The translations under genes were made by a program, and so were the position numbers. A DNA stretch of 64,000 bases from an uncultured Spirochaetaceae bacterium (lineage in GTDB: Bacteria; Spirochaetota; Spirochaetia; Sphaerochaetales; Sphaerochaetaceae). Below, piece after piece: positions 1 to 64,000 of the stretch; positions within the stretch are counted from its first letter, which is position 1, and every line of letters begins with the position of its first letter. The notes under the pieces were generated by a model. The model did no database searches, was not told the DNA's origin, and saw only the letters and a program-made list of their open reading frames with translations. Location of the stretch: positions 62,001-126,000 of the forward strand of contig CALXKJ010000004.1 of the NCBI GenBank assembly GCA_944388955.1. Direction: 5' to 3'.

Positions 1-283
1 GCGTCACAAGGAGGGTAAGATTATCATATTTATTATAGATATCGCTGATAATCTGATAATCAAAGCCTTCACCGACGATGACACCTTTATCACTAAGCCC
101 CTGCTCTACCAGCTCTTCCAGAAGACGTGCAGGAAAACCCCTGAAGATATTCCCGGCTCCGAAATGTACCCATATAGGCGCATCATGAGTCTTCTTTACG
201 AGCGCTTCTCTGTCATACGATATCGTCTTGTAGCCTTTTTCCTGCCACTCTGGACTCTTAATCCCATCATTGCTCAATCTCAT
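1..283 (-). CDS. uxuB: Mannitol-dehydrogenase-family oxidoreductase, probable fructuronate reductase (partial)
   Basis: Only the first 94 codons are in the window; the gene continues past the left edge. The start at 283 is preceded by a good Shine-Dalgarno stretch (AGGAAGGAAGA) and overlaps the end of the GntR gene by 17 nt. The visible N-terminus has WVHFGAGNIFRGF around residues 38-50, the dinucleotide-binding motif of the mannitol dehydrogenase / D-mannonate oxidoreductase family. Known role of that family beside uxuA: NAD-dependent interconversion of fructuronate (or tagaturonate) and mannonate (or altronate) in the cytoplasm. Fructuronate reductase is inferred from the mannonate dehydratase in the same operon; a tagaturonate reductase cannot be excluded. 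Confidence 0.75.
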   Translation of the reverse strand, partial: MRLSNDGIKSPEWQEKGYKTISYDREALVKKTHDAPIWVHFGAGNIFRGFPARLLEELVEQGLSDKGVIVGEGFDYQIISDIYNKYDNLTLLVT

Positions 284-953
284 ATTCTTCCTTCCTGTTC
301 ATGAAATACTCAGGATGCTCATCAATCAACGCATCCGTCTGGTACTTAAGCTTCGAAAGATGCTCTGTCTCGAGTGTTACCGCGAGGGAGAAATCCTTGA
401 GACGGAGTGACTCAATGAGTTCCTCATGCTGCGCGATATTCTTCTCAAGCACATCCTTTGAGCCCATCGAGAGAATCCTCACACGCCTATGGTTTCCTGT
501 CTCACGCTGGACGAGATTCCAGATTCTCATCAGCTTTGTAGCTTCAAAGAAGATAGCGTGCATATCATCATCAGCATTATAGAAAGCAACAGGATCTGAG
601 GCTTCTGCAGCTTCCTTCTGCAAAGCAATGAAGTATTCAAGCCTGGTTATATCAGAAGGCTTCATATACTCGCGATACCTATCGATAACGCTTTTCTCAA
701 GAGCAAGACGGAAGAAGCATTCATCATCGACTCTCGATAGATCTATCCGCGACACCCAGCACCCACGCTGAGGTCTCATGACGACAAGACCTTCTGCCCT
801 GAGTCTCATCAGCGCGTCACGCACAGGAGAACGAGAGACGTCAAACTTCTCTGAAAGCTCTGTTGCGGAAATCTCCTCGCCTGGCTTAAGATGCAGAAAG
901 ATTATCTGATCTTTAAGCTCGTCATAAATCGCTTCACTCGATGACTGTCTCAT
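267..953 (-). CDS. GntR-family (FCD-type) transcriptional regulator of the hexuronate operon
   Basis: A 228-residue protein with an N-terminal winged helix (about residues 8-70, including LSEKFDVSRSPVRDALMRL, the usual GntR recognition helix) and an all-alpha C-terminal domain of FCD type (about 80-215) that in this family binds an organic acid and a metal. Its start overlaps the uxuA stop as ATGA, and its end overlaps the start of the uxuB-like gene, so the three are co-translated. Placed inside a mannonate dehydratase operon it is most likely a UxuR/ExuR-like local repressor relieved by a hexuronate intermediate. The effector is inferred, not visible. Confidence 0.85.
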   Translation of the reverse strand: MRQSSSEAIYDELKDQIIFLHLKPGEEISATELSEKFDVSRSPVRDALMRLRAEGLVVMRPQRGCWVSRIDLSRVDDECFFRLALEKSVIDRYREYMKPSDITRLEYFIALQKEAAEASDPVAFYNADDDMHAIFFEATKLMRIWNLVQRETGNHRRVRILSMGSKDVLEKNIAQHEELIESLRLKDFSLAVTLETEHLSKLKYQTDALIDEHPEYFMNRKEEYEIEQ

Positions 954-2029
954 TTTCCAAGCCTCTTCTCGCTTTTGTCGATAGCTTCCCAGAGACCAAG
1001 GATATACTCAGCACCAAGAGCTCTATCATAAAGGCCATAGCCAGGCATCGAAACCTCACCCCAGATAGCTCTTCCGTGATCAGGTCTGATAGGTCCATCA
1101 AATCCTGTCTCATAAAGAGCACGGACTATCTCATAAAGGTCGAATGAGCCATCCGATGAGAGGTGCGCAGCTTCCTCAAACACTCCAGGAGCAAAATGAT
1201 GAAGATTCCTTACATGAGCGAAATGCACACGTCCAGGAAGAGCCCTGATGATTCCAGGAAGGTCGTTCTCAGGATTCGTGCCAAAAGAGCCAGCACAGAA
1301 TGTCAGGCCATTGAATGGAGAATCGACAGCTTTCATGACGCGGAGAATCTTCTCCTTTGATGTGATAATCCTCGGAAGCCCGAATACAGGCCATGCCGGA
1401 TCATCTGGATGGATAGCCATCTTGATTCCATGCTTCTCGCATACAGGCTGGATAGCCTTGAGGAAATAAACAAGATTATTGAAAAGCGTATCCTCATCAA
1501 CATCCTTATACGCTTCGAAAAGCTCCTTCACCTTTGAAAGCCTTTCAGGCTCCCAGCCAGGCATAACAAAACCATTCGAGCTTGAGTTTGTCTGATCAAA
1601 GAATGTCTGTGGATCAATCGAGTCAACGACTTTCTGGTCATAGGCAAGAACAGTAGCTCCATCTGGTCTCATCTTTGCAAGATCAGTTCTTGTCCAGTCA
1701 AAGACAGGCATGAAGTTATAGCAAACAAGCTTGATGCCACATGCCGCGAGATTCTCAAGAGTCTTGATGTAATTCTCGATATATTTATCTCTGGAAGGCT
1801 TGCCTATCTTGATATCATCGTGGATATTCACGCTTTCGATACCAGCTATAGTAAGGCCAGCATCCTCAACTTCCTTCTTCAGTGCCTGTATACGCTCCAA
1901 TGGCCAAAGATCACCGGCAGGAATGTCATAAAGGGTCGTGATTACTCCTGTTACACCAGGAATCTGCCTGATCTGCCAGAGCTTGACAGAGTCAAACTTA
2001 TCTCCGAACCATCTGAGTGTCATCTGCAT
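950..2029 (-). CDS. uxuA: Mannonate dehydratase
   Basis: A 359-residue protein matching the short (Bacillus-type) UxuA length. It opens with MQMTLRWFG and carries family hallmarks such as CYNFMPVFDWTRTDL (about residues 99-113), AIHPDDP and the late HVRNLHHF and RPDHGR segments, whose histidines and acidic residues bind the catalytic metal. It dehydrates D-mannonate to 2-keto-3-deoxygluconate in the cytoplasm, the committed step of glucuronate breakdown. First gene of the uxuA-gntR-uxuB operon. The start has a strong Shine-Dalgarno (AAAGGAGAG) 9 nt upstream, so this transcript has an ordinary leader, unlike many neighbours. Confidence 0.95.
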   Translation of the reverse strand: MQMTLRWFGDKFDSVKLWQIRQIPGVTGVITTLYDIPAGDLWPLERIQALKKEVEDAGLTIAGIESVNIHDDIKIGKPSRDKYIENYIKTLENLAACGIKLVCYNFMPVFDWTRTDLAKMRPDGATVLAYDQKVVDSIDPQTFFDQTNSSSNGFVMPGWEPERLSKVKELFEAYKDVDEDTLFNNLVYFLKAIQPVCEKHGIKMAIHPDDPAWPVFGLPRIITSKEKILRVMKAVDSPFNGLTFCAGSFGTNPENDLPGIIRALPGRVHFAHVRNLHHFAPGVFEEAAHLSSDGSFDLYEIVRALYETGFDGPIRPDHGRAIWGEVSMPGYGLYDRALGAEYILGLWEAIDKSEKRLGK

Positions 2030-2060
2030 AGTTTTCTCTCTCCTTTTAACCGCTATTTGT

Positions 2061-2080
2061 GATATACTAATATACTAGAC
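2061..2080 (-). promoter_or_regulatory. Promoter/operator region of the uxu operon
   Basis: On the minus strand upstream of uxuA is TAGTATATTAGTATATC, a direct repeat of TAGTATA with an 8-nt period. It contains -10-like hexamers and also resembles the GTAT-rich sites used by GntR/FCD regulators. It could be the regulator's operator overlapping the promoter. No clean inverted repeat is visible, so the operator reading is tentative. Confidence 0.4.
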
Positions 2081-2105
2081 TACAGATTCCTAGCTGTAAA
2101 GAATA

Positions 2106-3503
2106 TTATTCTGATATCATAAGCACAATATTCACGTCACCTCTCTTCACCGGTTCTAGAAGAATCCAGCTAAGATCAACACCTTTCTGAGACTTAATAT
2201 GGGCTGTCTTGCCTATATGTCCAGTCTCACTGCCTCCTCCACCATATCCATCGCTGTAGCTGTATTGATAGCCTCTTGCATTGGCATGCACGTTGATGTC
2301 TATCGCATAATCAGAGTGCACGTCTTCGAATACAACGAGTATGGGCTTGTCGGCAAATCGTCTGATTTCCGACTCATCAATTGTGAAACTATACCTTCCT
2401 CCCATTTCCTCTGCTTTCGCGGGAGAAAGCATGATGAACTCTGACATATCAGCAGCAGTTATCTCTCTAACACTGATTTGTCCTTTGTTTTCATAGCACA
2501 ACTCATTATTCCTATGAGGATTCCACCAATACACAGGGAAATGATGAGCATCATTAACTGGTGGTACATAGAAACATGAAGCATTGTCATCCCGTGATAC
2601 AAGAGGTGCATGGATTAACGCACCATCTTCATTTCCATAGAGCTCAATGTAACCATAATTAATGAGATTTGAATCTTCTGGAAGATCCGTGATTTCCACG
2701 ATCTGGGCATTATCAGAGGCACTTATTTCATAAACTTCAGGGCTTACAAGCGCAGTTTCTGCACCTTTGATAGCAATGGGCGTTCTCAAGCATGTTCTCC
2801 ACCCGCCATTTGAGTCAGGGTAGATTTTCGCACGGAGAGAGTAATTCAGCTGTCCAACGCCCTCAAAGTCGTGGATTGCATGCTTAGGCTTGGAAATCTG
2901 CTCGCAAGCTTCAAATCCTGCAGTTGTCCATCCTCCACCCCTTGTCGCAAGTCTTATGTCAAATATTGCCACTTTGGAGATATCAGTAATGCCATACTCT
3001 TCCGGCTTAGAGAAATCGATACGGTAAAACTCTTCGAAAATCTTCATATATCGTCTTTCTCTATGGTCATAAACATAGAAAAGAGGCTCTTTTGTATAGT
3101 CGAAGTAAAGATCTTTGTCCTTTGTGAGCTCATGCTTTCTCAGCTGGTATGCCAGAAGTTTTTCACCAGTGGAGAGTCCCAAATCCGAAGGTTTGAGACG
3201 TATTCTGCCATCCTCTCCAGGAAGGAGGGAAAAAGAACCTGTCGTGTTATTTCTGTTTATGGATGAATCTGAGGATCTTGTGCTCAGAGTATCAGCACTA
3301 TAAGCTCCATACATCATTCCAGACTGTATATTATCAAGAGGAATTTCATCTTCGGGATTTTCTACATCGATTTCCTCAATCCAGTACGAGCCATCGGATT
3401 CAGGGACAATGATATCACCCATGTATTCATCATGCCCATTCTCAATATTGCATGAGACTAGAAGGAAGATAAAAGCAACCGCATACGCAAACTTTCTTAT
3501 CAT
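2106..3503 (-). CDS. Putative surface lipoprotein of unknown function
   Basis: A 465-residue protein. A lipoprotein signal peptide is visible: basic start MIRK, hydrophobic stretch, then a LVSC lipobox with Cys18. The mature part is acidic and polar, with no transmembrane segment. I recognise no domain. A low-complexity GGWTTAG-type patch lies mid-protein and a Tyr/Gly/Ser-rich patch (SYSDGYGGGGS) near residue 420. The segment alternation looks all-beta. It is transcribed alone from a likely leaderless promoter (a -10 hexamer lies 7 nt before the ATG), with the uxu operon downstream in the same direction. Function unknown; probably anchored in the inner leaflet of the outer membrane or in the periplasm. 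Confidence 0.7.
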   Translation of the reverse strand: MIRKFAYAVAFIFLLVSCNIENGHDEYMGDIIVPESDGSYWIEEIDVENPEDEIPLDNIQSGMMYGAYSADTLSTRSSDSSINRNNTTGSFSLLPGEDGRIRLKPSDLGLSTGEKLLAYQLRKHELTKDKDLYFDYTKEPLFYVYDHRERRYMKIFEEFYRIDFSKPEEYGITDISKVAIFDIRLATRGGGWTTAGFEACEQISKPKHAIHDFEGVGQLNYSLRAKIYPDSNGGWRTCLRTPIAIKGAETALVSPEVYEISASDNAQIVEITDLPEDSNLINYGYIELYGNEDGALIHAPLVSRDDNASCFYVPPVNDAHHFPVYWWNPHRNNELCYENKGQISVREITAADMSEFIMLSPAKAEEMGGRYSFTIDESEIRRFADKPILVVFEDVHSDYAIDINVHANARGYQYSYSDGYGGGGSETGHIGKTAHIKSQKGVDLSWILLEPVKRGDVNIVLMISE

Positions 3504-3510
3504 ATAGATG

Positions 3511-3516
3511 AATATA
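3511..3516 (-). promoter_or_regulatory. -10 element of a probable leaderless promoter (lipoprotein gene)
   Basis: TATATT on the minus strand ends 7 nt before the ATG at 3503, and there is no Shine-Dalgarno. The -35 region is not convincing. It belongs to the window-wide leaderless pattern described in the findings. Confidence 0.45.
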
Positions 3517-3597
3517 ATGGCTAACGCACGTTTTCACCAGCATTGCTCTGATTGCAAGGGAGAGCCAAACCATATATTCTGATGCGGAGGTGGCATA

Positions 3598-4350
3598 ATG
3601 AGGATTACAATCTGTGAAAACAAGATAGAACTCGGCGCACAGGCGGCGGCGCTTGGACGCCATTGCATCAAATCAACAATCGAAAAGCTCGGGAGAGCGA
3701 ATGTAGCGTTCGTGACTGGTACAAGCCAGCTGGAAATGCTGAAGGTCCTCAGGACAAAGCCAATAGAATGGGACAAAGTAAATATCTTCCTGCTAGATGA
3801 GTTCGTGGGATTGCCGGATGGGCATAGCGCCTCATCGGAGACATTCCTCAAGGAGAATTTCCTTAATTATCTTCCTACTATCGGCTCATTCCACCCGATA
3901 TCAAGGACAAAAGATGTCAAGGAGACACTGAAGAATCTCAATGAACTTATGAAGGATTATCCATTGGATGTGGTATTCATCTGTATTGGAGAGAATGGCC
4001 ATCTGGCATTCAATGACCCACCTGCTGATTTTGATGCCAGGGATCCTTACATCGAGGTAACTCTTGAAAGACGCTCAAAGAGGCAGCAGGTCGGCGAAGG
4101 CTGGTTCAGCACAATCGATGAAGTGCCAAATAAAGCTATTACGATGTCTGTATACGAAATACTCACAGCGCGCCATATCATCTGCGCATGCCCAGAACAG
4201 AGGAAAGCCAAGGCCGTGGCTTCCTGTATCTTCGATGATATCTCCCCTGCTGTTCCCTGTGCTTCAATCAGGAGAAGAACAGAATGCGCACTATTTCTTG
4301 ACAGGCAATCGAGCTGCCTTGTCTTCGATGATTTCCGCAATAAAATCTAA
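3598..4350 (+). CDS. Glucosamine-6-phosphate deaminase / NagB family protein
   Basis: A 250-residue protein of the NagB/6-phosphogluconolactonase superfamily. It has [10 protein letters not shown] (Asp67, matching the proton-abstracting Asp of NagB) and [13 protein letters not shown] around residues 129-141 (the GIGxxGHIAFNEP loop with the ring-opening His at 135), followed by an [12 protein letters not shown] segment. Known reaction: glucosamine-6-phosphate to fructose-6-phosphate plus ammonia. It is shorter than classical NagB (about 260-266 residues) and its C-terminus differs (Cys-rich [11 protein letters not shown]), so it may be a divergent subfamily acting on another amino-sugar phosphate. 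Single gene with Shine-Dalgarno GGAGGTGG and its own terminator. Confidence 0.8.
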
Positions 4351-4358
4351 TGGGATGA

Positions 4359-4383
4359 GGGCATCTGCGGATGCCCATTTTTT
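4359..4383 (+). terminator. Rho-independent terminator of the NagB-family gene
   Basis: GGGCATC-TGCG-GATGCCC makes a perfect 7-bp stem with a 4-nt loop, followed by A and six T. It starts 9 nt after the stop codon. Confidence 0.9.
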
Positions 4384-4472
4384 GTCATATCCGACATAAA
4401 CTTCACAAAAATAACAGATAATCTTATTCACCTAGCACATAAAAAATCGTTAGCATCTGAACAGTTGGGAGA

Positions 4473-4492
4473 GCATGCAGATATTATCATGC
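4473..4492 (+). promoter_or_regulatory. Inverted repeat in the RND operon promoter region, possible operator
   Basis: GCATG and CATGC flank a 10-nt AT-rich centre (CAGATATTAT) in the 136-nt gap before tolC. The centre includes a -10-like TATTAT. No dedicated regulator gene lies beside the operon, so any repressor would be encoded elsewhere. Weak evidence. Confidence 0.3.
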
Positions 4493-4521
4493 ATTAATCC
4501 TTAAACAAGGAGCAGCATATT

Positions 4522-5871
4522 ATGAAGATTCTACCAAAGATCCTGATACTCATGATGTGCATGGTGCCGCTTGGTGCTGAAGAACTTCCTACGATTACGC
4601 TTGATGAGGCTATATCCGCCGCTGCGGAGAATAACCTTGGACTCCGTCAGTCTGAGATAACGCTCAATCAGGCAATCATGAAGCAGAACAGCATCATGAC
4701 AACATACATGCCTACATTAAGCGCATCAGGCAGTGCTTCTACCGGTGCAAGTTTTATATCAAGCTATAATCCTCTTACACAGACTACTGATCCGGGTTTT
4801 ACAGGCCTTGATATTTCCGCAGGACTCGACGCACGCTTCACATTCACCGGCAATATGATTACAGATGCAGAGTCCAGAGCCCTTCAGAAAGAAAGTGCAT
4901 CTATCACATATAGATCAGACTATCATACGCTGGTTCTTGAGGTCTTTTCGGATTACTGGACACTTGCCGCAGATGACCTTGATATAGAAACCCAGCGTCT
5001 TGCGCTAGAAGAAGCTGAAGCGAGCTATCTTTCCACGAAGGAAATGTACGAGAGCGGAATGGCTTCTGAAATCATATTCGCTCAGGCCGAGCAGGCATAC
5101 GAAGAACAGAAGCTAAGCCTGAAAACCGCAGAGGATACAAAAGCCCTCGATATGATTTCCTTCAGAGCGAAAACAGGCATAACAGGAGATTTCCAGACAG
5201 AAGAGCTTCCAGAGACTATCTATCTTGCACTACCTGAGGCTTCAGTCCTCTTTGCCGAGTATGCAGATTCCTCACTTGCCATCCAGTCTGCGACGAACGC
5301 ACTCAATCTGGCCAAGAACAATGAAAAGACCATGACTATGACACAGTATGTACCATCACTCACAGCCTCTGTCGGATACAGCTATACTGGAGGTTTTGGA
5401 AGAACGTGGGATTACGACACATCAAGCCATGGTCTCTCGGGTTCTGTTACTGTCAGCATTCCTGTCTCATCATACATTCCTGGAAGCAGCGCTGATGTAA
5501 ACCGTCGCAGTGCGAAAGAAGACACAAAAAAGACAGCACTGATGGTGGATGAGGCAAAGAATAGCTATCTTGAGGGAATCGAGAAACTCAGAACGACCAT
5601 AGAGCAGCTTCAGGATAGCATCAGAATGAATGAGAAAATGAGAGATCTCTATAAGAAGACATATGATCTTGCAAAGGAGTCATACGATGCAGGACTCATG
5701 TCAGCAGATGATCTTTCATCAGCAAGAAACGATTACCTTACAGCAGAGATGACTCTGACAAGCAAGAGAGTAACGCACCTCACGACATCAGCATCTCTGG
5801 CAGATACACTTGGGATAACCCTTGAAGAGCTTCAGAGCCTCTACGGAATCCCTCAGGAGGAGAAAGCATAA
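4522..5871 (+). CDS. TolC-family outer membrane efflux protein
   Basis: A 449-residue protein with a cleavable signal peptide (MKILPKILILMMCMVPLGAEE, cut near residue 19). Two OEP repeats follow: first about 25-220, second about 240-440, each with long amphipathic helices (for example the LEEAEASYLSTKEMYESGMAS and LYKKTYDLAKESYDAGLMS heptad-like stretches). The family forms a trimeric beta-barrel plus periplasmic tunnel that provides the exit duct. First gene of a three-gene operon with the adaptor starting at the next base after its stop. Shine-Dalgarno AAGGAGCAG precedes the ATG. An outer membrane is implied. Confidence 0.9.
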   Translation: MKILPKILILMMCMVPLGAEELPTITLDEAISAAAENNLGLRQSEITLNQAIMKQNSIMTTYMPTLSASGSASTGASFISSYNPLTQTTDPGFTGLDISAGLDARFTFTGNMITDAESRALQKESASITYRSDYHTLVLEVFSDYWTLAADDLDIETQRLALEEAEASYLSTKEMYESGMASEIIFAQAEQAYEEQKLSLKTAEDTKALDMISFRAKTGITGDFQTEELPETIYLALPEASVLFAEYADSSLAIQSATNALNLAKNNEKTMTMTQYVPSLTASVGYSYTGGFGRTWDYDTSSHGLSGSVTVSIPVSSYIPGSSADVNRRSAKEDTKKTALMVDEAKNSYLEGIEKLRTTIEQLQDSIRMNEKMRDLYKKTYDLAKESYDAGLMSADDLSSARNDYLTAEMTLTSKRVTHLTTSASLADTLGITLEELQSLYGIPQEEKA

Positions 5872-6876
5872 ATGAGCGATGACAGCACAAAGAAAACAGT
5901 CGAGGAAATCGACTTTGAGAAACTGGCAAACGACAGATCAGCTTCAAGATTCAATAAATTCATCACACTGATTCTTGTAGCGATATGCGTTGTACTAGCG
6001 GCATTCATAATCTATCGTGTTGTGAATATCGCAGGAGACGTAGCGCTGGCTGTTCCTGTTGCAGATAATGAGGTGACAGCAGTCAACGTCTCTGCCTCCC
6101 CTGCAGCCATCATGGACTTCTCGAAAATCACACGTCTTAACGCGGAAGTGACATCGGATGGACAGAGTGTCTCAGTCTACCCTGATATAACAACAAGCGG
6201 CACAGTCGCCGAGATTCTTGTATCAAGAGGTCAGGAAATAACGAAAGGCGACATAATCGCATACATCGACCCATCAAGGCCTGGTGCAGCATATAAGGCA
6301 AGCCCTGTTGTCGCGAAGACGAGCGGAATCATAACGGAAATCCCCGTGACTGTCGGACAGCTTGTCTCAGCCTCCCAGCCTATCGCGACTATCGCAGTTC
6401 CATCTGAACTGAAGATTGAGGGAGAGATTCCTGAGAAATTCCTCGGAACTGTTGCAGTGGGCATGAATGCGACAATGGAGACAGTTGCTTATCCTGGTAA
6501 GCTTTATACAGGTACTCTCACCTACATCGCTCCTACCGTAAACGCACAGACAAGAAGCTCTGATATCGAAATCAAGCCTACAGGGGACACGACAGGGCTC
6601 AAAGAAGGTATGTATATACGCCTTAATCTGGAGACAGAGCATATTGAAAATGCTCTTACAGTACCTGAAAGCGCTGTAAGGACATATCTCAATGACAACA
6701 TCGTCTATATTGCTGACAACGGAGTTGCAAGACGTCAGGTTGTCACTGTAGGCAGCTCTAACGGTGTTGAGACAGTCATCACATCGGGCCTCAATGAGGG
6801 CGATATGGTCATCACAGCAGGAAACGTCACAGATGGAACATCCATCAGTGTCGTAGCTAGTCAGGAGAATAACTGA
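5872..6876 (+). CDS. RND efflux periplasmic adaptor (HlyD/AcrA family)
   Basis: A 334-residue membrane-fusion protein. A cytoplasmic N-tail of about 30 residues is followed by one transmembrane helix (about 33-54, LILVAICVVLAAFIIYRVV), so it is anchored by a helix rather than a lipid. Lipoyl/barrel-sandwich halves lie around 100-190 (TSGTVAEILVSRGQEITKGD and TSGIITEIPVTVGQLVSA), a beta-barrel around 195-265 and a membrane-proximal domain to the end. The usual long alpha-hairpin is almost absent, as in the shorter adaptors. It links the pump to TolC. The start abuts the tolC stop and its end overlaps the pump gene by 1 nt. Confidence 0.9.
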   Translation: MSDDSTKKTVEEIDFEKLANDRSASRFNKFITLILVAICVVLAAFIIYRVVNIAGDVALAVPVADNEVTAVNVSASPAAIMDFSKITRLNAEVTSDGQSVSVYPDITTSGTVAEILVSRGQEITKGDIIAYIDPSRPGAAYKASPVVAKTSGIITEIPVTVGQLVSASQPIATIAVPSELKIEGEIPEKFLGTVAVGMNATMETVAYPGKLYTGTLTYIAPTVNAQTRSSDIEIKPTGDTTGLKEGMYIRLNLETEHIENALTVPESAVRTYLNDNIVYIADNGVARRQVVTVGSSNGVETVITSGLNEGDMVITAGNVTDGTSISVVASQENN

Positions 6877-9800
6877 TGAATCTATCTGAATTATCGGTCA
6901 GACGACCAGTATTCATGACGATGGTCTATGTCCTGATCTGCGTCATATGTCTGGTCTTCTTGCCTCGTCTTGATATGGCACTCTATCCCGATGTCGACAT
7001 GCCTGTTATCTCAGTAATGGTAGATTGCAATGATGCAGGTCCTGAAGAGATAGAGCTGCAGGTAACGAAAACATTGGAGGATTCACTCAACTCCCTCCAG
7101 AATCTTGATACGATGACCTCGATATCCCAGGAAGGAAGAGCGATTATCATCCTTGAGTTCGACTACGGCACGGATCTCGATGATGCGGCAGAGGATGTCG
7201 ACACAGTCACATCAATGCTCTCAAGATTCCTTCCTGACTGGGCAGAGAACCCGCAGGTTATCCGCTTCGACTCATTCGGCGGTGGCTCTATCATGCGTCT
7301 CACGCTCACGGGAGACAGGTCGATTGATGATCTGCAATATATAGCAGAGAACACAATCCAGCCTCTCATCGAGAGAATCGAAGGAGTTGCTCAGGTAAGC
7401 GTATATGGTGGCTCCAATGTCGAATACGCTGTAGATGTCGACCCAAACAGACTTGAAGCGTACAATCTCACGATATCCCAGATTTCGGCAATGATTGCTG
7501 CCCGCAATATGCAGAGCACAGGTGGAGAGATCACACAGCGCGGCTATGATTATCAGATAACATCAGATGCCCGCTATATGACACTTGATGATATAAGAGA
7601 GACAATTGTCGGCTACACGGCACTTGGAACTCCGATTTATCTCCAGGATGTCGCTGAAGTGACAGAAGACACATCATCTGGAAGGCGCCTCAATTATCTC
7701 GATGGAAATGAGATTGTCTCAATCAATATCTCCAATGATTCAGACAGCAATGAGACGACGGTAGCGAAGAGAGTCAGAGAAACGCTCCCGGAACTTCAGG
7801 CAGCGCTTCCTGAAGGTCTTACTCTGGAAATCCAGAGAGACTCCACAGAAATGATTACCGACACGATGAATGAGGTTGTCAATTCCGCCATCCAGGGCGT
7901 CATTCTTGCAGCTCTCATCATCTTCGTCTTCCTCAGAGGTATAAAGAGCACGATTATCATATCACTCTCGATGCCTATATGTATCCTCATAACGCTCATG
8001 CTCATGTCTATCACAGGCATGTCAGTCAACGCTATGTCGATGTCGGGTCTTATCCTCGGTATCGGTATGACTGTCGATGCGTCAATCATCATCCTTGAGA
8101 ATACATACACATTCAGGCAGAGAGGCGAAAGAAGCGCTATATCCGCAATTCTCGGAAGCAAGAACATGTTCACAGCTATCGTAGCCTCAACGCTCACGAC
8201 AATCTGTGTATTCATACCTATTCTCATCTACAAGTATGACATCGGTATGATAGGTATCATGTTCCAGGATCTTGTCATTACAGTCTGTATCTCGCTCTTC
8301 GCGTCCCTCTTTGTAGCTGTAACACTTGTTCCTGCACTTTGCGGCTCGATTCTCAAGATCAACACAAGAACGCAGAAGCCGCTGAAGATAAAATTCCTCA
8401 GAGCTATTGACGATGCTATGGCTAGAGGGGAACTCCACATGAGGAATGCGTACGTGAAGGTATTGAATTTCTTCCTCAACAGGAAATTCCTGCTTATCCT
8501 TCTTCTCGTGCTTCTTCTCATCGTCTCGCTCATCAAGTTCGGAGATCTCGGAATATCATTGATTCCTGCATCCACAACCGATGATGCGGTCACACTGGAG
8601 CTCACCCTTGATCCAGGAACTACACAGGATGTGACAAAAGGCTACGTATTCGACATGCAGGAGAATGTCCTCGCGACACTTCCGGAAGACAGCTATGAAA
8701 GCATCATGACGCAGGTAGGTACAAGCAACACAGGCTCGATTGAAATCCAGCTTCCGGACATCACAGAGCAGAAGTATTCTGTCACCGATATTCAGAATAT
8801 GCTCCGTCCATTCCTGAACGAGAATCCCGCGGCAGACTGGATTTTCTCATCAAACCGCTCGATGTCAGGTTCTGGAATCCAGGTAGCAATCCATTCCGAC
8901 ACGACAGAGAACGCACTGCAGGTGGCAAATGAGATCATGGGCATTCTTGAGAGCTATGTGCCGCAGGTAGAAAACATCCAGTCTGATATCGAGAACGGTG
9001 CTCCAAAATACTCTATCGAGATTGACCAGCAGAAGGCACAGGATCTCGGAGTTTCCATGAGTGACATCATGACAACTGTTCAGGCGGCAATCACAGGTGT
9101 TACAGCTACGGAAATCTCCACATTCGACGCTGATACCACATATGATCTCGATGTCAGGATTGACGAGAACCAGCTTTCGACCATCGAGGATGTTGAAGCG
9201 CTCATGATTCCTACAGCAACCGGAGGCAAAGTACGCCTTGACGCTGTTGCAGACCTCAAGGAAGGTACAGCGCCTATGTCAATCATGAGAGAGAACAAAG
9301 AGCGTATCAACCACGTTACTGCAGATGTAATGGATGGTTATGCTGCTAACGAAGTACAGAATGCCGTAAATAAGGCACTTGAGGAACATCTTGTGCTTCC
9401 TGACGGTGTAACACTTGAGCAGACCGGTGAAATGCAGACATTCGCAGAATACCTGCCGACGCTCGTGATGATTATCATCCTTGCGCTCTTCCTTGTATAT
9501 GCAGTCATGGCGGCACAGTTTGAGTCGCTTCTCGATCCGCTTATCATCTTTGCGACAATCCCGCTTCTCCTCATAGGTGTTATCTGGATTCATGTCGCGA
9601 AGGGAGAGCAGTTCTCGCTCTTCAGTATCGTCGGTATCATCGCTCTTATCGGAACAGTCGTTAACAACGGTATTGTTCTCGTAGACTGCATCAACAGACT
9701 TGTAGACCAGAAAGTACCTGTAAAGCAGGCATGTCTCCAAGCTGCATACGGAAGACTCCGCCCTATATTGATGACAACGCTCACGACAATCCTCGGAATG

Positions 9801-10031
9801 ATTCCTATGGCATTCTTCCCAGGAGAAGGAGCGGAAATGATGCAGCCTATAGCGGTTACATTCACAGGTGGTATCATCACAGGCGCGTTCCTTACGCTTC
9901 TCCTGTCCCCCACCCTCTATCTGCTGCTCAACAAGCGTAGGGAGAAGAAGTACAACGATCCTGATACGCTCACGAACCAGCTCAGAGAGTATGACATGAG
10001 ACGTCTCAAGCACCTTGATGATATGATTTGA
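6876..10031 (+). CDS. RND-family efflux transporter permease
   Basis: 1051 residues with the RND layout: transmembrane helix 1 (about 11-29), a large periplasmic porter/docking domain, helices 2-6 (about 330-480), helix 7 near 540, a second periplasmic domain and helices 8-12 (about 860-1025). The N-terminal LSVRRPVFMTMVYVL is typical of AcrB-type inner-membrane pumps. The proton-relay helix 4 reads GMTVDASIIILEN, so only one Asp is present where AcrB has two, and the helix-10 position reads GTVVNNGIVLVD with Asn instead of the AcrB Lys. That pattern occurs in other RND branches, so the pump is expected to work, but substrates (drugs, bile salts or lipids) cannot be predicted. Confidence 0.9.
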   Translation: MNLSELSVRRPVFMTMVYVLICVICLVFLPRLDMALYPDVDMPVISVMVDCNDAGPEEIELQVTKTLEDSLNSLQNLDTMTSISQEGRAIIILEFDYGTDLDDAAEDVDTVTSMLSRFLPDWAENPQVIRFDSFGGGSIMRLTLTGDRSIDDLQYIAENTIQPLIERIEGVAQVSVYGGSNVEYAVDVDPNRLEAYNLTISQISAMIAARNMQSTGGEITQRGYDYQITSDARYMTLDDIRETIVGYTALGTPIYLQDVAEVTEDTSSGRRLNYLDGNEIVSINISNDSDSNETTVAKRVRETLPELQAALPEGLTLEIQRDSTEMITDTMNEVVNSAIQGVILAALIIFVFLRGIKSTIIISLSMPICILITLMLMSITGMSVNAMSMSGLILGIGMTVDASIIILENTYTFRQRGERSAISAILGSKNMFTAIVASTLTTICVFIPILIYKYDIGMIGIMFQDLVITVCISLFASLFVAVTLVPALCGSILKINTRTQKPLKIKFLRAIDDAMARGELHMRNAYVKVLNFFLNRKFLLILLLVLLLIVSLIKFGDLGISLIPASTTDDAVTLELTLDPGTTQDVTKGYVFDMQENVLATLPEDSYESIMTQVGTSNTGSIEIQLPDITEQKYSVTDIQNMLRPFLNENPAADWIFSSNRSMSGSGIQVAIHSDTTENALQVANEIMGILESYVPQVENIQSDIENGAPKYSIEIDQQKAQDLGVSMSDIMTTVQAAITGVTATEISTFDADTTYDLDVRIDENQLSTIEDVEALMIPTATGGKVRLDAVADLKEGTAPMSIMRENKERINHVTADVMDGYAANEVQNAVNKALEEHLVLPDGVTLEQTGEMQTFAEYLPTLVMIIILALFLVYAVMAAQFESLLDPLIIFATIPLLLIGVIWIHVAKGEQFSLFSIVGIIALIGTVVNNGIVLVDCINRLVDQKVPVKQACLQAAYGRLRPILMTTLTTILGMIPMAFFPGEGAEMMQPIAVTFTGGIITGAFLTLLLSPTLYLLLNKRREKKYNDPDTLTNQLREYDMRRLKHLDDMI

Positions 10032-10046
10032 TCATACAGAAAACGT

Positions 10047-10072
10047 ATAGCCTGCTCTCCGGAGCAGGCTAT
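10047..10072 (+). terminator. Terminator-like hairpin after the RND operon
   Basis: ATAGCCTGCTC-TCCG-GAGCAGGCTAT is a perfect 11-bp stem with a 4-nt loop, starting 15 nt after the stop. The downstream T-tract is poor, so efficiency is uncertain. The rest of the gap to the permease gene (10073-10182) shows nothing else recognisable. Confidence 0.7.
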
Positions 10073-10182
10073 TATGCTATCTTACGGCCTTACAGTAAAT
10101 TAAAATCTCTTCTAAAGCTGAATACTAAAACCAAATCGATTTGACTCTCTCAAATGTTTCCTCTCCTTTATCAATTAAGAAA

Positions 10183-10201
10183 CCCTGCTTTTCCGGCAGG
10201 G
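10183..10201 (-). terminator. Rho-independent terminator of the purine permease gene
   Basis: On the minus strand CCCTGC-CGGAAAA-GCAGGG forms a 6-bp stem followed by TTTCTTAATT, 22 nt beyond the permease stop. Confidence 0.8.
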
Positions 10202-10223
10202 CTTCTCGTGTGTCCAGATTATC

Positions 10224-11591
10224 TTACTGGAATGCTTTGATGATGATATCAACAATAAAGAGTATTGAAGCTGCAGCGATGATAGGATTGATTTCCTTTG
10301 CCTTCTTCGTGCAGATCTTTGTGAGACAATACATGATGAAGCCAGCTGCGATACCGTTTGTGATACCATATGTGAAGCTCATTATGGCAACAGTGAAGAA
10401 CGCAGGAACAGCTTCCTCGAACTTCTTCCACTGTATCTCCGCAAATGGCTCAACCATAAGAATACCGACAACGATGAGTGCTGGAGAAGTCGCTGCGCCT
10501 GGTACCATTCCTATAAGCCCTGAGAATGGAAGGCAGATAAGGAACATGATAGCCGTCGTAAGGCTGGTAAGTCCTGTGCGTCCGCCAGCTGCAATACCAG
10601 CAGAGCTTTCGACGAATGTCGTTGCGTTGCTTGTTCCGAAAAGAGCTCCGATACTTGTCGCGAAGCTATCTGCTACGAGAGCTTTGTCGAGACGGCTCTT
10701 GAATCCTGAGCCTTCGAGTGCTTTTTCATCCTCTTCATCGAATATGTGGCTCTTCCTGCCTGTACCGATGAATGTTCCGATTGAGTCGAATGTATCGGAA
10801 AGGCTCATGGAGAAGATCGTCACAATCACGAATGGAATCTTGGACGGATCTGAGAAGAGAGAGCCGAATCCAGGTTTTCCGAAGAAGCTGAATGCGACAT
10901 CCCTGAAGCCCTGCACCGTCTCTGAGCCAGAGAATATCGTTGCTGGAAGCGCTGTAACATGGAGAGGAATACCGATGATTGTCGTGGCAACGATACCGAT
11001 GAGGATAGCACCTTTCACTTTCATTACCATCAGGATAACTATAATGAGAAGTCCGATGATTGAGAGGACGAGATTCGCCTGATTGAAAGCGTGCATTCCC
11101 GGTGTCACTGAAGGATATGCGCCTGTGAAGGATATAAGGCCCGCGTTATTGAGTCCCAGATACGCGATAAAAAGGCCAATTGCACCACCGATTGCATTCT
11201 GAAGGCTTTCTGGTATTGATTTGACAATTGTCTTCCTGAGTTTTGTCACTGTGATAATGATGTTTATCACACCGCAGATGAAAACCATCGCAAGCGCTTC
11301 CTGCCATGTGAAACGGGCTGTAAGGCAGATTGTATAAGTGAACAATGCATTCAGACCCATACCAGGAGCGACTGCATATGGCACATTGGCGAAGAGTGCC
11401 ATTATAAGCGTACCGACAGCTGCTGAAAGACATGTCGCAACAAAAACACCATGCCAGCTCATACCTGTTTCTGCAAGCATATTCGGATTGACGAATATGA
11501 TGTAGGCCATTGTGAAGAACGTTGTAAGACCAGCAAGAATCTCGGTCTTTACATTGCTCTTTTTCTCTTCGAGGCAGAAGAAATCCTTCAT
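10224..11591 (-). CDS. NCS2-family purine permease (hypoxanthine/guanine/adenine type)
   Basis: I place the start at 11591 (455 residues, MKDFFCLEEKK) because AAAGGAGGAAGT lies directly before it; an upstream in-frame ATG at 11627 has no ribosome site. About 12-14 hydrophobic segments. Family marks of the AzgA/PbuG branch: EILAGLTTFFTMAYIIFVNP at about residues 17-36, the APGMGLNALFTY motif near 84-95, and TFVESSAGIAAGGRTGLTSL near 300-320. Imports purine bases by proton symport in the inner membrane. It is divergent from adenine deaminase, so uptake and deamination of adenine to hypoxanthine are probably coupled. No purine riboswitch is recognisable in the 160-nt gap. Confidence 0.88.
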   Translation of the reverse strand: MKDFFCLEEKKSNVKTEILAGLTTFFTMAYIIFVNPNMLAETGMSWHGVFVATCLSAAVGTLIMALFANVPYAVAPGMGLNALFTYTICLTARFTWQEALAMVFICGVINIIITVTKLRKTIVKSIPESLQNAIGGAIGLFIAYLGLNNAGLISFTGAYPSVTPGMHAFNQANLVLSIIGLLIIVILMVMKVKGAILIGIVATTIIGIPLHVTALPATIFSGSETVQGFRDVAFSFFGKPGFGSLFSDPSKIPFVIVTIFSMSLSDTFDSIGTFIGTGRKSHIFDEEDEKALEGSGFKSRLDKALVADSFATSIGALFGTSNATTFVESSAGIAAGGRTGLTSLTTAIMFLICLPFSGLIGMVPGAATSPALIVVGILMVEPFAEIQWKKFEEAVPAFFTVAIMSFTYGITNGIAAGFIMYCLTKICTKKAKEINPIIAAASILFIVDIIIKAFQ

Positions 11592-11718
11592 ACTTCCTCC
11601 TTTTTCTGATTTCGAAATAGGACTCATAACGAATCCGTACTAACCAATTGCTATTATAAGACGGTTTTTCAAAGTGGCAAACTTAAACTTTCTGTCGGTT
11701 TTCAGTCGGATTTATTGT

Positions 11719-11747
11719 TTGCAATGTACCGGAAACAGCGTTAGGCT
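11719..11747 (+). promoter_or_regulatory. Leaderless promoter of adenine deaminase
   Basis: -35 TTGCAA (11719-11724), 17-nt spacer, -10 TAGGCT (11742-11747), then 6 nt (GAAACT) and the ATG. No Shine-Dalgarno is present, so the predicted transcript starts at the ATG or within a base of it. Confidence 0.65.
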
Positions 11748-11753
11748 GAAACT

Positions 11754-13496
11754 ATGGATAAAGAAACCGCAAGAAAACTCATCGATGCAGCAGAAGGACG
11801 TATCTCATCCGACCTCGTGATAAGAAACGCAAATGTAGTGGATGTTTTCAACAAGAATTCTTTCAGAAGCGATGTTTATATCAAAGATGGATACATCGTT
11901 GGCTTTGAAGGAGAAAGAAAAGCTGAGAATGAATATGACGCAGAAGGCCGCTATCTCATACCGGGCTTCATTGATGCTCATTGCCATATCGAGTCATCAC
12001 ATCTCTCCCCTTCTGAATTCTCTGATGCCATTGTTCCATGCGGTACGACAACTGTAATCGCGGATCCGCATGAGATATGCAATGTAACGGGACTTGATGG
12101 TATGGAGTACATGCTGAAATCATCAGAAGATATTCCGCTATCCGTATTCTATATGTTCCCATCATGCGTACCTGCAACACCGTTTGAGCACTCTGGAGCC
12201 ATACTCAATGCCTCTGAGATTGAAAAATATATCGACAATCCAAGGATACTCGGACTCGGAGAGATGATGAATTATCCGGGGGTTGCAGGCTCTGATGCAG
12301 CTGTGCTCGATAAACTCGAATGCGCTTACAGCAGAAACAAGCATATTGATGGCCACGCACCATCGATAAAGGGTGCAAAGCTGGATGGATACGCAGCTGC
12401 GGGAATAAGCACGGATCATGAATGTGAGACTCCTGATGAGCTGAGAGATAAAGTCAGAAAAGGAATGTATATAATGCTCAGGCAGGGTACGGCATGCCAG
12501 AATGTATTGCAGCTTCTGCCTGGCGTTGACGAAGCAAACTCTTCAAGAATACTTTTCTGCACAGACGACAGACAGCCTCAGTCGATTACAGAGGAAGGTC
12601 ATATCAACTATGGAGTCTCTCTTGCTATACAGCATGGACTCAATCCATTCTACGCTATCGCGATGGCAACCATAAACGCTGCAGAACACTATGGACTATC
12701 TGACAGAGGTGCTATAGCTCCCGGAAGAAGAGCGGATTTCTTCCTCGCCTCAACTATCGAGAAAGGAGTCAAGGCTGAGGATGTATTCATTCAAGGCAAG
12801 CTTATCGCTGCAAAGGGAAAGATAATCTGCAAGGCAAAACATGCGAAGCCGGAAAAAGTGGAAGGTATGATGAATGTAAAAGATTTCTCTGAGAAAAAGC
12901 TTTCACTCCGCCCTGGCTCTGACCATGTGAAAGTCATCGACATCATCCCCGGAGGCGTTGTTACGGGAAAAGGTGAAGCATTCATCAGACGTGATGAAAA
13001 TGGCGAATGGGTGCATGAGGATGATAAGGACATCCTTAAGCTTGCTGTAATAGAGCGCCATCATGGAACAGGCAACGCAGCAACAGCTCTTATAAGAGGA
13101 TACGGAATGAAGCATGGAGCTGTAGCCACATCAATTGCCCACGACTCCCACAACATCATTGTCATTGGTGACAACAACCACGACATGCTCCTTGCGGTAG
13201 AGAAGCTCATTGCAATCGGTGGTGGAATAACGATGTACAAGGATGGAAAGGAAATCGGAACGCACCGGCTTGAGATTGCAGGCCTGATGACGGATCAGAG
13301 TCTGGAGGAAGTCACGGATTGCCTGGCAATAATGCATGAGAGCGCATACAAGGAACTTGGAGTATCTGAAAAGATCGATCCATTCATGACGCTATGCTTC
13401 ATGGCGCTTCCTGTAATTCCATCGCTGAAACTCACAGATTGCGGTCTTTTTGATGTAGAGGCGTTCTCATTCACTGATATCGCTATCAAAGAGTGA
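11754..13496 (+). CDS. ade: Adenine deaminase
   Basis: A 580-residue amidohydrolase-fold enzyme of the bacterial Ade type: adenine + water to hypoxanthine + ammonia. Visible motifs: metal ligands in IPGFIDAHCHIESSHL (about residues 69-84), DGHAPSIKG and STDHECETPDELRDKV (about 198-233), FCTDDRQP near 270, and the family-specific C-terminal half with VIERHHGTGNAATALIRGYG and AHDSHNIIVIG (about 428-470). Length agrees with the B. subtilis enzyme. It is transcribed divergently from the purine permease. The 3' end overlaps recX tail-to-tail by 30 nt. Confidence 0.95.
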   Translation: MDKETARKLIDAAEGRISSDLVIRNANVVDVFNKNSFRSDVYIKDGYIVGFEGERKAENEYDAEGRYLIPGFIDAHCHIESSHLSPSEFSDAIVPCGTTTVIADPHEICNVTGLDGMEYMLKSSEDIPLSVFYMFPSCVPATPFEHSGAILNASEIEKYIDNPRILGLGEMMNYPGVAGSDAAVLDKLECAYSRNKHIDGHAPSIKGAKLDGYAAAGISTDHECETPDELRDKVRKGMYIMLRQGTACQNVLQLLPGVDEANSSRILFCTDDRQPQSITEEGHINYGVSLAIQHGLNPFYAIAMATINAAEHYGLSDRGAIAPGRRADFFLASTIEKGVKAEDVFIQGKLIAAKGKIICKAKHAKPEKVEGMMNVKDFSEKKLSLRPGSDHVKVIDIIPGGVVTGKGEAFIRRDENGEWVHEDDKDILKLAVIERHHGTGNAATALIRGYGMKHGAVATSIAHDSHNIIVIGDNNHDMLLAVEKLIAIGGGITMYKDGKEIGTHRLEIAGLMTDQSLEEVTDCLAIMHESAYKELGVSEKIDPFMTLCFMALPVIPSLKLTDCGLFDVEAFSFTDIAIKE

Positions 13497-13907
13497 AAGA
13501 GCTTCTCTGATTTCAGAGTCCCTGAAACCTTTTCTGAGGAGGGTCGCCCTAGCGCCTTCCTCTCCTTTTTTTCTTATAAGTGACAAAGCATAAAGCGACA
13601 ATGGCTTAAGGTAGTCCTCATTTTCCCAAGCCTCATCAAGGGCAGCGGAAGCCACAGAAGCTGGAGACCCTTTCTCTCTGAGTCTCATGCGTAGGATTTC
13701 TTTTCCTTCTGGTGTTTTCCTGAGACGTGAGCGTATATAGGTTTCAGCAAAACGCTGTTCGGAGAGACTGCCTTCCGATATAAGTTTCTCAATCACAGTA
13801 TCTACGTCATCTTTTGAGCAGCCTTTATCGAGAAGCTTCTTTCTCAGCTCCTTCTCCGTATGCTCCCTGATTGATAGAAGTCTCAGGGCTTTGTCATATG
13901 CATCCAT
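13467..13907 (-). CDS. recX: Regulatory protein RecX
   Basis: A 146-residue, helix-rich protein of three-helix repeats typical of RecX: DKALRLLSIREHTEKELRKKL at residues 4-24, the DVDTVIEKLISEGSLSEQRFAE block around 34-55, then ILRMRLREKG. RecX caps and inhibits RecA filaments in the cytoplasm. recA is not in the window. The final 30 nt overlap the 3' end of ade on the other strand. A -10 hexamer (TAATAT) ends 6 nt before the ATG with no Shine-Dalgarno, so this is another likely leaderless message. Confidence 0.88.
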   Translation of the reverse strand: MDAYDKALRLLSIREHTEKELRKKLLDKGCSKDDVDTVIEKLISEGSLSEQRFAETYIRSRLRKTPEGKEILRMRLREKGSPASVASAALDEAWENEDYLKPLSLYALSLIRKKGEEGARATLLRKGFRDSEIREALSLFDSDISE

Positions 13908-13913
13908 GCTGTT

Positions 13914-13919
13914 ATATTA
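13914..13919 (-). promoter_or_regulatory. -10 element of the leaderless recX promoter
   Basis: Minus-strand TAATAT followed by AACAGC and ATG. The 17-nt-spaced -35 (TGTGAT) is weak. I see no LexA-type palindrome around it. Confidence 0.5.
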
Positions 13920-14014
13920 CCCAAAGAAAAGGAATAATCACAGATTATATGAGCCAAGTGAGCCACCAACCTTTGCTCAGCCATTATTGCTTGTGCACTT
14001 TTGTTTAAGTGAGC

Positions 14015-14041
14015 AAAAAAGGCCAGCCTTTCCGACTGACC
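14015..14041 (-). terminator. Rho-independent terminator of the rplM-rpsI operon
   Basis: Minus strand GGTCAGTC-GGAAA-GGCTGGCC gives an 8-bp stem with two G-U pairs, then TTTTTTGC. It sits 22 nt past the rpsI stop. Confidence 0.9.
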
Positions 14042-14063
14042 TCTCTCTGGAAGATAAGTAAGA

Positions 14064-14480
14064 TTATCTCTTGGAGAACTGGAAGCGTCTTCTTGCTCCC
14101 TTCTGACCGTACTTCTTTCTCTCGACCATTCTTGGGTCTCTGGTCATGAAGCCAGCAGCGTGAAGCGCTGTGCGGTAATCAGCATCGTAAGCGACAAGTG
14201 CTCTGGAAAGGCCATGTCTGCAAGCCTCAGCCTGTGAGCAGATACCACCACCGCAGACTGTGATCACAACATCGTACTTGCCAGTTGTCTCTGTCACCTC
14301 GAAAGGCTGAACAACCTTAGCTGCATTGATAGCATCGACGAAATACTCCTCGAGCTTCTTTCCGTTGACCTTAACCTGGCCATTTCCGTCTCTGAGATAT
14401 ACTCTAGCGACAGAAGTCTTGCGGCGTCCGACGCCATGACCGAGATTGATTGTCTTGTTTTCTTCTTTCTTGGTAGCCAT
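14064..14480 (-). CDS. rpsI: Small ribosomal subunit protein uS9
   Basis: 138 residues with the S9 signatures GRRKTSVARVYLR (about 18-30), a GGGICSQAEACRHGLSRAL stretch and the conserved RRRFQFSKR-type C-terminal tail that reaches the P-site tRNA. Encoded 11 nt downstream of rplM, the usual bacterial pair, with GGAG-type ribosome site (AAGGAGAGGC). Part of the 30S head. Confidence 0.97.
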   Translation of the reverse strand: MATKKEENKTINLGHGVGRRKTSVARVYLRDGNGQVKVNGKKLEEYFVDAINAAKVVQPFEVTETTGKYDVVITVCGGGICSQAEACRHGLSRALVAYDADYRTALHAAGFMTRDPRMVERKKYGQKGARRRFQFSKR

Positions 14481-14491
14481 CTTGCCTCTCC

Positions 14492-14920
14492 TTATAACTC
14501 AACAGCAATCGGCTGCTGTGCCATGTGCGGATGCTCTGAACCCGCATAGATCTTCACGTTGTTGAAGAGCTTTCTTCCAAGCCTGTTGTTAGGAAGCATT
14601 CCCTTAACAGCGTGCTCCATCGGAAAAGTAGGCTTGCGTGCTACCATCTTTCCATAAGACTCAGCCTTGAGTCCGCCTGGATACATTGAATGGCGATAAT
14701 AAATCTTATCTTCCACTTTGTTGCCGGTGACTTTTGCCTTGGCTGCGTTGATGATGATAACGTAATCACCGATTTCCTGGTGAGGTACGTATTCAACCTT
14801 GTTCTTGCCCTTGATGATCTTAGCAGCAGCTGCTGCAACTCTACCAAGAGACTGTCCCTCTGCATCGATGAGATACCACTTTCTCTCAATCGACTGCGGT
14901 TTGATGAAAATAGTCTTCAT
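14492..14920 (-). CDS. rplM: Large ribosomal subunit protein uL13
   Basis: 142 residues from the start at 14920, the normal L13 length. MKTIFIKPQSIERKWYLIDA and DYVIIINAAKAKVTGNK are L13 hallmarks, as is the AVKGMLPNNRLGRK loop. A longer in-frame reading (up to 15067) adds 49 residues without L13 similarity and is rejected. The ATG follows GAAGGTTGAG and lies 4 nt after the stop of a small upstream frame. Confidence 0.97.
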   Translation of the reverse strand: MKTIFIKPQSIERKWYLIDAEGQSLGRVAAAAAKIIKGKNKVEYVPHQEIGDYVIIINAAKAKVTGNKVEDKIYYRHSMYPGGLKAESYGKMVARKPTFPMEHAVKGMLPNNRLGRKLFNNVKIYAGSEHPHMAQQPIAVEL

Positions 14921-14924
14921 AAAC

Positions 14925-15158
14925 TCAACCTTCAATATTTCTGCTCTGAAGCATAACCTCTCCCACGCCGGAGCAAAGCTCTTTTGCAGGACGCATCGGA
15001 AGAGAAAGGTCACCGAATCCTTTGGCTCTATTCTGGATCTGAAGTTCCCGGGGAAAGGAAGATTCATGAAGATTGCTCTTCGGCTTCATACCAGACAGGA
15101 TTTCCAGAGGATATCCTTTCGCATCCAAGCATGCGAGAGCGTGCGCTTTCACGCACAA
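14925..15158 (-). CDS. 77-codon frame filling the rplM leader, unknown
   Basis: A TTG-initiated frame running from the predicted transcription start to 4 nt before rplM. Its TTG lies 6 nt after a TAGAAT -10 box, the same spacing seen for leaderless genes here, and its stop is spaced like a coupled operon gene. The product (LCVKAHALACLDAKGYPLE...) has three Cys and no family I can name; the opening faintly recalls the N-terminus of YifB/ComM-type proteins, far too weakly to assign. Alternatively the 240 nt are an untranslated, structured leader for L13 autoregulation: small hairpins are visible (GTGCG-TGAAAG-CGCAC and TCGCAT-GCTTGG-ATGCGA on the minus strand). Confidence 0.35.
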   Translation of the reverse strand: MCVKAHALACLDAKGYPLEILSGMKPKSNLHESSFPRELQIQNRAKGFGDLSLPMRPAKELCSGVGEVMLQSRNIEG

Positions 15159-15164
15159 ATCAGC

Positions 15165-15194
15165 ATTCTATCGTAAAATGCTCTGTTGTGTAAA
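15165..15194 (-). promoter_or_regulatory. Promoter of the rplM-rpsI operon
   Basis: Minus strand -35 TTTACA (15189-15194), 18-nt spacer, -10 TAGAAT (15165-15170). It lies 8 nt beyond the stop of the helicase gene. Predicted start near 15158 leaves about 240 nt before rplM. Confidence 0.7.
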
Positions 15195-15202
15195 GATGCG
15201 TA

Positions 15203-17401
15203 TCACAGCTTCTCCAGCTTGGCGAATTCCTCGATGAACTTTGCCTTGCGTCCCTTGAAATCGATAAGCAGTATACGCCTGTCGCCCCTATCCTCTATGT
15301 CAGTAATGACGCCATCGCCATAATTGCTGCTTCTGACTTTGTCCCCAGCGGAAAAACGGATAGAGCGCTTAGGCTTTGGCTCATCTTTCTTTTTGCTGAC
15401 AAGAACAACCCCATCACTCCAAGATGGCTTGTTATCAATAGGAGGAGATGACACACGCCTTGGTTTCAGACCATAACCGGAGAATGAAAGCGGAGATGAT
15501 TGTTTTTTATCATTTCCCAAAAGCATCACTTCCCCACCAAGAAGATTTTCAGGGATGTCACTGAAAAAGCGCGAAGGTCTATGATACTCGACCTTGCCCC
15601 ACATTGAGCGCTGCATGGCGAACGAGAGATAGAGACTCTTCCTTGCCCTTGTCATCGCCACATAGAGGATTCTGCGCTCTTCCTCTATATTATGCGTGTC
15701 GATATACCCGGGAATAATCTCATCCTCCAGTCCGACGACGAATACCCTATTGAATTCAAGACCTTTCGTGTTGTGCATCGTCATCAGCGTCACGCCCTCG
15801 GCATCGCGAGGATCCTTGCTGCCGATTACCGTCGTGTCCAGAGTGAGTTTCTCGAGAAATGCAGATAGCGCCACACGCCCTGTTCCAGCCTCCTTGAGAA
15901 CAGAGACAAGCTCACCGAGGTTCTCAATCTTTGTCTTTCTCACGGCTTTATCAGGCTCACTATTGTAATAGTCAAGAAGCATCGTTTCCGAAAGCGCCTT
16001 TTCGAGAAGATCTCCAAGATTGCCATCATCGGAAAGGGCTTTGTCGGCATTCTGGAAGGCATTGAAGAATATGAGCGCATTCTCGCGATTTGTCCCGGTT
16101 GAGGATGAGATATACAACTCAAGACCTTTAATCAGATCCGGATCACTCGAGATTATCTTCTCGATTTTCTTCTCGCCTATGCCCCTCGATGGCTTATTGA
16201 TTATCCTGCGGAAACTGACTGTATCACGATGATTCATCAGTAGGTAAAGGAAAGCAAGAGCATCCTTTACTTCCTCTCTTTCATAGAATCTGAGGGCTCC
16301 GATGACTTTGTATGGTATACGGAAATCAGTAAATGCACGTTCAAACGCCTGAGACTGTGCATTCGTGCGATAAAGCACGGCAGTGGAATCGTAATCCCCG
16401 ATTCCCTTTATGAGATTGGCAATCCTTTCAGCCTCGCTCCTGCCTGATGCGGAGCACATAACCGAAGGCTTTGCTCCCTTGAGACCCTCCGCGCTCACGA
16501 GATCCTTCTTATGGCGCTCCTTATTATGGGAGATAAGAGCGGCAGAAGCACTGAGAATCTCAGAAGTGGAGCGGTAATTCTTCTCAAGCTTTATCTCTCT
16601 GACGTTATCGAAGGAGGAAGCGAATGTGAGGATATTCTCTATCTCCGCACCCCGGAATGAATAGATTGACTGGTCGTCATCTCCGACTGCGACTATCTGG
16701 GTATTCTCACCCCTGAGCTCGGAAAGAAGCTCGAATTGCATGCGGTTTGAATCCTGATACTCATCGACGAGTATCATCCTGAAACGCCTGTGCATTGCCT
16801 CCCTGACTTCCATATCATCCCTGAGAAGCTTCACCGGAAGAGATATCAGGTCTGAGAAATCGGCGTTGCCAGAAATTGCAAGCGCCTCCTGATACTTCGC
16901 AAAGAGTGTCGGGAAATCATACTCAGGAAGGATGGCGCTAAGATCCGGAGATTCAGGTGTGAGACCTTTGTCTTTCGCGTTTCCTATAGCCTTCACTACT
17001 GTTCGCAGTGCTTTTCTGTCGAGAGTTGTCGCGCCATCAAGAAGAGAAAGCGAATCGCTATCGTCGTAAATGCAGAAATCCTCTGCCAGTCCGCACTTCG
17101 TGCCATAACGCCTAAGAAGATATGCACCGAATGAATGGAATGTGCGCATCTCCAGCCCTGTTATATCAACACCGGGGAGCATCTGATGCACTCTTTCCCT
17201 CATCTCATTAGCAGCTCTGTTGGTGAACGTAACCGCAAGAATCTGCCATGGCTTGTATATGCCTTCATTTATGGCGTATGCGATTTTCTCCGTTATGGTG
17301 CGAGTTTTTCCAGATCCTGCGCATGCAAGGATAAGAAGATTATGGGAAAAATCGAGCACCGCCTCCTTCTGCTCACCGTTGAGATTCGAAAGATCAGTCA
17401 A
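15203..17401 (-). CDS. UvrD/PcrA-type superfamily 1 DNA helicase
   Basis: 732 residues, 3'-5' SF1A helicase. Motif Q/Ia region LNGEQKEAVLDF, Walker A ACAGSGKTRT (about 27-36), motif II DEYQDS (about 222-227), motif III GDDDQSIYSFRGA, motif IV KNYRSTSEI and motif V/VI GLEFNRVFVVGLE with VAMTRARKSLYLSF. The tail (about 685-732, DKVRSSNYGDGVITDIEDR) is the Tudor-like C-terminal domain that contacts RNA polymerase in PcrA/UvrD. Likely roles are nucleotide excision repair with UvrC, and replication/transcription conflict resolution. Start overlaps the rimO stop by 8 nt. Confidence 0.9.
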   Translation of the reverse strand: MTDLSNLNGEQKEAVLDFSHNLLILACAGSGKTRTITEKIAYAINEGIYKPWQILAVTFTNRAANEMRERVHQMLPGVDITGLEMRTFHSFGAYLLRRYGTKCGLAEDFCIYDDSDSLSLLDGATTLDRKALRTVVKAIGNAKDKGLTPESPDLSAILPEYDFPTLFAKYQEALAISGNADFSDLISLPVKLLRDDMEVREAMHRRFRMILVDEYQDSNRMQFELLSELRGENTQIVAVGDDDQSIYSFRGAEIENILTFASSFDNVREIKLEKNYRSTSEILSASAALISHNKERHKKDLVSAEGLKGAKPSVMCSASGRSEAERIANLIKGIGDYDSTAVLYRTNAQSQAFERAFTDFRIPYKVIGALRFYEREEVKDALAFLYLLMNHRDTVSFRRIINKPSRGIGEKKIEKIISSDPDLIKGLELYISSSTGTNRENALIFFNAFQNADKALSDDGNLGDLLEKALSETMLLDYYNSEPDKAVRKTKIENLGELVSVLKEAGTGRVALSAFLEKLTLDTTVIGSKDPRDAEGVTLMTMHNTKGLEFNRVFVVGLEDEIIPGYIDTHNIEEERRILYVAMTRARKSLYLSFAMQRSMWGKVEYHRPSRFFSDIPENLLGGEVMLLGNDKKQSSPLSFSGYGLKPRRVSSPPIDNKPSWSDGVVLVSKKKDEPKPKRSIRFSAGDKVRSSNYGDGVITDIEDRGDRRILLIDFKGRKAKFIEEFAKLEKL

Positions 17402-18707
17402 TGCGCACTCCTTCTAAATCGATGCCTCGCACACGTGTAATACCGACACGCACTCTGTCACCGCTCTTCATCCAGCGTCCCATTATGACAGTAAGCCCAT
17501 CAACATCAGGTGCTTCCGAATAGATTCTGCCTATCGCAAGCTCCTCACCCTCGATCTGCTCCTCCACCAGAGCTATATACTCATGTCCGACGAATCTCTG
17601 GAGATTCTCCTCCGTTATTTTCTGCTGAAACACCTCAAGCTCTTTCTGCCAGCGTGCAGCCTTTTTATGGGCTTTCTCGTGCTCATCCTCACTGCGCATA
17701 TCAAAAGCTGGCGTGTCTTCTTCCCTTGAATAGAGGAATGAGCCCATCCAGTCGAATCTGGCTTCCTCAGCGAATCTCATGACCTCATCGAAAGCCTTCC
17801 TGTCCTCGCCTGGGAAACCAAGCATTATCGTTGTTCTTATGACAGCTTCCGGAAGAGCTTCTCTGATTCTCCTTATAAGAGCAAGGTATTTCTCTCTGTT
17901 TCCCGTGCGCTTCATAGCGTGGAGAACACGCTCATCAGCATGCTGGAATGGGATATCAAGATAAGGAAGAATCTTCTTGCGCTCTTTCATAAGCTCAATA
18001 AGCCCTTCCGGGAATGTGTCAGGGTGGATGTACAGCATTCTGAGGACAAAATCCCCAGGAAGGGATGAAAGCCTATCCATCAGCTCGACAAACCGTGAAG
18101 GCCCACCATCATCTGTACCATAAGCCCCGAGATCCTGAGCGACGATATTTATCTCGTATACCCCGCTTTCGATCAGCCTCTCAGCCTCTTTCAATATCTT
18201 ATCCATCGGTCTCGAGCGCAGACTGCCGCGTATTACCGGAATTGCGCAGTACGAACAGCGATGATTGCAGCCCTCGCTTATTTTAAGGTAAGCGCTTCCT
18301 GGAAAATTAAGGAGCACTTTCCTGTCATCACGCTCCTTCTCTGGAGCAGGGCTATCAGGGATGAGAAGCTTTTCGCGACCTTCCAGGACATCAGGGAAAA
18401 GCGAGAGATCCTTATTGCCGAAGATAGCATCAGCCTCCTCGAGATCCATAGAGCGGCCATAGCGCTCTGCAAGACAGCCAGCCATGATGATTCTCGCCTC
18501 TGGATTCTTCTCATGGAGTGCGAAGAATGTGTTGATACTCTCTTCCTTCGCGCTCTCTATAAACCCGCATGTATTGACTACGATGACATCCGCATCCGCG
18601 GCATCCAGAGTCCGCTCATACCCATTCTCGATAGCATATGTCAGGAGAATCTCGGAATCCACCTGATTCTTAGCACAGCCTAAACTTTCAATATAAATAC
18701 GCTTCAC
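17394..18707 (-). CDS. rimO: Ribosomal protein S12 methylthiotransferase
   Basis: Radical SAM methylthiotransferase that modifies Asp88 of ribosomal protein S12 in E. coli. I choose the GTG at 18707 (437 residues, VKRIYIESLGCAKNQVDSE); a longer in-frame reading adds 150 hydrophobic residues with no homology. GCAKNQVDSE separates RimO from MiaB. The N-terminal UPF0004 domain has three Cys for one 4Fe-4S cluster, the radical SAM loop is CNHRCSYCAIP, and a TRAM-like domain ends the protein (LVEEQIEGEELAIGRI onward). No Shine-Dalgarno precedes the GTG, and a -10 box sits 7 nt before it. Forms an operon with the helicase gene. Confidence 0.93.
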   Translation of the reverse strand: MKRIYIESLGCAKNQVDSEILLTYAIENGYERTLDAADADVIVVNTCGFIESAKEESINTFFALHEKNPEARIIMAGCLAERYGRSMDLEEADAIFGNKDLSLFPDVLEGREKLLIPDSPAPEKERDDRKVLLNFPGSAYLKISEGCNHRCSYCAIPVIRGSLRSRPMDKILKEAERLIESGVYEINIVAQDLGAYGTDDGGPSRFVELMDRLSSLPGDFVLRMLYIHPDTFPEGLIELMKERKKILPYLDIPFQHADERVLHAMKRTGNREKYLALIRRIREALPEAVIRTTIMLGFPGEDRKAFDEVMRFAEEARFDWMGSFLYSREEDTPAFDMRSEDEHEKAHKKAARWQKELEVFQQKITEENLQRFVGHEYIALVEEQIEGEELAIGRIYSEAPDVDGLTVIMGRWMKSGDRVRVGITRVRGIDLEGVRID

Positions 18708-18714
18708 ACAGGCA

Positions 18715-18743
18715 ATCGTATTCAAAGAAGTGCACGTTTGCAA
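18715..18743 (-). promoter_or_regulatory. Leaderless promoter of rimO
   Basis: Minus strand -35 TTGCAA (18738-18743), 17-nt spacer, -10 TACGAT (18715-18720), then 7 nt and the GTG start. Confidence 0.6.
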
Positions 18744-18744
18744 T

Positions 18745-18750
18745 AATAAT
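18745..18750 (+). promoter_or_regulatory. -10 element upstream of the GH28 gene
   Basis: AATAAT followed by AGAAGA and ATG. The hexamer overlaps the divergent rimO promoter. The purine-rich AGAAG could alternatively act as a weak Shine-Dalgarno. Confidence 0.35.
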
Positions 18751-18756
18751 AGAAGA

Positions 18757-20226
18757 ATGAAAGCGAATGCACTTGCAACAGAAACAGCAATCACGCTCTG
18801 GTGGGAGAAACCGGAGAATGCTCCAAGAGAATACCGCTTGTCAATCAATGGCAAGGAAGCCGGAAGGACAGATAAGACACATTTCACATTCTCCGGCCTT
18901 ATGCCATCGACTGAATATGAGATGCATATCACAGGAGATGGTTTTGACGAGCACGTCAAAGCTTCGACTAATAAAAAGAAGAATGTCATAAACATAACCG
19001 AAGCACCGTACTCAGCTATCGGGGATGGAAAGACTCTCAATACGGAAAGCATACAGAGAGCATTCGATGACGCCGGGAAAGATGATGAGATACTAATTCC
19101 TGAAGGCATATTCCTAACAGGAGCTCTGAGAATGCATAGCAATACCACGCTCCACATAGCAATGGGCGGTGTGCTTCAGGGCACGGCAAACCCCGATGAT
19201 TATCTTCCTCGGATTCCATCACGGTTCGAGGGTATCGAGATGGAATGCCTTAGCTCCGTCATCAATATCGGGCATATGAATCATGAAAAAGCTCCGGATA
19301 CGGAGAATATACTCATATACGGTGAAGGTACAATTGCATCCGGAGGGAAAGAGCTTGCGGAGCGCGTCATCAAGGAAGAGACTGAGCGCATACGTCCATA
19401 TCTTGAATCACTCGGCGATAAAATCAAGGAATGCGAGAAGCCGGAGACGATTCCTGGACTCGTAAGGCCAAGGCTCATAAACATCAGCAACGCGAAGAAT
19501 GTGAGGATAACAGGCATAACGCTCAAAGACGGAGCTTCATGGAATGTCCATATCCTCTACTCCGGGAATATCGTGACCGATCATTGCACATTCCGCTCCG
19601 AGAAGGTCTGGAACGGCGACGGATGGGATCCCGATTCATCTGAGAGATGCGTGCTTTTCGCTTCACGTTTCTATACAGGAGATGACTCAGTCGCTATAAA
19701 ATCAGGAAAGAATCCCGAAGGCGATAGAATCGCGAGGGCCGCGAAGAATATACGTGTATTCGACTGCTACAGCGAGTCTGGACATGGCATCATGATAGGA
19801 AGCGAGATGTCTGGAGGTGTCGAGGACGTGTATTTCTGGGATAATGACATAGCGCGCTCATCAAACGGATTTGAGATAAAAGGCACTAAAAAGCGCGGTG
19901 GCTATGTAAGGAATATCCGCATCCGCGATTCCCAATCCCCATGCGTCACCATCCATTCCGTTCCTTACAATGATGATGGAATCCCATCTCCGGATACACC
20001 AATATTCTCAGATATGTCATTCGAGAACCTGACACTCACAGGTATAAAACATGACAACATCACCGGTCAGGTCTCGAAAATCCACGCGATTGACATCGAG
20101 GGTTTCGAGAAGGAAGGCCATGAGATAAGGAATATCAGCTTCCTGAATCCGAAAATCAGAAGCGGAGCCTCTATACATATCACAAGAGCAATCGATGTGA
20201 CTATCTCCGATCTTTCATCATTCTGA
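18757..20226 (+). CDS. Glycoside hydrolase family 28 (polygalacturonase-like), cytoplasmic
   Basis: 489 residues from the ATG at 18757. Residues about 8-80 look like a fibronectin-III-type domain (TLWWEKPENAPREYRLSING), the rest is a right-handed beta-helix. GH28 catalytic motifs: NGDGWDPDSSER (the NxDG element), GDDSVAIKSGK (paired Asp), GHGIMIGSEMSGG (catalytic His) and EIKGTKKRGG in place of the classical RIK. There is no signal peptide, so it probably trims imported oligogalacturonides, feeding hexuronates towards uxuA/uxuB about 17 kb away. Exo-polygalacturonase or a rhamnogalacturonan-specific activity are equally possible. The end overlaps the GH115-like gene by 26 nt, tail to tail. 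Confidence 0.88.
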   Translation: MKANALATETAITLWWEKPENAPREYRLSINGKEAGRTDKTHFTFSGLMPSTEYEMHITGDGFDEHVKASTNKKKNVINITEAPYSAIGDGKTLNTESIQRAFDDAGKDDEILIPEGIFLTGALRMHSNTTLHIAMGGVLQGTANPDDYLPRIPSRFEGIEMECLSSVINIGHMNHEKAPDTENILIYGEGTIASGGKELAERVIKEETERIRPYLESLGDKIKECEKPETIPGLVRPRLINISNAKNVRITGITLKDGASWNVHILYSGNIVTDHCTFRSEKVWNGDGWDPDSSERCVLFASRFYTGDDSVAIKSGKNPEGDRIARAAKNIRVFDCYSESGHGIMIGSEMSGGVEDVYFWDNDIARSSNGFEIKGTKKRGGYVRNIRIRDSQSPCVTIHSVPYNDDGIPSPDTPIFSDMSFENLTLTGIKHDNITGQVSKIHAIDIEGFEKEGHEIRNISFLNPKIRSGASIHITRAIDVTISDLSSF

Positions 20227-22189
20227 TGTATTTCAGATACATATCGTATGCGTTCATCCTCTTCTCGTAATTTGTGATGAGCGCTACGCCCTTGTCTTCA
20301 TCAGAATAAGTAAGATATCTATGCCATTTCCAGAAGCCAGGACCATCCCCGATAATCCTCACCCATTCCATGAGGCTCTTCATAAGCTCTGCCATGCTGT
20401 CCGTATCCGTAAGCGCGTCATTTGAATAGAAGCCTTCCCACTTTCCCGAGGCAGAGGCTCTGAGGCTTCCGATTGCCTTCTCATATTCCGAAGCGGCATC
20501 ACCAAGAGCAATAAAGCATTCCAGAATCTTTCCCTTTGAGAATAGCTTATATGAATCGACAAAACTGAGAACTGCAGAGGAGGCATGAACATACCATGCC
20601 ACCGCAGCGCCAAGATCGGAAATCATAAGAGACGATGTGTTTTTCATATCCTCATGGAGTGATGAGTAAAGACGGTGGCTTCTCTCCATCATCCCCTGCA
20701 GATAATCCATCTGCTCAGAAAGAGGTGCATCAAGGATAAATGAGAAATCAGGGCTTCTTTCCTCGCCTTTTACCCAAGATGTGGCAAGCATCCTCACAGG
20801 ATAGGCAAAGGCCTGATCACCGCCTTTATTGTCCTCATGCATACCGAATGCTGGAGAAGCATCTGCATAACGCTCAGTATATGAAATGAAATCATCGGGT
20901 GTGTCTGTGAAATATAGAGAGGCATAAGCTCTCAGAGATTTCAGATATTCCGCTCTGCCGTTCCTCCAGAAGTCAGCAAGAAGTGAGATAGCGCTGAGGT
21001 GCGGTTTAACATTCGATACATTCACCATGATCATACTGCGTATACCGCTTTCATACGCGCTATTCAGCGATGAGGAGATAAAAGAATAAGAAACAGGAGT
21101 CGGCGTTAAATGGTTCGCGGCCTGAAGGTCATAGAATGAGACATGATAATACATACCATTCTCAGAAGAGGCATCAGAGGGAATAGGAAGAGAAATCTCC
21201 CTTGGATCATCATTGCCATTCCGTCTTGTGACCATAGCCCCATATCCGTTGTCCGCGAACAGCTTAATAGTACCTGAAGGAAGTTCTAGCAGGCCTTTTC
21301 TATAGAAGTTCACTGATTCGCTATAGATATTGTAAGCAAAGACGGCATCAGGATCGTATTCCCGCACAAGCTCAGCCTGCTCAGCTATTATCCTGTTGAT
21401 AAGTCCTGCCCTCTTCTCATCTGTGTCATAAGCTTCATCATCATCCCAGAATGGCTTATCACCCTGTCCTCGGAAACCAAGTGTCCATACAATCTTCATA
21501 CCCTTCTGTTTCGCCACAGCCTCTCTCCAGAGTTTCCTGTAAAGCTCAGAATGTGTGATGAAGGATGGGGTTTTGCCAGGAAATGCACGGCTGAACATCT
21601 CAGCGCCAAGAGGCTCTGCATGATGATGCGTAATCCACAGCCCCATTGACGATGCAAGCGGGGCAAAGCGTCTTGCATCCCTGTCAGTCCCCGGTATCAC
21701 GATATTCCCGCCAAGGCGGAGAAGCGCCTCCATGGCCATCTCCCAGGAAAGCGTATCAGATCCATATGGTCTCCAGCCGAGAAAGAGAACTTCATCGTTT
21801 ATAAACCAGCCCCTGAAACGATAAGCACAGCAAATGCTTTCGGCATGGGAGAAATGGACGGTTTTCTCTTTGTCTTTCACAAACTTCTGGTCGTTCCAGA
21901 ACCATAGCGGCTTGATACCAAGTGTCTCCCGGCTTATATAAAGAAGGGCATAGACAGCGCCCAGCTCATCACCGGCTTTCACAGATACAACGTCAACAGC
22001 ATCTATCGTCCACTGCTCAGAATCAAGGGAATCATCTTTCCCGATTACAATACTGACACCTGGAATCGATGATGTCTCAACCGTCATGGAGATATCACGG
22101 GACATGCGTGAAATAGCTTTCTCGATTACAGAAGACTGCTGGAAGCTCCCAATGGCTTCTACAGTTGTATTGGAGGTGATTCTTACCAT
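20201..22189 (-). CDS. GH115-like alpha-glucuronidase
   Basis: 662 residues. YRFRGWFINDEVLFLGW (about 119-135) and WITHHHAEPLGAEMF (about 195-209) match the conserved FINDE and HHxEP elements I associate with GH115 xylan alpha-1,2-glucuronidases, as does TLGFRGQGDKPFW (about 246-258). N-terminal residues 1-100 fit the family's accessory alpha/beta domain. It is shorter than typical GH115 enzymes (about 800-1000 residues) and seems to lack the C-terminal module. No signal peptide, so it should act inside the cell on imported acidic oligosaccharides. It would release glucuronate for the uxu pathway (inference). Confidence 0.65.
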   Translation of the reverse strand: MVRITSNTTVEAIGSFQQSSVIEKAISRMSRDISMTVETSSIPGVSIVIGKDDSLDSEQWTIDAVDVVSVKAGDELGAVYALLYISRETLGIKPLWFWNDQKFVKDKEKTVHFSHAESICCAYRFRGWFINDEVLFLGWRPYGSDTLSWEMAMEALLRLGGNIVIPGTDRDARRFAPLASSMGLWITHHHAEPLGAEMFSRAFPGKTPSFITHSELYRKLWREAVAKQKGMKIVWTLGFRGQGDKPFWDDDEAYDTDEKRAGLINRIIAEQAELVREYDPDAVFAYNIYSESVNFYRKGLLELPSGTIKLFADNGYGAMVTRRNGNDDPREISLPIPSDASSENGMYYHVSFYDLQAANHLTPTPVSYSFISSSLNSAYESGIRSMIMVNVSNVKPHLSAISLLADFWRNGRAEYLKSLRAYASLYFTDTPDDFISYTERYADASPAFGMHEDNKGGDQAFAYPVRMLATSWVKGEERSPDFSFILDAPLSEQMDYLQGMMERSHRLYSSLHEDMKNTSSLMISDLGAAVAWYVHASSAVLSFVDSYKLFSKGKILECFIALGDAASEYEKAIGSLRASASGKWEGFYSNDALTDTDSMAELMKSLMEWVRIIGDGPGFWKWHRYLTYSDEDKGVALITNYEKRMNAYDMYLKYIRMMKDRR

Positions 22190-22195
22190 GCAGAA

Positions 22196-22224
22196 ATTCT
22201 CGCATCATCTGCCTTTTCAGGCAA
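22196..22224 (-). promoter_or_regulatory. Leaderless promoter of the GH115-like gene
   Basis: Minus strand -35 TTGCCT (22219-22224), 17-nt spacer, -10 GAGAAT (22196-22201, preceded by TGC as an extended -10), then 6 nt and ATG. Confidence 0.5.
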
Positions 22225-22236
22225 CTTCATTGGCTG

Positions 22237-22242
22237 TAGACT
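22237..22242 (+). promoter_or_regulatory. -10 element of the ABC ATPase gene, leaderless spacing
   Basis: TAGACT ends 7 nt before the ATG at 22250. A weak -35 (TTTTCA) is at 22214-22219. The GH115 promoter lies in the same 60-nt gap on the other strand. Confidence 0.45.
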
Positions 22243-22249
22243 TACGGCA

Positions 22250-23710
22250 ATGGAAAGCGCGCTTGAAATCAGGAATCTCAATGTAAGCTATAACAGCATA
22301 AAAGCTGTCAGAGGCGTATCGCTTACTCTCGAGAGAGGAACGATAACAGCGCTTATCGGGGAATCAGGCGCGGGAAAAAGCACTGTCGCATCAGCTATTA
22401 TCGGTCTCCTTCCTAGAAACGCAACAGCCGAGGGGGAAATCATCTATAAAGGCCAGAATCTCCTTGGCTCAGATGAGAAAACACTCAGGTGTATCAGAAA
22501 AAAAAGTATCGCACTCATACCGCAGAGCCATATGGCAGCACTTGAGCCGATGAATAAAGCCGTATCCATTCTCAAATGGAAAACAGCACACAGCAATCAA
22601 AAGGATAAAAGCTATATCAATGCTGTACTTGCCAGCGCTGGCATAGACAATCCTGAAAGGATTCTCTCATCCTATCCTGAAGATCTCTCAGGCGGCACAA
22701 GGCAGAGAATACTTATAGCCTCCGCACTCGCTTCCGATACAGATATAATTATCGCAGATGAGATGACAAGCGCCCTCGATGCCCCATTGAGGAAGGAAAT
22801 GTCCTCGCTCCTTGTATTCCTCGCAAAAGAAAAAGGAATCACTGTGCTCATGATCACACATGACATAGAGATGGCTATCTCATTCTCAGATTCCATCGCT
22901 GTGATGAAAGATGGGATAATCACTGAATACGGACCAAGAGAGAAAATAGCAGCAAAGCCATCCGATGCCTATACAAGAGATCTCATCCTCTCGCATTTTT
23001 CCAGAACCAACAATAAAGAAAAGCAGCAGAGCATCATTCTCAGAGCTTCAGATATCTCAAAACGCTACAGCTCAATCGAGGCAATATCATCATTATCCCT
23101 AACTCTTTCACAAGGCGAGATACTGGGAATCGCTGGTGCATCGGGTGCGGGCAAGACCACGCTTCTGAGAATACTCTCGTCCCTTGAGGCTCCGGATTCA
23201 GGCACTGTCACCGCTGAAAGAAAGACAATGATGGTATTCCAGGATTCATACCATTCTCTGGATGGGACGATGAATGTCATCACCCTTGTTTCCGAGCCTA
23301 TGATAATCAGGGGCATAAAGAAAAAAGAAGCGAGAGAGAAAGCAACTCATTTTCTACATCTATCGCACGTGGACGAAAGCCTTTTCCTTAAATACCCCGC
23401 TTCGCTTTCTGGCGGAGAAAGAGCCCGAGTCCAGATAGCCAGAGCATTAGCGGCAGACGCCCAGATACTCCTTCTCGATGAGCCATTCTCATCGCTTGAC
23501 AGGATTTCCACATCACAGATTCTAACCACTCTCTCCTCTCTGAGAGATAACGGCACATCAATGATTATCGTAAGCCATGACGCATCATTCCTGCTGGATG
23601 CAGCAGACAGGATGATCATCATGAAAGATGGTGCGAAAATAAAGGAAGGCACTCCATCTGAAATGAGAGCTTCCTCAGATCCATATATATCTTTTCTACT
23701 TCACTCCTAA
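22250..23710 (+). CDS. Fused tandem ABC ATPase (oligopeptide/nickel transporter type)
   Basis: 486 residues holding two complete nucleotide-binding domains. Domain 1 (about 1-245): Walker A GESGAGKST, signature LSGGTRQRI, Walker B IIIADEMTSALD, switch His in MITHD. Domain 2 (about 265-486): GASGAGKTT, LSGGERARVQIA, ILLLDEPFSSLD, SHD. This is the DppD-DppF arrangement fused in one chain, which energises peptide, nickel or oligosaccharide importers. No permease or binding-protein gene is adjacent, so it must serve a transporter encoded elsewhere. The carbohydrate neighbours suggest, but do not show, an oligosaccharide substrate. Confidence 0.88.
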   Translation: MESALEIRNLNVSYNSIKAVRGVSLTLERGTITALIGESGAGKSTVASAIIGLLPRNATAEGEIIYKGQNLLGSDEKTLRCIRKKSIALIPQSHMAALEPMNKAVSILKWKTAHSNQKDKSYINAVLASAGIDNPERILSSYPEDLSGGTRQRILIASALASDTDIIIADEMTSALDAPLRKEMSSLLVFLAKEKGITVLMITHDIEMAISFSDSIAVMKDGIITEYGPREKIAAKPSDAYTRDLILSHFSRTNNKEKQQSIILRASDISKRYSSIEAISSLSLTLSQGEILGIAGASGAGKTTLLRILSSLEAPDSGTVTAERKTMMVFQDSYHSLDGTMNVITLVSEPMIIRGIKKKEAREKATHFLHLSHVDESLFLKYPASLSGGERARVQIARALAADAQILLLDEPFSSLDRISTSQILTTLSSLRDNGTSMIIVSHDASFLLDAADRMIIMKDGAKIKEGTPSEMRASSDPYISFLLHS

Positions 23711-23714
23711 TCTG

Positions 23715-23720
23715 TATAGT
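23715..23720 (+). promoter_or_regulatory. -10 element of a leaderless promoter (SprT/DUF2786 gene)
   Basis: TATAGT ends 8 nt before the ATG at 23729, and there is no Shine-Dalgarno. It overlaps the 19-nt space after the ABC ATPase stop. Confidence 0.5.
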
Positions 23721-23728
23721 CACATAAA

Positions 23729-24763
23729 ATGGACAGGATAATCAGGGTTCGGAGTACAAAGCTCGACAAGGAAGAGGAAAGTCTCAAGGCTATCGGAAGG
23801 CAGAAAGAGGCGGAACTCAGGGAGAATGGAATTCTCCTCAGCCGCGAGACGCTTTTCAAAGAGCTCATCATCGCCCCGCTGGCGGAGAAAGGAAAACTCG
23901 GATACTTCGACTCAAGACAGAAGACCATAGTCATTTCAGAAGAGCTTGTTTCCTCAGCATCCTGGGATGATACAGTAAATGTGCTTATCCACGAAATGGG
24001 ACACGCTTTAGACTACCTACAGCATGGGAATCTTGAGCATTCGGAGTCATTCAGGAAGTGCTGTGCCCTTCTCGGTATCGCTCCGGGCTTTGAGAAAAGC
24101 AAGGTCAGAATCTCTTTGAAGCAGAATGACAAGGAGAAAGATAAAGTCAGAAAACTTCTCGCGCTCTCTTCTTCGCCATTCGAGAACGAAGCAGCAGAAG
24201 CGATAAAGAAAGCGAAGGAATTGATGGCAGGGAAAGACATCAAGATTGATGATGAGGATGACGAGAAGATATACATGGTCTCTCTATTTGAGGCTGAGCG
24301 TTTCCCATCATACGTGAAAGCCTTGATTAACTATATATCAGAGTCTACAGGCATATACCCTGTACTTGAGCATCGCGATGCGACAATGAAAGCCGCTGTC
24401 ATCTATGGCACCCTTGAGGAAGTGGAAGCTTCGATATATCTCTGGGATTATCTTGTGTCATCTTCCGAGATGGAGATAGCGAAGCTGCGATGCAAGGGAA
24501 TGAGCATCACAAAAGACAGCTTCATACGCGGTGCTATCGCGGCACTGAAATCAAAGACTGAGGATTCCGCTTCAGATCATGCGATCATGCTTCTGAGAAA
24601 CGAGAATGAGGAAAGGGCTCTTAAGATAGTCTTCAGGGACATAAAGCTCAGGACAAGGAAGTATTACAGCCGCGGAGGTGACGCGAGAAGCTTCAGCATG
24701 GGACAGGGTTTCGGAAGCAAACTATCTGTACCTGAAAGAATCGGACGAAAACGTATAGAATAG
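23729..24763 (+). CDS. SprT-like zinc metallopeptidase fused to DUF2786
   Basis: 344 residues. An N-terminal zincin-like region has LIHEMGHALDYL (about 88-99), the HExxH motif with a third possible ligand downstream. From about residue 133, KVRKLLALSSSPFENEAAEAIKKAKELM is the DUF2786 signature. The C-terminus is basic and Gly/Ser/Arg-rich. SprT-like proteases (SPRTN in eukaryotes) act on DNA-protein crosslinks, and DUF2786 is frequent in phage and plasmid genes. Function here is unproven. The transposon begins right after its stop codon, so the original downstream context has been disturbed. Confidence 0.65.
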   Translation: MDRIIRVRSTKLDKEEESLKAIGRQKEAELRENGILLSRETLFKELIIAPLAEKGKLGYFDSRQKTIVISEELVSSASWDDTVNVLIHEMGHALDYLQHGNLEHSESFRKCCALLGIAPGFEKSKVRISLKQNDKEKDKVRKLLALSSSPFENEAAEAIKKAKELMAGKDIKIDDEDDEKIYMVSLFEAERFPSYVKALINYISESTGIYPVLEHRDATMKAAVIYGTLEEVEASIYLWDYLVSSSEMEIAKLRCKGMSITKDSFIRGAIAALKSKTEDSASDHAIMLLRNENEERALKIVFRDIKLRTRKYYSRGGDARSFSMGQGFGSKLSVPERIGRKRIE

Positions 24764-24777
24764 TTTTCCTGACTGCT

Positions 24778-24797
24778 CCCACAGGCAAGCCTGTGGG
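24778..24797 (-). repeat. Right-end hairpin of the IS200/IS605-type element
   Basis: CCCACAGGC-AA-GCCTGTGGG, a perfect 9-bp inverted repeat near the 3' end of the element. Subterminal hairpins like this are the substrates recognised by TnpA (known for the family). Confidence 0.8.
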
Positions 24798-24981
24798 GTT
24801 CTGGTGGATAGGCTTGCACCATGTCCGTACACCATTCTCAGGCTTTGGGACCAGGGCTGCCGCCCAGAGCACCTGAACTGCCGGCCAAGCACCCCGTTGA
24901 GCACATTAGCGGCCGGCTTCTGCCTTTCGGCATGGAGAGACAGTCAGCTCCCCCATATTATATCCATCTTCCTTCTGACTC
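24798..24981 (-). ncRNA. Candidate guide (omega/re) RNA region 3' of tnpB
   Basis: Between the tnpB stop and the right-end hairpin is a GC-rich non-coding stretch with a 7-bp stem GCCGGCC...GGCCGGC (24880-24886 with 24911-24917) and several smaller complementarities. In characterised TnpB systems this position encodes the scaffold of the guide RNA, whose guide is read from DNA outside the right end. Presence of an RNA is inferred from position and structure only. Confidence 0.45.
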
Positions 24982-26613
24982 TTAAGTTTCTCCTTCTTGA
25001 ACCCTTATTCCGCTGTTGAGCACTTTCTTCCCTGAAAGCCTTATCCTTTCCATTTCCTCTTCATGCATCCTGTTTATGGATGTGAAACTTTTAGTACAGC
25101 TCATCCCATCAATAATCAGCTCTCCCGTATCATCAAATGAGGCATTGTAAAGGAGGAATGAGGAATACAGGTCCCTCTGCACTGCTGTGCCATCTGAAAG
25201 GGTGAACATCCTCTGTGACAATTTCCTCTTCACATACTCTCCATTTGTGTGGTCATACTGGGAAGCCCTGTAGCCATATGGAACTTCAATGTACCTTCCT
25301 CCTGTCAGGGTGAACTTCATTTCAGCCTGGCTCTGGAAGTATCCGGGACAGCGGTTCCTTATCGACTTGCCGAATCTTTTCTTCCTGTTTGCCTTTCCCG
25401 TCTTTTCATTGACTGATGTCTCCTTTGAACGGATCATCAGCTTCCTTGCATTCCTCGGCTCTGTGATGAAGACGTCTCCAAGGCTCCTTATGTGGTTCAC
25501 ATCCTCCCTGATGGCTAGATGGCGGTTTATGGAGTTCTTCCTCTGAAATCCGGAAAGCTTTTTCCTGTCCTCCATATAGTTCTTCGAGAACGTCCATTTC
25601 CTGGATCCTTTCTTCACCGTTCCATCATCATTGAAGTTGTCCGGATTCATGGCTCTCCTTGAACGGTCGAGCTTCCGCAGCAGGAGCCTCTCCTTACGCT
25701 CGCTTCCGGTGATCGCTTCACCTCTCTCGGCAAGATTCCTGAGACCGCATTCCTTGTCGGAGGTGTAGGCGATCGTCTGGGTGCCGATGTCACAGCCGAC
25801 AACGCCTCTACCATACTTATGACGGGGAGATCCATCCTTGCTGAACTTCCTCTTTGCCTTTCCTTCAATGGTCAGATGTATGAAGACCCTCAGCCTTCCT
25901 CTTATCACTTCGCACTTCAATGCTGCATAGCATGGACGGCTAGTGTCAGGGATCTCCCCTGTCTCCTTGAAGAGCTTCACTGCCTTTGCTTCAATATCTT
26001 CGCTGTGCGCCAGATAATTGAGTACGGCATTCACCTCATCTTCTTCGAACTGATCAGTTATAATGGGTGAAAAGGTCATGCCGCTGCAGGAGAAAACCAG
26101 CCGCCCATCAATGTTCTTGACCGTTATGATCCTCTCAATCTGCTTGGCCCTGAGAATGGGAAGCTCTCCTCTCTTTGAGAAGCGGAGCATCTTTCCATCA
26201 GCGTAGATGACCTTCTCGACACCCTTCCAGATATCTTCTGCACGTGTGAGAGCAAATACACTGGGAAGACTATACTTCTTGCCGATTGGGATCATCGCCC
26301 TCCTGCAATAATCCCAACTGGCTCCATACTCAGCCTGCATCACATTCATCTGGGCAGAAAGATGAGACTTCAAAGCATTGTCATTATTCTCACACGCTCT
26401 GCCATAGAGGGCTTTCAGCTTCCTGTACCGCTTCGTCCTCAGAAGCTGCTCTATGCTGTTCCTCATTATGGCAATGAGCTCATTCCCTGCAAGACGAAGC
26501 CTGTTCGAGATGTTGAAAAGCCTTCTCTTGTCGTCCTCAGCCATGCAAGCCTCGATCACGAGGACATGCCTGCTGCTTTTCTTCCTCAGCAGATTAAGAT
26601 CATCGTTCGCCAC
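24982..26613 (-). CDS. tnpB: TnpB-type RNA-guided nuclease / OrfB transposon protein, lacking the zinc finger
   Basis: 543 residues, longer than usual TnpB (about 350-450). RuvC motif I is VVGCDIGTQTIAYTSD (Asp275), motif II VFITEPRNARKL (Glu385), motif III VQRDLYSSFLLYN (Asp481), so all three acidic residues are kept. The segment between motifs II and III normally carries a CxxC...CxxC zinc finger after a TSQ-like turn; here it reads RASQYDHTNGEY and then lacks the cysteines. The N-terminal third (helical, basic) fits the wedge/recognition region. Known role of TnpB: guide-RNA-directed DNA cleavage favouring element retention. Start overlaps the tnpA stop by 14 nt. Confidence 0.8.
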   Translation of the reverse strand: MANDDLNLLRKKSSRHVLVIEACMAEDDKRRLFNISNRLRLAGNELIAIMRNSIEQLLRTKRYRKLKALYGRACENNDNALKSHLSAQMNVMQAEYGASWDYCRRAMIPIGKKYSLPSVFALTRAEDIWKGVEKVIYADGKMLRFSKRGELPILRAKQIERIITVKNIDGRLVFSCSGMTFSPIITDQFEEDEVNAVLNYLAHSEDIEAKAVKLFKETGEIPDTSRPCYAALKCEVIRGRLRVFIHLTIEGKAKRKFSKDGSPRHKYGRGVVGCDIGTQTIAYTSDKECGLRNLAERGEAITGSERKERLLLRKLDRSRRAMNPDNFNDDGTVKKGSRKWTFSKNYMEDRKKLSGFQRKNSINRHLAIREDVNHIRSLGDVFITEPRNARKLMIRSKETSVNEKTGKANRKKRFGKSIRNRCPGYFQSQAEMKFTLTGGRYIEVPYGYRASQYDHTNGEYVKRKLSQRMFTLSDGTAVQRDLYSSFLLYNASFDDTGELIIDGMSCTKSFTSINRMHEEEMERIRLSGKKVLNSGIRVQEGET

Positions 26614-27022
26614 TCTTCTGCTCCTCTATGTATTTCTTTACCGTCGCCTCGCTCACATGCCCCACCGATGAGATGAAATATCCCCTGGACCACAGGACAC
26701 CGCATCTCGAATAGAACCTCTTCAGCTTCGGGAAAGCCCTGAACATCTCCACCGCGCTTATGCTCTTGAGCGTTCTCACGACATCACATGGCGCAACCGT
26801 CTGCGGGCAGTCCACGAATATGTGTATATGGTCGCTCATCACTTCAAGAGCCTTGATGGCATAGCCATACTTCATGCAGATGCCCTCAAGTATACTCTTC
26901 AGCTCAGCCTCCACATCCCCTTCAAGGACATCAAACCTGAACTTCGGACACCATATGATGTGATACTGAACAAGATACTTGCAGTGAGAAGCACTGTGGT
27001 ATCCATCATTTCCCATCGCCAT
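26600..27022 (-). CDS. tnpA: IS200/IS605-family transposase TnpA (Y1 HUH)
   Basis: 140 residues, the family length. It opens with KYLVQYHIIWCPKFRFDVL (about 15-33), has the HUH motif DHIHIFVD with His65 and His67, and a tyrosine at 131 (TVKKYIEEQ) in the catalytic position. It catalyses single-stranded, strand-specific excision and insertion using end hairpins. All key residues are intact and the frame is open, so the element may be active. It overlaps the upstream ribbon-helix-helix gene by 17 nt and tnpB by 14 nt. Confidence 0.93.
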   Translation of the reverse strand: MAMGNDGYHSASHCKYLVQYHIIWCPKFRFDVLEGDVEAELKSILEGICMKYGYAIKALEVMSDHIHIFVDCPQTVAPCDVVRTLKSISAVEMFRAFPKLKRFYSRCGVLWSRGYFISSVGHVSEATVKKYIEEQKSGER

Positions 27023-27188
27023 CCCCCAGCTGGAACTTCTCCTTTATCGCCCGCCTCATGAGGTCGAGGAATGTGACTGTCCTGCCTTCCTCCACAGAGT
27101 ATATCCTGGCAAGGTTCTCAAGTTCCTTCTTCCATTCTCCAGGAATGGCGATGTTTATCTGTACATTCTCTGATCTTGGTCGTGCCAT
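27006..27188 (-). CDS. Small ribbon-helix-helix-like DNA-binding protein of the transposon
   Basis: 60 residues: MARPRSENVQINIAIPGEWKKE looks like a beta-strand (NVQINIAIP) followed by two helices (about 18-32 and 38-55), the plan of CopG/Arc-type ribbon-helix-helix repressors. It is the first gene of the transposon operon, with Shine-Dalgarno AAGGAG 5 nt before the ATG. The promoter carries a perfect palindrome, consistent with autoregulation of transposition. A third gene of this kind is not standard in IS200/IS605 elements. It could instead assist TnpA at the left end. Confidence 0.6.
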   Translation of the reverse strand: MARPRSENVQINIAIPGEWKKELENLARIYSVEEGRTVTFLDLMRRAIKEKFQLGDGDGK

Positions 27189-27199
27189 CGGGTCTCCTT

Positions 27200-27236
27200 A
27201 TACATATATTGTCTAACTGATATATGTATTCGTCAA
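27200..27236 (-). promoter_or_regulatory. Promoter and palindromic operator of the transposon operon
   Basis: Minus strand -35 TTGACG (27231-27236), 17-nt spacer, -10 GACAAT (27208-27213). A perfect inverted repeat ATACATATAT-10 nt-ATATATGTAT (27200-27229) has one arm in the spacer and the other at the -10/start region, so a bound dimer or tetramer would block RNA polymerase. The same palindrome may be the left-end hairpin for TnpA. Confidence 0.7.
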
Positions 27237-27247
27237 CTTTTTTTTCT

Positions 27248-27275
27248 TTGCTGTCTTCTCCAACAAAGCTATAAT
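27248..27275 (+). promoter_or_regulatory. Leaderless promoter of the PNPOx-like gene
   Basis: -35 TTGCTG (27248-27253), 16-nt spacer, perfect -10 TATAAT (27270-27275), then CCGGAT and ATG. No Shine-Dalgarno. Confidence 0.65.
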
Positions 27276-27281
27276 CCGGAT

Positions 27282-27857
27282 ATGGAAGAAATGCATATCT
27301 GCCAGAGCTGCGGAAGAATCATTGATTCGCCGGAACTGTTCGGCACTCATGGCGACGGACACAGAAACGAGGATTACTGCATCAATTGTTTTAAGAACGG
27401 CGTCTTCTCATGCAGTTCAGAGGTTGTACAGCCTGTTGGCCTCAAGCGATGGATGAAAGATGAGGACAAGGCTTCATGGATCCTTGACAGGTGCGGCTAT
27501 GTAACACTCTCAACCATCAATGAGGAGGGATTTCCCCGCCCCGTCGCAATAGATGTCATAGCGCATGATGGGATAAGGGAGATATGGATGACGACATACC
27601 GCAACTCGGCAAAGGCAAGGCATCTCATGGTCAATCGGAAAGCCGGAATCTCATTTGTCAGGGAAGCTGACAGCGCGAGTCTCACGGGGAAAGCTGAAGT
27701 CGTTACAGACAAGGATACGCTGAGACGATATTGGAAAGACTTCTTTTCCCACTATTATCCTGATGGTCCATACGATGAGAACTACTGTCTCATCAGGTTC
27801 TCCACACAGAAAGCTAGACTATGGATTGATGGCAAGCATTCTGTCATCACATTCTGA
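27282..27857 (+). CDS. Zinc-ribbon plus pyridoxamine-5'-phosphate-oxidase-fold protein
   Basis: 191 residues. The first 45 hold a putative zinc ribbon (CQSCGRIID...YCINCFKNG). From about 62 to 185 is a split-barrel flavin-binding domain of the PNPOx / general-stress-protein-26 type: SWILDRCGYVTLSTINEEGFPRP, WMTTYRNSAKARHL, AGISFV, ASLTGKAEVV. Such proteins bind FMN or F420-like cofactors and reduce or sequester small molecules; the substrate is unknown. Single gene between the transposon and its own terminator, with a leaderless promoter. Confidence 0.8.
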   Translation: MEEMHICQSCGRIIDSPELFGTHGDGHRNEDYCINCFKNGVFSCSSEVVQPVGLKRWMKDEDKASWILDRCGYVTLSTINEEGFPRPVAIDVIAHDGIREIWMTTYRNSAKARHLMVNRKAGISFVREADSASLTGKAEVVTDKDTLRRYWKDFFSHYYPDGPYDENYCLIRFSTQKARLWIDGKHSVITF

Positions 27858-28139
27858 ATCTGTTGCTTTCATCCCATCGGCAAGCCAATGGGTTTTTCGC
27901 AACAATTCTATAACAGGGAAGATAAGGGCTCTCAGCTTACAGTCAAACTCATAAATTCTCCTGATCCGGGAAAATGAAAGATTTTCACTTTTGTTCTTGA
28001 ATGGGAGTAAATATGCTGAGAAGCGATAGTAATTGACACTTTCAAGGAATTCCAAAGCCATCGGGTCATCTATGATGATTCCTTTTCCCTTCAGTGCCTT
28101 CAACCGCTGTTCATATGAGAAAAACGGTTTCAACTGCAT
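27819..28139 (-). pseudogene. Truncated Abi_2-family (abortive-infection type) gene
   Basis: From the ATG at 28139 (Shine-Dalgarno GGGAGA) the frame encodes MQLKPFFSYEQRLKALKGKG..., with VNYYRFSAYLLPFK and RRIYEFDCKLRALIFPVIE, clear N-terminal features of the AbiD/AbiF family (PF07751), known from phage abortive infection. After about 85 residues the similarity stops; the last 20 codons run antisense into the terminator and end of the PNPOx-like gene. A full protein would be about 300 residues, so some two thirds are missing. Most likely a deletion remnant. Confidence 0.7.
27873..27897 (+). terminator. Rho-independent terminator of the PNPOx-like gene
   Basis: CCCATCGGC-AA-GCCAATGGG (one mismatch in a 9-bp stem) followed by five T, 15 nt after the stop codon. 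Confidence 0.85.
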
Positions 28140-28306
28140 AAAAATGTCTCCCACTGGGCCACATCACATTAGTAGTGAGAGGTGCGGGGAGTCCTGTCAT
28201 CCAGATAATAGCAAATTCTGAGATATATGTCCAACAAAAGCATAATACAAACAAAGCCTTTCAAACACTGGTGAAGCATTAGAGGCTTCATTACCCTAAT
28301 CTGTAA

Positions 28307-28435
28307 CATCAATGGACAGGAAACGCTGTGATTCTTCCTGCGGTTCAGCCTTATGTATGTTTCATCACGGTTGCTTCAATCATGACAGCCGGAGTATTAC
28401 TACCAACTATTTTAAAACGCATGGCAAATGAGTAG
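28307..28435 (+). pseudogene. Possible remnant: hydrophobic 42-codon tail of a membrane protein
   Basis: In the 305-nt gap before aroA, an open stretch after a stop reads HQWTGNAVILPAVQPYVCFI... and ends LLPTILKRMANE-stop, which looks like the last transmembrane helix and tail of a transporter. No start codon or upstream part remains. Its TAG stop forms part of the aroA -10 box. The rest of the gap (28140-28306) shows nothing I can assign. Low confidence. Confidence 0.25.
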
Positions 28436-28438
28436 AAT
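28411..28438 (+). promoter_or_regulatory. Leaderless promoter of the aroA operon
   Basis: -35 TTTAAA (28411-28416), 16-nt spacer, -10 TAGAAT (28433-28438), then CAGCTT and ATG at 28445. No Shine-Dalgarno. Confidence 0.6.
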
Positions 28439-28444
28439 CAGCTT

Positions 28445-29707
28445 ATGATTACCATATCTCCATCACGCCCAAGAGGAATTGTGGAAGTACCGGCATCGAA
28501 AAGCCAGACAATACGCGCGCTTCTGATAGCTGCATTCGCACGCGGTGTCTCTGTTATAAGACACCCGCTTATCTCTTCCGATACGCTCTCTGCAGTCAGT
28601 GCTGTAGAAGCGATGGGAGCTGCAGTTACATTCTCCGATGATGATTCCATAGCTACTGTTGATTCTTCCGGCATGCAGCCTGATGCAACCATAACAATTG
28701 ATGCAGGTAACAGCGGGACAACCACATATCTTCTGTTGCCAATGGCCGCTTCCCTTGGAGTGCCAGTCACAATAACAGGTGATGAGCAATTGAGGAAACG
28801 TCCTGTAGGACCTCTGAAAGAAGCTCTTAAAGAGCTAGGCGCTGAAATCTCTGACAGCAACGGCTATCCGCCCATCACAGTAAAGGGGCCTCTAAAAGGC
28901 GGAAATACATCAATCGAATGCCGGACAAGCCAGTATCTTTCAGGTCTCCTGCTTGCATCTCCGCTTGCAGAAGGAGAGACTGTTATAGACTGCCCTCTCC
29001 TTTACGAGAAGCCATATGTGTCACTCACTCTTGGCTGGCTCGATAAGCAAGGTATTGATTACAATATCACTGATGACTACATGCATTCACATGTGAGCGG
29101 AAGACAGCACTATAAGCCATTTGATGAGTATATCAATGGAGATTATTCCTCAGCATCATTCTTCTTTGCGATGGCAGCTATGGCCGGCACTGAGATAACA
29201 GTGAAAGGCCTCGACAGGAATGATCCTCAGGGGGACAGGAAAATCCTCACAATTCTTGAGAAGATGGGCTGCTCTATTACCTGGCATGGCAACGAGGTTA
29301 CTGTGAAAGGCTCCGGCAAGCTAAAGGGCGGAGAATTCGATCTCAATGAGATTCCTGACACATTGCCCATCCTCGCTGTCACGGCAGCGGCGGCGGAAGG
29401 AATAACAGTTCTTGGCAACGTCCCGCAGGCAAGAATCAAGGAAACAGATCGTATAGCGGCAATGAGAGAGAATCTCGCAGCGTTCGGCGTTGACGCAGAG
29501 GAAACGGAAGACTCCCTTATAATCCACGGGAAAGGAAAAATCCCAGGAGGTGCAGGGAAAGGGTTTGGTGACCATAGAATCATCATGGCGCTTGCTTCCG
29601 CGTCATGTGCAGCAGCAAATGATATAACAATCGATGACGAGAGTGCTGTAAGCGTTACCTTCCCTTCATTCTTCAGACTATTCAATTCACTCAGGAGTCA
29701 GAAATGA
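28445..29707 (+). CDS. aroA: 3-phosphoshikimate 1-carboxyvinyltransferase (EPSP synthase)
   Basis: 420 residues, two-domain inverse alpha/beta barrel. Signatures: PASKSQTIRALLIAAF near residues 13-28 (Lys/Ser for shikimate-3-phosphate), DAGNSGTTTYLLLP around 86-99, RKRPVGPLKEALKELG, the catalytic Asp region EIPDTLPILAVTAA near 306-320 and RIKETDRIAAM plus GDHRIIMALA near the end. Transfers enolpyruvate from PEP to shikimate-3-phosphate. Unusually it heads an operon with threonine aldolase, a flavodoxin-like ferredoxin and an aminotransferase rather than other aro genes. Next gene overlaps by 4 nt (ATGA). Confidence 0.95.
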   Translation: MITISPSRPRGIVEVPASKSQTIRALLIAAFARGVSVIRHPLISSDTLSAVSAVEAMGAAVTFSDDDSIATVDSSGMQPDATITIDAGNSGTTTYLLLPMAASLGVPVTITGDEQLRKRPVGPLKEALKELGAEISDSNGYPPITVKGPLKGGNTSIECRTSQYLSGLLLASPLAEGETVIDCPLLYEKPYVSLTLGWLDKQGIDYNITDDYMHSHVSGRQHYKPFDEYINGDYSSASFFFAMAAMAGTEITVKGLDRNDPQGDRKILTILEKMGCSITWHGNEVTVKGSGKLKGGEFDLNEIPDTLPILAVTAAAAEGITVLGNVPQARIKETDRIAAMRENLAAFGVDAEETEDSLIIHGKGKIPGGAGKGFGDHRIIMALASASCAAANDITIDDESAVSVTFPSFFRLFNSLRSQK

Positions 29708-30714
29708 TAGATTTAAGATCAGATACATTCACAAAGCCTACAGAGGAAATGCGGAGAGCCATGTACGAGGCGGAAGTCGGTGATGATGTCTATGGCGAAG
29801 ACCCTACGATGAACAGGCTCCGTGATAAAGCCATAGAAATCACGGGAAAAGAAGATGCCATCATCGTATCATCAGGATGCATGGGAAACCTCATACCGCA
29901 TATGATAAAAGGCGGGAGGGGCAAGGAAGTGCTCACGGCCTCGACTTCGCATATCGTATGCCATGAGATTGGAGCCATCGTATCGCTGTCAGGTACACTC
30001 CCTGTGATTGTCCCATCTGAAAACGGTATCATGAAAGCCGAAGATGTTGAGAAATGCATCCACGGCTATGCCTATGACATGTCCGAAACCAGCATGATTG
30101 AGACAGAGAATACAACATCTGGTCTCATATACCCTATCGATACGCTCATGGACATCAAGGCAATTGCAGAAAGGCATAGCCTATGGGTTCATATGGATGG
30201 AGCGAGAATATTCAACGCCTCCGTCGAGACCGGTATAACTGTAAAGGAATATGCAAAGAGCGCTGATGACATCACATTCTGTCTCTCAAAAGGCTTGGGA
30301 GCGCCAGCGTTCTCCGTACTCTCATCAACAAAGAACTTCATAAAGGAGGCAAAGCGCTGCCGTAAGATCCTTGGTGGAGGAATGAGGCAGGTCGGCATCT
30401 TAGCTGCCGCTGGTATCTATGCGCTTGAGCATAATATCGAGAGACTGAAAGATGACCACGCACATCGAGAGATGATATCAAAGGCACTCTCCGAGACGGA
30501 CTGGGCTGAAGTTGTGATTTCATCAACGAATATGATTTTCTTCCGTACTTCATATCCTATAAAAAATGTCATAGAAGCATTCAGGAGGAAAGGCATGCTC
30601 TTCCTGGCGGAGGGAGAGATTGGAAGAATCGTGCTTTCAATGCTCGTCTCAGATGAGGACACTGAGAACGCTATAAGGATAATCCGGGAAATGGATCCGA
30701 AGGAGTTTGAATGA
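29704..30714 (+). CDS. ltaE: Low-specificity L-threonine aldolase
   Basis: 336 residues, PLP-dependent fold-type I. MIDLRSDTFTKPTEEMRRAM and the VGDDVYGEDPT segment (about 25-35) are diagnostic, and TFCLSKGLGAPAFSVL (about 197-212) carries the PLP lysine. Cleaves L-threonine or L-allo-threonine to glycine and acetaldehyde. Overlaps aroA and the following gene by 4 nt each, so it is translationally coupled. The substrate stereochemistry cannot be read from the sequence. Confidence 0.92.
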   Translation: MIDLRSDTFTKPTEEMRRAMYEAEVGDDVYGEDPTMNRLRDKAIEITGKEDAIIVSSGCMGNLIPHMIKGGRGKEVLTASTSHIVCHEIGAIVSLSGTLPVIVPSENGIMKAEDVEKCIHGYAYDMSETSMIETENTTSGLIYPIDTLMDIKAIAERHSLWVHMDGARIFNASVETGITVKEYAKSADDITFCLSKGLGAPAFSVLSSTKNFIKEAKRCRKILGGGMRQVGILAAAGIYALEHNIERLKDDHAHREMISKALSETDWAEVVISSTNMIFFRTSYPIKNVIEAFRRKGMLFLAEGEIGRIVLSMLVSDEDTENAIRIIREMDPKEFE

Positions 30715-31469
30715 GAACAGTCGTTGCAGTATATTCAGCCACAGGCAACAGCCTTTATCTGGCAAAGCTCATCCCTGATGCGGATGTTCATCTTATAGAT
30801 GAATTCATGAACGGCACATACACAATGCCGGAGGATACAGATAGGCTTGCATTGGTATTCCCAGCGAATGCCTTCTCAGTCCCCTACCCGATGCGACGCT
30901 TTATCTCGGAATATCTCGGTAATCGCGATAACTCCTCGCTCGGATACGTCTACGCATTCATAACATGTGCCGGCATTCCCCTCTATACAGCATACGATGC
31001 GGCAAGGTGCCTTGAGGATATCGGGGTGGTGCTCTCCTACGCAGCATCTTTCCGTTTTCCTGACACATACCTTCCTCTGAAGAAGAATGCCCCGACCGAG
31101 GAAGAGACAGAGAAGACGCTCGAAAAGACAATGTCTCTGATAAAAGCCGCGATTGATGACACAGAGAATGAAAAGATAAAACTGCCCCATAGACTACCAG
31201 GCTGGCGAATCATAAGGAAAGCATCACCTGCTGTTGCAGGAGAGAACAAGAAGCTCTCCGTCAGCAAGCGCTGCACTGGCTGTGGAGTCTGTGCCGCTAT
31301 CTGCCCCATGGAGAATATATCTATCGAGAACGGAAAAGCCGTAATAAACAGTAATTGCATAAAATGCTTTGCCTGTTACCACAGGTGCCCTGTCAATGCT
31401 ATTGAATATGGCAAAGCACAGGGACAGTATAAAGGTCTTGTAAAGACAGAGGAGCTCAGAAGAAGATGA
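30711..31469 (+). CDS. EFR1-family ferredoxin (flavodoxin-like domain plus two 4Fe-4S)
   Basis: 252 residues. N-terminal flavodoxin-like fold: VYSATGNSLYLAKLI (about 7-21) is the FMN-phosphate loop. C-terminal bacterial ferredoxin with two CxxCxxCxxxC clusters: RCTGCGVCAAICPMENI and NCIKCFACYHRCPVNAI (about 185-235). EFR1 proteins are common in anaerobes and are thought to couple flavin and ferredoxin electron transfer. Third gene of the aroA operon, overlapping both neighbours by 4 nt; the redox partner is unknown. Confidence 0.85.
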   Translation: MRTVVAVYSATGNSLYLAKLIPDADVHLIDEFMNGTYTMPEDTDRLALVFPANAFSVPYPMRRFISEYLGNRDNSSLGYVYAFITCAGIPLYTAYDAARCLEDIGVVLSYAASFRFPDTYLPLKKNAPTEEETEKTLEKTMSLIKAAIDDTENEKIKLPHRLPGWRIIRKASPAVAGENKKLSVSKRCTGCGVCAAICPMENISIENGKAVINSNCIKCFACYHRCPVNAIEYGKAQGQYKGLVKTEELRRR

Positions 31470-32683
31470 ATTTCAATATAGCTGCTGACAGACGCAACAC
31501 AAACAGCATCAAATGGAGCCGCAAGGCGATAGAGAATATATCAGCGAATGCAGATGCCGAGCCATTCTGGGTTGCTGACATGGATTTCCTTCCAGAACCG
31601 CATATCCAGGAAGCTGGAAGAGTTATTGCAGGTCTTGGCGTTTATGGTTATCCATCATATCCGACAGACAATAGCGCAGTAAGCTCATGGCTGAGACAGA
31701 AGCATGGCTGGATAGTATCGGACGAGGATATAATCTTCTGTCAGGGACTTCTTCATGGCCTCGCGCTTGCGATAAACCTCTTCACAAAAGAAGGTGACAG
31801 CATTCTTGTACCATCTCCGATGTACAGACCTTTCAGGACGATACCTGAGCTGAACAACAGAAAACTCATTGAGCATGACCTCGATTATAACGATGGTGTC
31901 TTCTCTCTTGATATAGAGCGTTTCCGCGCCGATGCAGAGCATGCCGATCTCATACTCTTCTGCTCACCGCAGAATCCTACAGGCATTGTATTCACCAGAG
32001 AAGAGCTGGAGAGTGTTCTCATGATTGCGAAGGAGAGAAACATACCGATACTATCCGATGAGATACATTCAGATCTTTCGCACCCGGAGGCAAAGCATCT
32101 GCCGATGGGCCTTGTGAATGAGAGAATAGGCGCCAAGTGCGCAACATTCTTCGCTCCATCAAAGACATTCAATATAGCAGGAGAGCATTCTGCATTCGCA
32201 GTATTCTCAGATAAGGACATGGAGAAGGAATTCCGTCACAAGGAGGAAGCATTGTGGCTTTCAGAGCCGGGACTTATGATCGGTGAGCTTGCCTCAAGTG
32301 CATATCTCAAAGGCTACGAGTACAACAGGGAGTTATGCAGGTACCTCGGAGAGACTATCAAAGCGATGAGAGAGACAGCAGAAAAGCTCTGTCCTGAAGT
32401 GAAGATCGTGAACGGAAGCGCTTCATTCGTCGTCTTCATCGACTTCTCAGCATTCTACGGAAAGATTGAGACTGAAGTACTCAGCCACCCAGAGAGATAC
32501 AAAGGGGGCAAGGATGGCGGTGTTCTATCGCGTTTCTTCGGCGTTGCCGCCGGAGTTGCTGTCAATGATGGCACATGGTTCGGAGACACATGGAAATGCT
32601 TCGTCCGCTTCAACTATGGCACATCAAGGGACAGAGTCATCAAAGCGCTTGAAAGAATGCTGAAAGCTATCAGGAGTCTTTGA
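31466..32683 (+). CDS. MalY/PatB-type PLP enzyme (putative C-S beta-lyase / aminotransferase)
   Basis: 405 residues, fold-type I aminotransferase. N-terminal NSIKWSRKAIENI... and EPFWVADMDFLPEPHI (about 30-46) mark the MalY/PatB group. FCSPQNPTGIVFTREEL (about 166-182) and SDEIHSDLSH are PLP-site motifs, and FAPSKTFNIAGEHSAF (about 227-242) has the PLP lysine. Family members release pyruvate, ammonia and a thiol from cystathionine/cysteine; some also aminotransfer. Last gene of the operon; its stop overlaps the end of addA by 14 nt, tail to tail. Confidence 0.88.
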   Translation: MNFNIAADRRNTNSIKWSRKAIENISANADAEPFWVADMDFLPEPHIQEAGRVIAGLGVYGYPSYPTDNSAVSSWLRQKHGWIVSDEDIIFCQGLLHGLALAINLFTKEGDSILVPSPMYRPFRTIPELNNRKLIEHDLDYNDGVFSLDIERFRADAEHADLILFCSPQNPTGIVFTREELESVLMIAKERNIPILSDEIHSDLSHPEAKHLPMGLVNERIGAKCATFFAPSKTFNIAGEHSAFAVFSDKDMEKEFRHKEEALWLSEPGLMIGELASSAYLKGYEYNRELCRYLGETIKAMRETAEKLCPEVKIVNGSASFVVFIDFSAFYGKIETEVLSHPERYKGGKDGGVLSRFFGVAAGVAVNDGTWFGDTWKCFVRFNYGTSRDRVIKALERMLKAIRSL

Positions 32684-35600
32684 CAGCCTTACCGTTCTTG
32701 TCGAAGAAAGTGCCTTGCTTCATGCCCCTTATATACAGGAGGACTGCGAGGCACTTTTTCCTGTATATCGCCTCCATGGCCTCCGCATAGGCAGTAATCT
32801 GCCCAATATGCATTGATTCATCCATATATGCGTCTGTCTTGTAATCGACAGCGAGATTGTATTCCTCGCCGAAGACCAGAAGGTCGACAGAGCCCTCCTT
32901 TACAGCATCCTCATATGGATAGAAGAATCTCACCTCAGCCTGGCACTCATGACCTTCTATATAGTTATGGAAGAAATCTGATGAAAGGAATGACGAGAGG
33001 ATTCCTTCAAGCGTGCCTGCTATAACTGCTTTCCCGCTCTCTGTAAGGGATGATGGATATAAAGGCGTATATTCAATCCCCGAGAAAAAAGACTCAAGGA
33101 GTGAATGCACCATCGTACCGAAATCCTGCTGCAGCGAGGCTCTGAGCACAATCTCATCGGATGGAAGCCCTGGAAGCCTTGCTCTCTCCTCAGATGATTC
33201 AAAGCCGCTTTCTTTATGCGACGAATCCTTTACACCGACGCGTCTCTGGCTGTAGACATACTCTTCCGGCTTTGATGATGGTTTATCGTACCAGGACATG
33301 GGACGACGCTGCCGCGCATCCATAGCTGTATCGTAGATATCTGGAATACGCTCAATCTCTCCCGTGATTTCCCCATCGGGGCCTTTGTAGATACCGAAAA
33401 GCGATTCAGGACTTATGCTTCTCTTTACGGAGCCTGTGACTATGAGATGCACAGCTGAACGGGTCATAGCTACGTACAGAAGCCTTCTTGCCTCCGCCCT
33501 CTCCCTTCTTGCCGCATGCTCGGAGATAACACCCTGTATCGGATCCGACTCAGAAAGAAGCGATGGCATGATAAGTGGATGCTGCCCGCTGATAGCAATC
33601 AGCCTGTTCTGCTTTGTTTTATTGGAAGGCTGGGAAAGCGTGTCTGCGATGAAGACAATCGGGAATTGCAATCCCTTCGACCTATGGATTGTCATTATCT
33701 GGACCCCGCTCTCGCCTATATGCTGGACAGAGACATTCTCAAGCTTCTTTGCAATTCCGATTCTTGGCCGCAGGTAATCTAGGAAAAGGGGTATCGAGGA
33801 GCCTTTCCCATCAAAAAGGGCTGCCGCGCTCCAGATATAATCGAAATGCTCTTTGTACACACTCAGATAGTCTGAGCTCTGAAGATAAACATGATAACCG
33901 CTCTCATAGAACATCCTGTCAAGGATTTCCGTGATTTTCCTTCTTCCCGCCATCTCGCGAAGTGAGAAATAAAGCATACGGAGATTATCCCAGGCTTTTC
34001 TATCTCGCTCATCCTCGGGAGGATTCTCGGAGAATGCCCTGCCATTCCAGTCGGCAAGTGTCATGATGAACTTGTCAGAAAGGCATGCGAATGGAGAGCG
34101 GAGCAGCGCGATATACTGTGCTTTGTCCTCAGGATAGACAAGGAGTGTCAGGAAAGCAAAGATATCCGAGCCAACACCATCTATAAGCGCTGATGTGCTT
34201 TCAGCGACTGTATATGGTATGCCTCTCAGCCTGAAGGCCTTCTCAATAGGCATCTGCAAAGCACTTGCTCTAAGAAGTATTGCTATATCAGAGAAAGAAG
34301 GACGGCGTGGACCGCTCTTACCCGGTATCAGATACTCATCGCTTCCGATCATGCAGAGAATGCGCTCTGCGATGAAAGCTGCTTCGCTATCGGCTTTCGA
34401 AGCCAGTGCTGTTGTATCCGCATCGCTTTCAGGGAGAACATATGTCTCGATTCTCGGAGTTATGCCAGGATTTGCATCCCGCGCTTTTATCTCCTCGTAA
34501 TCAGCATAGAATGATGATAGCCTCTCACCGGTGAATGAAGCCATGAAGTTCTCAGCTTTCATCTCATTTTCATCAGGTGATGACTCGAAAACAGAATGGA
34601 AGACATCATTGAAATGCTCAATGAGAGCCGGTTCAGAGCGATAATTCGCGCTGAGAGAAAGGACTTTCCCGCCTATTGATTTGATATCATCCTTGAGGGC
34701 TCTGAAGACTGAGACATCTGCTCCTCTGAAGTAATAGATTGACTGCTTGTCATCGCCAACGAAGAAGAGCTTATCCTTCTCCAGTTCGGAAGGCAGTGGG
34801 ACACGTGAAGGCGCAAGGCCATGCCGCGCTGAAAGCAGGAAGAGCATATCACACTGCTTTCTGTTATTATCCTGGAATTCATCAATCATGATGTACCTGA
34901 ATGCCTTCTGATACCACCCTCTTACATCCATGTTCTCAAGCAGTATTCGTCTGCAAAGAGCTTCTGTGTCATGGAATGAGAGAAGCCCTGTACGTCTCTT
35001 TTCCCTCTGGAGAGCAGAAATGAAGGATGAAATGAAATCAGATACAGCGCTGACGGAATCCATAGTGCTGTCAATTTCAGAAAGAGAGCGGAGCCTAGAG
35101 CTAAGCGGACGATACATCTCCTTTATGAATATCCATAGCTCCTTGTCCTTTTTCCTCGCGAGCTTTCTGTACTCGAAATCCGGCAGTGCCTGATAATCCC
35201 CGGAAGAAAACAGCGCGATAGCATTCTCTATATTATCGTGCTCCTTGCTGTCATCATCTTCAGCGTTGAGATCGGCAAGACGCGAGAATACGCTCCCAGC
35301 CTCCTTCTCCGCATCTTTTCTAAGCATCTCCACAAGAAGCTTATATGATTCAGTGTTCTCAGTACTGCTGAATGACGTGAGGATATCAGTCTCAGATGCA
35401 ATCGCCTTGAGAAACGAGAGAATTGACGCTGACGAGTAGAGCTCGGAAAGAAGCATGATGCCTTCCCTGCACTTCTCATCATTCTGGAGGGATGTGTATA
35501 TGCGCTCAATCATATCGCTCTCATCCTCGTCCTCGAGGCTTGAGAAATCACGGGTAATGCCATAGCGGAGCGAATCGGTACGCGCTATCTCACTCCAGAA

Positions 35601-35927
35601 TGAATCCATTGTCGATATGCGGGCCTTCGGGAAGTGCTCATCAAGCTCTTTTCTCATGCGCTCATCATCCAGAGCGGCTTTCTCCAGAAGCGAATGAATC
35701 CTCTCATACATCTCAGCCGCCGCTTTCTTGGTGAATGTGATTGTGAGAATCTCATCAGCATGAGCCTTCCCATCCAGGACAAGACGGACAAAGCGGAGAG
35801 AGAGCACTGTGGTCTTTCCGGATCCAGCGCCTGCAGAAACGACTGTGGAAGTATCAGAGAGAACCGCCTCCAGCTGTTCAGCTGAAAGACTTCCAGCGTA
35901 TATATCGAGAAATTCCCTGCCTGTCAT
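32670..35927 (-). CDS. addA: AddA-like helicase-nuclease subunit
   Basis: 1085 residues from the ATG at 35927, which overlaps the addB stop as ATGA; a farther upstream in-frame start is less likely. UvrD-like helicase: Walker A AGAGSGKTTVL near residue 33, TITFTKKAAAEM, DEFQDNN, DDKQSIYYFRGA, NYRSEPAL, TIHRSKGLQFPIVF, VAMTRSAVHL. The C-terminal RecB-like nuclease has GSVDLLVFGEEYNLAVDYKTD (about 1018-1038). With AddB it processes double-strand breaks to Chi-like sites for RecA. Chi recognition cannot be judged. Confidence 0.88.
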   Translation of the reverse strand: MTGREFLDIYAGSLSAEQLEAVLSDTSTVVSAGAGSGKTTVLSLRFVRLVLDGKAHADEILTITFTKKAAAEMYERIHSLLEKAALDDERMRKELDEHFPKARISTMDSFWSEIARTDSLRYGITRDFSSLEDEDESDMIERIYTSLQNDEKCREGIMLLSELYSSASILSFLKAIASETDILTSFSSTENTESYKLLVEMLRKDAEKEAGSVFSRLADLNAEDDDSKEHDNIENAIALFSSGDYQALPDFEYRKLARKKDKELWIFIKEMYRPLSSRLRSLSEIDSTMDSVSAVSDFISSFISALQREKRRTGLLSFHDTEALCRRILLENMDVRGWYQKAFRYIMIDEFQDNNRKQCDMLFLLSARHGLAPSRVPLPSELEKDKLFFVGDDKQSIYYFRGADVSVFRALKDDIKSIGGKVLSLSANYRSEPALIEHFNDVFHSVFESSPDENEMKAENFMASFTGERLSSFYADYEEIKARDANPGITPRIETYVLPESDADTTALASKADSEAAFIAERILCMIGSDEYLIPGKSGPRRPSFSDIAILLRASALQMPIEKAFRLRGIPYTVAESTSALIDGVGSDIFAFLTLLVYPEDKAQYIALLRSPFACLSDKFIMTLADWNGRAFSENPPEDERDRKAWDNLRMLYFSLREMAGRRKITEILDRMFYESGYHVYLQSSDYLSVYKEHFDYIWSAAALFDGKGSSIPLFLDYLRPRIGIAKKLENVSVQHIGESGVQIMTIHRSKGLQFPIVFIADTLSQPSNKTKQNRLIAISGQHPLIMPSLLSESDPIQGVISEHAARRERAEARRLLYVAMTRSAVHLIVTGSVKRSISPESLFGIYKGPDGEITGEIERIPDIYDTAMDARQRRPMSWYDKPSSKPEEYVYSQRRVGVKDSSHKESGFESSEERARLPGLPSDEIVLRASLQQDFGTMVHSLLESFFSGIEYTPLYPSSLTESGKAVIAGTLEGILSSFLSSDFFHNYIEGHECQAEVRFFYPYEDAVKEGSVDLLVFGEEYNLAVDYKTDAYMDESMHIGQITAYAEAMEAIYRKKCLAVLLYIRGMKQGTFFDKNGKAVKDS

Positions 35928-38476
35928 ACTACACTGAACCTCCTTCTGCATATTCCGCGGTACTGGCAGCCTGAGCATATGGACTCCGAGGGCTTAGCGC
36001 GCCAGTTGCCTTCCGCAATTCCTTCCGCAGCTTCATGAAGCTCTTCCAGTGCTCCTTCTCCCTTCGCGATAGCCGACTCAGTCATCTTCCCGTCGGTAAG
36101 AGTGATGAAGTAAGCCGCCTCAGCATTACCATAGCCAGATGCCGATAGCAGAAGCGAATATATAACAAACTGATAGGCTTTCCTTGCTTTCTCGTCTTTA
36201 TCAGAAGGTCTTCTGCCTTTCTTATAATCGAATATGACAAGATTTCCATCCTCAAGACGCGCTATCCTGTCAGCTATGCCTTCAAGCGTGAATCCATAGT
36301 CATCGAATTGGTGAGAAAGTCTCTCCTCTAGGCCCCATCCCGAAATAGGGAGGGAAATCTCATTCATCATTCTTACTGCATCGATAAGATGCGGAAGGTA
36401 CCGCCTCCTTATGAATCTGACCAAGGCGTCATCTGCCCTCTTTGAGGATGACGGCATTGCAATCTCCTCTCCGTTTTCCCCCAGTCTCTTACCGGCTTTC
36501 CATAGCTCCATCTCGGCATCAAGAAGCCTTGGGATGTCAATCTCGGGAGCTGTGCAATCTGTCTTGTAATAACGCTCGAGGACACTATGAAGCCTTGCAC
36601 CTATCTCCTTGTGGTCTGTGTCATCAGCCTCATAAGACGGAAGGTCGCGGAGTCCGAACTCATATTGCATAGCGTAACGGAATGGGCAGTCCCTATATGA
36701 TGAGAATGATGTGAATGACAGCCGTACGGGATGCTTTCTTTTCCTGCCTTTGAGCCTATATGTCAGGTCATCATCTCCTTTCCTGCCATGCAAGGAGGCC
36801 TGGATAGCTTTCTCATATCCTGTTTTTTCAATCATGGAGATTCTTTCAACATCACTGCGTGAATTCTCAGCCTGATACGGATCTGACTGAGGAATAATAC
36901 CCTCGGTCCTCACTGCGGAAAGCTCTGAAAGAGGAAGGACAAAACCGCTATATGTCTCAGATGACGCGGAGATATGAAGATGATCCGTGAATGCTGCATA
37001 GAGCTTCAGAAGGGAGAGCGTTATATCCTTCTCATCCCTCTCCGCTTTCAGCTCGTAATCGGACATGAAGGATGCCTTCTTCACGATTCTACGGCTATCT
37101 GATTCATTGAGAGCAATGATGAAACGATAAGGATAATGAAGGGCCGCATCGAGCGTGAATGGGTATACCCTGACTCCCTTCACTCTCGATTGCGGAACAT
37201 ATTTCACATTCTTCATGTATTGCAGGAACAGCGGGAAAAGCGGCTCTGAAAGCCTGAAACCGGCATCTTCGCATCTCGCCGCTTCCGAGAGAAAATCCTC
37301 AAGCTCCTTCATCGCGAATGAATAGACAGACATATCCTCATCATTTCCTGAGAACTGCTCATCCTTCAGAAGTCCGGAAAGAAGCGTGTGAATATATGGA
37401 AGAATCTTCTCCGGACGCTTCTCGGCCATGAGTTTATCTGCAGTCAAGCGAAGAAGCCTGTAGTAAGACACACCATTCCTGCTAGGTATTCTCATATACC
37501 TGTCATCATTTCGATCTGGAGCGGATGTTATCGCATACTCAACTGCCGTGCTGACAAAAAGCCTCAGCGCCTCACTGTCCCTGAATGGAATTGCCGTATC
37601 AAGCATGAAGCTCTTGATGGAATCAAGGGAATAGCCTGAATCATGCATCTCCTGTATTTTCGTCAAGAATGAACCGGAGGATGAAAGAAGAGGAGACTCA
37701 CCTTCTGAGAAATCGAGGGGAATCGAGAAAAGATAGGCCTCTTCCTGCATATAAGGCCTAAGCTTATCAGAAGAAGGTATGGAAATCGCGATTTCATCGA
37801 GTGACACTCCACTATCGAGCAAGTCGCGGATACGCACGAAAAGCGCCCTGATTTCACTTTTCTCATTGTTATAGACTTCATATCGCGGCATCTCGCCATC
37901 GATATCATCAATAAGCATTATCCTTTCATCTTCCCTGAGGAATGAAATGAGATTATCTTCCTTCGGGAATGCCGATGGCATGATGATTGCATATCTATCG
38001 CAGAGGTTATCAGGCATGACAGGCTTCATGAACGAGCTTTCATACTGCCCTGTCCTGTCCAAGAAGTCCCCATAAGCCTTCCTAAGGGCAATAAGATCCT
38101 GAAGTGCATCATGATTCTTGCCTGATACAGCGATGGCATCATCAAGAGATGGAAGCATTGAGAGTATGAAAGTGCCCAGCCTCTTCTCCGCCTCTGGATA
38201 ATCAGGGGATGAGAAATAGCGTAGAGCCGGGACAATCTCTGAGGCGGCATATGAAGCGAATATAGCGCGCGAGGTATCAGATATAGCCTTCTTTCCTGCT
38301 ATCCCAGGATAGAAAGGCTCAGAAAAGCTATCGAATGCAAGAACGGAGGAAGCAAGAAGCCCTTTACGTCTGGAAAGCACGTAATCTGTGGAGAAAGCCC
38401 TTCGGCTCTCCTCTGTTGGAAATACAAGCACAACGCCATCATCGACAAGCCTGAATAGATCCTCGTAACACGTCAT
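35924..38476 (-). CDS. addB: AddB-like nuclease subunit with an iron-sulfur motif
   Basis: I place the start at 38476 (850 residues, MTCYEDLFRLV) because a perfect TATAAT ends 6 nt before it; a further upstream in-frame ATG would lie within the promoter. The N-terminal helicase-like part has no Walker A, so ATPase activity is probably lost. The C-terminal PD-(D/E)xK nuclease shows EGIADRIARLEDGNLVIFDYKKG. Four cysteines sit as in AddB: YRDCPFRYAMQYEFGL before the nuclease and CSGCQYRGIC at the very end, predicted to bind 4Fe-4S. Operon with addA. Confidence 0.82.
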   Translation of the reverse strand: MTCYEDLFRLVDDGVVLVFPTEESRRAFSTDYVLSRRKGLLASSVLAFDSFSEPFYPGIAGKKAISDTSRAIFASYAASEIVPALRYFSSPDYPEAEKRLGTFILSMLPSLDDAIAVSGKNHDALQDLIALRKAYGDFLDRTGQYESSFMKPVMPDNLCDRYAIIMPSAFPKEDNLISFLREDERIMLIDDIDGEMPRYEVYNNEKSEIRALFVRIRDLLDSGVSLDEIAISIPSSDKLRPYMQEEAYLFSIPLDFSEGESPLLSSSGSFLTKIQEMHDSGYSLDSIKSFMLDTAIPFRDSEALRLFVSTAVEYAITSAPDRNDDRYMRIPSRNGVSYYRLLRLTADKLMAEKRPEKILPYIHTLLSGLLKDEQFSGNDEDMSVYSFAMKELEDFLSEAARCEDAGFRLSEPLFPLFLQYMKNVKYVPQSRVKGVRVYPFTLDAALHYPYRFIIALNESDSRRIVKKASFMSDYELKAERDEKDITLSLLKLYAAFTDHLHISASSETYSGFVLPLSELSAVRTEGIIPQSDPYQAENSRSDVERISMIEKTGYEKAIQASLHGRKGDDDLTYRLKGRKRKHPVRLSFTSFSSYRDCPFRYAMQYEFGLRDLPSYEADDTDHKEIGARLHSVLERYYKTDCTAPEIDIPRLLDAEMELWKAGKRLGENGEEIAMPSSSKRADDALVRFIRRRYLPHLIDAVRMMNEISLPISGWGLEERLSHQFDDYGFTLEGIADRIARLEDGNLVIFDYKKGRRPSDKDEKARKAYQFVIYSLLLSASGYGNAEAAYFITLTDGKMTESAIAKGEGALEELHEAAEGIAEGNWRAKPSESICSGCQYRGICRRRFSVV

Positions 38477-38482
38477 GTGGCA

Positions 38483-38488
38483 ATTATA
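38483..38488 (-). promoter_or_regulatory. -10 element of the leaderless addBA promoter
   Basis: Minus strand TATAAT, then TGCCAC and ATG. No Shine-Dalgarno; the -35 is weak. Confidence 0.6.
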
Positions 38489-38514
38489 GCCTTTAATGAT
38501 GGAAATTTGCATGC

Positions 38515-38520
38515 TACTCT
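38515..38520 (+). promoter_or_regulatory. -10 element upstream of the CPBP protease gene
   Basis: TACTCT ends 8 nt before the ATG at 38529, with a plausible TTTAAT -35 at 38492-38497. It lies face to back with the addBA promoter in a 52-nt divergent gap. Confidence 0.4.
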
Positions 38521-38528
38521 GATTGCAT

Positions 38529-39368
38529 ATGGAAAAAGATAGGACGATTTCCCTTTTTGGCCTTATAGCCACCGCGCTTGCTTCATTCTTCGTGCTCTAC
38601 ATCCTTGGAGGGATTGCAGCCTTCTATCTTGCTGAAATCATCGGAAGAGAATCTGTCATATGCCAGTATATCGTGCTTCATACGCCATATATTCTTCTTT
38701 TCCTATTCCTTTTGGCAGCTCCTCCTGTAATGCTGAACACTTCGCTCTTTGGGCTTTCAACACCACAGCATCCAATCAGATGGAAGCTATTCTTCTCATC
38801 AGCTGTAATCTCAATCGTGGTGTACATCCTCTTTTCTCTTTTTTCCATGGATAGAATCAGAGTACTCGAAACGGAATGGCAAACACGCGTATTGCTCCTG
38901 ATTCCCGTTCTGATTCTCACACCGCTTCAGGCATTTTCAGAGGAAATCCTTTTCCGCGTCATTCCCTATCATGCGGCAATCAGAAATGGCAGGACAGGCA
39001 TTGTCAGGATATCAATCTATGCGCTCATATCCGCCCTCATCTTCGCGCTCCCCCATATTCCGAACAATGAGATACAGCAGGCTTCCTCATATCTTCCACT
39101 GCTTTACTATTTCCTATGGGGCTTTCTCGCCGCTATCACAGCAGTGCTTTCCGGAGGTTTTGAAGTGCCAATCGCCATGCATGTAACCAACAATCTCTAC
39201 ATAGTGCTTGCGGTGAATTACGAAGGCTCATCGCTGCCATCACTTCCGCTATTCATGGCAGAAAAACCGACAGCCGCAGCCTCGATAGCGGAAACTGCTG
39301 TATTATATACCGTGATGATTTCACTCCTTGCCTCAACGGGCTATATTGGAAGAAGGAGAAAACCATGA
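38529..39368 (+). CDS. CPBP-family intramembrane metalloprotease
   Basis: 279 residues with about eight transmembrane segments. CPBP/Abi (CAAX-protease-like) motifs: SEEILFRVIPYH (EExxxR, about 139-150), IFALPHIPN (FxxxH, about 176-184) and the later NN in HVTNNLYIV. Such proteases cleave prenylated proteins or bacteriocin precursors, or act in self-immunity; the substrate here is unknown. Overlaps the NUC1 nuclease gene by 4 nt, so the two are co-translated. The ATG at 38529 is preferred over a TTG two codons upstream. Confidence 0.85.
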   Translation: MEKDRTISLFGLIATALASFFVLYILGGIAAFYLAEIIGRESVICQYIVLHTPYILLFLFLLAAPPVMLNTSLFGLSTPQHPIRWKLFFSSAVISIVVYILFSLFSMDRIRVLETEWQTRVLLLIPVLILTPLQAFSEEILFRVIPYHAAIRNGRTGIVRISIYALISALIFALPHIPNNEIQQASSYLPLLYYFLWGFLAAITAVLSGGFEVPIAMHVTNNLYIVLAVNYEGSSLPSLPLFMAEKPTAAASIAETAVLYTVMISLLASTGYIGRRRKP

Positions 39369-40354
39369 GCAGAAAAAGGAAATCTGGCTTTTCAAAGAAA
39401 CTGAAACGCCTTCTGATAACACTTCTCATCCTGATAATAGTATTCCTTATACTTTGCATTCTAACCCCTTCAGAGAGCACGCTCACAGCCTCTGATTCAG
39501 TAACGGAACTGGGATTGCCATCCCCGATAGAAGGGGAAGCTATCATCTCCCACACCGGCTACACGCTTTCATACAATGAGCAATATGAAGTCCCATCCTG
39601 GGTCAGTTATGAGCTGACGCGCGATGAAGTGCTTGGAGCATATGACAGGGAAGACAACTTCAGGGAAGACCCGCTCGTGCCCACAGGATCTGCGACTCTT
39701 GCAGATTACAAGGGCTCAGGATATGACAGAGGCCACATGGCGCCGGCTGCTGATTTCAAATGGTCAGCGGAAGCAATGAGCGACACATTCTACCTTTCAA
39801 ACATGTGCCCCCAGGATCCATCCTTCAATCGCGGTATCTGGGCAGATCTTGAAGCTGTTGTCAGGACGATGTCTTACGATAATAGCTCTGTATATGTCGT
39901 AACGGGACCTGTACTGACAGATGGACCATACGAGACTATAGGAAAGAGCAAGGTAGCAGTCCCGAAGCGCTTCTATAAAGTCATACTCGATTACACTGAT
40001 CCTGAGATAAAAGCCATAGGCTTTGTGCTTCCGAATGAGGCTTCAGACAAAGCATTGCAGCATTTTGCCATGAGCGTGGACAGTGTAGAGGAAATCACAG
40101 GCATTGATTTCTTCCCTTCCCTTCCCGATGAGCAGGAAGAAATCATCGAAGGCAGCGTAAACACAGCGCTATGGAATTTCTCAGGATTCACTCCTACTGG
40201 AGAAGTGCCTGAAAACGGTAATATCGAATATGTCGCACCATCAGCGAAAGAGAAGATTCTCAACGCCGCTATCGATGTATTCGTTGATATCAAAGGCGAA
40301 GTATTCTCGCTCCTTGGCATCAGCGATATTGCTACCTCTCTCGGTCTTATCTGA
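39365..40354 (+). CDS. DNA/RNA non-specific endonuclease (NUC1/NucA family), membrane-anchored
   Basis: 329 residues. A basic start (MSRKRKSGFSKKLKR) precedes a hydrophobic helix at about 17-36 that acts as a signal anchor, so the enzyme is outside the cytoplasm. The catalytic DRGHMAPAADF motif is at about 121-131 (His general base), with the Asn/Glu metal region NMCPQDPSFNRGIWADLE some 30 residues later. Such enzymes cut single- or double-stranded nucleic acid for nutrition or defence. Coupled by a 4-nt overlap to the CPBP protease. Confidence 0.9.
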   Translation: MSRKRKSGFSKKLKRLLITLLILIIVFLILCILTPSESTLTASDSVTELGLPSPIEGEAIISHTGYTLSYNEQYEVPSWVSYELTRDEVLGAYDREDNFREDPLVPTGSATLADYKGSGYDRGHMAPAADFKWSAEAMSDTFYLSNMCPQDPSFNRGIWADLEAVVRTMSYDNSSVYVVTGPVLTDGPYETIGKSKVAVPKRFYKVILDYTDPEIKAIGFVLPNEASDKALQHFAMSVDSVEEITGIDFFPSLPDEQEEIIEGSVNTALWNFSGFTPTGEVPENGNIEYVAPSAKEKILNAAIDVFVDIKGEVFSLLGISDIATSLGLI

Positions 40355-40389
40355 TTTACAATGAAAGCGCATTGAAAGGAGATTCGATT

Positions 40390-41508
40390 ATGGAAGAACT
40401 GCTCAGTCTGAATAAAAAGAAACTCGGCTTTGGACTTATGAGACTGCCAAAGGATAGTAACGGGAATATCGATGAGAAGCGTACTGCGGCTATGGTTGAC
40501 CGTTTTCTTTCCGAAGGCTTCACTTATTTTGATACAGCTTATGCCTATCAGGGCTCTGAGGAGATGTTCAGGAAGACAATAGGCTCAAGGTACAGCCGTG
40601 ACAGCTATACAATCGCAACGAAGCTGCCAAGCGGTCCGCTTGGGGAAGGTGCTTCTCCAGAGGAGCTCTTCAGAACACAGCTGGAGCGTACAGGGCTTGA
40701 GTATTTCGACTTCTATCTCCTTCACAGCATCAACAGCTCGAACATAAAGATATTCAATGAGTGCAATGCATGGGAATTCGGCATGAAGCTTAAGAGAGAA
40801 GGACGTATAAAACACCTTGGATTCTCTTTCCATGACACACCTGAAATGCTCGACGAACTCCTTACAGAGCATCCGGAGGTGGAATTCGTACAGCTGCAGA
40901 TAAACTATCTCGACTGGACAAGCCCGAGAATACAGTCTGAAGGTGTCTATAATGTCGCAAGAAAGCACAACAAGCCGATTATAATCATGGAGCCTGTAAA
41001 AGGCGGCATTCTATCGATGCTGAATGATGACCTTACGGAGCCATTCAGAAAGCTTTCCGACAGCACTCCAGCATCTTACGCGCTTCGTTATACTGCAAGC
41101 CTCGATGGCATCCTCGCAATCCTTTCAGGCATGAGCACGGAAGAGCAGGTCGAGGATAATATAAAGACATTCTCCCCTGCCAAACCGCTCACGGACGAGG
41201 AAATGAAAGCGATTCAGGAAGTAAAGGAATCCATCAAGCAGCTCCAGACTATCGAGTGCACAGCATGCCGCTATTGCGTTCCAGGCTGTCCGAAGAAGAT
41301 TGATATACCATCTGTTTTCCGCATGCTTAATGATGAAGTGATTGTTTCCGACAAGACAAAGCCAAAGACGGATTACATGAATATGATTCAGAATGGCAAG
41401 AACGGAAGGGCCTCAGATTGCATAAAATGCGGAAAGTGCGAGAAAGTATGCCCGCAGAAGCTACCGATAAGATCGCTTCTTAGCACAGCTGAAGCCAAAC
41501 TTGTCTGA
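40390..41508 (+). CDS. Aldo/keto reductase with two C-terminal 4Fe-4S clusters
   Basis: 372 residues from the ATG at 40390, preceded by AAAGGAG. TIM barrel with GFGLMRLPKD, TYFDTAYAYQGSEE (catalytic Asp/Tyr) and LLHSINSSN. Two ferredoxin-like Cys sets follow: Cys290/293/296/300 (CTACRYCVPGC) and Cys344/347/350/354 (CIKCGKCEKVC). This fused type is frequent in anaerobes and probably takes electrons from ferredoxin rather than only NADPH; the substrate is unknown. Monocistronic, followed by tRNA-Leu. Confidence 0.9.
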   Translation: MEELLSLNKKKLGFGLMRLPKDSNGNIDEKRTAAMVDRFLSEGFTYFDTAYAYQGSEEMFRKTIGSRYSRDSYTIATKLPSGPLGEGASPEELFRTQLERTGLEYFDFYLLHSINSSNIKIFNECNAWEFGMKLKREGRIKHLGFSFHDTPEMLDELLTEHPEVEFVQLQINYLDWTSPRIQSEGVYNVARKHNKPIIIMEPVKGGILSMLNDDLTEPFRKLSDSTPASYALRYTASLDGILAILSGMSTEEQVEDNIKTFSPAKPLTDEEMKAIQEVKESIKQLQTIECTACRYCVPGCPKKIDIPSVFRMLNDEVIVSDKTKPKTDYMNMIQNGKNGRASDCIKCGKCEKVCPQKLPIRSLLSTAEAKLV

Positions 41509-41515
41509 CAGACTC

Positions 41516-41544
41516 TTGCATTTGTCTGCTGTAGCTGATAGGAT
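41516..41544 (+). promoter_or_regulatory. Promoter of tRNA-Leu
   Basis: -35 TTGCAT (41516-41521), 17-nt spacer, -10 TAGGAT (41539-41544), 10 nt before the mature 5' end of the tRNA. Confidence 0.65.
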
Positions 41545-41554
41545 TCACCCGATT

Positions 41555-41636
41555 GCCCATGTGGCGGAACTGGTAGACGCGCTAGTTTCAGGTACTAGTC
41601 TGTAACAAGGTGGGAGTTCGAGTCTCCCCGTGGGCA
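41555..41636 (+). tRNA. tRNA-Leu (anticodon CAG)
   Basis: 82 nt class II tRNA. Acceptor GCCCATG pairs with CGTGGGC (one G-U), discriminator A. Anticodon arm CTAGT-TTCAGGT-ACTAG gives CAG. A long variable arm (CTGTAACAAGG region) and GTTCGAGTC in the T-loop are present. CCA is not encoded. Confidence 0.97.
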
Positions 41637-41715
41637 TGTTCAGTGGATTATCATCAGCATTCAGCTGTCCTCAGGCAATATTCTTTGCAGCTTCCCATTC
41701 TTTTCATCAGCTTTA

Positions 41716-41744
41716 TTGTCACTTGGATAAACAATTGCTATTCT
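41716..41744 (+). promoter_or_regulatory. Leaderless promoter of the ymdB-lpt-rpoN operon
   Basis: -35 TTGTCA (41716-41721), 17-nt spacer, -10 TATTCT (41739-41744), then CAATGC and ATG at 41751. The hexamers are identical to those of uvrC. Confidence 0.7.
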
Positions 41745-41750
41745 CAATGC

Positions 41751-42572
41751 ATGATACGCTTATTGTTCCTCGGCGAGATAACAGGCAGGCCTGGCATCAC
41801 GGCACTGAAGAAAGGCCTTGCCTCCCTCAAGACTGAGTATGAGATAGATTATACAATCGCAAACGGCGAAGGCATGACGAATGGTTTCGGTATCGGGAAG
41901 GCTCATTCAATACAGCTTGGAAAGATGGGGGTTGATCTCGTCACTGGAGCTGAAAAGCTCTTTTTCAAGATAGACATGGTCGAATTCATACCGAAAGCCA
42001 GCTTCATACTGAGACCTGTCAACTACCCTCCTATGTGTCCTGGACATGGTATAAAATACGTTACAGTAAAGAACAGGAAGCTCATGATCATCAACCTGCA
42101 GGGCAACTCAGGCTTCGCGAGACAGAGCATACAGAATGCGTTTTATTCAATCGACAGCATACTGAAGAAAGCCGAAGAGAATGGTGATGGCTGCATTCCC
42201 ATAGTCCTATTCCATGCCGCGATGTCAGCAGAGAAGAAAACAATGAAATTCTTCCTCGATGGCAGGGTAAGCGCTGTCATAGGCACACACACGAAAGTGC
42301 TTACAGCTGATGAATGTGTAACAGATAAAGGCACCGCATATATAACAGACAACGGCAGAGTCGGCTCATTCATGTCAGTTTCTGGCTTCGATCCGGAAAC
42401 AGAGATAAAGAAGCTGAGGACTCAGATTCCTGTCAGAAGCCAGGAATGCTGGAATGATGGTATAATAGAAGGAGTGGTTGTCGACATAAACGAGGAAAGC
42501 GGCAAAGCTGAGAGAATCGAGCGTATAGCAAAGCATGTTGAGATAGTCAGACCCGAGGAAAAGGACGAATGA
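41751..42572 (+). CDS. ymdB: YmdB-family metallophosphoesterase
   Basis: 273 residues from the ATG at 41751; a longer in-frame reading would start inside the tRNA and is rejected. MIRLLFLGEITGRPGITAL has Glu where most YmdB proteins have GDVVG (Asp). TIANGEGMTNGFGIG replaces the usual ANGEN..GG.G, and HAAMSAEKK and GTHTKVLTAD match the remaining metal ligands. YmdB hydrolyses 2',3'-cyclic nucleotides and affects RNA turnover in B. subtilis. The Asp-to-Glu and Asn-to-Gly changes in metal-site motifs make activity uncertain. First gene of a six-gene operon. Confidence 0.8.
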   Translation: MIRLLFLGEITGRPGITALKKGLASLKTEYEIDYTIANGEGMTNGFGIGKAHSIQLGKMGVDLVTGAEKLFFKIDMVEFIPKASFILRPVNYPPMCPGHGIKYVTVKNRKLMIINLQGNSGFARQSIQNAFYSIDSILKKAEENGDGCIPIVLFHAAMSAEKKTMKFFLDGRVSAVIGTHTKVLTADECVTDKGTAYITDNGRVGSFMSVSGFDPETEIKKLRTQIPVRSQECWNDGIIEGVVVDINEESGKAERIERIAKHVEIVRPEEKDE

Positions 42573-42976
42573 AGCAGATTGTGACGATACAGGAGAAAAC
42601 GGATAAAGGCCTCATCGCGGGTTGCGATAAAACAGCCTGTGAAGGATGTAAGGGCTCCTTTTTCTGCACTTCCAAAAAATCATCATTCACAGTCACAAAT
42701 CCCGATGGCATACCACTCGAGGAAGGTGATAAGGCAGTAATAGAGCTTCCGCCAGGGAAAACACTGTTTTCTGTATTCATGAGTCTGGGACTGCCTCTTA
42801 TCATGTTTCTCCCAGGCTACTTCATCGGATTGCTCTTTACAGATAACGAGGGCTTATTATTCCTTTCTGCAATCATTAGTGTAGCTATTGGTTTTGCTAT
42901 TTCAGCGCTATATTTCCATTTCAGAAGAAACAGATTCACTCCGAGAATCATCCGCAAAGGAGATGCAGAGGATTGA
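42569..42976 (+). CDS. RseC/MucC-like integral membrane protein
   Basis: 135 residues. An N-terminal cytoplasmic Cys cluster (CDKTACEGCKGSFFC, about 19-33) and two transmembrane helices (about 68-88 and 93-115) are the plan of RseC/MucC, the SoxR-reducing accessory protein linked to Rnf electron transport. No rnf or sox gene is nearby. Overlaps ymdB and the lptC-like gene by 4 nt. Confidence 0.75.
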   Translation: MKQIVTIQEKTDKGLIAGCDKTACEGCKGSFFCTSKKSSFTVTNPDGIPLEEGDKAVIELPPGKTLFSVFMSLGLPLIMFLPGYFIGLLFTDNEGLLFLSAIISVAIGFAISALYFHFRRNRFTPRIIRKGDAED

Positions 42977-43494
42977 AAAGGCTCTTCATTCTTCTCGTCG
43001 CCATCCTTATCCTTACATCCTGCTCCTTCCGGAATGAAGAGGAGAGGCATGAAAAACTCGAAAGACCTAGCATAATACTTGAGAACGCAGAGTTCACATT
43101 AGGTCAGGATAATAATCAGCCTGTGTACATTAAAAGCAGTGTCATGATGCTCTACTCTGAAGACCATAAGGCAATTGTCGAGAACATGTCATTCATCTCA
43201 TACGACGAGAACATGACACCTTCGATAGAAGGCTCCGCAGACTACGCAGAGATAGACACTGAAGCGGAGACGATGGCGCTCAGCGGCAATGTGAGGATGT
43301 ATCAGCATGAGGAGAACATGACAATCGAGTCCGATGCTCTCAGCTTTGATACAGCAAATGACGAGATTACTGCCGATGGTGAGGTTTATGCATCTTCCGA
43401 CGATGGAAGCTTCAGAGGCTCAGGGTTTGCCGCGGATCTCAGGGAGAAACGGTATTCATTCAGGACGATTTCAGAAGGAGTATTCAATATATGA
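42973..43494 (+). CDS. lptC: LptC-like lipoprotein (LPS export)
   Basis: 173 residues from a TTG start overlapping the previous stop (TTGA). A lipoprotein signal with LTSC lipobox at about residues 14-17 replaces the usual LptC transmembrane anchor. The rest is repeating beta-strand (FTLGQDNNQPVYIKSSVMMLYSEDHKAIVENM...) as in the LptC/OstA beta-jellyroll. Upstream of an LptA-like and an LptB gene, it would pass lipid from the LptB2FG complex to LptA. LptF, LptG and LptD are not in the window. Confidence 0.75.
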   Translation: MKRLFILLVAILILTSCSFRNEEERHEKLERPSIILENAEFTLGQDNNQPVYIKSSVMMLYSEDHKAIVENMSFISYDENMTPSIEGSADYAEIDTEAETMALSGNVRMYQHEENMTIESDALSFDTANDEITADGEVYASSDDGSFRGSGFAADLREKRYSFRTISEGVFNI

Positions 43495-44111
43495 GAAAGC
43501 TTTGTCTTCTGTTTTCCATCTTTCTCATCGCGGCATACGTATGGGGAGATAATATTGAATTCTCAGGCGGCGAGAGCTCTGTAGAACTGAGAGACGGAAG
43601 GGAGAATGTCACACTTTCCGGAGGAGCTTCCGTGACAGTCGGCTCAATGATAATCACAGCTGACGAGATAACGCTTACAGGTGAGAACTGGAGATATGTT
43701 GAATGTTCGGGCGGCACATCAATAACCGACGAAGAGAGAGGAATCAGCATAAAAACCCAATCAATATGGTATGACAGGGAGAATGAAAGGATTCTCATCT
43801 CATCATGGTTTGAAATCGATGACACGGAAAATGAGGTATATGCCGCAGGTGCGTCTCTTGAATATCTTCTGGAAGAGGAGCTTCTACGCCTCAGCAAAGA
43901 TATCTCGCTGCTGAAAGCCTCTGACGACAGCATAATGCGCTGTACCGCCGAGAGTGTAGTCTTCTCGCGCACAGCCAACACTGTCGAACTCAGGGGAAAT
44001 GCGTCGGTTGATTGGGATGGTGACAGATATGAGGCTGAAGTCATCAGTGTTAATCTCGATACGGACAGCATCATGCTGGATGGAAGGATAAGGGGTGTGA
44101 TAAATGGCTGA
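43491..44111 (+). CDS. lptA: LptA/OstA-like periplasmic protein
   Basis: 206 residues with a cleavable signal peptide (MRKLCLLFSIFLIAAYVWG). The mature part is a repeating beta-jellyroll (SSVELRDGRENVTLSGGASVTVGSM..., ADEITLTGEN, ELRGNASVDWDGDRYEAE), characteristic of OstA-like domains that form the transperiplasmic lipid bridge. Overlaps lptC-like by 4 nt and lptB by 8 nt. Confidence 0.8.
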   Translation: MRKLCLLFSIFLIAAYVWGDNIEFSGGESSVELRDGRENVTLSGGASVTVGSMIITADEITLTGENWRYVECSGGTSITDEERGISIKTQSIWYDRENERILISSWFEIDDTENEVYAAGASLEYLLEEELLRLSKDISLLKASDDSIMRCTAESVVFSRTANTVELRGNASVDWDGDRYEAEVISVNLDTDSIMLDGRIRGVING

Positions 44112-44838
44112 GCTCGTCGTTGACCATCTATCGAAATTCTATGGAAGGAAGCATGTTGTCAAGAACGTCTCATTCTCCATGTCCAGCGGGGACATCACAG
44201 GACTGCTCGGGCCCAACGGAGCTGGGAAGACCACATCATTCTACATGATAGTAGGCTTCATAAAAGCCGATGGAGGCTCTGTCGTCGTCAACGGTCATGA
44301 TATAACAAAGCTGCCTATGCACAAACGCTCGAGAATGGGACTTGCGTATCTCCCGCAGGAGGCATCTGTTTTCAGGAAGCTGACCGTGGAAGATAATATA
44401 AAACTGGTTCTTCAGGCTGAAAAGAATATGAATGGAAGCGAGAAGAAAGAGCTCCTGGAGAGTCTTATCTCCGACTTCGGCCTTGATAGAGTCAGAAAGC
44501 AATATGGTTACACGCTCTCCGGCGGTGAACGGCGACGAACAGAGATAGCCCGTTCTCTGGCTACAAAGCCCGAATTCCTGCTTCTCGATGAGCCTTTCGC
44601 TGGAATAGATCCAAAGGCTGTATATGAGATCAAGCAGATCATAAGACGACTTGCATCATCTGGAATCGGGATCCTTATCACAGACCATAATGTGCGTGAT
44701 ACGCTTGAAATAACGACAAAGGCGCATATCATATCAGATGGGGAGATTCTTGTATCAGGGACGCGTGAGGAGCTGCTTCATAATGAAGAGGCGCGCGAAA
44801 TCTACTTCGGCAAGGACTTCGACAAGGATGCACAATGA
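44104..44838 (+). CDS. lptB: LPS export ABC transporter ATP-binding protein
   Basis: 244 residues. Walker A LLGPNGAGKTTSFYMIVGFI (about 34-53) with the LptB-typical continuation, Q-loop LAYLPQEASVFRKLTVEDN, signature LSGGERRRTEIAR, Walker B FLLLDEPFAGIDP, switch ITDHNVRDTLE. These match LptB closely. It powers extraction of LPS-like glycolipid from the inner membrane. Overlaps rpoN by 4 nt. Confidence 0.93.
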   Translation: MAELVVDHLSKFYGRKHVVKNVSFSMSSGDITGLLGPNGAGKTTSFYMIVGFIKADGGSVVVNGHDITKLPMHKRSRMGLAYLPQEASVFRKLTVEDNIKLVLQAEKNMNGSEKKELLESLISDFGLDRVRKQYGYTLSGGERRRTEIARSLATKPEFLLLDEPFAGIDPKAVYEIKQIIRRLASSGIGILITDHNVRDTLEITTKAHIISDGEILVSGTREELLHNEEAREIYFGKDFDKDAQ

Positions 44839-46208
44839 TTCATCAAGGGCTTGATCTTTCGCTTAAGCAGGAACTTAAACTCAACGCACAGCTTGTCCAG
44901 ACAATGGAAATGCTTTCTTTTTCGCAGGATGAGCTGAGAGAGAAGATCAAGAAAGAAGCTGAAAGCAACCCTGCCCTGCTCATTCATGACGGAGAGGCAT
45001 CCTATGACAAGCTCAGAAATGAATACAGGAGCAGAACCGAAAGACGTGAAAGCTTCTCTGACGATGCACCTTATCTTCCAGATGACAGAGAGAACAGCAA
45101 CTGGATGGAAGCGATAGTCAGTGAGAAGGAAAGCCTTCAGAGCCACCTCATGGCGGAACTGGGATGTCTGAATATCGAGGACAATGTAAGACGGACAGCA
45201 GAGACACTGATTACATCTCTGGACAGAAATGGTTTCTTCCCCTCCTCTCCAGAATCACTTGTCAGGAAAGATGAGCAGCCATACGTCAAGGATGCGCTCG
45301 ATATAATAAGACATATGGAGCCTGATGGCGTAGGCGCTATGGATTGGAGAGATAGCCTTATCATCCAGGCTGAAGCGAAAGGCATGGAGGGAAACGAGCT
45401 CAGGCTCTTCAGCTCTTTTGTCTACAATGAGCTCGATAACGCACGTCTCGGCAAGTTCGATATCATAGCCAAGAACCTTGGCATAGAGAAAGAAGAGGTC
45501 AACGCCCTCTATGAATTCCTGAAGACCCTTACCCCATTTCCGGGACGCAGATATGGCTCTGAATGGGAAGAGTATATAATTCCCGAGCTTTCGATAAAGA
45601 AAGAGGATGGGATTCTCACTATGCGCGTGAATAAAGACGCGATTCCTTCTGTCGAGATTGATCCGGAATACAAAGAGCTTGCCGAGGAGTACAGGAAAAG
45701 CGACAGCAGGGAGGCGCAGGAAGCGGCTTCATTCATAAAAGGAAAGATAAATGCCGCCAACAATCTCATCACTCAGCTGAACATGAGAGCCAGGACTATA
45801 GAGAAGACAGGCGCTGTTCTTATGGAGAAACAGAGAGATTTCTTTCTGAATGGTCCGCTCTATCTGAAAGGAATGACGATGCAGGAAGTCGCGGATGAAG
45901 TGGGCGTGCATGAGGCAACGATAAGCAGGATTGCCTCATCGAAGTATATCGACACCGATTTCGGGATTTATCCTATAAGATCCCTTTTCTCTAATTCCGT
46001 CACCTCTGATAACGGAAGCAATATCTCAAAGAATGCCGTGAAGGAAATGATACGTCAGATCATAGAGGAAAACAGCACAGGCAAAGCGCTATCCGACCAG
46101 AAGATAAGCGACATACTCATGCAGCGCGGCATCAAGACAGCACGAAGGACTGTAAGCAAATACCGAAAGGAGCTCGATATAGATTCATCATTCTCCAGGA
46201 ACAGCTGA
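44835..46208 (+). CDS. rpoN: RNA polymerase sigma-54 factor
   Basis: 457 residues. Region I is the Gln/Leu-rich activator-contact segment (LSLKQELKLNAQLVQTMEMLSFSQDEL), the core-binding domain is around 100-300, a helix-turn-helix around 345-370 (TMQEVADEVGVHEATISRIAS), and the C-terminal RpoN box ARRTVSKYRKEL near residue 438 reads the -24 element. Needs AAA+ activators, none of which are in this window. The lptCAB-rpoN-hpf order matches that of E. coli. Confidence 0.95.
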   Translation: MIHQGLDLSLKQELKLNAQLVQTMEMLSFSQDELREKIKKEAESNPALLIHDGEASYDKLRNEYRSRTERRESFSDDAPYLPDDRENSNWMEAIVSEKESLQSHLMAELGCLNIEDNVRRTAETLITSLDRNGFFPSSPESLVRKDEQPYVKDALDIIRHMEPDGVGAMDWRDSLIIQAEAKGMEGNELRLFSSFVYNELDNARLGKFDIIAKNLGIEKEEVNALYEFLKTLTPFPGRRYGSEWEEYIIPELSIKKEDGILTMRVNKDAIPSVEIDPEYKELAEEYRKSDSREAQEAASFIKGKINAANNLITQLNMRARTIEKTGAVLMEKQRDFFLNGPLYLKGMTMQEVADEVGVHEATISRIASSKYIDTDFGIYPIRSLFSNSVTSDNGSNISKNAVKEMIRQIIEENSTGKALSDQKISDILMQRGIKTARRTVSKYRKELDIDSSFSRNS

Positions 46209-46222
46209 TACCCATTATTGTT

Positions 46223-46251
46223 TTGTTTTATCTGAAATCATGCGGTATAAT
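46223..46251 (+). promoter_or_regulatory. Promoter of hpf
   Basis: -35 TTGTTT (46223-46228), 17-nt spacer, perfect -10 TATAAT (46246-46251). The start codon is 26 nt further on with Shine-Dalgarno AAAAGGAGG, so this transcript has a normal leader. Confidence 0.75.
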
Positions 46252-46277
46252 CAGAAAAAAGGGGAAAAGGAGGCAGT

Positions 46278-46574
46278 ATGAATCTAACATTCAGAGGCAT
46301 CGGATTCACACCTACGGACGAAGATCGTGAATTTCTCGACAAGAAACTGAAGAAACTTTCGTTCGCGGATGACTATCTCCACGATCTGGATATCGTGGCA
46401 ACGAAGGAGAGCAAGGGCATCGGCTTCCATATCGACGCGACACTCCACTTCACATGGAAGAAAGAGAAAGTAGTCTCCCAGGATGCCTACGAACTTTACG
46501 AAGGTATTGAGCTTGTTGCCGATAAAATACAGGCAGCGGCTAAGAAAGAAAAAGAAAAGACAATGAAAATCTGA
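46278..46574 (+). CDS. hpf: Ribosome hibernation promoting factor (short HPF/RaiA type)
   Basis: 98 residues, the short HPF size. FRGIGFTPTDEDREFLDKKLKKL (about 4-26) and IDATLHFTWKKEK show the beta-alpha-beta-beta-beta-alpha fold that sits in the 30S decoding groove. No C-terminal dimerisation extension. Own promoter, strong Shine-Dalgarno and a hairpin terminator, suggesting high, growth-phase-dependent expression. Confidence 0.9.
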   Translation: MNLTFRGIGFTPTDEDREFLDKKLKKLSFADDYLHDLDIVATKESKGIGFHIDATLHFTWKKEKVVSQDAYELYEGIELVADKIQAAAKKEKEKTMKI

Positions 46575-46578
46575 TGTT

Positions 46579-46600
46579 AAGGGCTGCTTCGGCGGCCCTT
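46579..46600 (+). terminator. Hairpin terminator after hpf
   Basis: AAGGGCTGC-TTCG-GCGGCCCTT, 9-bp stem (one G-T pair) with a TTCG tetraloop, 4 nt after the stop. The T-tract is short, and the hairpin abuts the hprK promoter. Confidence 0.75.
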
Positions 46601-46621
46601 ATTCATTGCACTGTGCTGTGC

Positions 46622-46627
46622 TATAAT
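46622..46627 (+). promoter_or_regulatory. -10 element of the leaderless hprK promoter
   Basis: Perfect TATAAT, then 7 nt (TCCCGGT) and ATG at 46635. A TTATTC hexamer 17 nt upstream is a weak -35. No Shine-Dalgarno. Confidence 0.65.
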
Positions 46628-46634
46628 TCCCGGT

Positions 46635-47639
46635 ATGAATGAATTTACGGTCCTTGACCTTCTGGATCTTGATTTGAGGGAACACAACAATCTGCAGCTT
46701 AAATGCATCGCCGGGCGTTCCGGACTTTCCAGAACAATCCGCAATTCGAAGATATCACGTCCAGGACTGGCGTTCACTGGCTTTTTTGAGGCATTCTCAG
46801 GGCAGAGCATCCAGCTCATAGGACGCGCTGAGCAGTCTTATATCGATATGCTCGAAAAACGGAATGAATATGGGAATATAGAGAAATTCTTCTCCTATGA
46901 CATGCCATGCATCGTCTTCATCGGTGGATACAAGCCCTCTGAGCATTTTATAGAGCTTGCCGAGAAAAATGCTGTAGCCATTCTCTCGACACCTCTCGAG
47001 TCCTCTGATTTCTCAAGACGTCTCTACTCCCTTCTTGATGAAGTCTTCGCGGCAACGATGACAATCCACGGCGTACTTGTCGATGTATATGGAATCGGGG
47101 TGCTTATCACAGGTGACAGTGGTGTCGGAAAAAGCGAGACTGCGCTGGAGCTTATCGAAAGAGGCCACAGGCTCATAAGCGATGACACTGTAAAGCTCAA
47201 GAACATATCAGGCACATTCCTGATGGGCATGGGCGAAAATCCATATCTTGCCCACCATATGGAGATTCGAGGACTTGGGATTATCAACATAGCGAATCTT
47301 TTCGGTGTCGGGACTATCAGGGAAAAGAAGCATGTCCAGCTCTCTGTTGTCCTCGAAAACTGGGAATCAAACAAAGTGTATGACAGAATCGGTGACTCCC
47401 TTACAGACACATATCTTGGGATAACAATACCGAAAATCGTCATACCAGTACGTCCTGGCAGGAATGTCCCAATACTCATCGAAACAGCGGCTGGCAATGA
47501 GAGAATGAAGAAGCTAGGATATTACTCATCGAAGGAATTCGACCAGAATGTACTAAAATGGCTGGAAAGCGAAGCTGCTCGCAAAATGTACTTCAACAGT
47601 GACGAGATTCTTGGAGGCGATGGCGAAAGTGATCAGTAA
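46635..47639 (+). CDS. hprK: HPr kinase/phosphorylase
   Basis: 334 residues. N-terminal domain (about 1-130) then the kinase domain with Walker A ITGDSGVGKSETALELI (about 157-173) and the HprK signature MEIRGLGIINIANLFG (about 207-222). Phosphorylates HPr on the regulatory serine and reverses it, tying carbon supply to gene control. Heads the operon hprK-ptsH-lexA-like-holA. Overlaps ptsH by 20 nt. It occupies the place of ptsN in the E. coli rpoN-hpf-ptsN block. Confidence 0.95.
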   Translation: MNEFTVLDLLDLDLREHNNLQLKCIAGRSGLSRTIRNSKISRPGLAFTGFFEAFSGQSIQLIGRAEQSYIDMLEKRNEYGNIEKFFSYDMPCIVFIGGYKPSEHFIELAEKNAVAILSTPLESSDFSRRLYSLLDEVFAATMTIHGVLVDVYGIGVLITGDSGVGKSETALELIERGHRLISDDTVKLKNISGTFLMGMGENPYLAHHMEIRGLGIINIANLFGVGTIREKKHVQLSVVLENWESNKVYDRIGDSLTDTYLGITIPKIVIPVRPGRNVPILIETAAGNERMKKLGYYSSKEFDQNVLKWLESEAARKMYFNSDEILGGDGESDQ

Positions 47640-47892
47640 AGAACTTGAAGTACAGAACAGAGCAGGAATTCATGCACGTCCTGCGACAGAAATCTCCACG
47701 ACAGCGGCAAGATTCAAATCTGATATATTCTTCGTGAAGGACACGATGAAGATAAACGCAAAGTCAATCATGGGTGTCATAACACTCGGGGCGACATACA
47801 AGACGAAAATATTATGCATATGCGACGGAGAGGACGAAGAAGAGGCAATGGAGGCCCTTGATTCCCTTTTCAGGAGGAGATTCGAAACTTGA
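47620..47892 (+). CDS. ptsH: Phosphocarrier protein HPr
   Basis: 90 residues from the ATG at 47620 (GGAG ribosome site). RAGIHARPA carries the active His16 and KINAKSIMGVITL has the Ser47 that HprK modifies. No PTS enzyme I or EII gene is nearby, and with hprK adjacent its role may be mainly regulatory, as proposed for treponemes. The stop overlaps the next start (TTGA). Confidence 0.93.
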   Translation: MAKVISKELEVQNRAGIHARPATEISTTAARFKSDIFFVKDTMKINAKSIMGVITLGATYKTKILCICDGEDEEEAMEALDSLFRRRFET

Positions 47893-48497
47893 AGAAGCTC
47901 ACCGAAAGGCAGAAAGAGATCCTTGACTACATCTCAGCTTACATCTTGACGAATGGACGCTCACCTTCCTTGAGGGAAATCGGGGAAGCTTTCGGATTTT
48001 CACATATTGCCGCGCGCGATGCGGTGTCCGCTCTTGTGAAGAAGGGTTGGCTAGAGAAGAAAGACAATGGACTCAGATCCCTAGCCTTCCCCCAAGACGA
48101 AAGACTCAAGAGGGAGAATAACGCGGTACCTTACTATAAGCATGAGCCCACGATTGAGGAACTTGAGGATGGGACGGAGATAAATATCTACATACCACGA
48201 ACTCTCAACGCTTCCTACGTTTTCCGCGTGACTTCCGAATCAATGCACAATGGGGGGATTCTTCCTGGCGATTATGCGGTGATGACTGAATCAACACTGC
48301 AGAATGCTGACGGGAACATAACACTCGCCTACTATGGTGATGATGAGAAAACGCCGGAGCTTCGCATCCTCAGACGCATAGGAAATGGCTATGCACTTCT
48401 TATCCCCGATAATGATACAATGGGCGTTATAAAAGCAGCCGAAAGCAGTCTAAGGATTCTTGGCCGCCTTATATCCATCAGGAGGGATTACATTTGA
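47889..48497 (+). CDS. LexA-like repressor with a disabled autocleavage site
   Basis: 202 residues, TTG start overlapping the HPr stop. The N-terminal winged helix matches LexA (LTERQKEILDYISAYILTNGRSPSLREIGEAFGF). The C-terminal S24 fold is kept with SESMHNGGILPGDYAVM (Ser118 at the nucleophile position). The catalytic lysine position (VKRLK in E. coli) reads LRILRR, so Arg159 replaces Lys, and the Ala-Gly cleavage site region reads YYKHEP. Both changes should abolish RecA-stimulated self-cleavage. It may be a constitutive or ligand-controlled repressor rather than an SOS switch. Confidence 0.8.
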   Translation: MKKLTERQKEILDYISAYILTNGRSPSLREIGEAFGFSHIAARDAVSALVKKGWLEKKDNGLRSLAFPQDERLKRENNAVPYYKHEPTIEELEDGTEINIYIPRTLNASYVFRVTSESMHNGGILPGDYAVMTESTLQNADGNITLAYYGDDEKTPELRILRRIGNGYALLIPDNDTMGVIKAAESSLRILGRLISIRRDYI

Positions 48498-49555
48498 ACT
48501 ACATACTGCTTGGTCCTGAAGAGGGACAGAAAAGCGATTGGCTTGAAAGTGAGAAGAAACGTGTGCTTAAAGAGCATCCGGACGCCGAGATTCTCCAGAT
48601 ATATGTTGGCGATGACAAAGGGGATGACCTTGATGCAGCCCTCTCCCAGCCATCTCTCTTCTCATCTTTCCGGTTTGTCATCATCAAGCAGTATGAGAAC
48701 AGAAGTGCTAAGGACACATTCGATAAAGCAATTATGGATTTCCTCTCATCCGGTCTCACAGATGCTGAATTCGTGATTATCTCATCGGAGAAATCACAAT
48801 CACGGATAAGAAAGGAAATCATTGGCAGCAAGAATGTCAGCGTCATCATGTTCTGGGAGATGTTCGATAGCCAGAAAAAGGATTGGATAAAAGCTGCATT
48901 CCAAAAAGAAGGCTTTTATATCGGCGTGGAGGCCATCGATGAAGTTCTTTTCTCTGTTGATAACAATACAGCGGAGATGAGGAATCTCGTCTCGGCGTTA
49001 TCTTTATACTTCCATTCATCAAGCGATGGGAAAACAGAGATAACCACGGAAGACATCAGGAAATACGCGCTCCAGACACGAGGAGAAGATGGTCTTACTC
49101 TCTTTCAGGCTATTGCTGATGGCGACCTCGAGCATGCAGAGTCGATAGCTTCTTCGATTATATTATCTGATTCAACAGCAGCAGGAAGGGCTTTCCAGAC
49201 TGTCATCCAGCGTTTCAGGCAGCTTGAAAGCTTTGAAATACTGAAAGCCTCCGGAAATGGCGAGGAGTACGCATTCCAGAATGCAGATAGCCTCTCGCCT
49301 TATCCTGTTTTCTACCCTACAAAAGGAATAAAGAAAAAGGACTGGCCTCTTTTCAGGAAAGCGGCACAGCGCTATCCGCTCAAAGATACATCGAGAATCA
49401 TCGGCTATCTGGGAAGAATGGACAGAATTGTCAAAAGCACTGGTAGCGAATGGACAGGACTTCTATTCTCATCCATTCTATGCACTGTAATGATAGACAA
49501 AGGAAGAGAAGAGGATTTCTCGCTGAGTGACAATCCGCTTGCAGAAAGCATTTAG
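48494..49555 (+). CDS. holA: DNA polymerase III delta subunit
   Basis: 353 residues from a TTG start overlapping the previous gene. Opening NYILLGPEEGQKSDWLESEK, LSQPSLFSSFRFVIIKQYEN (about 49-68) and the RQLESFEIL region near 237-245 fit HolA: an inactive AAA+ fold plus collar domain that opens the beta clamp. Clamp-loader genes are commonly divergent in sequence, so the match is by overall pattern. Its last 4 nt overlap uvrC tail to tail. Confidence 0.8.
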   Translation: MNYILLGPEEGQKSDWLESEKKRVLKEHPDAEILQIYVGDDKGDDLDAALSQPSLFSSFRFVIIKQYENRSAKDTFDKAIMDFLSSGLTDAEFVIISSEKSQSRIRKEIIGSKNVSVIMFWEMFDSQKKDWIKAAFQKEGFYIGVEAIDEVLFSVDNNTAEMRNLVSALSLYFHSSSDGKTEITTEDIRKYALQTRGEDGLTLFQAIADGDLEHAESIASSIILSDSTAAGRAFQTVIQRFRQLESFEILKASGNGEEYAFQNADSLSPYPVFYPTKGIKKKDWPLFRKAAQRYPLKDTSRIIGYLGRMDRIVKSTGSEWTGLLFSSILCTVMIDKGREEDFSLSDNPLAESI

Positions 49556-51327
49556 AAGCTCAGCTTGTGCAATACCCTCTCCGCGACTGTCTCCGGGATA
49601 GACGCACCTTTTGCAAGCTCAGAAGCTGAGAGACTGAGAATAGCCTCAACTGAGCCATATTTCTGCATGATTCTCTTTGATCTGGCGGGTCCTATACCAT
49701 CAATCGATTCAAGAAGAGAGAATGACGCTTCCTTGCTTCTCATCCTCTGATTGAATGAAGTGGCAAATCGATGGCACTCATCTCTCACCGCGATAAGCAC
49801 ACGAAGACCTGGATTGCCGCGATCAAGGAGCAATGACTCCCTGTCTCCAGGGAAGACAATCTCCTCATGCTCTTTTGCGAGCCCTATAACCGGGAAATCA
49901 AGGCCAAGGGCTGAGAGGGAATCGAGGGCGGCGCTCACCTGCCCTTTTCCACCATCAACCATCAGAAGATCCGGCATCTGAGCTCCTTCATTGAGAAGTC
50001 TCTGATACCGTCGTCCCACTGCTTCCCGCATTGACTGGAAATCGTCGATCTTCCCATCCAGGGACTTTATGGAGAAGTGCCTGTATTCCTTATTCGATGG
50101 ATTACCGTCCCTGAATACAATAAGGGAGGCGACTGTATACTTACCAGAAAGCTGAGCGATATCGAAACCTTCGATATGAAGAGGAAGAGTATCAAGGCCA
50201 AGCTCTTTCTGAAGCACTTCAAGCGATGGAGTGTTATCAACATCACGAAGCCTCTTCTCAACATCTCTTGAAGCATTCTCCGCAGCCATCCTGAGTATCC
50301 TGTAGTGCTTTCCATCCTTAGGCACCGTAATATACACGGGGCTCTTCAGCTCATCGTTGAAGTATCTTGCTAGAAGCTCCGTATCGATATCACAGGAAAC
50401 GAAAACCTCCTGTGGCAGCGTATCACCATCGCTGTAATACTGCACAAGAAATGAGAACAATGTCTCAGTCTCATCGCCAAGGCATTCAGCCCTGTACAAA
50501 GCCTTGCCTATCAGACGCCCTGAGCGGAACTGCATTATCGATATCGTGCATAGATAACTTCTCATCTCGATAGCCACGTAATCTCGGCTATCCGATGTGA
50601 AATCCTCCACCATCTGGTTCTTCTGCATGACCGTAAGAGCCTTAAGCTGATCGCGCTTTCTGGCAGCTGTCTCGAAATCAAGCTCTTTTGCGCTCTTGTT
50701 CATCTCACGCTCGACTTGCTTTATCATCGAGGAATCATCACCGGAAAGGAAATCCTCGATTTCCTTCACATATGATGAGTACTCCTTTTCGGACACGGCT
50801 CCGATACATGGTCCAGCGCACTTATGGATATGATAATAAAGGCATGGCGTCTTCCTCTCTTTCAAAGGAGCTGAACATAGACGGAGAGGATAATTATCCT
50901 CAACAAGCTTGAGATATGTATCAAGCTTCATGCCATCAGGATATGGACCAAAATACTTCGAGCCATCCTTTATTACCCTTCTTGTCTTGTAAATCCGCGG
51001 GAATTTCTCATTGGTTATCCTTATAACAGGATAGCTCTTCCCATCCTTGAGAAGAATGTTGTAATGAGGATTGTACTTCTTGATGAGGTTGTTCTCTAAA
51101 ATGAGAGCTTCATATTCGTTACCGGTGATAACGAAATCTATGGTGACAATCTTCTCTACAAGCGCAGCGGTCTTAGCATTCCTGTTGGGAAGGAAATATG
51201 AAGTCACACGTCTCTTCAGGTTCTTAGCCTTGCCGACGTAGATAACCACCCCTTCCTTATTCTTCATGAGGTAGCACCCCGGAGATTCCGGCAGCTCCCT
51301 CGCCTGCATTCTCGCGCTTTCCGACAT
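49552..51327 (-). CDS. uvrC: Excinuclease ABC subunit C
   Basis: 591 residues. GIY-YIG domain at the start (PGCYLMKNKEGVVIYVGKAKNLKRRV, about 15-40), a UvrB-binding UVR motif around 205-240, UvrC homology/RNase H-like domain with FDIAQLSGKYTVAS and LMVDGGKGQVSAAL, and C-terminal helix-hairpin-helix (ESIDGIGPARSKRIMQKYG). Makes both incisions in nucleotide excision repair. Leaderless promoter divergent from the SPL-type repair gene. Confidence 0.95.
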   Translation of the reverse strand: MSESARMQARELPESPGCYLMKNKEGVVIYVGKAKNLKRRVTSYFLPNRNAKTAALVEKIVTIDFVITGNEYEALILENNLIKKYNPHYNILLKDGKSYPVIRITNEKFPRIYKTRRVIKDGSKYFGPYPDGMKLDTYLKLVEDNYPLRLCSAPLKERKTPCLYYHIHKCAGPCIGAVSEKEYSSYVKEIEDFLSGDDSSMIKQVEREMNKSAKELDFETAARKRDQLKALTVMQKNQMVEDFTSDSRDYVAIEMRSYLCTISIMQFRSGRLIGKALYRAECLGDETETLFSFLVQYYSDGDTLPQEVFVSCDIDTELLARYFNDELKSPVYITVPKDGKHYRILRMAAENASRDVEKRLRDVDNTPSLEVLQKELGLDTLPLHIEGFDIAQLSGKYTVASLIVFRDGNPSNKEYRHFSIKSLDGKIDDFQSMREAVGRRYQRLLNEGAQMPDLLMVDGGKGQVSAALDSLSALGLDFPVIGLAKEHEEIVFPGDRESLLLDRGNPGLRVLIAVRDECHRFATSFNQRMRSKEASFSLLESIDGIGPARSKRIMQKYGSVEAILSLSASELAKGASIPETVAERVLHKLSF

Positions 51328-51333
51328 AGCCTG

Positions 51334-51362
51334 AGAATAGCTTCTCGAAAAGGATTTGACAA
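51334..51362 (-). promoter_or_regulatory. Leaderless promoter of uvrC
   Basis: Minus strand -35 TTGTCA (51357-51362), 17-nt spacer, -10 TATTCT (51334-51339), then CAGGCT and ATG. Its -35 lies a few bases from the -10 of the divergent gene, so polymerases on the two promoters must compete. Confidence 0.7.
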
Positions 51363-51364
51363 CT

Positions 51365-51370
51365 TATACT
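51365..51370 (+). promoter_or_regulatory. -10 element of the SPL-type gene, leaderless spacing
   Basis: TATACT, then CATGTT and ATG at 51377. The 49-nt divergent gap holds both promoters back to back. Confidence 0.6.
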
Positions 51371-51376
51371 CATGTT

Positions 51377-52618
51377 ATGGCCGCACTTGATAACCTGATT
51401 TCATCATTTGATGATGAATTGAGAATAAACATAGAGAATCTTTTCAACCGCTATCATTTCACAGAGAGCCAGAAGCTGGAAATCGCAAAAGACGAAGCTG
51501 ACCTAAGGCAATGGAAGGAGCCTCATTTCTTTTCACTGGCAGATTACCAGAAGATAGACAGAAGGCAGGATGGAAGGAAAGGAGATGCTTATCTATCGGC
51601 GCTCAGGAAGCATATGGACAATCTGAGGAAAAGCGAGACAGATTATTCTTCATTCATACCGGACTTCCGGCCTCGCTCGAAGTACAGGACAGTATTCTCC
51701 GATGAGAAGATAGTTCTCGGAAAATGCCCATGTCCTGTTGATGGAGAGAAGACACGCTGCTGCAAGCTGACAACACTTGATGCTGTCATGCAATGCCCAT
51801 TCTCATGTTCGTACTGCTCTGTGCAGTCATTCTATACGGAGAATGAAATTCATGCGGTCTCAGATCTGAAAGAAAAACTTCTGCATCTGGAAATCAGCCC
51901 TGATACATGGCATATCGGAACAGGACAGGCTTCAGACTCACTCGTTCTTGGCGATGATTACGGAACGCTTAGCGCGCTATCAGCATTCGCAGAAGCTCAT
52001 CCCGATCTCGTGATAGAACTCAAATCAAAATCTGGACGCAACGTCTTTGACAGAAAATATCCCGCCAATATGATATTCACCTGGTCGCTGAATGCACCAA
52101 CAATCATAGAGAAGGAAGAGCATATGACAGCGTCACTCAAAGGACGGCTGGAAAACGCAGAAAGAGCCAGAGACAAAGGTGCACTTGTCGGCTTTCATAT
52201 CCATCCAATGGTCTATTTCAAAGGCTGGGAGGATGAATACAGATATGTTGTCTCCGAGATAGAGAAACGCTTCTCCCCAGATGATATCATCCTCATAAGC
52301 ATCGGGACTCTGACATTCACGAAATCAGTACTGAAGCATCTTCGTGAAAGGGGTGATGAAAGCAGAGTGCTTGAAATGGATCTTGTACCCGCCGCAGGTA
52401 AATTCTCCTATCCGCTTGAGACGAAAAGGAAGATGTTCAGGCATGTTTATTCATCTTTCTCTGAAGATTATCATAAAGATGTATTCTTCTATCTATGCAT
52501 GGAGGATCCCTCATTATGGCAGCCAGTCCTTGAAAGAGAGTACTCATGTGACAAAGATTTCGAGCTGGATATGAAGGAAAGCTACATAGAAAAGATAAAG
52601 AGCAGGAGGAATGGATGA
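51377..52618 (+). CDS. SPL-family radical SAM protein (spore photoproduct lyase-like)
   Basis: 413 residues from the ATG at 51377. Radical SAM cluster CxxxCxxC at Cys140/144/147 (CPFSCSYCS) with GTGQASDSL, ELKSKS and TWSLNA further on, as in spore photoproduct lyase. An additional Cys-rich segment GKCPCPVDGEKTRCCKL precedes it. In spore formers SPL repairs thymine dimer photoproducts; this organism should not sporulate, so the true substrate is open, though DNA repair is supported by the divergent uvrC. Overlaps the hydrolase gene by 4 nt. Confidence 0.8.
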   Translation: MAALDNLISSFDDELRINIENLFNRYHFTESQKLEIAKDEADLRQWKEPHFFSLADYQKIDRRQDGRKGDAYLSALRKHMDNLRKSETDYSSFIPDFRPRSKYRTVFSDEKIVLGKCPCPVDGEKTRCCKLTTLDAVMQCPFSCSYCSVQSFYTENEIHAVSDLKEKLLHLEISPDTWHIGTGQASDSLVLGDDYGTLSALSAFAEAHPDLVIELKSKSGRNVFDRKYPANMIFTWSLNAPTIIEKEEHMTASLKGRLENAERARDKGALVGFHIHPMVYFKGWEDEYRYVVSEIEKRFSPDDIILISIGTLTFTKSVLKHLRERGDESRVLEMDLVPAAGKFSYPLETKRKMFRHVYSSFSEDYHKDVFFYLCMEDPSLWQPVLEREYSCDKDFELDMKESYIEKIKSRRNG

Positions 52619-53286
52619 TTCTGGATCTCGGACCGCTTAAGCTGCATTACGAAGTATCAGGAAGCGGAAAACCACTGATTCTTCTTCACGGAAACGGAGA
52701 GGACATGACAATCTTCGACAAAGCCTTACCTCTTCTTGAAAAGCATTTCACAGTCTACAGACTGGATACGCGATGCCATGGAGGAAGCACGAAGATGCCG
52801 AAAATCCACTATACGCTCATCGCTGATGATCTCCATGTCTTCATAAAGCTTCTGAAGATTGAAAAGCCTGTAGTCTATGGCTTCTCAGATGGTGGTATAG
52901 CATCACTTTTACTGGAAATAAGACATCCGGGAACTGCCTCAGCGCTCATCGTCAGCGGAGCGAACACAAAACCGAGCGGCCTCAAACTATGGTATCGCGT
53001 CGGAGCGTGGAATGCGTTCCAGAGAACGCGTGACCCTCTTATAAACCTGATGCTCTCTGAGCCCCATATAAAGAAAGAGGAACTGGAGTCCATCAATATA
53101 CCGGTGCTTATCACAGCGGGAGAGAAAGATCTTGTCAGGAGAAGGAATACAGAGTTCATCAGGAACAGCATTCCGGATTCAAAACTGATGATACTTTCTG
53201 GAGAGCATCATCAATCATACGTCGTTGATTCCGATAAAATCGCGAAGATAATAATCGAGGCTGAGCATGAGAGAAACGGAATATGA
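52615..53286 (+). CDS. Alpha/beta hydrolase
   Basis: 223 residues of alpha/beta-hydrolase fold: PLILLHGNGEDM (oxyanion His-Gly, about 20-31), DTRCHGGS, nucleophile elbow YGFSDGGIASLL (Ser in GFSDGG, about 84-95), a late Asp in ITAGEKDLV and the closing His in SGEHHQSYV. Cytoplasmic esterase or lactonase-like enzyme of unknown substrate. Second gene of the SPL operon, 20-nt overlap with the next. Confidence 0.85.
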   Translation: MILDLGPLKLHYEVSGSGKPLILLHGNGEDMTIFDKALPLLEKHFTVYRLDTRCHGGSTKMPKIHYTLIADDLHVFIKLLKIEKPVVYGFSDGGIASLLLEIRHPGTASALIVSGANTKPSGLKLWYRVGAWNAFQRTRDPLINLMLSEPHIKKEELESINIPVLITAGEKDLVRRRNTEFIRNSIPDSKLMILSGEHHQSYVVDSDKIAKIIIEAEHERNGI

Positions 53287-53632
53287 GAAACTGCTTCTGA
53301 AAGCCGAAACCACGCTCGGTACCATCAGCGCTATCTTCTTCCTGATTACATTACTTCTGATTACGTTATTCATCCCTTCAGATAGTCTACCCTTCTGGGT
53401 GATATTCATCTCCAGCCTGATTCTTTTCTTCATAGCCATTGCGATATGTCTGGAAATCGAGAGAGTCACAGGATGGTATGAGTGCGGGAAATGCCATCAT
53501 AAATATGTGCCGACAAGGAAAGCGGTGCTTCTTGCGCCTCATATGGGACGGACAAGATATCTGAAATGCCCTGAGTGCGGAATGAAAAGCTGGAATAGGA
53601 AAATACTGAGTCAGCAGACTGCTGAATTGTAA
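53267..53632 (+). CDS. Two-helix membrane protein with a C-terminal zinc ribbon
   Basis: 121 residues: two transmembrane helices (about 17-36 and 43-64) separated by a tight turn, then CGKCHHKYVP...LKCPECGMKSW, a four-Cys zinc ribbon. No family assigned. Third gene of the SPL operon; the hydrolase gene ends inside it. The ribbon should face the cytoplasm by the positive-inside rule. Confidence 0.65.
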   Translation: MRETEYEKLLLKAETTLGTISAIFFLITLLLITLFIPSDSLPFWVIFISSLILFFIAIAICLEIERVTGWYECGKCHHKYVPTRKAVLLAPHMGRTRYLKCPECGMKSWNRKILSQQTAEL

Positions 53633-53742
53633 ATATCTTCTATCGTATACAGTCTAATGCGTCCATCATTCTCTGCCGCATTCTTGATATCATCGGCAAA
53701 ACCAGATTTAGAGAAGAACCAATATAGGATATCTCCTGCACA
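53611..53742 (-). pseudogene. 3' remnant of an AAA ATPase / DUF234 gene
   Basis: A minus-strand stretch ending at a TGA encodes ILYWFFSKSGFADDIKNAA and then GRIRLYTIEDIY, matching the C-terminal pattern (FSKSGF... RL..LEDL) of bacterial and archaeal ATPases with a DUF234 domain. Only about 43 codons survive, the upstream side is AT-rich junk, and the end overlaps the membrane/zinc-ribbon gene by 22 nt. Confidence 0.5.
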
Positions 53743-53758
53743 CAATTAATTGCGAATT

Positions 53759-53794
53759 ATTTAATATTTCAAGATTTAATATTCAAATATTAAA
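53759..53794. repeat. AT-rich iterated motif TTTAATATT
   Basis: ATTTAATATT occurs at 53759-53768 and 53774-53783, and the latter forms a perfect 9-bp inverted repeat with AATATTAAA (53786-53794, 2-nt loop). It lies between two gene remnants in the most AT-rich part of the window. It could be a recombination scar or an old operator; the rest of 53743-53863 shows nothing else. Confidence 0.5.
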
Positions 53795-53863
53795 AACACT
53801 ATTCCAGTACCTGTACATTGATTGCAAGACATCATATATATGATTTCCGTCAAAGCTTAATCA

Positions 53864-54220
53864 GATGGCACACTCACAGACATAAAAGCGTTACGCCTTA
53901 AAGATGGCACAAGATTGCCTACTCCTATTTCATCCGCGGAATATGCTAATGGCAATATCTATTGGATCGGAGATAATGACAGTACAATATATGTCGCTGA
54001 TTTTTCTTCTGCATCAGATGAAGCCGGAAAGTTCACTATTGATAACAACATCCTTGGAGATGACCTCTTTGTCAGGAATGACGGGAAGATCATCTATACA
54101 GGAAATGTGACAGGAAATACATCAGGCACATATATGTACGATCCAGACAAAAATACGAGCATACTTATCTCTGAAAACAAGATGGATGTGCACCAGATAT
54201 ACAATATCACCTCACTATGA
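53864..54220 (+). pseudogene. 3' fragment of a repeat-rich (beta-propeller-like) protein gene
   Basis: 118 open codons follow an in-frame TAA with no suitable start: DGTLTDIKALRLKDGTRLP, NGNIYWIGDNDSTIYVADF, DDLFVRNDGKIIYTGNV, GTYMYDPDKNTSILISENK. The short repeated Tyr/Asp/Gly blades resemble propeller-type extracytoplasmic proteins. The 5' part with signal sequence is missing, so it is read as a truncated remnant. No function assigned. Confidence 0.5.
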
Positions 54221-54241
54221 ATCATTCCTCACAGTCCGCAT

Positions 54242-54274
54242 AAAACCTCATCTGAGAGTATCAAATGAGGTTTT
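54242..54274. terminator. Bidirectional terminator hairpin
   Basis: AAAACCTCAT and ATGAGGTTTT form a perfect 10-bp stem around a 13-nt loop, with A and T runs on both sides so it works on either strand. It sits between the propeller fragment and the convergent XRE regulator gene. Confidence 0.85.
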
Positions 54275-54286
54275 GTGCTGGATTCC

Positions 54287-54691
54287 CTATTGCTCTTTCT
54301 GCATCGCGCTCAGTGCCAATGCACCAAGGCCTATGCCGAGCATTGTGAAAGCTGATGTGCTATCGATGGAATGAAGTACTGAGAGAACTGCTACAGCAAC
54401 ACCCATCGCCAGTGCTATTGCTCTGCATATTATAGTCAGAAGATTTCCTGATTTATCCTTACTCTTCATTTCCTCTGAAGATGGAGTACGGCAAGTCATC
54501 AACTCATCAATAGAGACACCAAGAACCTCTGCAAGATGTGGCAATGTACTTATGTCGGGATAAGAGATATCCCTCTCCCATTTTGAGACGGCTTTGTCCG
54601 TAATACCCATTTTCTCAGCAAGCTCCGCCTGTGTCATGCCAGAGGCTTTACGTCTCTCGGCAATCATCATCCCTAGTGTTTTCTTTTCCAT
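54287..54691 (-). CDS. XRE-family regulator with C-terminal membrane helices
   Basis: 134 residues. HTH_3 domain at about 6-60: LGMMIAERRKASGMTQAELAEKMGITDKAVSKWERD, the classic Xre/Cro helix-turn-helix. After a polar linker (SSEEMKSKDKSG) come two hydrophobic helices (about 85-103 and 112-129), so it is likely a membrane-tethered regulator. A GATACT hexamer 6 nt before the ATG may be a leaderless -10. No target gene is evident nearby. Confidence 0.85.
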   Translation of the reverse strand: MEKKTLGMMIAERRKASGMTQAELAEKMGITDKAVSKWERDISYPDISTLPHLAEVLGVSIDELMTCRTPSSEEMKSKDKSGNLLTIICRAIALAMGVAVAVLSVLHSIDSTSAFTMLGIGLGALALSAMQKEQ

Positions 54692-54760
54692 GCCTGCAGT
54701 ATCCTTCAGGATGACCTGTATACTCCACCGACGATCAGTTTAACTGACTAAACCATCAGT

Positions 54761-55579
54761 TTACTTGAGTTTCTCGAGGAAAATCTCCTTCTCGCGCTTC
54801 TCCAGAGGACACTCCTCACCGTTAAGCATTTTCTTTATCGCATCAAGCTCATGGGCAGAGAACGTTTTTGATTTGAGCACATGATTTTCAAATGCATCTG
54901 TCGCTATCGGACAGACTTTTCTCACGATTTCAAGCATTACGATTCCGTACTGTCTTATCTCATACTGAGCATGGGAATCGAGTCTGAGCTTGAGGAAGTG
55001 GAAAAGGTTATGCAGATCGATTTCCCAGTAGAATTCTGTATAAAGCGATAGAGGAAGATCGATTCTTGCAATCTCTCTTGCAATCCCCATATCGAGAAGC
55101 TTGTGATAATTCTCAAAGACCCTCTCCTGATCAGACTTGAGGATAGCCTTCACCTCTGCTGCTGTTTCAGAGGAAACAGGCTCATTCATTCTTCCCTGCT
55201 TATTATCTTCGCTCTGCAGCGCGATATTCTCGTCAGCAGGCACATAGACCTCGTCTTTCATCACTGAATAACGACCAGAAATCTCATTCATTCTCGCTGT
55301 GCGATGCCGTGTCCACTGTCTTGCCACAAAGATCGGCATCTTCACATGGAATGTGAAAACCACCTGCTCAAATGGAGATGTATGCTCATTGCGCATCAGG
55401 TAATTGATAAGCCCTTTATCCTGTCTGTATGTCTTCGTGCCTTCGCCATAGCTCACGCGTGCCGCCTGAACTATACGCTGGTCTGAGCCAAGATAATCCA
55501 CAAGCCTTATGAATCCATGGTCGAGAACAGGGAATTCCTTGTCGAGAATTTCTTCAGCTTCCGGTACTACACAATGCAT
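54761..55579 (-). CDS. thyX: Flavin-dependent thymidylate synthase
   Basis: 272 residues. The ThyX motif RHRTARMNEISGRYS (about 91-105, RHRx7-8S) and the FHFLKLRLDSHAQYEIRQY segment (FAD/dUMP site) are clear. Converts dUMP to dTMP with FAD and methylene-tetrahydrofolate. Last gene of the malQ-rsmE-thyX operon, with an excellent Shine-Dalgarno (TAGGAGGG), as expected for a leadered internal gene. Confidence 0.95.
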   Translation of the reverse strand: MHCVVPEAEEILDKEFPVLDHGFIRLVDYLGSDQRIVQAARVSYGEGTKTYRQDKGLINYLMRNEHTSPFEQVVFTFHVKMPIFVARQWTRHRTARMNEISGRYSVMKDEVYVPADENIALQSEDNKQGRMNEPVSSETAAEVKAILKSDQERVFENYHKLLDMGIAREIARIDLPLSLYTEFYWEIDLHNLFHFLKLRLDSHAQYEIRQYGIVMLEIVRKVCPIATDAFENHVLKSKTFSAHELDAIKKMLNGEECPLEKREKEIFLEKLK

Positions 55580-55588
55580 AAATCCCTC

Positions 55589-56296
55589 CTAAAGCAGCTG
55601 CATTCTGCTAAGAGCAACAGCAGCTCCAGCCACAGCCGCAGTTTCCGTCCTCAGTATTCTGCTTCCCAATAGCATCGGACGGTATCCTTTATCGATGAAA
55701 AGTTTTCTTTCCCTTTCAGACCATCCACGTTCCGGCCCTATTGCAAGGACAACCCTCTTTCCAGATAAATCCGCATGGGAAAGCTTCTCAGCACCTCTGA
55801 CGTTATCAAGAAGTATATACACATCTCCCGCGGCTTTCTCAATAGCCTCTTGTGCATTCTTCACGATAGAGACATCACTCACGCCTGTCGCACCTGCCTG
55901 CATTGCCCCATCAAGAAGAATCTCCCTGTATTCACCTTTTGTGTACAAAGAAGCCGCGAGATAGCTTTTCTCACCTAGATCCGAAACAGGAAGTATGAGA
56001 CGCTCCACACCGAGCGAAACGGCTTCCCTGAGTATTCTTCTCATGCATATAGGCCGAACCTGAGCGACAATCATCGTCAACGGATAAAGGCTTGATGTAT
56101 CACGCTCTGGAATGAATCTTATTGCTATGCCTTTCTCATCCGATGATAGAATTTCAGCCATTCCCTGAAAGCCATTGATTATTCCAGCTTTGAAGGAATC
56201 TCCTGCCTGAAGGTGCAGAACCTTTCTTATATGCTTTGCCCTCTCATCCGCGAAAGGGAGGAAATCCTCCCCTTCTTCCAGAAGTATTATATTCAC
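55589..56296 (-). CDS. rsmE: 16S rRNA (uracil-1498-N3)-methyltransferase
   Basis: 235 residues, SPOUT-type methyltransferase. HIRKVLHLQAGDSFKAGI near 24-41 (N-terminal PUA-like domain), AQVRPICMRRILREAVSLGVERLI (about 83-106) and the knot IGPERGWSERERKLF with LGSRILRTETAAVAGAAVAL (about 187-229) are diagnostic. Overlaps malQ by 4 nt. Confidence 0.9.
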   Translation of the reverse strand: MNIILLEEGEDFLPFADERAKHIRKVLHLQAGDSFKAGIINGFQGMAEILSSDEKGIAIRFIPERDTSSLYPLTMIVAQVRPICMRRILREAVSLGVERLILPVSDLGEKSYLAASLYTKGEYREILLDGAMQAGATGVSDVSIVKNAQEAIEKAAGDVYILLDNVRGAEKLSHADLSGKRVVLAIGPERGWSERERKLFIDKGYRPMLLGSRILRTETAAVAGAAVALSRMQLL

Positions 56297-57807
56297 TTGT
56301 CACGTCCAAAAAGATGGGCAAAGTACTTTATACCCTCAAATGATGGTGTATCTATATCCTCTTTCCTCATCTTCCACGACCAGTTCGATGTTCCGCATGT
56401 CGCGGGGACATTCATCCTGGCCTCGCTTCCAAGTCCGAGAATATCCTGCATCGGGAATATCGCATACATGGCAGGAGAGCCCATCAGCGCTCGGATCATC
56501 CGCCATACCACCTCGTCATCACTGCATTCAAAATAGCGGCGCACATAATCCTTCATACCATCATCAAGCTCGTCATACCAGCCTTTTGTGGTGTTATTGT
56601 CATGTGTGCCTGTATAAGCAACTGAAAGCTTCTCGATGTTATGCGGAAGATATGCGTTGTCAGTCTGCCAGTCCCCATTATCGAAAGCGAAAGCAAACTG
56701 CAGAATCTTCATGCCCGGGAAACCGTTGTCAAGACGGAGTTTATCGACTTCAGGAGTTATTACACCAAGATCCTCAGCTATTATAGGGAGGTCGTTGCCA
56801 AGAGCTTTTCTTACAGCATCGAAAAGCTCCTGCCCCGGGCTCTTCACCCACTCGCCGCCAGCTGCGGTCTTCGCACCTTTCGGCACTTCCCAGCACGCTT
56901 CAAACCCGCGGAAGTGATCGACACGCACAATATCAAAGAGAGAGAGGTTTGTGCGGAAACGCTCAATCCACCATTTGAAACCTGTCCTCTGATGTTCAGG
57001 CCACCTGTAAAGAGGATTGCCCCATAGCTGTCCGTCTGCAGAGAATGCATCTGGCGGAACGCCGGAAGAGGCTTCCTGCTGTCCTTCCTCATCTATGCGC
57101 AGAAGCTTTCTGTTTGCCCATGCATCAGAAGAGTCTCCCGCGACGAAAATAGGAATGTCTCCGATGAGAAGAACATCATGCTCATTGGCATAAGCCTTCA
57201 GCTCCTCGAACTGCTTATAGAAGAAATACTGAAGGACCTTGTATATCTCAATCTCATCGCATAGCTCATTCCTTGCCTCTGCCATAGCGCTCTCTTCTCT
57301 ATCACGGAGCGCTTCTGGCCATGCGAGGAACCATCGGGAATCGTTGTATTTGTCCGCCAGCGACTGGAAAAGAGCATAATCATCAAGCCACCAGCCTTCT
57401 TTCCTGCAGAAACTCCTGTAATCCTTCTTCTCCTTTTCAGAAGATGAAAGGAATGCCTTTGCGCCCTTTCTCAGCATAGGCATCTTGAGATTCCTCGCCT
57501 CACCGTAATCGACACGCTCGGATGCGAGCGCTTTATCCATTACATCCTCCACGTCAAGATAGCCGTCAAGATACAGCAGACGCGGAGATATCATGAGCTC
57601 ATTGCCAGCGAAAGCCGATCTCGCGGCATATGGGCTATCACCATAGCCTGTGGGGCCAACAGGGAGCATCTGCCATAGTTTTATCGATGCTTTCTCGAGA
57701 GAATCCACGAACTTATATGCATTCTCTCCGAGATCTCCTATGCCGTAATCAGAGGGAAGCGATGTTATATGGAGAAGAACTCCAGTCTTTCTTGAATTTC
57801 TGTTCAT
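56293..57807 (-). CDS. malQ: 4-alpha-glucanotransferase (amylomaltase)
   Basis: 504 residues, GH77 with the usual length. TSLPSDYGIGDLGENAYKFVD (about 14-34), IPIFVAGDSSDAWANRKLL, VRVDHFRGFEACWEVP (nucleophile Asp, about 294-309), IAEDLGVITPEV (acid/base Glu) and YTGTHDNNT. Rearranges maltodextrins or glycogen-derived glucans in the cytoplasm. First gene of a metabolically mixed operon with rsmE and thyX. Leaderless promoter. Confidence 0.95.
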   Translation of the reverse strand: MNRNSRKTGVLLHITSLPSDYGIGDLGENAYKFVDSLEKASIKLWQMLPVGPTGYGDSPYAARSAFAGNELMISPRLLYLDGYLDVEDVMDKALASERVDYGEARNLKMPMLRKGAKAFLSSSEKEKKDYRSFCRKEGWWLDDYALFQSLADKYNDSRWFLAWPEALRDREESAMAEARNELCDEIEIYKVLQYFFYKQFEELKAYANEHDVLLIGDIPIFVAGDSSDAWANRKLLRIDEEGQQEASSGVPPDAFSADGQLWGNPLYRWPEHQRTGFKWWIERFRTNLSLFDIVRVDHFRGFEACWEVPKGAKTAAGGEWVKSPGQELFDAVRKALGNDLPIIAEDLGVITPEVDKLRLDNGFPGMKILQFAFAFDNGDWQTDNAYLPHNIEKLSVAYTGTHDNNTTKGWYDELDDGMKDYVRRYFECSDDEVVWRMIRALMGSPAMYAIFPMQDILGLGSEARMNVPATCGTSNWSWKMRKEDIDTPSFEGIKYFAHLFGRDK

Positions 57808-57813
57808 GTACTC

Positions 57814-57819
57814 ATTATA
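57814..57819 (-). promoter_or_regulatory. -10 element of the leaderless malQ promoter
   Basis: Minus strand TATAAT, then GAGTAC and ATG. The 17-nt-spaced hexamer TGTTAA is a weak -35. Confidence 0.6.
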
Positions 57820-57865
57820 GCTTTACTGCCGCATGATTAACAGCAAGATTGCTTTCTATTTGTTT

Positions 57866-57893
57866 TTGACATCACGTGGCGAGATGGTACAAT
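57866..57893 (+). promoter_or_regulatory. Leaderless promoter of the carD-ispD-ispF operon
   Basis: Consensus -35 TTGACA (57866-57871), 16-nt spacer, -10 TACAAT (57888-57893), then CTATAT and ATG at 57900. This is the clearest leaderless case: both hexamers are near consensus and nothing resembling a Shine-Dalgarno fits. Confidence 0.8.
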
Positions 57894-57899
57894 CTATAT

Positions 57900-58382
57900 A
57901 TGAGCACAAATACAGTATTCAGAATAGGAGACGCAGTTGTTTACCCCCTTCAAGGGGTAGGCTCCATCATCTCATGCGAGACAAGGCGTGAGAAAGAATA
58001 CTACCGTATCGGTATCACTGCTTCAGATATGGATGTGCTCTTGCCTGTAGAGAATGCCTCGTCGCTAGGATTGAGGCATCTCGCATCACAGTCAGAAGTG
58101 AAGAAAGCTTTGTCATCGCTCTCCGAGAAGAAGGAAATCCGCGGACTGGACTGGAAGCAGCGCCTTCTGAGAAATCAGGAGCTGATGAAGGATGGCTCCC
58201 TTTTCTCAATAGCCCAGGTTGTGAACTCCCTTTACAGACGCTCGAAGGTCAAAGAGCTGCCCGTACAGGAGCGCAAGCTCTATGACAATGCTTTATCAAT
58301 CCTTGTCGATGAGACATCTTCTGTGCTAGGAATAGACACGGAGGAAACAAAGAAGAAAATCTTTGCAAAACTCGAGAAATGA
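57900..58382 (+). CDS. carD: CarD-family transcription factor
   Basis: 160 residues from the ATG at 57900 (an upstream in-frame start lies inside the promoter). N-terminal Tudor-like RNA-polymerase-interaction domain (FRIGDAVVYPLQGVGSIISCE, about 6-26) and helical C-terminal DNA-binding domain (about 70-155, RDQELMKDGSLFSIAQVVNSLYRR-like). CarD binds the RNAP beta subunit and stabilises open complexes. Operon with ispD and ispF, overlapping ispD by 4 nt. Confidence 0.9.
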   Translation: MSTNTVFRIGDAVVYPLQGVGSIISCETRREKEYYRIGITASDMDVLLPVENASSLGLRHLASQSEVKKALSSLSEKKEIRGLDWKQRLLRNQELMKDGSLFSIAQVVNSLYRRSKVKELPVQERKLYDNALSILVDETSSVLGIDTEETKKKIFAKLEK

Positions 58383-59188
58383 TACCGCCTTTTGCATTAG
58401 TGCTTACAGCCGCCGGCTCTTCCACGAGATTCTCTAAGAATCAGAAAGAAGCTGTGAAGAAAGAATATCTGAAGATAAACGGACACACAGTGCTCTCAAG
58501 TGCCATGAGGCCTTTTTATCGCGTGCCAGGCCTCTCGGCAGTGGTTGTCACGTCCCCTCCAGGCTCCGAAGACGAGACAGTAGTCGCTCTTGAAGATCTT
58601 GCGGATATCTCAGCAATCCCGCTCATCATCACAGAGGGGGGCATGACAAGAAAACAGTCTGTAGAGAATGCCCTTAACGAGCTCAGGCATCTTGAGATTC
58701 CCTTTGACTATATCGCAATACATGATGGTGCACGTCCGTTTGTAAGCGAAAGACTTATCATATCGACATTGGCAGCTGCTACCGTATCAGGCGGAGCTGT
58801 TCCCGCATTGAGGATAACAGACGCTGTTAAACGCATAGGAAATGATGGAGTTATATCAGAGAGCATCGACCGCTCTTCCCTGATAACAGTCCAGACTCCC
58901 CAGATATTCCGGAAAGAAGAGATTTTATGTGCTTATGACAGATTCCCGGGATTCGATGCCGATGACGACGCCGCATTGTTCATCAAGGCGGGATTCAGAT
59001 GCACAATATCAAGAGGTGATCCGGAGAACAGGAAAATCACAATCTCTTCCGACATCCCCGATGCAGAGGCACAGGCTGATGAGTACATCAGAGAGCGAGA
59101 CGAGGGGCGTAAAAGCGCTGCGGCCTCAAGACGGATGAGGGAACTCCTAAGAATGGGGGATAATGATGAGAATAGGGATAGGCTCTGA
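58379..59188 (+). CDS. ispD: 2-C-methyl-D-erythritol 4-phosphate cytidylyltransferase
   Basis: 269 residues. Nucleotide loop LVLTAAGSSTRFSKNQKEAVKKEYL (about 7-31), IAIHDGARPFVS (about 117-128), ITDAVKRI and SLITVQTPQIF are IspD motifs. MEP-pathway step 3: CTP plus MEP to CDP-ME. The polar C-terminal 30 residues (REGRKSAAASRRMREL-like) are an extension beyond the usual 230. Overlaps ispF by 26 nt. Confidence 0.93.
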   Translation: MIPPFALVLTAAGSSTRFSKNQKEAVKKEYLKINGHTVLSSAMRPFYRVPGLSAVVVTSPPGSEDETVVALEDLADISAIPLIITEGGMTRKQSVENALNELRHLEIPFDYIAIHDGARPFVSERLIISTLAAATVSGGAVPALRITDAVKRIGNDGVISESIDRSSLITVQTPQIFRKEEILCAYDRFPGFDADDDAALFIKAGFRCTISRGDPENRKITISSDIPDAEAQADEYIRERDEGRKSAAASRRMRELLRMGDNDENRDRL

Positions 59189-59624
59189 TACCCACCGCCT
59201 CATAGAAGGACGCAAACTGATTATCGGGGGCGTAATCATCCCCTCAGACAAAGGCGAGGATGCACATTCAGATGGGGATGTGCTTGTTCATGCCATCATA
59301 GATGCGATTCTTGGAGCTTCCGCATGTGATGATATAGGTTCTCACTTCCCTCCATCCGATGAGAAATACAGGGATGCATCAAGTCTGGAATTGCTGAGAA
59401 GAACCATGGAAATAACAGGAGCGAGAATCACAAACATAGACTCCACAGTCGAGCTTGAAGCCCCCAGACTCAGGGAATATATATTATCCATGCGAAAGAA
59501 TATCGCTGACGCGGCATGTGTGGATATCTCTGCCGTATCTGTCAAGGCAAAGACCGCGGAAGGTATGGGGCCCATAGGAGAAGGAAAGGCTATCAGCGCG
59601 ATAGCCTCAGTCCTTATAGAATAG
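59163..59624 (+). CDS. ispF: 2-C-methyl-D-erythritol 2,4-cyclodiphosphate synthase
   Basis: 153 residues. RIGIGSDTHRLIEGRKLIIGGV (metal Asp/His), EDAHSDGDVLVHAIIDAILGA and KAKTAEGMGPIGEG are the IspF signatures. MEP-pathway step 5. The usual bacterial ispDF neighbourhood, but with two separate overlapping genes. Two adjacent ATGs (59163 and 59166) are both possible starts. Confidence 0.95.
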   Translation: MMRIGIGSDTHRLIEGRKLIIGGVIIPSDKGEDAHSDGDVLVHAIIDAILGASACDDIGSHFPPSDEKYRDASSLELLRRTMEITGARITNIDSTVELEAPRLREYILSMRKNIADAACVDISAVSVKAKTAEGMGPIGEGKAISAIASVLIE

Positions 59625-59625
59625 C

Positions 59626-59649
59626 CTCTCCACACAAATGCGGAGAGGA
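59626..59649 (+). terminator. Hairpin after ispF, possible terminator
   Basis: CCTCTCC-10 nt-GGAGAGG gives a 7-bp stem directly after the ispF stop, but no T-run follows. Confidence 0.4.
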
Positions 59650-59666
59650 ATACGCCAAAAGATAAG

Positions 59667-59683
59667 GCCGCACAAGGCGGCCA
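59667..59683 (-). terminator. Terminator of the RecA-like ATPase gene
   Basis: Minus strand GGCCGC-CTTGT-GCGGCC, 6-bp GC stem, followed by TTATCTTTT, 5 nt past the stop codon. Confidence 0.75.
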
Positions 59684-59687
59684 CTAT

Positions 59688-60395
59688 TCATTTGGAGATA
59701 AGCATTGTCTTCGGATCGAGATTTACCCTCATCGGCTTAGGCACATTCTCGTGATGCGCCCTCACGACTGTCATTACAACCTTGTCAATCTTGTCATCAT
59801 AGCGCAGCGCTACAAGAACATCGATAAGATCAAAGTATTTGACTAATGAATCTGGTACACCATATTCATCATAGACCACATCAGGACGTACAGGTGATAC
59901 GGAGAACCATACTTCAAGATTCATCTTCTTCGCGAATTCCTTGATCTTGATGATGTCTTCCTCATCCGCGATTGTCAGTTTATAGCCATCGAAGAGGATG
60001 CAATCAGCTTTGAAAGATCCCTGATTGATAAGGGACTCAAGAGAAGCGAGAACCTTCTCCACAGGAACCTGCTCCTGTGAGAAATTCATGACGACACGAT
60101 TTGCGAGGATTGAATTGTAGACCATCGCCGCGTCATCAAGAGACTGCATCTCTGAAATTTCCCTGAAGACTTCCTTATACCAGTTTATTACATGCTCCAC
60201 GTTGCCGGAGAATGATACATGGATTACACTTTCGCCTTTGAAAAGCTTATCTGTTGCGAGATGAACAAGGCACGCCGTTTTTCCGATTCCATGCCTAGAT
60301 ACAATAACTCCGAGATTACCGCGTCCGAGACCGCCGTTGATGGCTTCGTCAAAGACGCGAAGCGGGCTTACGCTGTTAAGTTCCTTGATATCCAT
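59688..60395 (-). CDS. RecA-superfamily (KaiC/RadB-like) cytosolic ATPase, unknown role
   Basis: 235 residues. Walker A SRHGIGKTACLVHLATDKL (about 33-51), Walker B ADCILFDGYKL, and a late RYDDKIDKVVMTVVRAH strand pair; these fit the RecA/KaiC core with N- and C-terminal trimmings. The opening VFDEAINGGLGRGNLGVIV matches the KaiC-like 'LDxxLgGGlprG' lead-in. No partner is visible. The start has a strong Shine-Dalgarno (GGAGGTAAACAT) and a TATAAT at 60423-60428, giving an ordinary leader, unlike the low-expression genes around. Confidence 0.7.
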   Translation of the reverse strand: MDIKELNSVSPLRVFDEAINGGLGRGNLGVIVSRHGIGKTACLVHLATDKLFKGESVIHVSFSGNVEHVINWYKEVFREISEMQSLDDAAMVYNSILANRVVMNFSQEQVPVEKVLASLESLINQGSFKADCILFDGYKLTIADEEDIIKIKEFAKKMNLEVWFSVSPVRPDVVYDEYGVPDSLVKYFDLIDVLVALRYDDKIDKVVMTVVRAHHENVPKPMRVNLDPKTMLISK

Positions 60396-60501
60396 ATGTT
60401 TACCTCCATCTTGTTAATGAAGATTATATCATGCGGAAATCGGAAAAACACGAAAATTAATCATAAATCCATAGACTTTGTTAACTCTTTGTATGGCACA
60501 G

Positions 60502-60526
60502 AAAAAGGCTGGCATCACTGCCAGCC
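60502..60526 (-). terminator. Rho-independent terminator of fusA
   Basis: Minus strand GGCTGGCA-GTGA-TGCCAGCC, perfect 8-bp stem, then TTTTTCTG. Confidence 0.9.
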
Positions 60527-60550
60527 CCTAGCTTCTGAATCAGAAAGTGC

Positions 60551-62662
60551 TTATTTTGAAGCTTCCTTCTTCTTCTCCTGATAAGCCTTCTTCAGCTCGT
60601 CGGAAACCGACTGAGGAACACGGCCATATTTCTCGACTTCCATCGTAAATTCTGCCTTGCCCTGTGTCAGTGATCTGAGGACTGTTGAGTAGCCGAACAT
60701 CTCTGAGAGAGGAACTTCAGCAATGACTTTGCACTGATTGTTGTCCTCACTTGAGGATACGATCATACCTCTTCTCTGGTTGATTGAGCCGAAGATGTTG
60801 CCCTGGAACTCTGCTGGTCCTTCAACCTCTACCTTCATGATAGGCTCGAGGATAACAGGCTTAGCCTTCTCGAAAGCCTCCCTGAAAGCTCCGATAGCAG
60901 CTGTCTGGAATGCCATATCGGAAGAGTCAACCGGGTGCCACTGACCATCGTTTACGACACAGCGTACGCCGATGACAGGGAATCCAACCTGAGTACCCTT
61001 CTTCATAGCACTCTGGAAGCCCTTGTCACAGGATGGGATGAATTCTGTAGGAATTGCGCCACCCTTGACTTCGTTGACGAACTCATAATCCTTAGCTGGC
61101 TCATCCGGATCAGTCTGCACAATCGGCTCAATATAGCCCGCAACACGAGCATACTGACCAGAACCACCTGTCTGCTTCTTGTGAGTATAGTTGAACTCAG
61201 CTCTCTGGCTGATAGCCTCACGGTATGCAACCTCTGGCTTACCGACTTCGACCTCTGCCTTGTACTCTCTCTTCATTCTCTCGATATAGACATCGAGGTG
61301 AAGCTCGCCCATTCCTCTGATGATTGTCTGATTTGACTCAGGATCAACATATGTCTGGAATGTCGGGTCTTCCTTTGTGAAGCGGTTGAGAGCCTTCGCC
61401 ATATTGTCTGCTGCTTTCTTGTCAACTGGCTTGATAGCAAGCGAGATAACAGGATTTGGAACATACATACTCGTCATGGAGTAATTGAGGGAAGGATCAC
61501 AGAATGTATCACCGGAAGCACAGTCAATACCGAAAAGAGCTGCAATCTCGCCGCATCCTGCTTCGGAGATATCCTCCATCGTGGAAGCGTGCATCTTAAC
61601 AAGTCTTCCGACATTGAACTTCTTCTTTGTTCTTGTGTTGAGAAGAGTGTCGCCCTTCTTGATCTTGCCCTGATAGATTCTGATGTATGTAAGCTGTCCG
61701 AACTGTCCATCCTCAAGCTTGAATGCGAGGATAACCGGCTTTGCATCTTCCTTTGACTCAAGAACTACTTCCTTCTCGTTGTTATCGAGATCAAGAGCCT
61801 TGTTCTCGACTTCCGTAGGATTAGGAAGATATGAGATAACACCATCAAGAAGTGGCTGGATACCCTTGTTCTTATATGCAGAACCCATGAATACAGGACA
61901 GAGCTGAAGACCGATTGTACCCTTTCTTACTGCTGTTCTGATAAGATCCGGTGTTACATTGTCCTCAAGGATTGCCTCCATGAGCTCATCGGAGAACATT
62001 GAAGCTGCGTCGAGAAGCTCTTCTCTCTTCGCCTTGGCCTCTTCCATAAGCTCCTCAGGAATCTCCTCGATTCTCTCCTGAAGCCCATCATCGCCAGCAT
62101 CGAAATAATATGCCTTCATCTCTACGAGGTCGACAACACCCTGAAGTCTGTCTTCAAGCCCGATAGGAATCTGCATAAGAACAGCGTTAAGACCAAGCTT
62201 CTCAATAAGCTGATCCTTTACTCTGTACGGATTAGCACCAGTTCTGTCGCACTTGTTGACGAATGCGATGCGGGGAACATGGTATCTCTTCATCTGGCGG
62301 TCTACAGTGATTGACTGAGACTGTACGCCACCTACTGAGCAGAGAACGAGAATAGCTCCATCAAGAACGCGAAGGGAGCGCTCAACTTCGATTGTGAAGT
62401 CAACGTGTCCCGGAGTATCGATGATATTGATCTCGTGGCCCTTCCACTCTACATTCGTAGCAGCGGATGCAATCGTGATTCCTCTTTCCCTCTCGAGCTC
62501 CATTGAATCCATGGTAGCTCCGACTCCATCCTTTCCACGAACTTCGTGGATCGCGTGGATTTTATTGCAGAAATAGAGGATACGTTCGGAAAGCGTTGTC
62601 TTTCCGGAGTCGATGTGGGCGCTGATTCCAATATTCCTCATGCCCAATAAGTCATGTGCCAT
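60551..62662 (-). CDS. fusA: Elongation factor G
   Basis: 703 residues, five-domain translational GTPase. G1 [15 protein letters not shown] (about 15-29), G2 [11 protein letters not shown]3 DTPGHVDF, G4 NKCDR. The Ser in AHIDSGKTT (most bacterial EF-G have AHIDAGKTT) is typical of the spirochaete/planctomycete/delta (spd) and mitochondrial EF-G1 branch, which performs translocation, with recycling delegated to a second EF-G. It is not next to tuf or rpsG. Strong Shine-Dalgarno and -10/-35 boxes upstream; terminator downstream. Confidence 0.93.
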
Positions 62663-62737
62663 ATCGAATAACCTCTCAAATAGAATTCGTTTTCATTGGG
62701 CATAATACGATGTCCCGCATATGCCACCAGATTGGCA

Positions 62738-62765
62738 TAATAGAGATTTCCGGCGCTTTGTGCAA
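62738..62765 (-). promoter_or_regulatory. Promoter of fusA (distal copy of a repeated element)
   Basis: Minus strand -35 TTGCAC (62760-62765), 16-nt spacer, -10 TATTAT (62738-62743). A second TATTATGCCCAAT element is at 62695-62707, 36 nt closer to the gene, so two tandem start sites are possible. Both copies contain TATTATGCC(C)AAT. Confidence 0.5.
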
Positions 62766-62864
62766 TACGTATATTATCATCCTATCTCATGACAGAGAAT
62801 GATTATATCGACTGCAATTCCAGAAGAACAGCTCTTCAGTCTTCCACTCTGCCCAAACTGGTGG

Positions 62865-62870
62865 TACTAT
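62865..62870 (+). promoter_or_regulatory. -10 element of the leaderless HIT gene promoter
   Basis: TACTAT (with an upstream TGG, extended -10), then CCGGAT and ATG at 62877. The same CCGGAT follows the -10 of the PNPOx-like gene. Confidence 0.55.
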
Positions 62871-62876
62871 CCGGAT

Positions 62877-63278
62877 ATGGCAACTGTATTTGAAAAGATA
62901 ATCAATGGAGAGATTCCATCCGTAAAGCTGTGGGAAGATGCCGAATGCATCGCGATTCTCGATATAAGTCCTGTAAACAAGGGACACGCCCTGGTAATAT
63001 CCAGACGATGCTATCCGACATTCACTGACGCGCCCCTTGAGACGGTCTGCCATATGATGGAAATCGCCCGGAAAATAGACAGGAAGCAGAGAGAGGTGCT
63101 TGGCGCTTCTGGCACGAATATAATGATAAACAACAGTCCCGCATCAGGACAGGAAGTACCACACCTCCATATCCATGTGATTCCAAGATATGACGGAGAT
63201 GGGAAAACACCGGTATTCCAGAAAGATAGCTACAAAGACGGTGAAGCCGCTGCTTTCGGAGAGAAGCTTCATTTATGA
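62877..63278 (+). CDS. HIT-family nucleotide hydrolase
   Basis: 133 residues from the ATG at 62877; an in-frame upstream start adds 26 residues unlike HIT proteins. ATVFEKIINGEIPSVKLWEDAE (about 2-23), DISPVNKGHALVISRR and the catalytic HLHIHVIPRY (HxHxHxx, about 107-116) define the Hint-type branch. Hydrolyses AMP-linked small molecules. Overlaps the next gene by 4 nt (ATGA). Confidence 0.9.
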   Translation: MATVFEKIINGEIPSVKLWEDAECIAILDISPVNKGHALVISRRCYPTFTDAPLETVCHMMEIARKIDRKQREVLGASGTNIMINNSPASGQEVPHLHIHVIPRYDGDGKTPVFQKDSYKDGEAAAFGEKLHL

Positions 63279-64000
63279 TAAGAAAAGCACTGCTGGCGCT
63301 GTTATCCCTGATTCTCATCTCCGGATGCGCGACATACACAATAAGCGATGGATACGATGCAATAAGCATTCCGGAAGTCACAGGCAGACCCGTGACAAAG
63401 TATGCTGTCATACAGGAAGAGAACAAGGAGAAGACACAGGAGGCTATAGAGAATGCCAGAAAAGAAGCTGAACACCGTGCTGCGATGAAGCGGAACGCTG
63501 AAGTCAACGAATATCCTGAAGATCTCTCAACCATTGCCTTCCCCCACATCTACACCCCGCTGCAGACAAACGCCACTGCGGAGAATGGGATAAACACATT
63601 CCAGATACTCTTCCTGCCTCTTGGCGAGAGTGAGATGACAGATGAGGATATCGAGAGAGTGCTTTCCGCCACTTCCGATCTGTCCCCGGATTTCGTCATT
63701 CTGACAGGTTCTCTCCAGAATCAGGTGAGAGGAGCGCAGAAGACCGGATGGGATGCTGTCACGCTTGAGAGCGGTACAATACTCCATAGGCCTCTTCTGA
63801 AAGAAGCTTCAGAAAAGAGGGCCTCATTCTTCATCACACCGACAAAGGATCTCGATATCGCGCCTGTATATATTCCTTCATCGATGCCCTCAGAATCAGA
63901 TGAAATCCCTCTCTGGCTGGAAAGGATAGATGCGGCATCGGATGCGGATCTTGCCATCGTTAAAGCTGCAGATATCTCCATGGCTGACAGAGAAAGGATC
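63275..64000 (+). CDS. Lipoprotein of unknown function (partial, runs off the right edge)
   Basis: 242 codons are visible with no stop. Lipoprotein signal MIRKALLALLSLILISGC with Cys18. Mature part: basic/helical EAIENARKEAEHRAAMKRNAE, then NTFQILFLPLGESEMTDEDIERVL and LSPDFVILTGSL, a layout that could fit an endonuclease/exonuclease/phosphatase-like fold, but the catalytic part lies outside the window. Second gene of the HIT operon. Confidence 0.6.
   Translation, partial: MIRKALLALLSLILISGCATYTISDGYDAISIPEVTGRPVTKYAVIQEENKEKTQEAIENARKEAEHRAAMKRNAEVNEYPEDLSTIAFPHIYTPLQTNATAENGINTFQILFLPLGESEMTDEDIERVLSATSDLSPDFVILTGSLQNQVRGAQKTGWDAVTLESGTILHRPLLKEASEKRASFFITPTKDLDIAPVYIPSSMPSESDEIPLWLERIDAASDADLAIVKAADISMADRERI

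Follow-up and report, generated by a model that had tools for sequence, protein, structure and literature searches.

In the genome of this Ornithospirochaeta-like gut spirochaete, promoters of the housekeeping-sigma type are very probably set so that the mRNA starts at the start codon and is leaderless, with Shine-Dalgarno (SD) initiation running alongside. Estimated by weight matrix and decoys, leaderless genes would account for about 24% of the genes that lead an operon and for roughly 11% of the total. The promoters would be of the ordinary type, with a -35-like hexamer at a spacer of 17-18, and because they abut the start codon, the mRNA probably begins there, transcription starting at the start codon itself or within one or two bases of it. 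The ribosome would engage the 5'-terminal AUG or GUG directly, and SD initiation would serve most operon-internal genes as well as leading genes with apparently high expression.

The -10 box and its distance from the start codon

In the window (the whole stretch of 64,000 nucleotides that was analysed), 30 leading genes were called, and in 10 a TANNNT box ends 6 or 7 nt before the start; per offset pair the mean is 1.5 and the largest value 6. The same position is occupied outside the window in 33 of 137 leading genes (background 7.1, p ~1e-13), and in a further 400 kb in 26 of 152 (7.8 expected, p 7e-8), a rate of 17% as against 26% in the first sample. A joint run on the full 864 kb sampled placed the end of the box at 6 nt in 54 and at 7 nt in 19 of 316 leading genes, i.e. 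in 73 where 15.9 were expected; its totals deviate slightly from the sum of the separate samples because the coding model was retrained. The widespread leaderless architecture proposed in the earlier note has thus withstood a genome-wide enrichment check, run at gene level on these 864 kb out of 2.12 Mb in total. Start codons were taken from a home-made caller using coding potential only; genes closer than 100-110 nt to the end of a stretch were left out, as were, in the weight-matrix analyses, those lacking a called neighbour upstream, and genes whose co-directional neighbour lies 21-60 nt away were counted as neither leading nor internal.

A weight matrix derived from named relatives detected the box at 97 of the 316 leading genes (decoy mean 21.4); the training relatives include uvrC and SPL orthologues, which touches few of the 316 genes and no strict TANNNT count. 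Across the whole genome, the pattern TTG plus box plus ATG occurred 58 times at 6 nt and 13 times at 12 nt, with seven Firmicutes genomes and one Melainabacteria genome as pattern controls. Box counts at all ATGs, made without gene calls, proved weakly informative and were set aside (TANAAT 33 at offset 6, 28 at 7, and between 11 and 26 at every other offset in the range 0-25). Operon-internal genes carry a small excess of boxes (19 vs 12.4 at threshold 2, 11 vs 1.2 at threshold 5), which is put down to internal promoters or to operons called wrongly.

Four features that played no part in the selection of the 73 genes set them apart. A -35-like hexamer lies at spacers 17-18 in 28 of these strict cases, compared to 37 summed over 13 other spacers (10-24). 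The base at -1 is a pyrimidine in 69 of the 73 genes and in 149 of the 243 remaining leading genes; a TTG start is found in none, against 41 of 243; and SD motifs precede only 3, against 114 of 243. Starts of this kind, ATG or GTG but never TTG and with a pyrimidine at -1, would be compatible with a purine as the first transcribed base. In close relatives the -10 is extended (GC-TATNNT type).

It is scarcely credible that A+T-rich, unstructured initiation regions, used for non-SD, leadered (S1-type) initiation, produce the TANNNT peak as a side effect with no promoters involved. Leading regions are indeed A+T-rich, but the peak stands only at offsets 6 and 7, together with the phased -35-like hexamer and, in relatives, the extended -10. 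There is no excess in Paenibacillus (6/172 vs 8.3), nor in G089, which has the highest A+T content among the genomes given a gene-level test (7/57 vs 8.0), and in orthologues the box is conserved whereas the bases between box and ATG mostly are not.

The earlier note had listed 20 genes with such a hexamer ending 6-8 nt before the start codon. This holds for 17 (11 at 6, 4 at 7 and 2 at 8 nt; Table 1) and fails for the GH28, GH115 and XRE genes, where no TANNNT ends 3-11 nt upstream of the start. Its statement that SD sites are lacking is likewise correct for 19, with no SD 4-mer, the exception being the XRE gene with an SD-like AAGGA upstream. The good -35 hexamers described for several of these genes at 16-17 nt are present at ymdB, uvrC, the rimO-like gene and carD.

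Table 1. Sites of the window with a -10 or -10-like hexamer before the start codon, and the SD-led contrast gene hpf
Gene	Feature	Position	Strand	Start codon and remarks
lipoprotein (name from the earlier note; no Pfam match)	-10 TATATT	3511..3516	-	7 nt before ATG 3503
adenine deaminase (ade)	-10 TAGGCT, weak hexamer	11742..11747	+	6 nt before ATG 11754; Pfam
recX	-10 TAATAT	13914..13919	-	6 nt before ATG 13907; Pfam
rimO-like radical SAM gene	-10 TACGAT	18715..18720	-	7 nt before GTG 18707; -35 TTGCAA, spacer 17; Pfam
ABC ATPase gene	-10 TAGACT	22237..22242	+	7 nt before ATG 22250; Pfam
SprT-like gene (zincin of the earlier note)	-10-like TATAGT	23715..23720	+	8 nt before ATG 23729, outside the 6/7 peak
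PNPOx-like gene	-10 TATAAT	27270..27275	+	6 nt before ATG 27282; Pfam
aroA	-10 TAGAAT	28433..28438	+	6 nt before ATG 28445; Pfam; coding-only caller start 28481
addB (name from the earlier note; PD-(D/E)XK nuclease domain, Pfam)	-10 TATAAT	38483..38488	-	6 nt before ATG 38476
CPBP protease gene, divergent to addB	-10-like TACTCT	38515..38520	+	8 nt before ATG 38529
ymdB	-10 TATTCT	41739..41744	+	6 nt before ATG 41751; -35 TTGTCA, spacer 17; Pfam; coding-only caller start 41763
hpf (S30AE domain)		46278..46574	+	directly upstream of hprK; SD-led contrast gene; Pfam
hprK	-10 TATAAT (TGC-extended)	46622..46627	+	7 nt before ATG 46635; Pfam
uvrC	-10 TATTCT	51334..51339	-	6 nt before ATG 51327; -35 TTGTCA, spacer 17
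SPL-like gene, divergent to uvrC	-10 TATACT	51365..51370	+	6 nt before ATG 51377; 49 bp between the ATGs; Pfam
malQ	-10 TATAAT	57814..57819	-	6 nt before ATG 57807; Pfam
carD	-10 TACAAT	57888..57893	+	6 nt before ATG 57900; -35 TTGACA, spacer 16; Pfam
HIT gene	-10 TACTAT	62865..62870	+	6 nt before ATG 62877; Pfam

Conservation of the box and of the reading frame

The arrangement is conserved within the genus. Counting the genome's own copy, a box ends 6 or 7 nt before the start in 30 of 30 carD, 29 of 30 hprK and 26 of 29 addB orthologues; among named close relatives it does so in 23 of 24 for uvrC and in all 23 with a start found for SPL. The CPBP protease gene has it in 5 of 7 orthologues, its own copy not among the five. 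Eight decoy offset pairs gave 0-8 each in the same test, which takes any in-frame ATG or GTG within 36 nt and from which one hpf, one addB and one SPL orthologue were dropped for lack of a usable start. The uvrC arrangement is kept in none of three distant named loci (L027-L029). Orthologues of hpf, own copy included, have an SD in 22 of 22 cases and a box at 6 or 7 nt in 0 of 22.

The reading frame opens at the box-adjacent ATG: in hprK, addB and uvrC orthologues codon-periodic conservation starts there, with codon positions 1 and 2 more conserved than position 3. This argues against real promoters being followed by a true start further downstream with an SD of its own, such that the mRNA is leadered and the box-adjacent ATG misannotated. 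Of 70 leaderless-type genes, 9 do have an SD 4-mer in front of an in-frame start lying 15-90 nt downstream, but so do SD-led genes (14 of 114 leading, 20 of 227 internal), which leaves little or no enrichment, and we regard a misplaced start as very unlikely.

Somewhat less improbable, though still unlikely, is that the near-start -10 belongs to a minor promoter and that a leadered promoter further upstream supplies most of the mRNA, dual promoters being common among bacteria. Against this, carD orthologues keep the -10 while the sequence 5' of the promoter, as judged by eye, is largely dissimilar. Moreover, in some divergent gene pairs that carry a box on each side the gap is 48-57 bp, so that another promoter could hardly be fitted in without lying in the neighbouring gene.

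Two initiation modes, codon adaptation and divergent gaps

An SD is present at 117 of 316 leading genes and at 227 of 310 operon-internal genes; given the latter figure, two initiation modes coexist, as the earlier note had proposed. A search of the assembly for the 16S gene, as the source of the anti-SD, returned no match. Since SD sites are commoner than the box, 'dominance' of the leaderless mode, also raised in that note, is the wrong word at the fractions estimated above.

The two modes differ in codon adaptation. When genes of the reference region are left out, the top codon-adaptation quartile holds 4 of 70 leaderless-type and 47 of 111 SD-led genes, suggesting that the leaderless mode avoids the genes which, from their high codon adaptation, are apparently the most highly expressed. 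It is tempting to speculate that in this genus leaderless expression is a dedicated low-output channel, used for enzymes of DNA repair and maintenance and for other genes with ordinary codon usage, and that abundant proteins have SD-led leading genes. Some divergent gaps would accommodate two leaderless promoters back to back in about 50 bp, and a weaker form of the system would be present across the sampled class, expanded in the genus and lost from the small-genome, AT-rich family f12. We consider this broad reading possible but doubtful. If it is true, the whole leaderless set could be shifted at once via the ribosome or initiation factors. Of 80 proteins drawn for naming, 40 were scanned.

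Compact divergent gaps were considered as a signature of leaderless genomes, gaps of 46-65 bp accounting for 14 of 92 divergent gaps here vs 0 of 54 in Paenibacillus-type loci. The idea was not upheld: divergent-side genes with a gap of at most 65 bp number 32 of 184 here, 8 of 116 in G038, 6 of 40 in G089 and 0 of 108 in Paenibacillus, but 32 of 108 in G019, which has few leaderless genes. This excess in G019 slightly lowers the odds of the dedicated low-output channel.

Other lineages and known systems

In the lineages compared, the class-wide signal appears weaker than in the Ornithospirochaeta-like genus and partly inconsistent, with none in one AT-rich family. G019 is intermediate, with a box at 6 or 7 nt in 18 of 202 leading genes vs 7.9. 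In 560 kb of G038 (family f10) there was no strict gene-level excess (19/246 vs 23.3); the weight matrix gave a weak one (26 vs 18.3; 8 vs 3.2 at threshold 6), and the whole-genome pattern 112 vs 34. The named loci L027-L029 have the box in 5 of 30 vs 1.7, and 80 kb of G078 gave 1 of 36 vs 0.8. The genomes of family f12 are small and AT-rich (28% GC).

Such a lineage series, high in the genus, lower in other class members and without signal in one family, may render the gain and loss of leaderless translation approachable. The promoter signature would also fix start codons that SD-based annotation could misplace, and initiation mode would be tied to codon adaptation within one genome. What appears to be new is the high fraction in the genus, the weaker and uneven class signal, and the exclusion from genes of high codon adaptation.

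As such, the leaderless mode is familiar from other bacteria, one of them a spirochaete. Mycobacteria (Actinobacteria, high GC) have a mixed leaderless and SD economy, as this genome probably does. Among spirochaetes, dRNA-seq of Leptospira interrogans gave about 440 mRNAs with a 5' UTR below 10 nt (PMC5243855), and a computational survey gave leaderless genes in 6 of 18 Spirochaetes genomes, at 1.8-6.9% (PMC3160421); leaderless genes in a spirochaete accordingly have a precedent, the phenomenon being already known in kind from the Leptospira transcription start mapping. Leptospira is also a member of the Spirochaetota with widespread leaderless beside SD-led transcripts; according to the abstract of that report, no promoter motifs were identified other than sigma-54 sites (PMC5243855). 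Unlike that direct mapping, the present case is read from sequence, has a clear -35/-10 signature and concerns another lineage, so an uncultured genus of gut spirochaetes would join Leptospira in leaderless expression. The signal is of the same type as in the computed survey, the estimate of about 11% being higher and obtained by a different method (PMC3160421). GeneMarkS-2 includes a leaderless class, as recounted in PMC9581028. A likeness in form is offered by the '-10 motif adjacent to ORF' of Deinococcus-Thermus, where the -10 box also abuts the start codon and coexists with an RBS motif (PMC12340547); the bacterial-domain survey of that work (Fig S7) may already include spirochaetes. In Deinococcus-Thermus the motif concerns about 30% of ORFs and was reporter-tested, as opposed to the smaller share of genes estimated here from sequence alone.

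Position of the -10 box at operon-leading genes

The earlier note had listed 20 genes with a TANNNT -10 box close to the start codon as leaderless. The box indeed ends 6 or 7 nt upstream of the start codon in 15 of these and 8 nt upstream in 2, while the remaining 3 (GH28, GH115 and XRE) have none at 3-11 nt, the XRE gene being preceded by a Shine-Dalgarno (SD)-like AAGGA instead. The longest ymdB ORF begins with a GTG at 41610, overlapping tRNA-Leu(CAG) (41554-41637), so that ATG 41751, about 110 nt downstream of this tRNA, is the likelier start. Because the listed cases were hand-picked, their hit rate is no evidence by itself. The enrichment tests begin with genes, not boxes: genes were called by a hexamer coding model, starts were picked from the coding score alone, and operon-leading genes were defined as those whose neighbour is divergent, or co-directional at a distance of more than 60 nt.

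TANNNT ending at 6/7 nt was found at 43 of 167 leading genes in the window and 20 stretches (mean of 8.6 at other offset pairs), i.e. 10/30 inside the window (background 1.5) and 33/137 in the stretches outside it (background 7.1), and at 26/152 leading genes in 20 further stretches (7.8). When all 864 kb were run jointly, with the coding model retrained, the count was 73/316 against 15.9. Offset 6 accounted for 54 genes and offset 7 for 19, each other offset from 0 to 19 for 2-15. Features outside the selection also set these 73 genes apart from the 243 other leading genes: a pyrimidine at -1 (69/73 vs 149/243), TTG start codons (0/73 vs 41/243) and SD (3/73 vs 114/243). A TTGACA-like hexamer lies at a spacer of 17 in 20 of the 73 and of 18 in 8, with a sum of 37 over the remaining 13 spacers in the range 10-24. 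The -1 base, start codon, SD and -35-like features match expectation for a transcription start site at the start codon.

A weight matrix was built from 68 distinct upstream regions taken from named relatives and scored over plausible starts; it displays an extended -10, with G two bases and C one base ahead of the box. It picked 97/316 leading genes where decoys averaged 21.4 (range 12-29), which leaves an excess of about 76 genes, or 24%; for internal genes the figures are 19/310 vs 12.4. From these counts, the leaderless share of the 732 called genes comes to about 11%. SD sites precede 117/316 leading and 227/310 internal genes, and the genome is therefore mixed: two initiation modes coexist, as had been proposed, whereas the suggested leaderless dominance does not hold. 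No 16S rRNA match was found across all contigs of the assembly (G000; 2,116,308 bases, 33 contigs, completeness 95.6%), so the anti-SD tail is not readable.

Codon adaptation was calculated relative to 22 genes of a presumed ribosomal-protein operon (L2 the only one verified there). Its median is lower in leaderless-type (0.574, n=70) than in SD-led leading genes (0.633, n=111; p 6e-11), and the top quartile includes 4/70 and 47/111, respectively. Medians for leading genes without either signal (0.587, n=127) and for internal genes (0.594, n=292) are close to that of the leaderless type, and the plain claim is therefore that SD serves the highly adapted leading genes. We infer expression levels of leaderless-type versus SD-led genes from codon usage. 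NCBIfam matches were obtained for 13/20 leaderless genes scanned, including uracil-DNA glycosylase, deoxyinosine glycosylase, HflX and a FolD-like protein, and for 15/20 SD-led genes, among them three transporter substrate-binding proteins, an outer-membrane protein, S21, glycine hydroxymethyltransferase, PtsI, a glutamine synthetase family protein and GyrB.

Conservation in orthologues and divergent pairs

The orthologue search, own genome counted, required TANNNT at 6/7 upstream of an ATG or GTG that is in frame and no more than 36 nt away from the homologous start. The box is present in 30/30 loci for carD (best 30; 47/48 genus genomes with a match), where upstream sequence looks largely dissimilar by eye, in 29/30 for hprK (41 genomes matched) and in 26/29 for addB (47 genomes matched). 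Protein identities reach down to about 32% for hprK and addB, and eight decoy offset pairs gave 0-8 matches for the three genes. SD-led hpf, adjoining hprK, has the box in 0/22 orthologues and SD in 22/22. One hprK match, in a same-genus genome (G167:C4:14116-15114), contains an in-frame TGA.

UvrC of the window shares 79-93% identity with 24 named MAG loci (L005-L026, L030, L031), two from Candidatus Ornithospirochaeta, placed within Spirochaetia by NCBI, and the rest from uncultured Spirochaetaceae or Spirochaetales. The box precedes uvrC in 23/24 of these close relatives and the divergent SPL gene in 23/23 with a start found; uvrC lacks it in the three more distant loci L027-L029 (0/3).

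True starts might instead lie downstream, the box-adjacent ATG being misplaced. Against this, mean majority identity at first/second/third codon positions after that ATG is 0.98/0.96/0.63 in hprK, 0.66/0.78/0.47 in addB and 0.86/0.91/0.54 in uvrC (29, 19 and 24 orthologues with aligned start), and SD-bearing starts further downstream are not enriched (9/70 leaderless-type vs 14/114 SD-led leading genes).

Some of the tightest own-genome divergent pairs, of 48, 49 and 52 bp, carry leaderless-type boxes back to back, a form kept for uvrC-SPL in the named close relatives.

Divergent gene pairs with 48-52 bp between start codons
Pair	Stretch	Coordinates	Box at 6/7 on both sides
uvrC-SPL	window	51327-51377	yes
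addB-CPBP	window	38476-38529	
rimO-GH28	window	18707-18757	
	L094	5212-5261	yes
	L100	3088-3141	yes

Divergent gaps of 46-65 bp number 14/92 in the own genome versus 0/54 in Paenibacillus-type loci, and 0/13, 1/12 and 2/20 in class members G038, G019 and G089. In a larger sample, divergent-side genes with gaps of at most 65 bp number 32/108 in G019 versus 32/184 in the own genome. As G019 is also rich in short gaps, these do not mark leaderless genomes; this GC-rich class member (L103-L106, L140-L143, L264-L283) has few leaderless genes.

Distribution among Spirochaetota

In 120 Spirochaetota genomes at least 80% complete, taken from a larger group, counts of the pattern TTG, spacer 17, TANNNT and ATG at 6 nt were compared with those of a version with the ATG at 12 nt. 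Within the class and outside family f12, all 16 genomes (own included) exceed twofold (sum 1,225 vs 346). The small genomes of f12 (G089, G114, G119), in the same class, display no leaderless signal (71 vs 105 over the three); GC content of G089 is 28%. Totals outside the class are 5,515 vs 4,003 over 101 Spirochaetota genomes, 11 exceeding twofold, and 494 vs 458 in eight non-spirochaete genomes. Eleven of these 101 (G022, G030, G062, G075 and seven f21 genomes) pass individually after Bonferroni correction. Two Ornithospirochaeta genomes plus one uncultured Spirochaetaceae MAG, counted alongside the non-spirochaetes, sum to 142 vs 45.

At the gene level, loci of the 24 named relatives have the box at 6/7 in 73/162 leading genes vs 8.6, a figure inflated by shared orthologues. 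The signal is much weaker in two other class members, G019 (18/202 vs 7.9) and G038 of family f10 (19/246 vs 23.3, no excess by strict count), and is absent from G089 (7/57 vs 8.0) and Paenibacillus (6/172 vs 8.3). The strong leaderless form thus belongs to the own genus; pattern counts are the basis of the class-wide claim.

Relation to known leaderless systems

A literature search, with most subscription papers outside its reach, found no study of leaderless genes in Sphaerochaeta or of leaderless mRNA in Treponema, for which a toxin-antitoxin match only was returned. In the texts consulted, we met no precedent for the codon-adaptation link, interlocked divergent pairs or lineage differences, although precedents may exist; a paper on a mycobacterial gene pair (PMC5648196) may bear on divergent leaderless promoters. 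Leaderless transcripts in spirochaetes are already in print: they were detected by dRNA-seq in Leptospira (PMC5243855), and in 6 of 18 Spirochaetes genomes computation assigned 1.8-6.9% of genes to the leaderless class (PMC3160421).

Follow-up and report, generated by a model that had tools for sequence, protein, structure and literature searches.

IS200/IS605 elements are usually described with transposition genes only. The locus analyzed here lies in a 64,000-nucleotide stretch of DNA (the window) and has a gene for a ribbon-helix-helix (RHH)-type protein ahead of tnpA and tnpB, which raises the question of what this third gene does. The initial annotation suggested either transcriptional control or a third component of the transposition machinery. 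We favor control: RHH is probably an autorepressor that acts at an inverted repeat over the -10 box of the sole operon promoter and the obligate third gene of one clade of these elements. We found no description of an RHH gene within an IS200/IS605 element in the open-licence literature.

Genes and ends of the element

The window contains three overlapping frames on the minus strand, in the arrangement that the initial annotation described.

27006..27188, minus strand: RHH-type protein, 60 aa
26600..27022, minus strand: tnpA, Y1 (HUH) transposase, 140 aa, with H65, H67, and Y131
24982..26613, minus strand: tnpB, 543 aa, with RuvC residues D275, E385, and D481 and without zinc-finger cysteines

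In the window, tnpA overlaps the RHH gene by 17 nt, tnpB overlaps tnpA by 14 nt, and the start codon of tnpB is GTG. TnpA matches Pfam Y1_Tnp (4.7e-37) and NCBIfam transpos_IS200 (7.4e-42). The HUH motif and one catalytic tyrosine are present, and His65, His67, and Tyr131 are exactly the residues that had been claimed for an intact transposase.

The bounds first proposed for the element, 24764 to 27236, missed both ends. Our right end differs from the proposed one by 5 bases, and our left end extends the element by 673 bp. Because the true left end is that far beyond the first one, a fourth gene, a passenger, belongs to the element.

24769..27909, minus strand: complete element of 3141 bp, starting just past GTTAT on the left and ending with TCAG on the right
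27910..27914, minus strand: GTTAT, presumed target motif/TAM flanking the left end, which precedes nearly every left end found
27873..27892, minus strand: left-end hairpin CCCATTGGCTTGCCGATGGG in an outer GTTGC/GCAAC stem, a family-wide motif
24778..24797, minus strand: right-end hairpin CCCACAGGCTTGCCTGTGGG, the same as helix 8 of the reRNA
27282..27857, plus strand: passenger gene, 191 aa, zinc ribbon and pyridoxamine-5'-phosphate-oxidase-like domain, divergent from the operon

The left-end motif, GTTATA plus a hairpin, is common to more than 25 relatives. In relatives without a passenger, the left end lies ~100 bp ahead of RHH and reads GTTATAAATT, followed by a hairpin such as CCCATAGGTTTGCCTGTGGG in an outer stem; in the window, the motif lies 726 bp ahead of RHH. 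When the window left end (27855 to 27909) was folded as single-stranded DNA, it reached -11.9 kcal/mol (z, -3.9), and no shuffle equaled it. The right end reads ...CCCACAGGCTTGCCTGTGGGAGCAGTCAG, and the sequence past TCAG is unrelated from copy to copy. An automatic check found the right end ...AGTCAG in 29 of 34 cases, the misses including loci whose contig stops before the right end. Hairpins are subterminal at both ends, and there are no terminal inverted repeats.

We found that blastn homology to the spirochaete copies L069, L070, and L111 ends at 27914 to 27922. GTTAT stands before the left ends, and the flanks differ between copies, with no clean empty site in the alignment. In at least 14 relatives that lack the element, the SprT-like gene and aroA, which flank it in the window, are directly adjacent. 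A domesticated, immobile locus had been considered, as several spirochaete leaders hold the same foreign gene; the differing flanks and the end of homology at the left end spoke against it, and we ruled it out. Nor is the perfect ATACATATAT repeat the TnpA hairpin of the left end, since the true one resembles the right-end hairpin and lies 704 bp upstream of RHH.

TnpB gave no match in Pfam, and its score against NCBIfam guided_TnpB was 42.8 bits, below the cut-off of 100. Its profile matches RdCas12n in the PDB (E, 3.3e-4), and its predicted structure, of modest confidence (mean pLDDT, 65.8), matches CnCas12f1, ISFba1 TnpB, and ISDra2 TnpB. The three RuvC acids are invariant among TnpB relatives. 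We found no zinc-finger cysteines (CxxC...CxxC) before the third RuvC motif in residues 448 to 481, and these cysteines are also missing in relatives from Geobacillus phage E3, C. difficile, and Finegoldia. The protein shares the RuvC D-E-D residues and a model likeness with TnpB/Cas12f-type nucleases but differs from them in its 543-aa length, in having no CxxC zinc finger, and in falling under the NCBIfam cut-off. By its sequence, it is a TnpB-like RuvC protein, a term that makes no claim to canonical TnpB, and it may be active as a guided nuclease.

24769..24981, minus strand: reRNA (omega-RNA) scaffold, 213 nt, from the tnpB stop to the right end
24753..24768, minus strand: presumed reRNA guide by analogy with ISDra2, namely the right-end flank, where the SprT-like gene has its 3' end

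The fold of the reRNA has 47 pairs, with 97.5% of cells paired and double (compensatory) changes at 25 pairs. Its covariation was 0.449 versus 0.208 in shuffles; 0 of 500 shuffles was as high, and the value collapses when slid. On the pattern of ISDra2 (PMC8612924), GTTAT would serve as the TAM and the flank past TCAG as the guide.

Distribution and conservation of the trio

We scanned an RHH alignment against 84,980 species genomes and found 54 RHH loci, all in Spirochaetota and Bacillota. Beyond the species genomes, RHH loci came from one viral contig (IMG/VR) and the phage-labelled faecal contig MT836210. As phage and plasmid collections gave only these two, RHH as a phage-specific gene was ruled out, and a TnpB query against viral contigs gave no match. 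Counted over elements that share ancestry, and so not as independent events, RHH stands directly before tnpA in ~40 loci, including the window, and the tnpA start precedes the RHH stop by 4 to 29 nt in 36 of 39 readable copies. The other RHH loci, without tnpA behind, are contig ends, fragments, or deletion derivatives; many of the sampled genomes are draft MAGs, and several element copies stop at contig ends.

Mean column identity in the RHH alignment was 83% (34 sequences). We found that dN/dS was 0.00 to 0.07 for RHH, computed on the first 54 codons (outside the tnpA overlap), 0.04 to 0.15 for tnpA, and 0.05 to 0.13 for tnpB, and that, wherever a pair could be computed, RHH had the lowest value of the three. 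Recurrence of the trio in two phyla, with purifying selection on it, shows that its frames are not due to chance.

A small frame that overlaps the tnpA start could also be a conserved overlapping or leader ORF, such as a translational attenuator for tnpA, and not a DNA-binding protein, and the structure search described below gave no confirmation of a fold. The purifying selection seen outside the overlap is strong and acts on amino acids, however, and the frame combines an RHH-like residue pattern with a matched operator-like repeat. We consider a leader ORF very unlikely.

To escape the bias of searching with RHH, we used TnpA-based searches. Among the 48 genomes of the window's genus, RHH accompanies each of the 4 TnpAs, the window's included, that reach 88% identity or more; in the next TnpA family (at most 54% identity), it is absent. 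Among 200 genomes of the family of a Butyrivibrio carrier, the search returned only RHH-bearing genomes that were already known. Among 43 genomes of the family of Sharpea, it returned 4 new copies, and RHH and the left end were present in all 4. We found no full-length tnpA of the RHH clade (at least ~62% identity) without RHH. The in-clade exceptions are decayed, with a 5'-truncated tnpA at L141 and a frameshifted RHH at L149. RHH was not found standing free of tnpA and tnpB except in fragments or at contig ends.

Since RHH occurs with all full-length TnpAs found in the clade and with none at ~54% identity or below, it marks one IS200/IS605 clade. The initial annotation had held that the gene is not standard for the family and had made its reading depend on the RHH frame being conserved and present beside intact tnpA-tnpB. 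Within the clade it is both, and the other IS200/IS605 clades lack it. RHH as a general trait of the IS200 elements of the genus was ruled out, as a second TnpA family (~51% identity) has none.

Several derivatives of the element were also seen. TnpB-only copies that keep both ends, without RHH and tnpA, are present in three genomes (G014, G017, and G020), and in the TnpB-only derivatives L021, L022, and L024, RHH and tnpA are gone together. Two Bullifex porci copies (L112 and L113) have lost tnpA and have RHH residues 1 to 37 joined to TnpB in one frame; a third copy, L115, carries a frameshift. At L083, one frame fuses TnpA and TnpB.

The RHH-type protein and its candidate operator

RHH scored under the cut-offs of Pfam and NCBIfam. 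Its profile gave a weak match in the PDB to CopG-type ORF56 (E, 0.19), and the two share 'IPxEWxxxL..A' when aligned. The stretch N8-V-Q-I-N12, which we take to be the place of the DNA-contacting strand in RHH proteins, is invariant among the RHH sequences. In the monomer model (pLDDT, 71), residues 8 to 15 are extended and helices are predicted at 17 to 34 and 40 to 53; a Foldseek search with this model gave nothing significant. The protein is like the CopG/ORF56 plasmid repressors in its size, its predicted strand-helix-helix pattern, and the operator-like repeat at its own promoter. In contrast to them, it sits with a transposase/TnpB operon, its inter-helix loop is longer, and its profile scores fall below the family cut-offs. 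On the strength of its sequence pattern, the 60-aa protein probably has the fold of the RHH (MetJ/Arc/CopG) superfamily and would dimerize.

27208..27236, minus strand: promoter-like site TTGACG-N17-GACAAT of the RHH-tnpA-tnpB operon (consensus scan, 9 of 12)
27200..27229, no strand assigned: candidate RHH operator, perfect inverted repeat ATACATATAT-N10-ATATATGTAT (10+10) over the -10 box

The promoter-like site of the window agrees with a conserved TATAAT in relatives. We found RCATA-N16-TATGY in the leader, over the -10 box, in 26 of 31 complete elements (0.19 expected), a count that is not wholly independent evidence because the leader sequence is shared by descent. In the same 31 elements, the motif occurred 0 times in the coding body and 0 times at the right end. 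By eye, several leaders without the exact motif show near matches. The half-sites are conserved, and positions 14 to 18 between them carry little information. The invariance of the half-sites is partly by construction, since these were the searched bases, yet positions 12 and 13 were not searched and are conserved. The spacer between -35 and -10, normally not conserved in promoters, contains the left half-site, which falls outside the promoter hexamers.

When a co-directional passenger is present, the promoter and the repeat lie ahead of it (-357 to -624), where they head the operon. The window lineage has the repeat beside the RHH promoter, ~680 bp from the left end. Thus, the placement of the repeat tracks the promoter of the operon rather than the end of the transposon, which is the main reason that we prefer autorepression.

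RHH might instead be a structural transposition cofactor that works near the left end and aids TnpA assembly or strand choice. Such a role would fit its extreme conservation and strict coinheritance with tnpA, the position of the repeat near the left-end hairpin in passenger-less copies, and the joint loss of RHH and tnpA in the TnpB-only L021, L022, and L024. However, joint loss would be expected of an autoregulator as well. The right end is also without the repeat, the distance between repeat and left end in the window lineage is large, and relatives with TnpA up to 54% identical do without RHH. We consider a cofactor unlikely. Of the two roles first suggested, then, control is supported directly by the repeat over the -10 box, and a third component of the machinery is not, as the repeat is absent at the right end and far from the left end of the window.

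Together, these data suggest that RHH binds DNA and acts as a repressor. In the autorepression mechanism that we propose, RHH dimers would bind the inverted repeat, whose half-sites are about two helical turns apart and overlap the -10 box, and would repress the RHH gene itself, tnpA, and tnpB. The overlapping frames probably couple translation of tnpA and tnpB. The operon would start out unrepressed in a newly entered cell, with a burst of expression; as RHH accumulates, the transposase and TnpB would be damped. TnpA would excise and insert a single strand at GTTAT with the end hairpins, and TnpB with the right-end reRNA would cut the GTTAT-flanked empty site, after which the element would be copied back. 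Many lineages carry passenger genes in the interval between the left end and RHH. In the window, the start of the passenger faces the same 94-bp region as RHH, and so RHH may control the passenger too.

The conservation of RHH exceeds what an autorepressor alone would need, which could mean that it has a further partner.

Passenger genes and related elements

The passenger protein of the window matches PF16242 (1.3e-17), PF01243 (9.3e-16), and PF12674 (1.9e-11). We found this type of passenger inside the same left end in L069, L070, L071, L110, and L111. In Lachnospiraceae and other Bacillota, the interval between the left end and RHH holds different, co-directional genes of ~89 to 195 aa, mostly without family matches, and in some lineages it holds no gene. 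On a tree of RHH plus TnpA, there are at least 3 changes for the 123-aa passenger type and at least 2 for the 195-aa type on well-supported branches, so the genes appear to have been swapped between backbones. The same tree parts the spirochaete lineage of the window from the Bullifex lineage, which fits two or more transfers between phyla.

The gene in the interval could be a host gene caught between a solo left end and the trio and not cargo. The window-type passenger is present in 25 of the 48 genomes of the genus, and several of these lack RHH, tnpA, and tnpB nearby. However, a left end still adjoins the passenger in most close copies that lack the trio: in L192, L194 to L197, L203, and L205, the passenger is kept beside it and the remainder of the element is gone. 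These relic-like loci probably represent passengers retained after decay of the transposon. In addition, homology among complete copies begins at the left end with differing flanks, and unrelated genes fill the same slot in other lineages. We consider a host gene quite unlikely and regard the interval as carrying cargo.

RHH proteins are common antitoxins, and in some lineages a small gene lies directly before RHH. RHH could thus serve as the antitoxin-like member of a pair for addiction or partition, with the upstream passenger gene as its partner. Tn3-family transposons carry toxin-antitoxin pairs with RHH antitoxins in their transposition module (PMC7157771); these resemble the window clade in having a small DNA-binding protein, a proposed regulator, beside the transposase but differ in transposase chemistry and in having the toxin partner that the window clade lacks. 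Many copies of our element are without a second small gene (left end to RHH, ~100 bp). The upstream interval genes are unrelated to one another and gave no Pfam toxin match, and the neighbor in the window is a divergent oxidoreductase. RHH also fails to appear free of tnpA and tnpB, fragments and contig ends aside. An antitoxin role is highly improbable, and autorepression remains the reading that we prefer.

The element is an IS605-group member of the IS200/IS605 family. It is a variant by gene content, as it goes beyond the usual tnpA, alone or with tnpB (all intact copies of the clade have RHH, and the copy in the window has a passenger), a distinction made by no formal criterion. Like IS608 and ISDra2, it has a Y1 HUH transposase, subterminal imperfect hairpins, a short presumed target motif at the left end, and TnpB with a guide RNA derived from the right end. 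The window clade departs from them in its obligate RHH gene and the candidate operator of that gene, in its passenger genes between the left end and the operon, in its presumed GTTAT target motif and TCAG right end, and in a TnpB without zinc-finger cysteines. Transporter insertion sequences are insertion sequences with passenger genes. They are alike in carrying inside their ends a gene that is dispensable for transposition; the window clade, in contrast, is an IS605-type single-strand element with swappable genes in a fixed interval.

To our knowledge, restraint of the transposase or TnpB in IS200/IS605 elements is known for few cases, such as the RNA-based control of IS200. A clade with a built-in candidate repressor, a mappable operator, and a cargo interval offers a testable model for protein-level control of a TnpB system, and the interval offers one for gene capture by single-strand transposons as well. 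More speculatively, RHH may be a switch that balances transposase, guide-RNA nuclease, and swappable cargo, which would make these elements small, regulated vehicles, maintained by their guide RNA, that move host-useful genes among gut bacteria; we hold this wider reading to be possible but doubtful. Cultured bacteria of the gut and rumen that carry the clade are Butyrivibrio, Sharpea, Kandleria, Holdemania, and Fusicatenibacter.

Left end and passenger interval

We found that the left end of the IS605-type element truncates an Abi_2 (abortive-infection-like) gene, of which the first third alone is left (positions 1-53 of the 184 in the PF07751 profile).

27819-28154, (-), Abi_2 gene remnant (Pfam PF07751, 8.9e-11)

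The rest of this gene was sought across the element, on its other side, and was not found there.

In Bacillota copies, the passenger interval, upstream of the ribbon-helix-helix (RHH) gene, is occupied by at least five mutually unrelated small proteins of about 89 to 195 aa.

L078, L081, L085, L073, L075, L087 (Bacillota loci), small proteins upstream of RHH

We also found loci in the window's genus (L192, L194, L195, L196, L197, L203, and L205) that retain the left end and an oxidoreductase-like passenger and have no RHH, tnpA, or tnpB. These look like relics of the element after loss of those three genes.

Fused frames

RHH residues 1 to 37 are joined in frame to TnpB in two Bullifex porci loci, from which tnpA is absent. 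A third, L115, has the same tnpA-less fusion type but is frameshifted. The three lie on separate contigs, and their flanks differ. Elsewhere, tnpA and tnpB share one open frame; in L083, the junction falls directly at the TnpB start.

L112, 4001-5722, RHH-TnpB fusion
L113, 4001-5722, RHH-TnpB fusion
L083, 2804-4825, tnpA and tnpB in one frame
L100, 956-3085, tnpA and tnpB in one frame

Wider TnpB group and a second TnpA

The window TnpB (24982-26613) and its relatives L034 to L039 belong to a broader group in which the RuvC residues are intact and the zinc-finger cysteines are absent. We found this group in Bacillota phages and plasmids too. The window's own genome also encodes a second, distant IS200/IS605 TnpA (L002, G000:C23:23898-24275; 32% identity).
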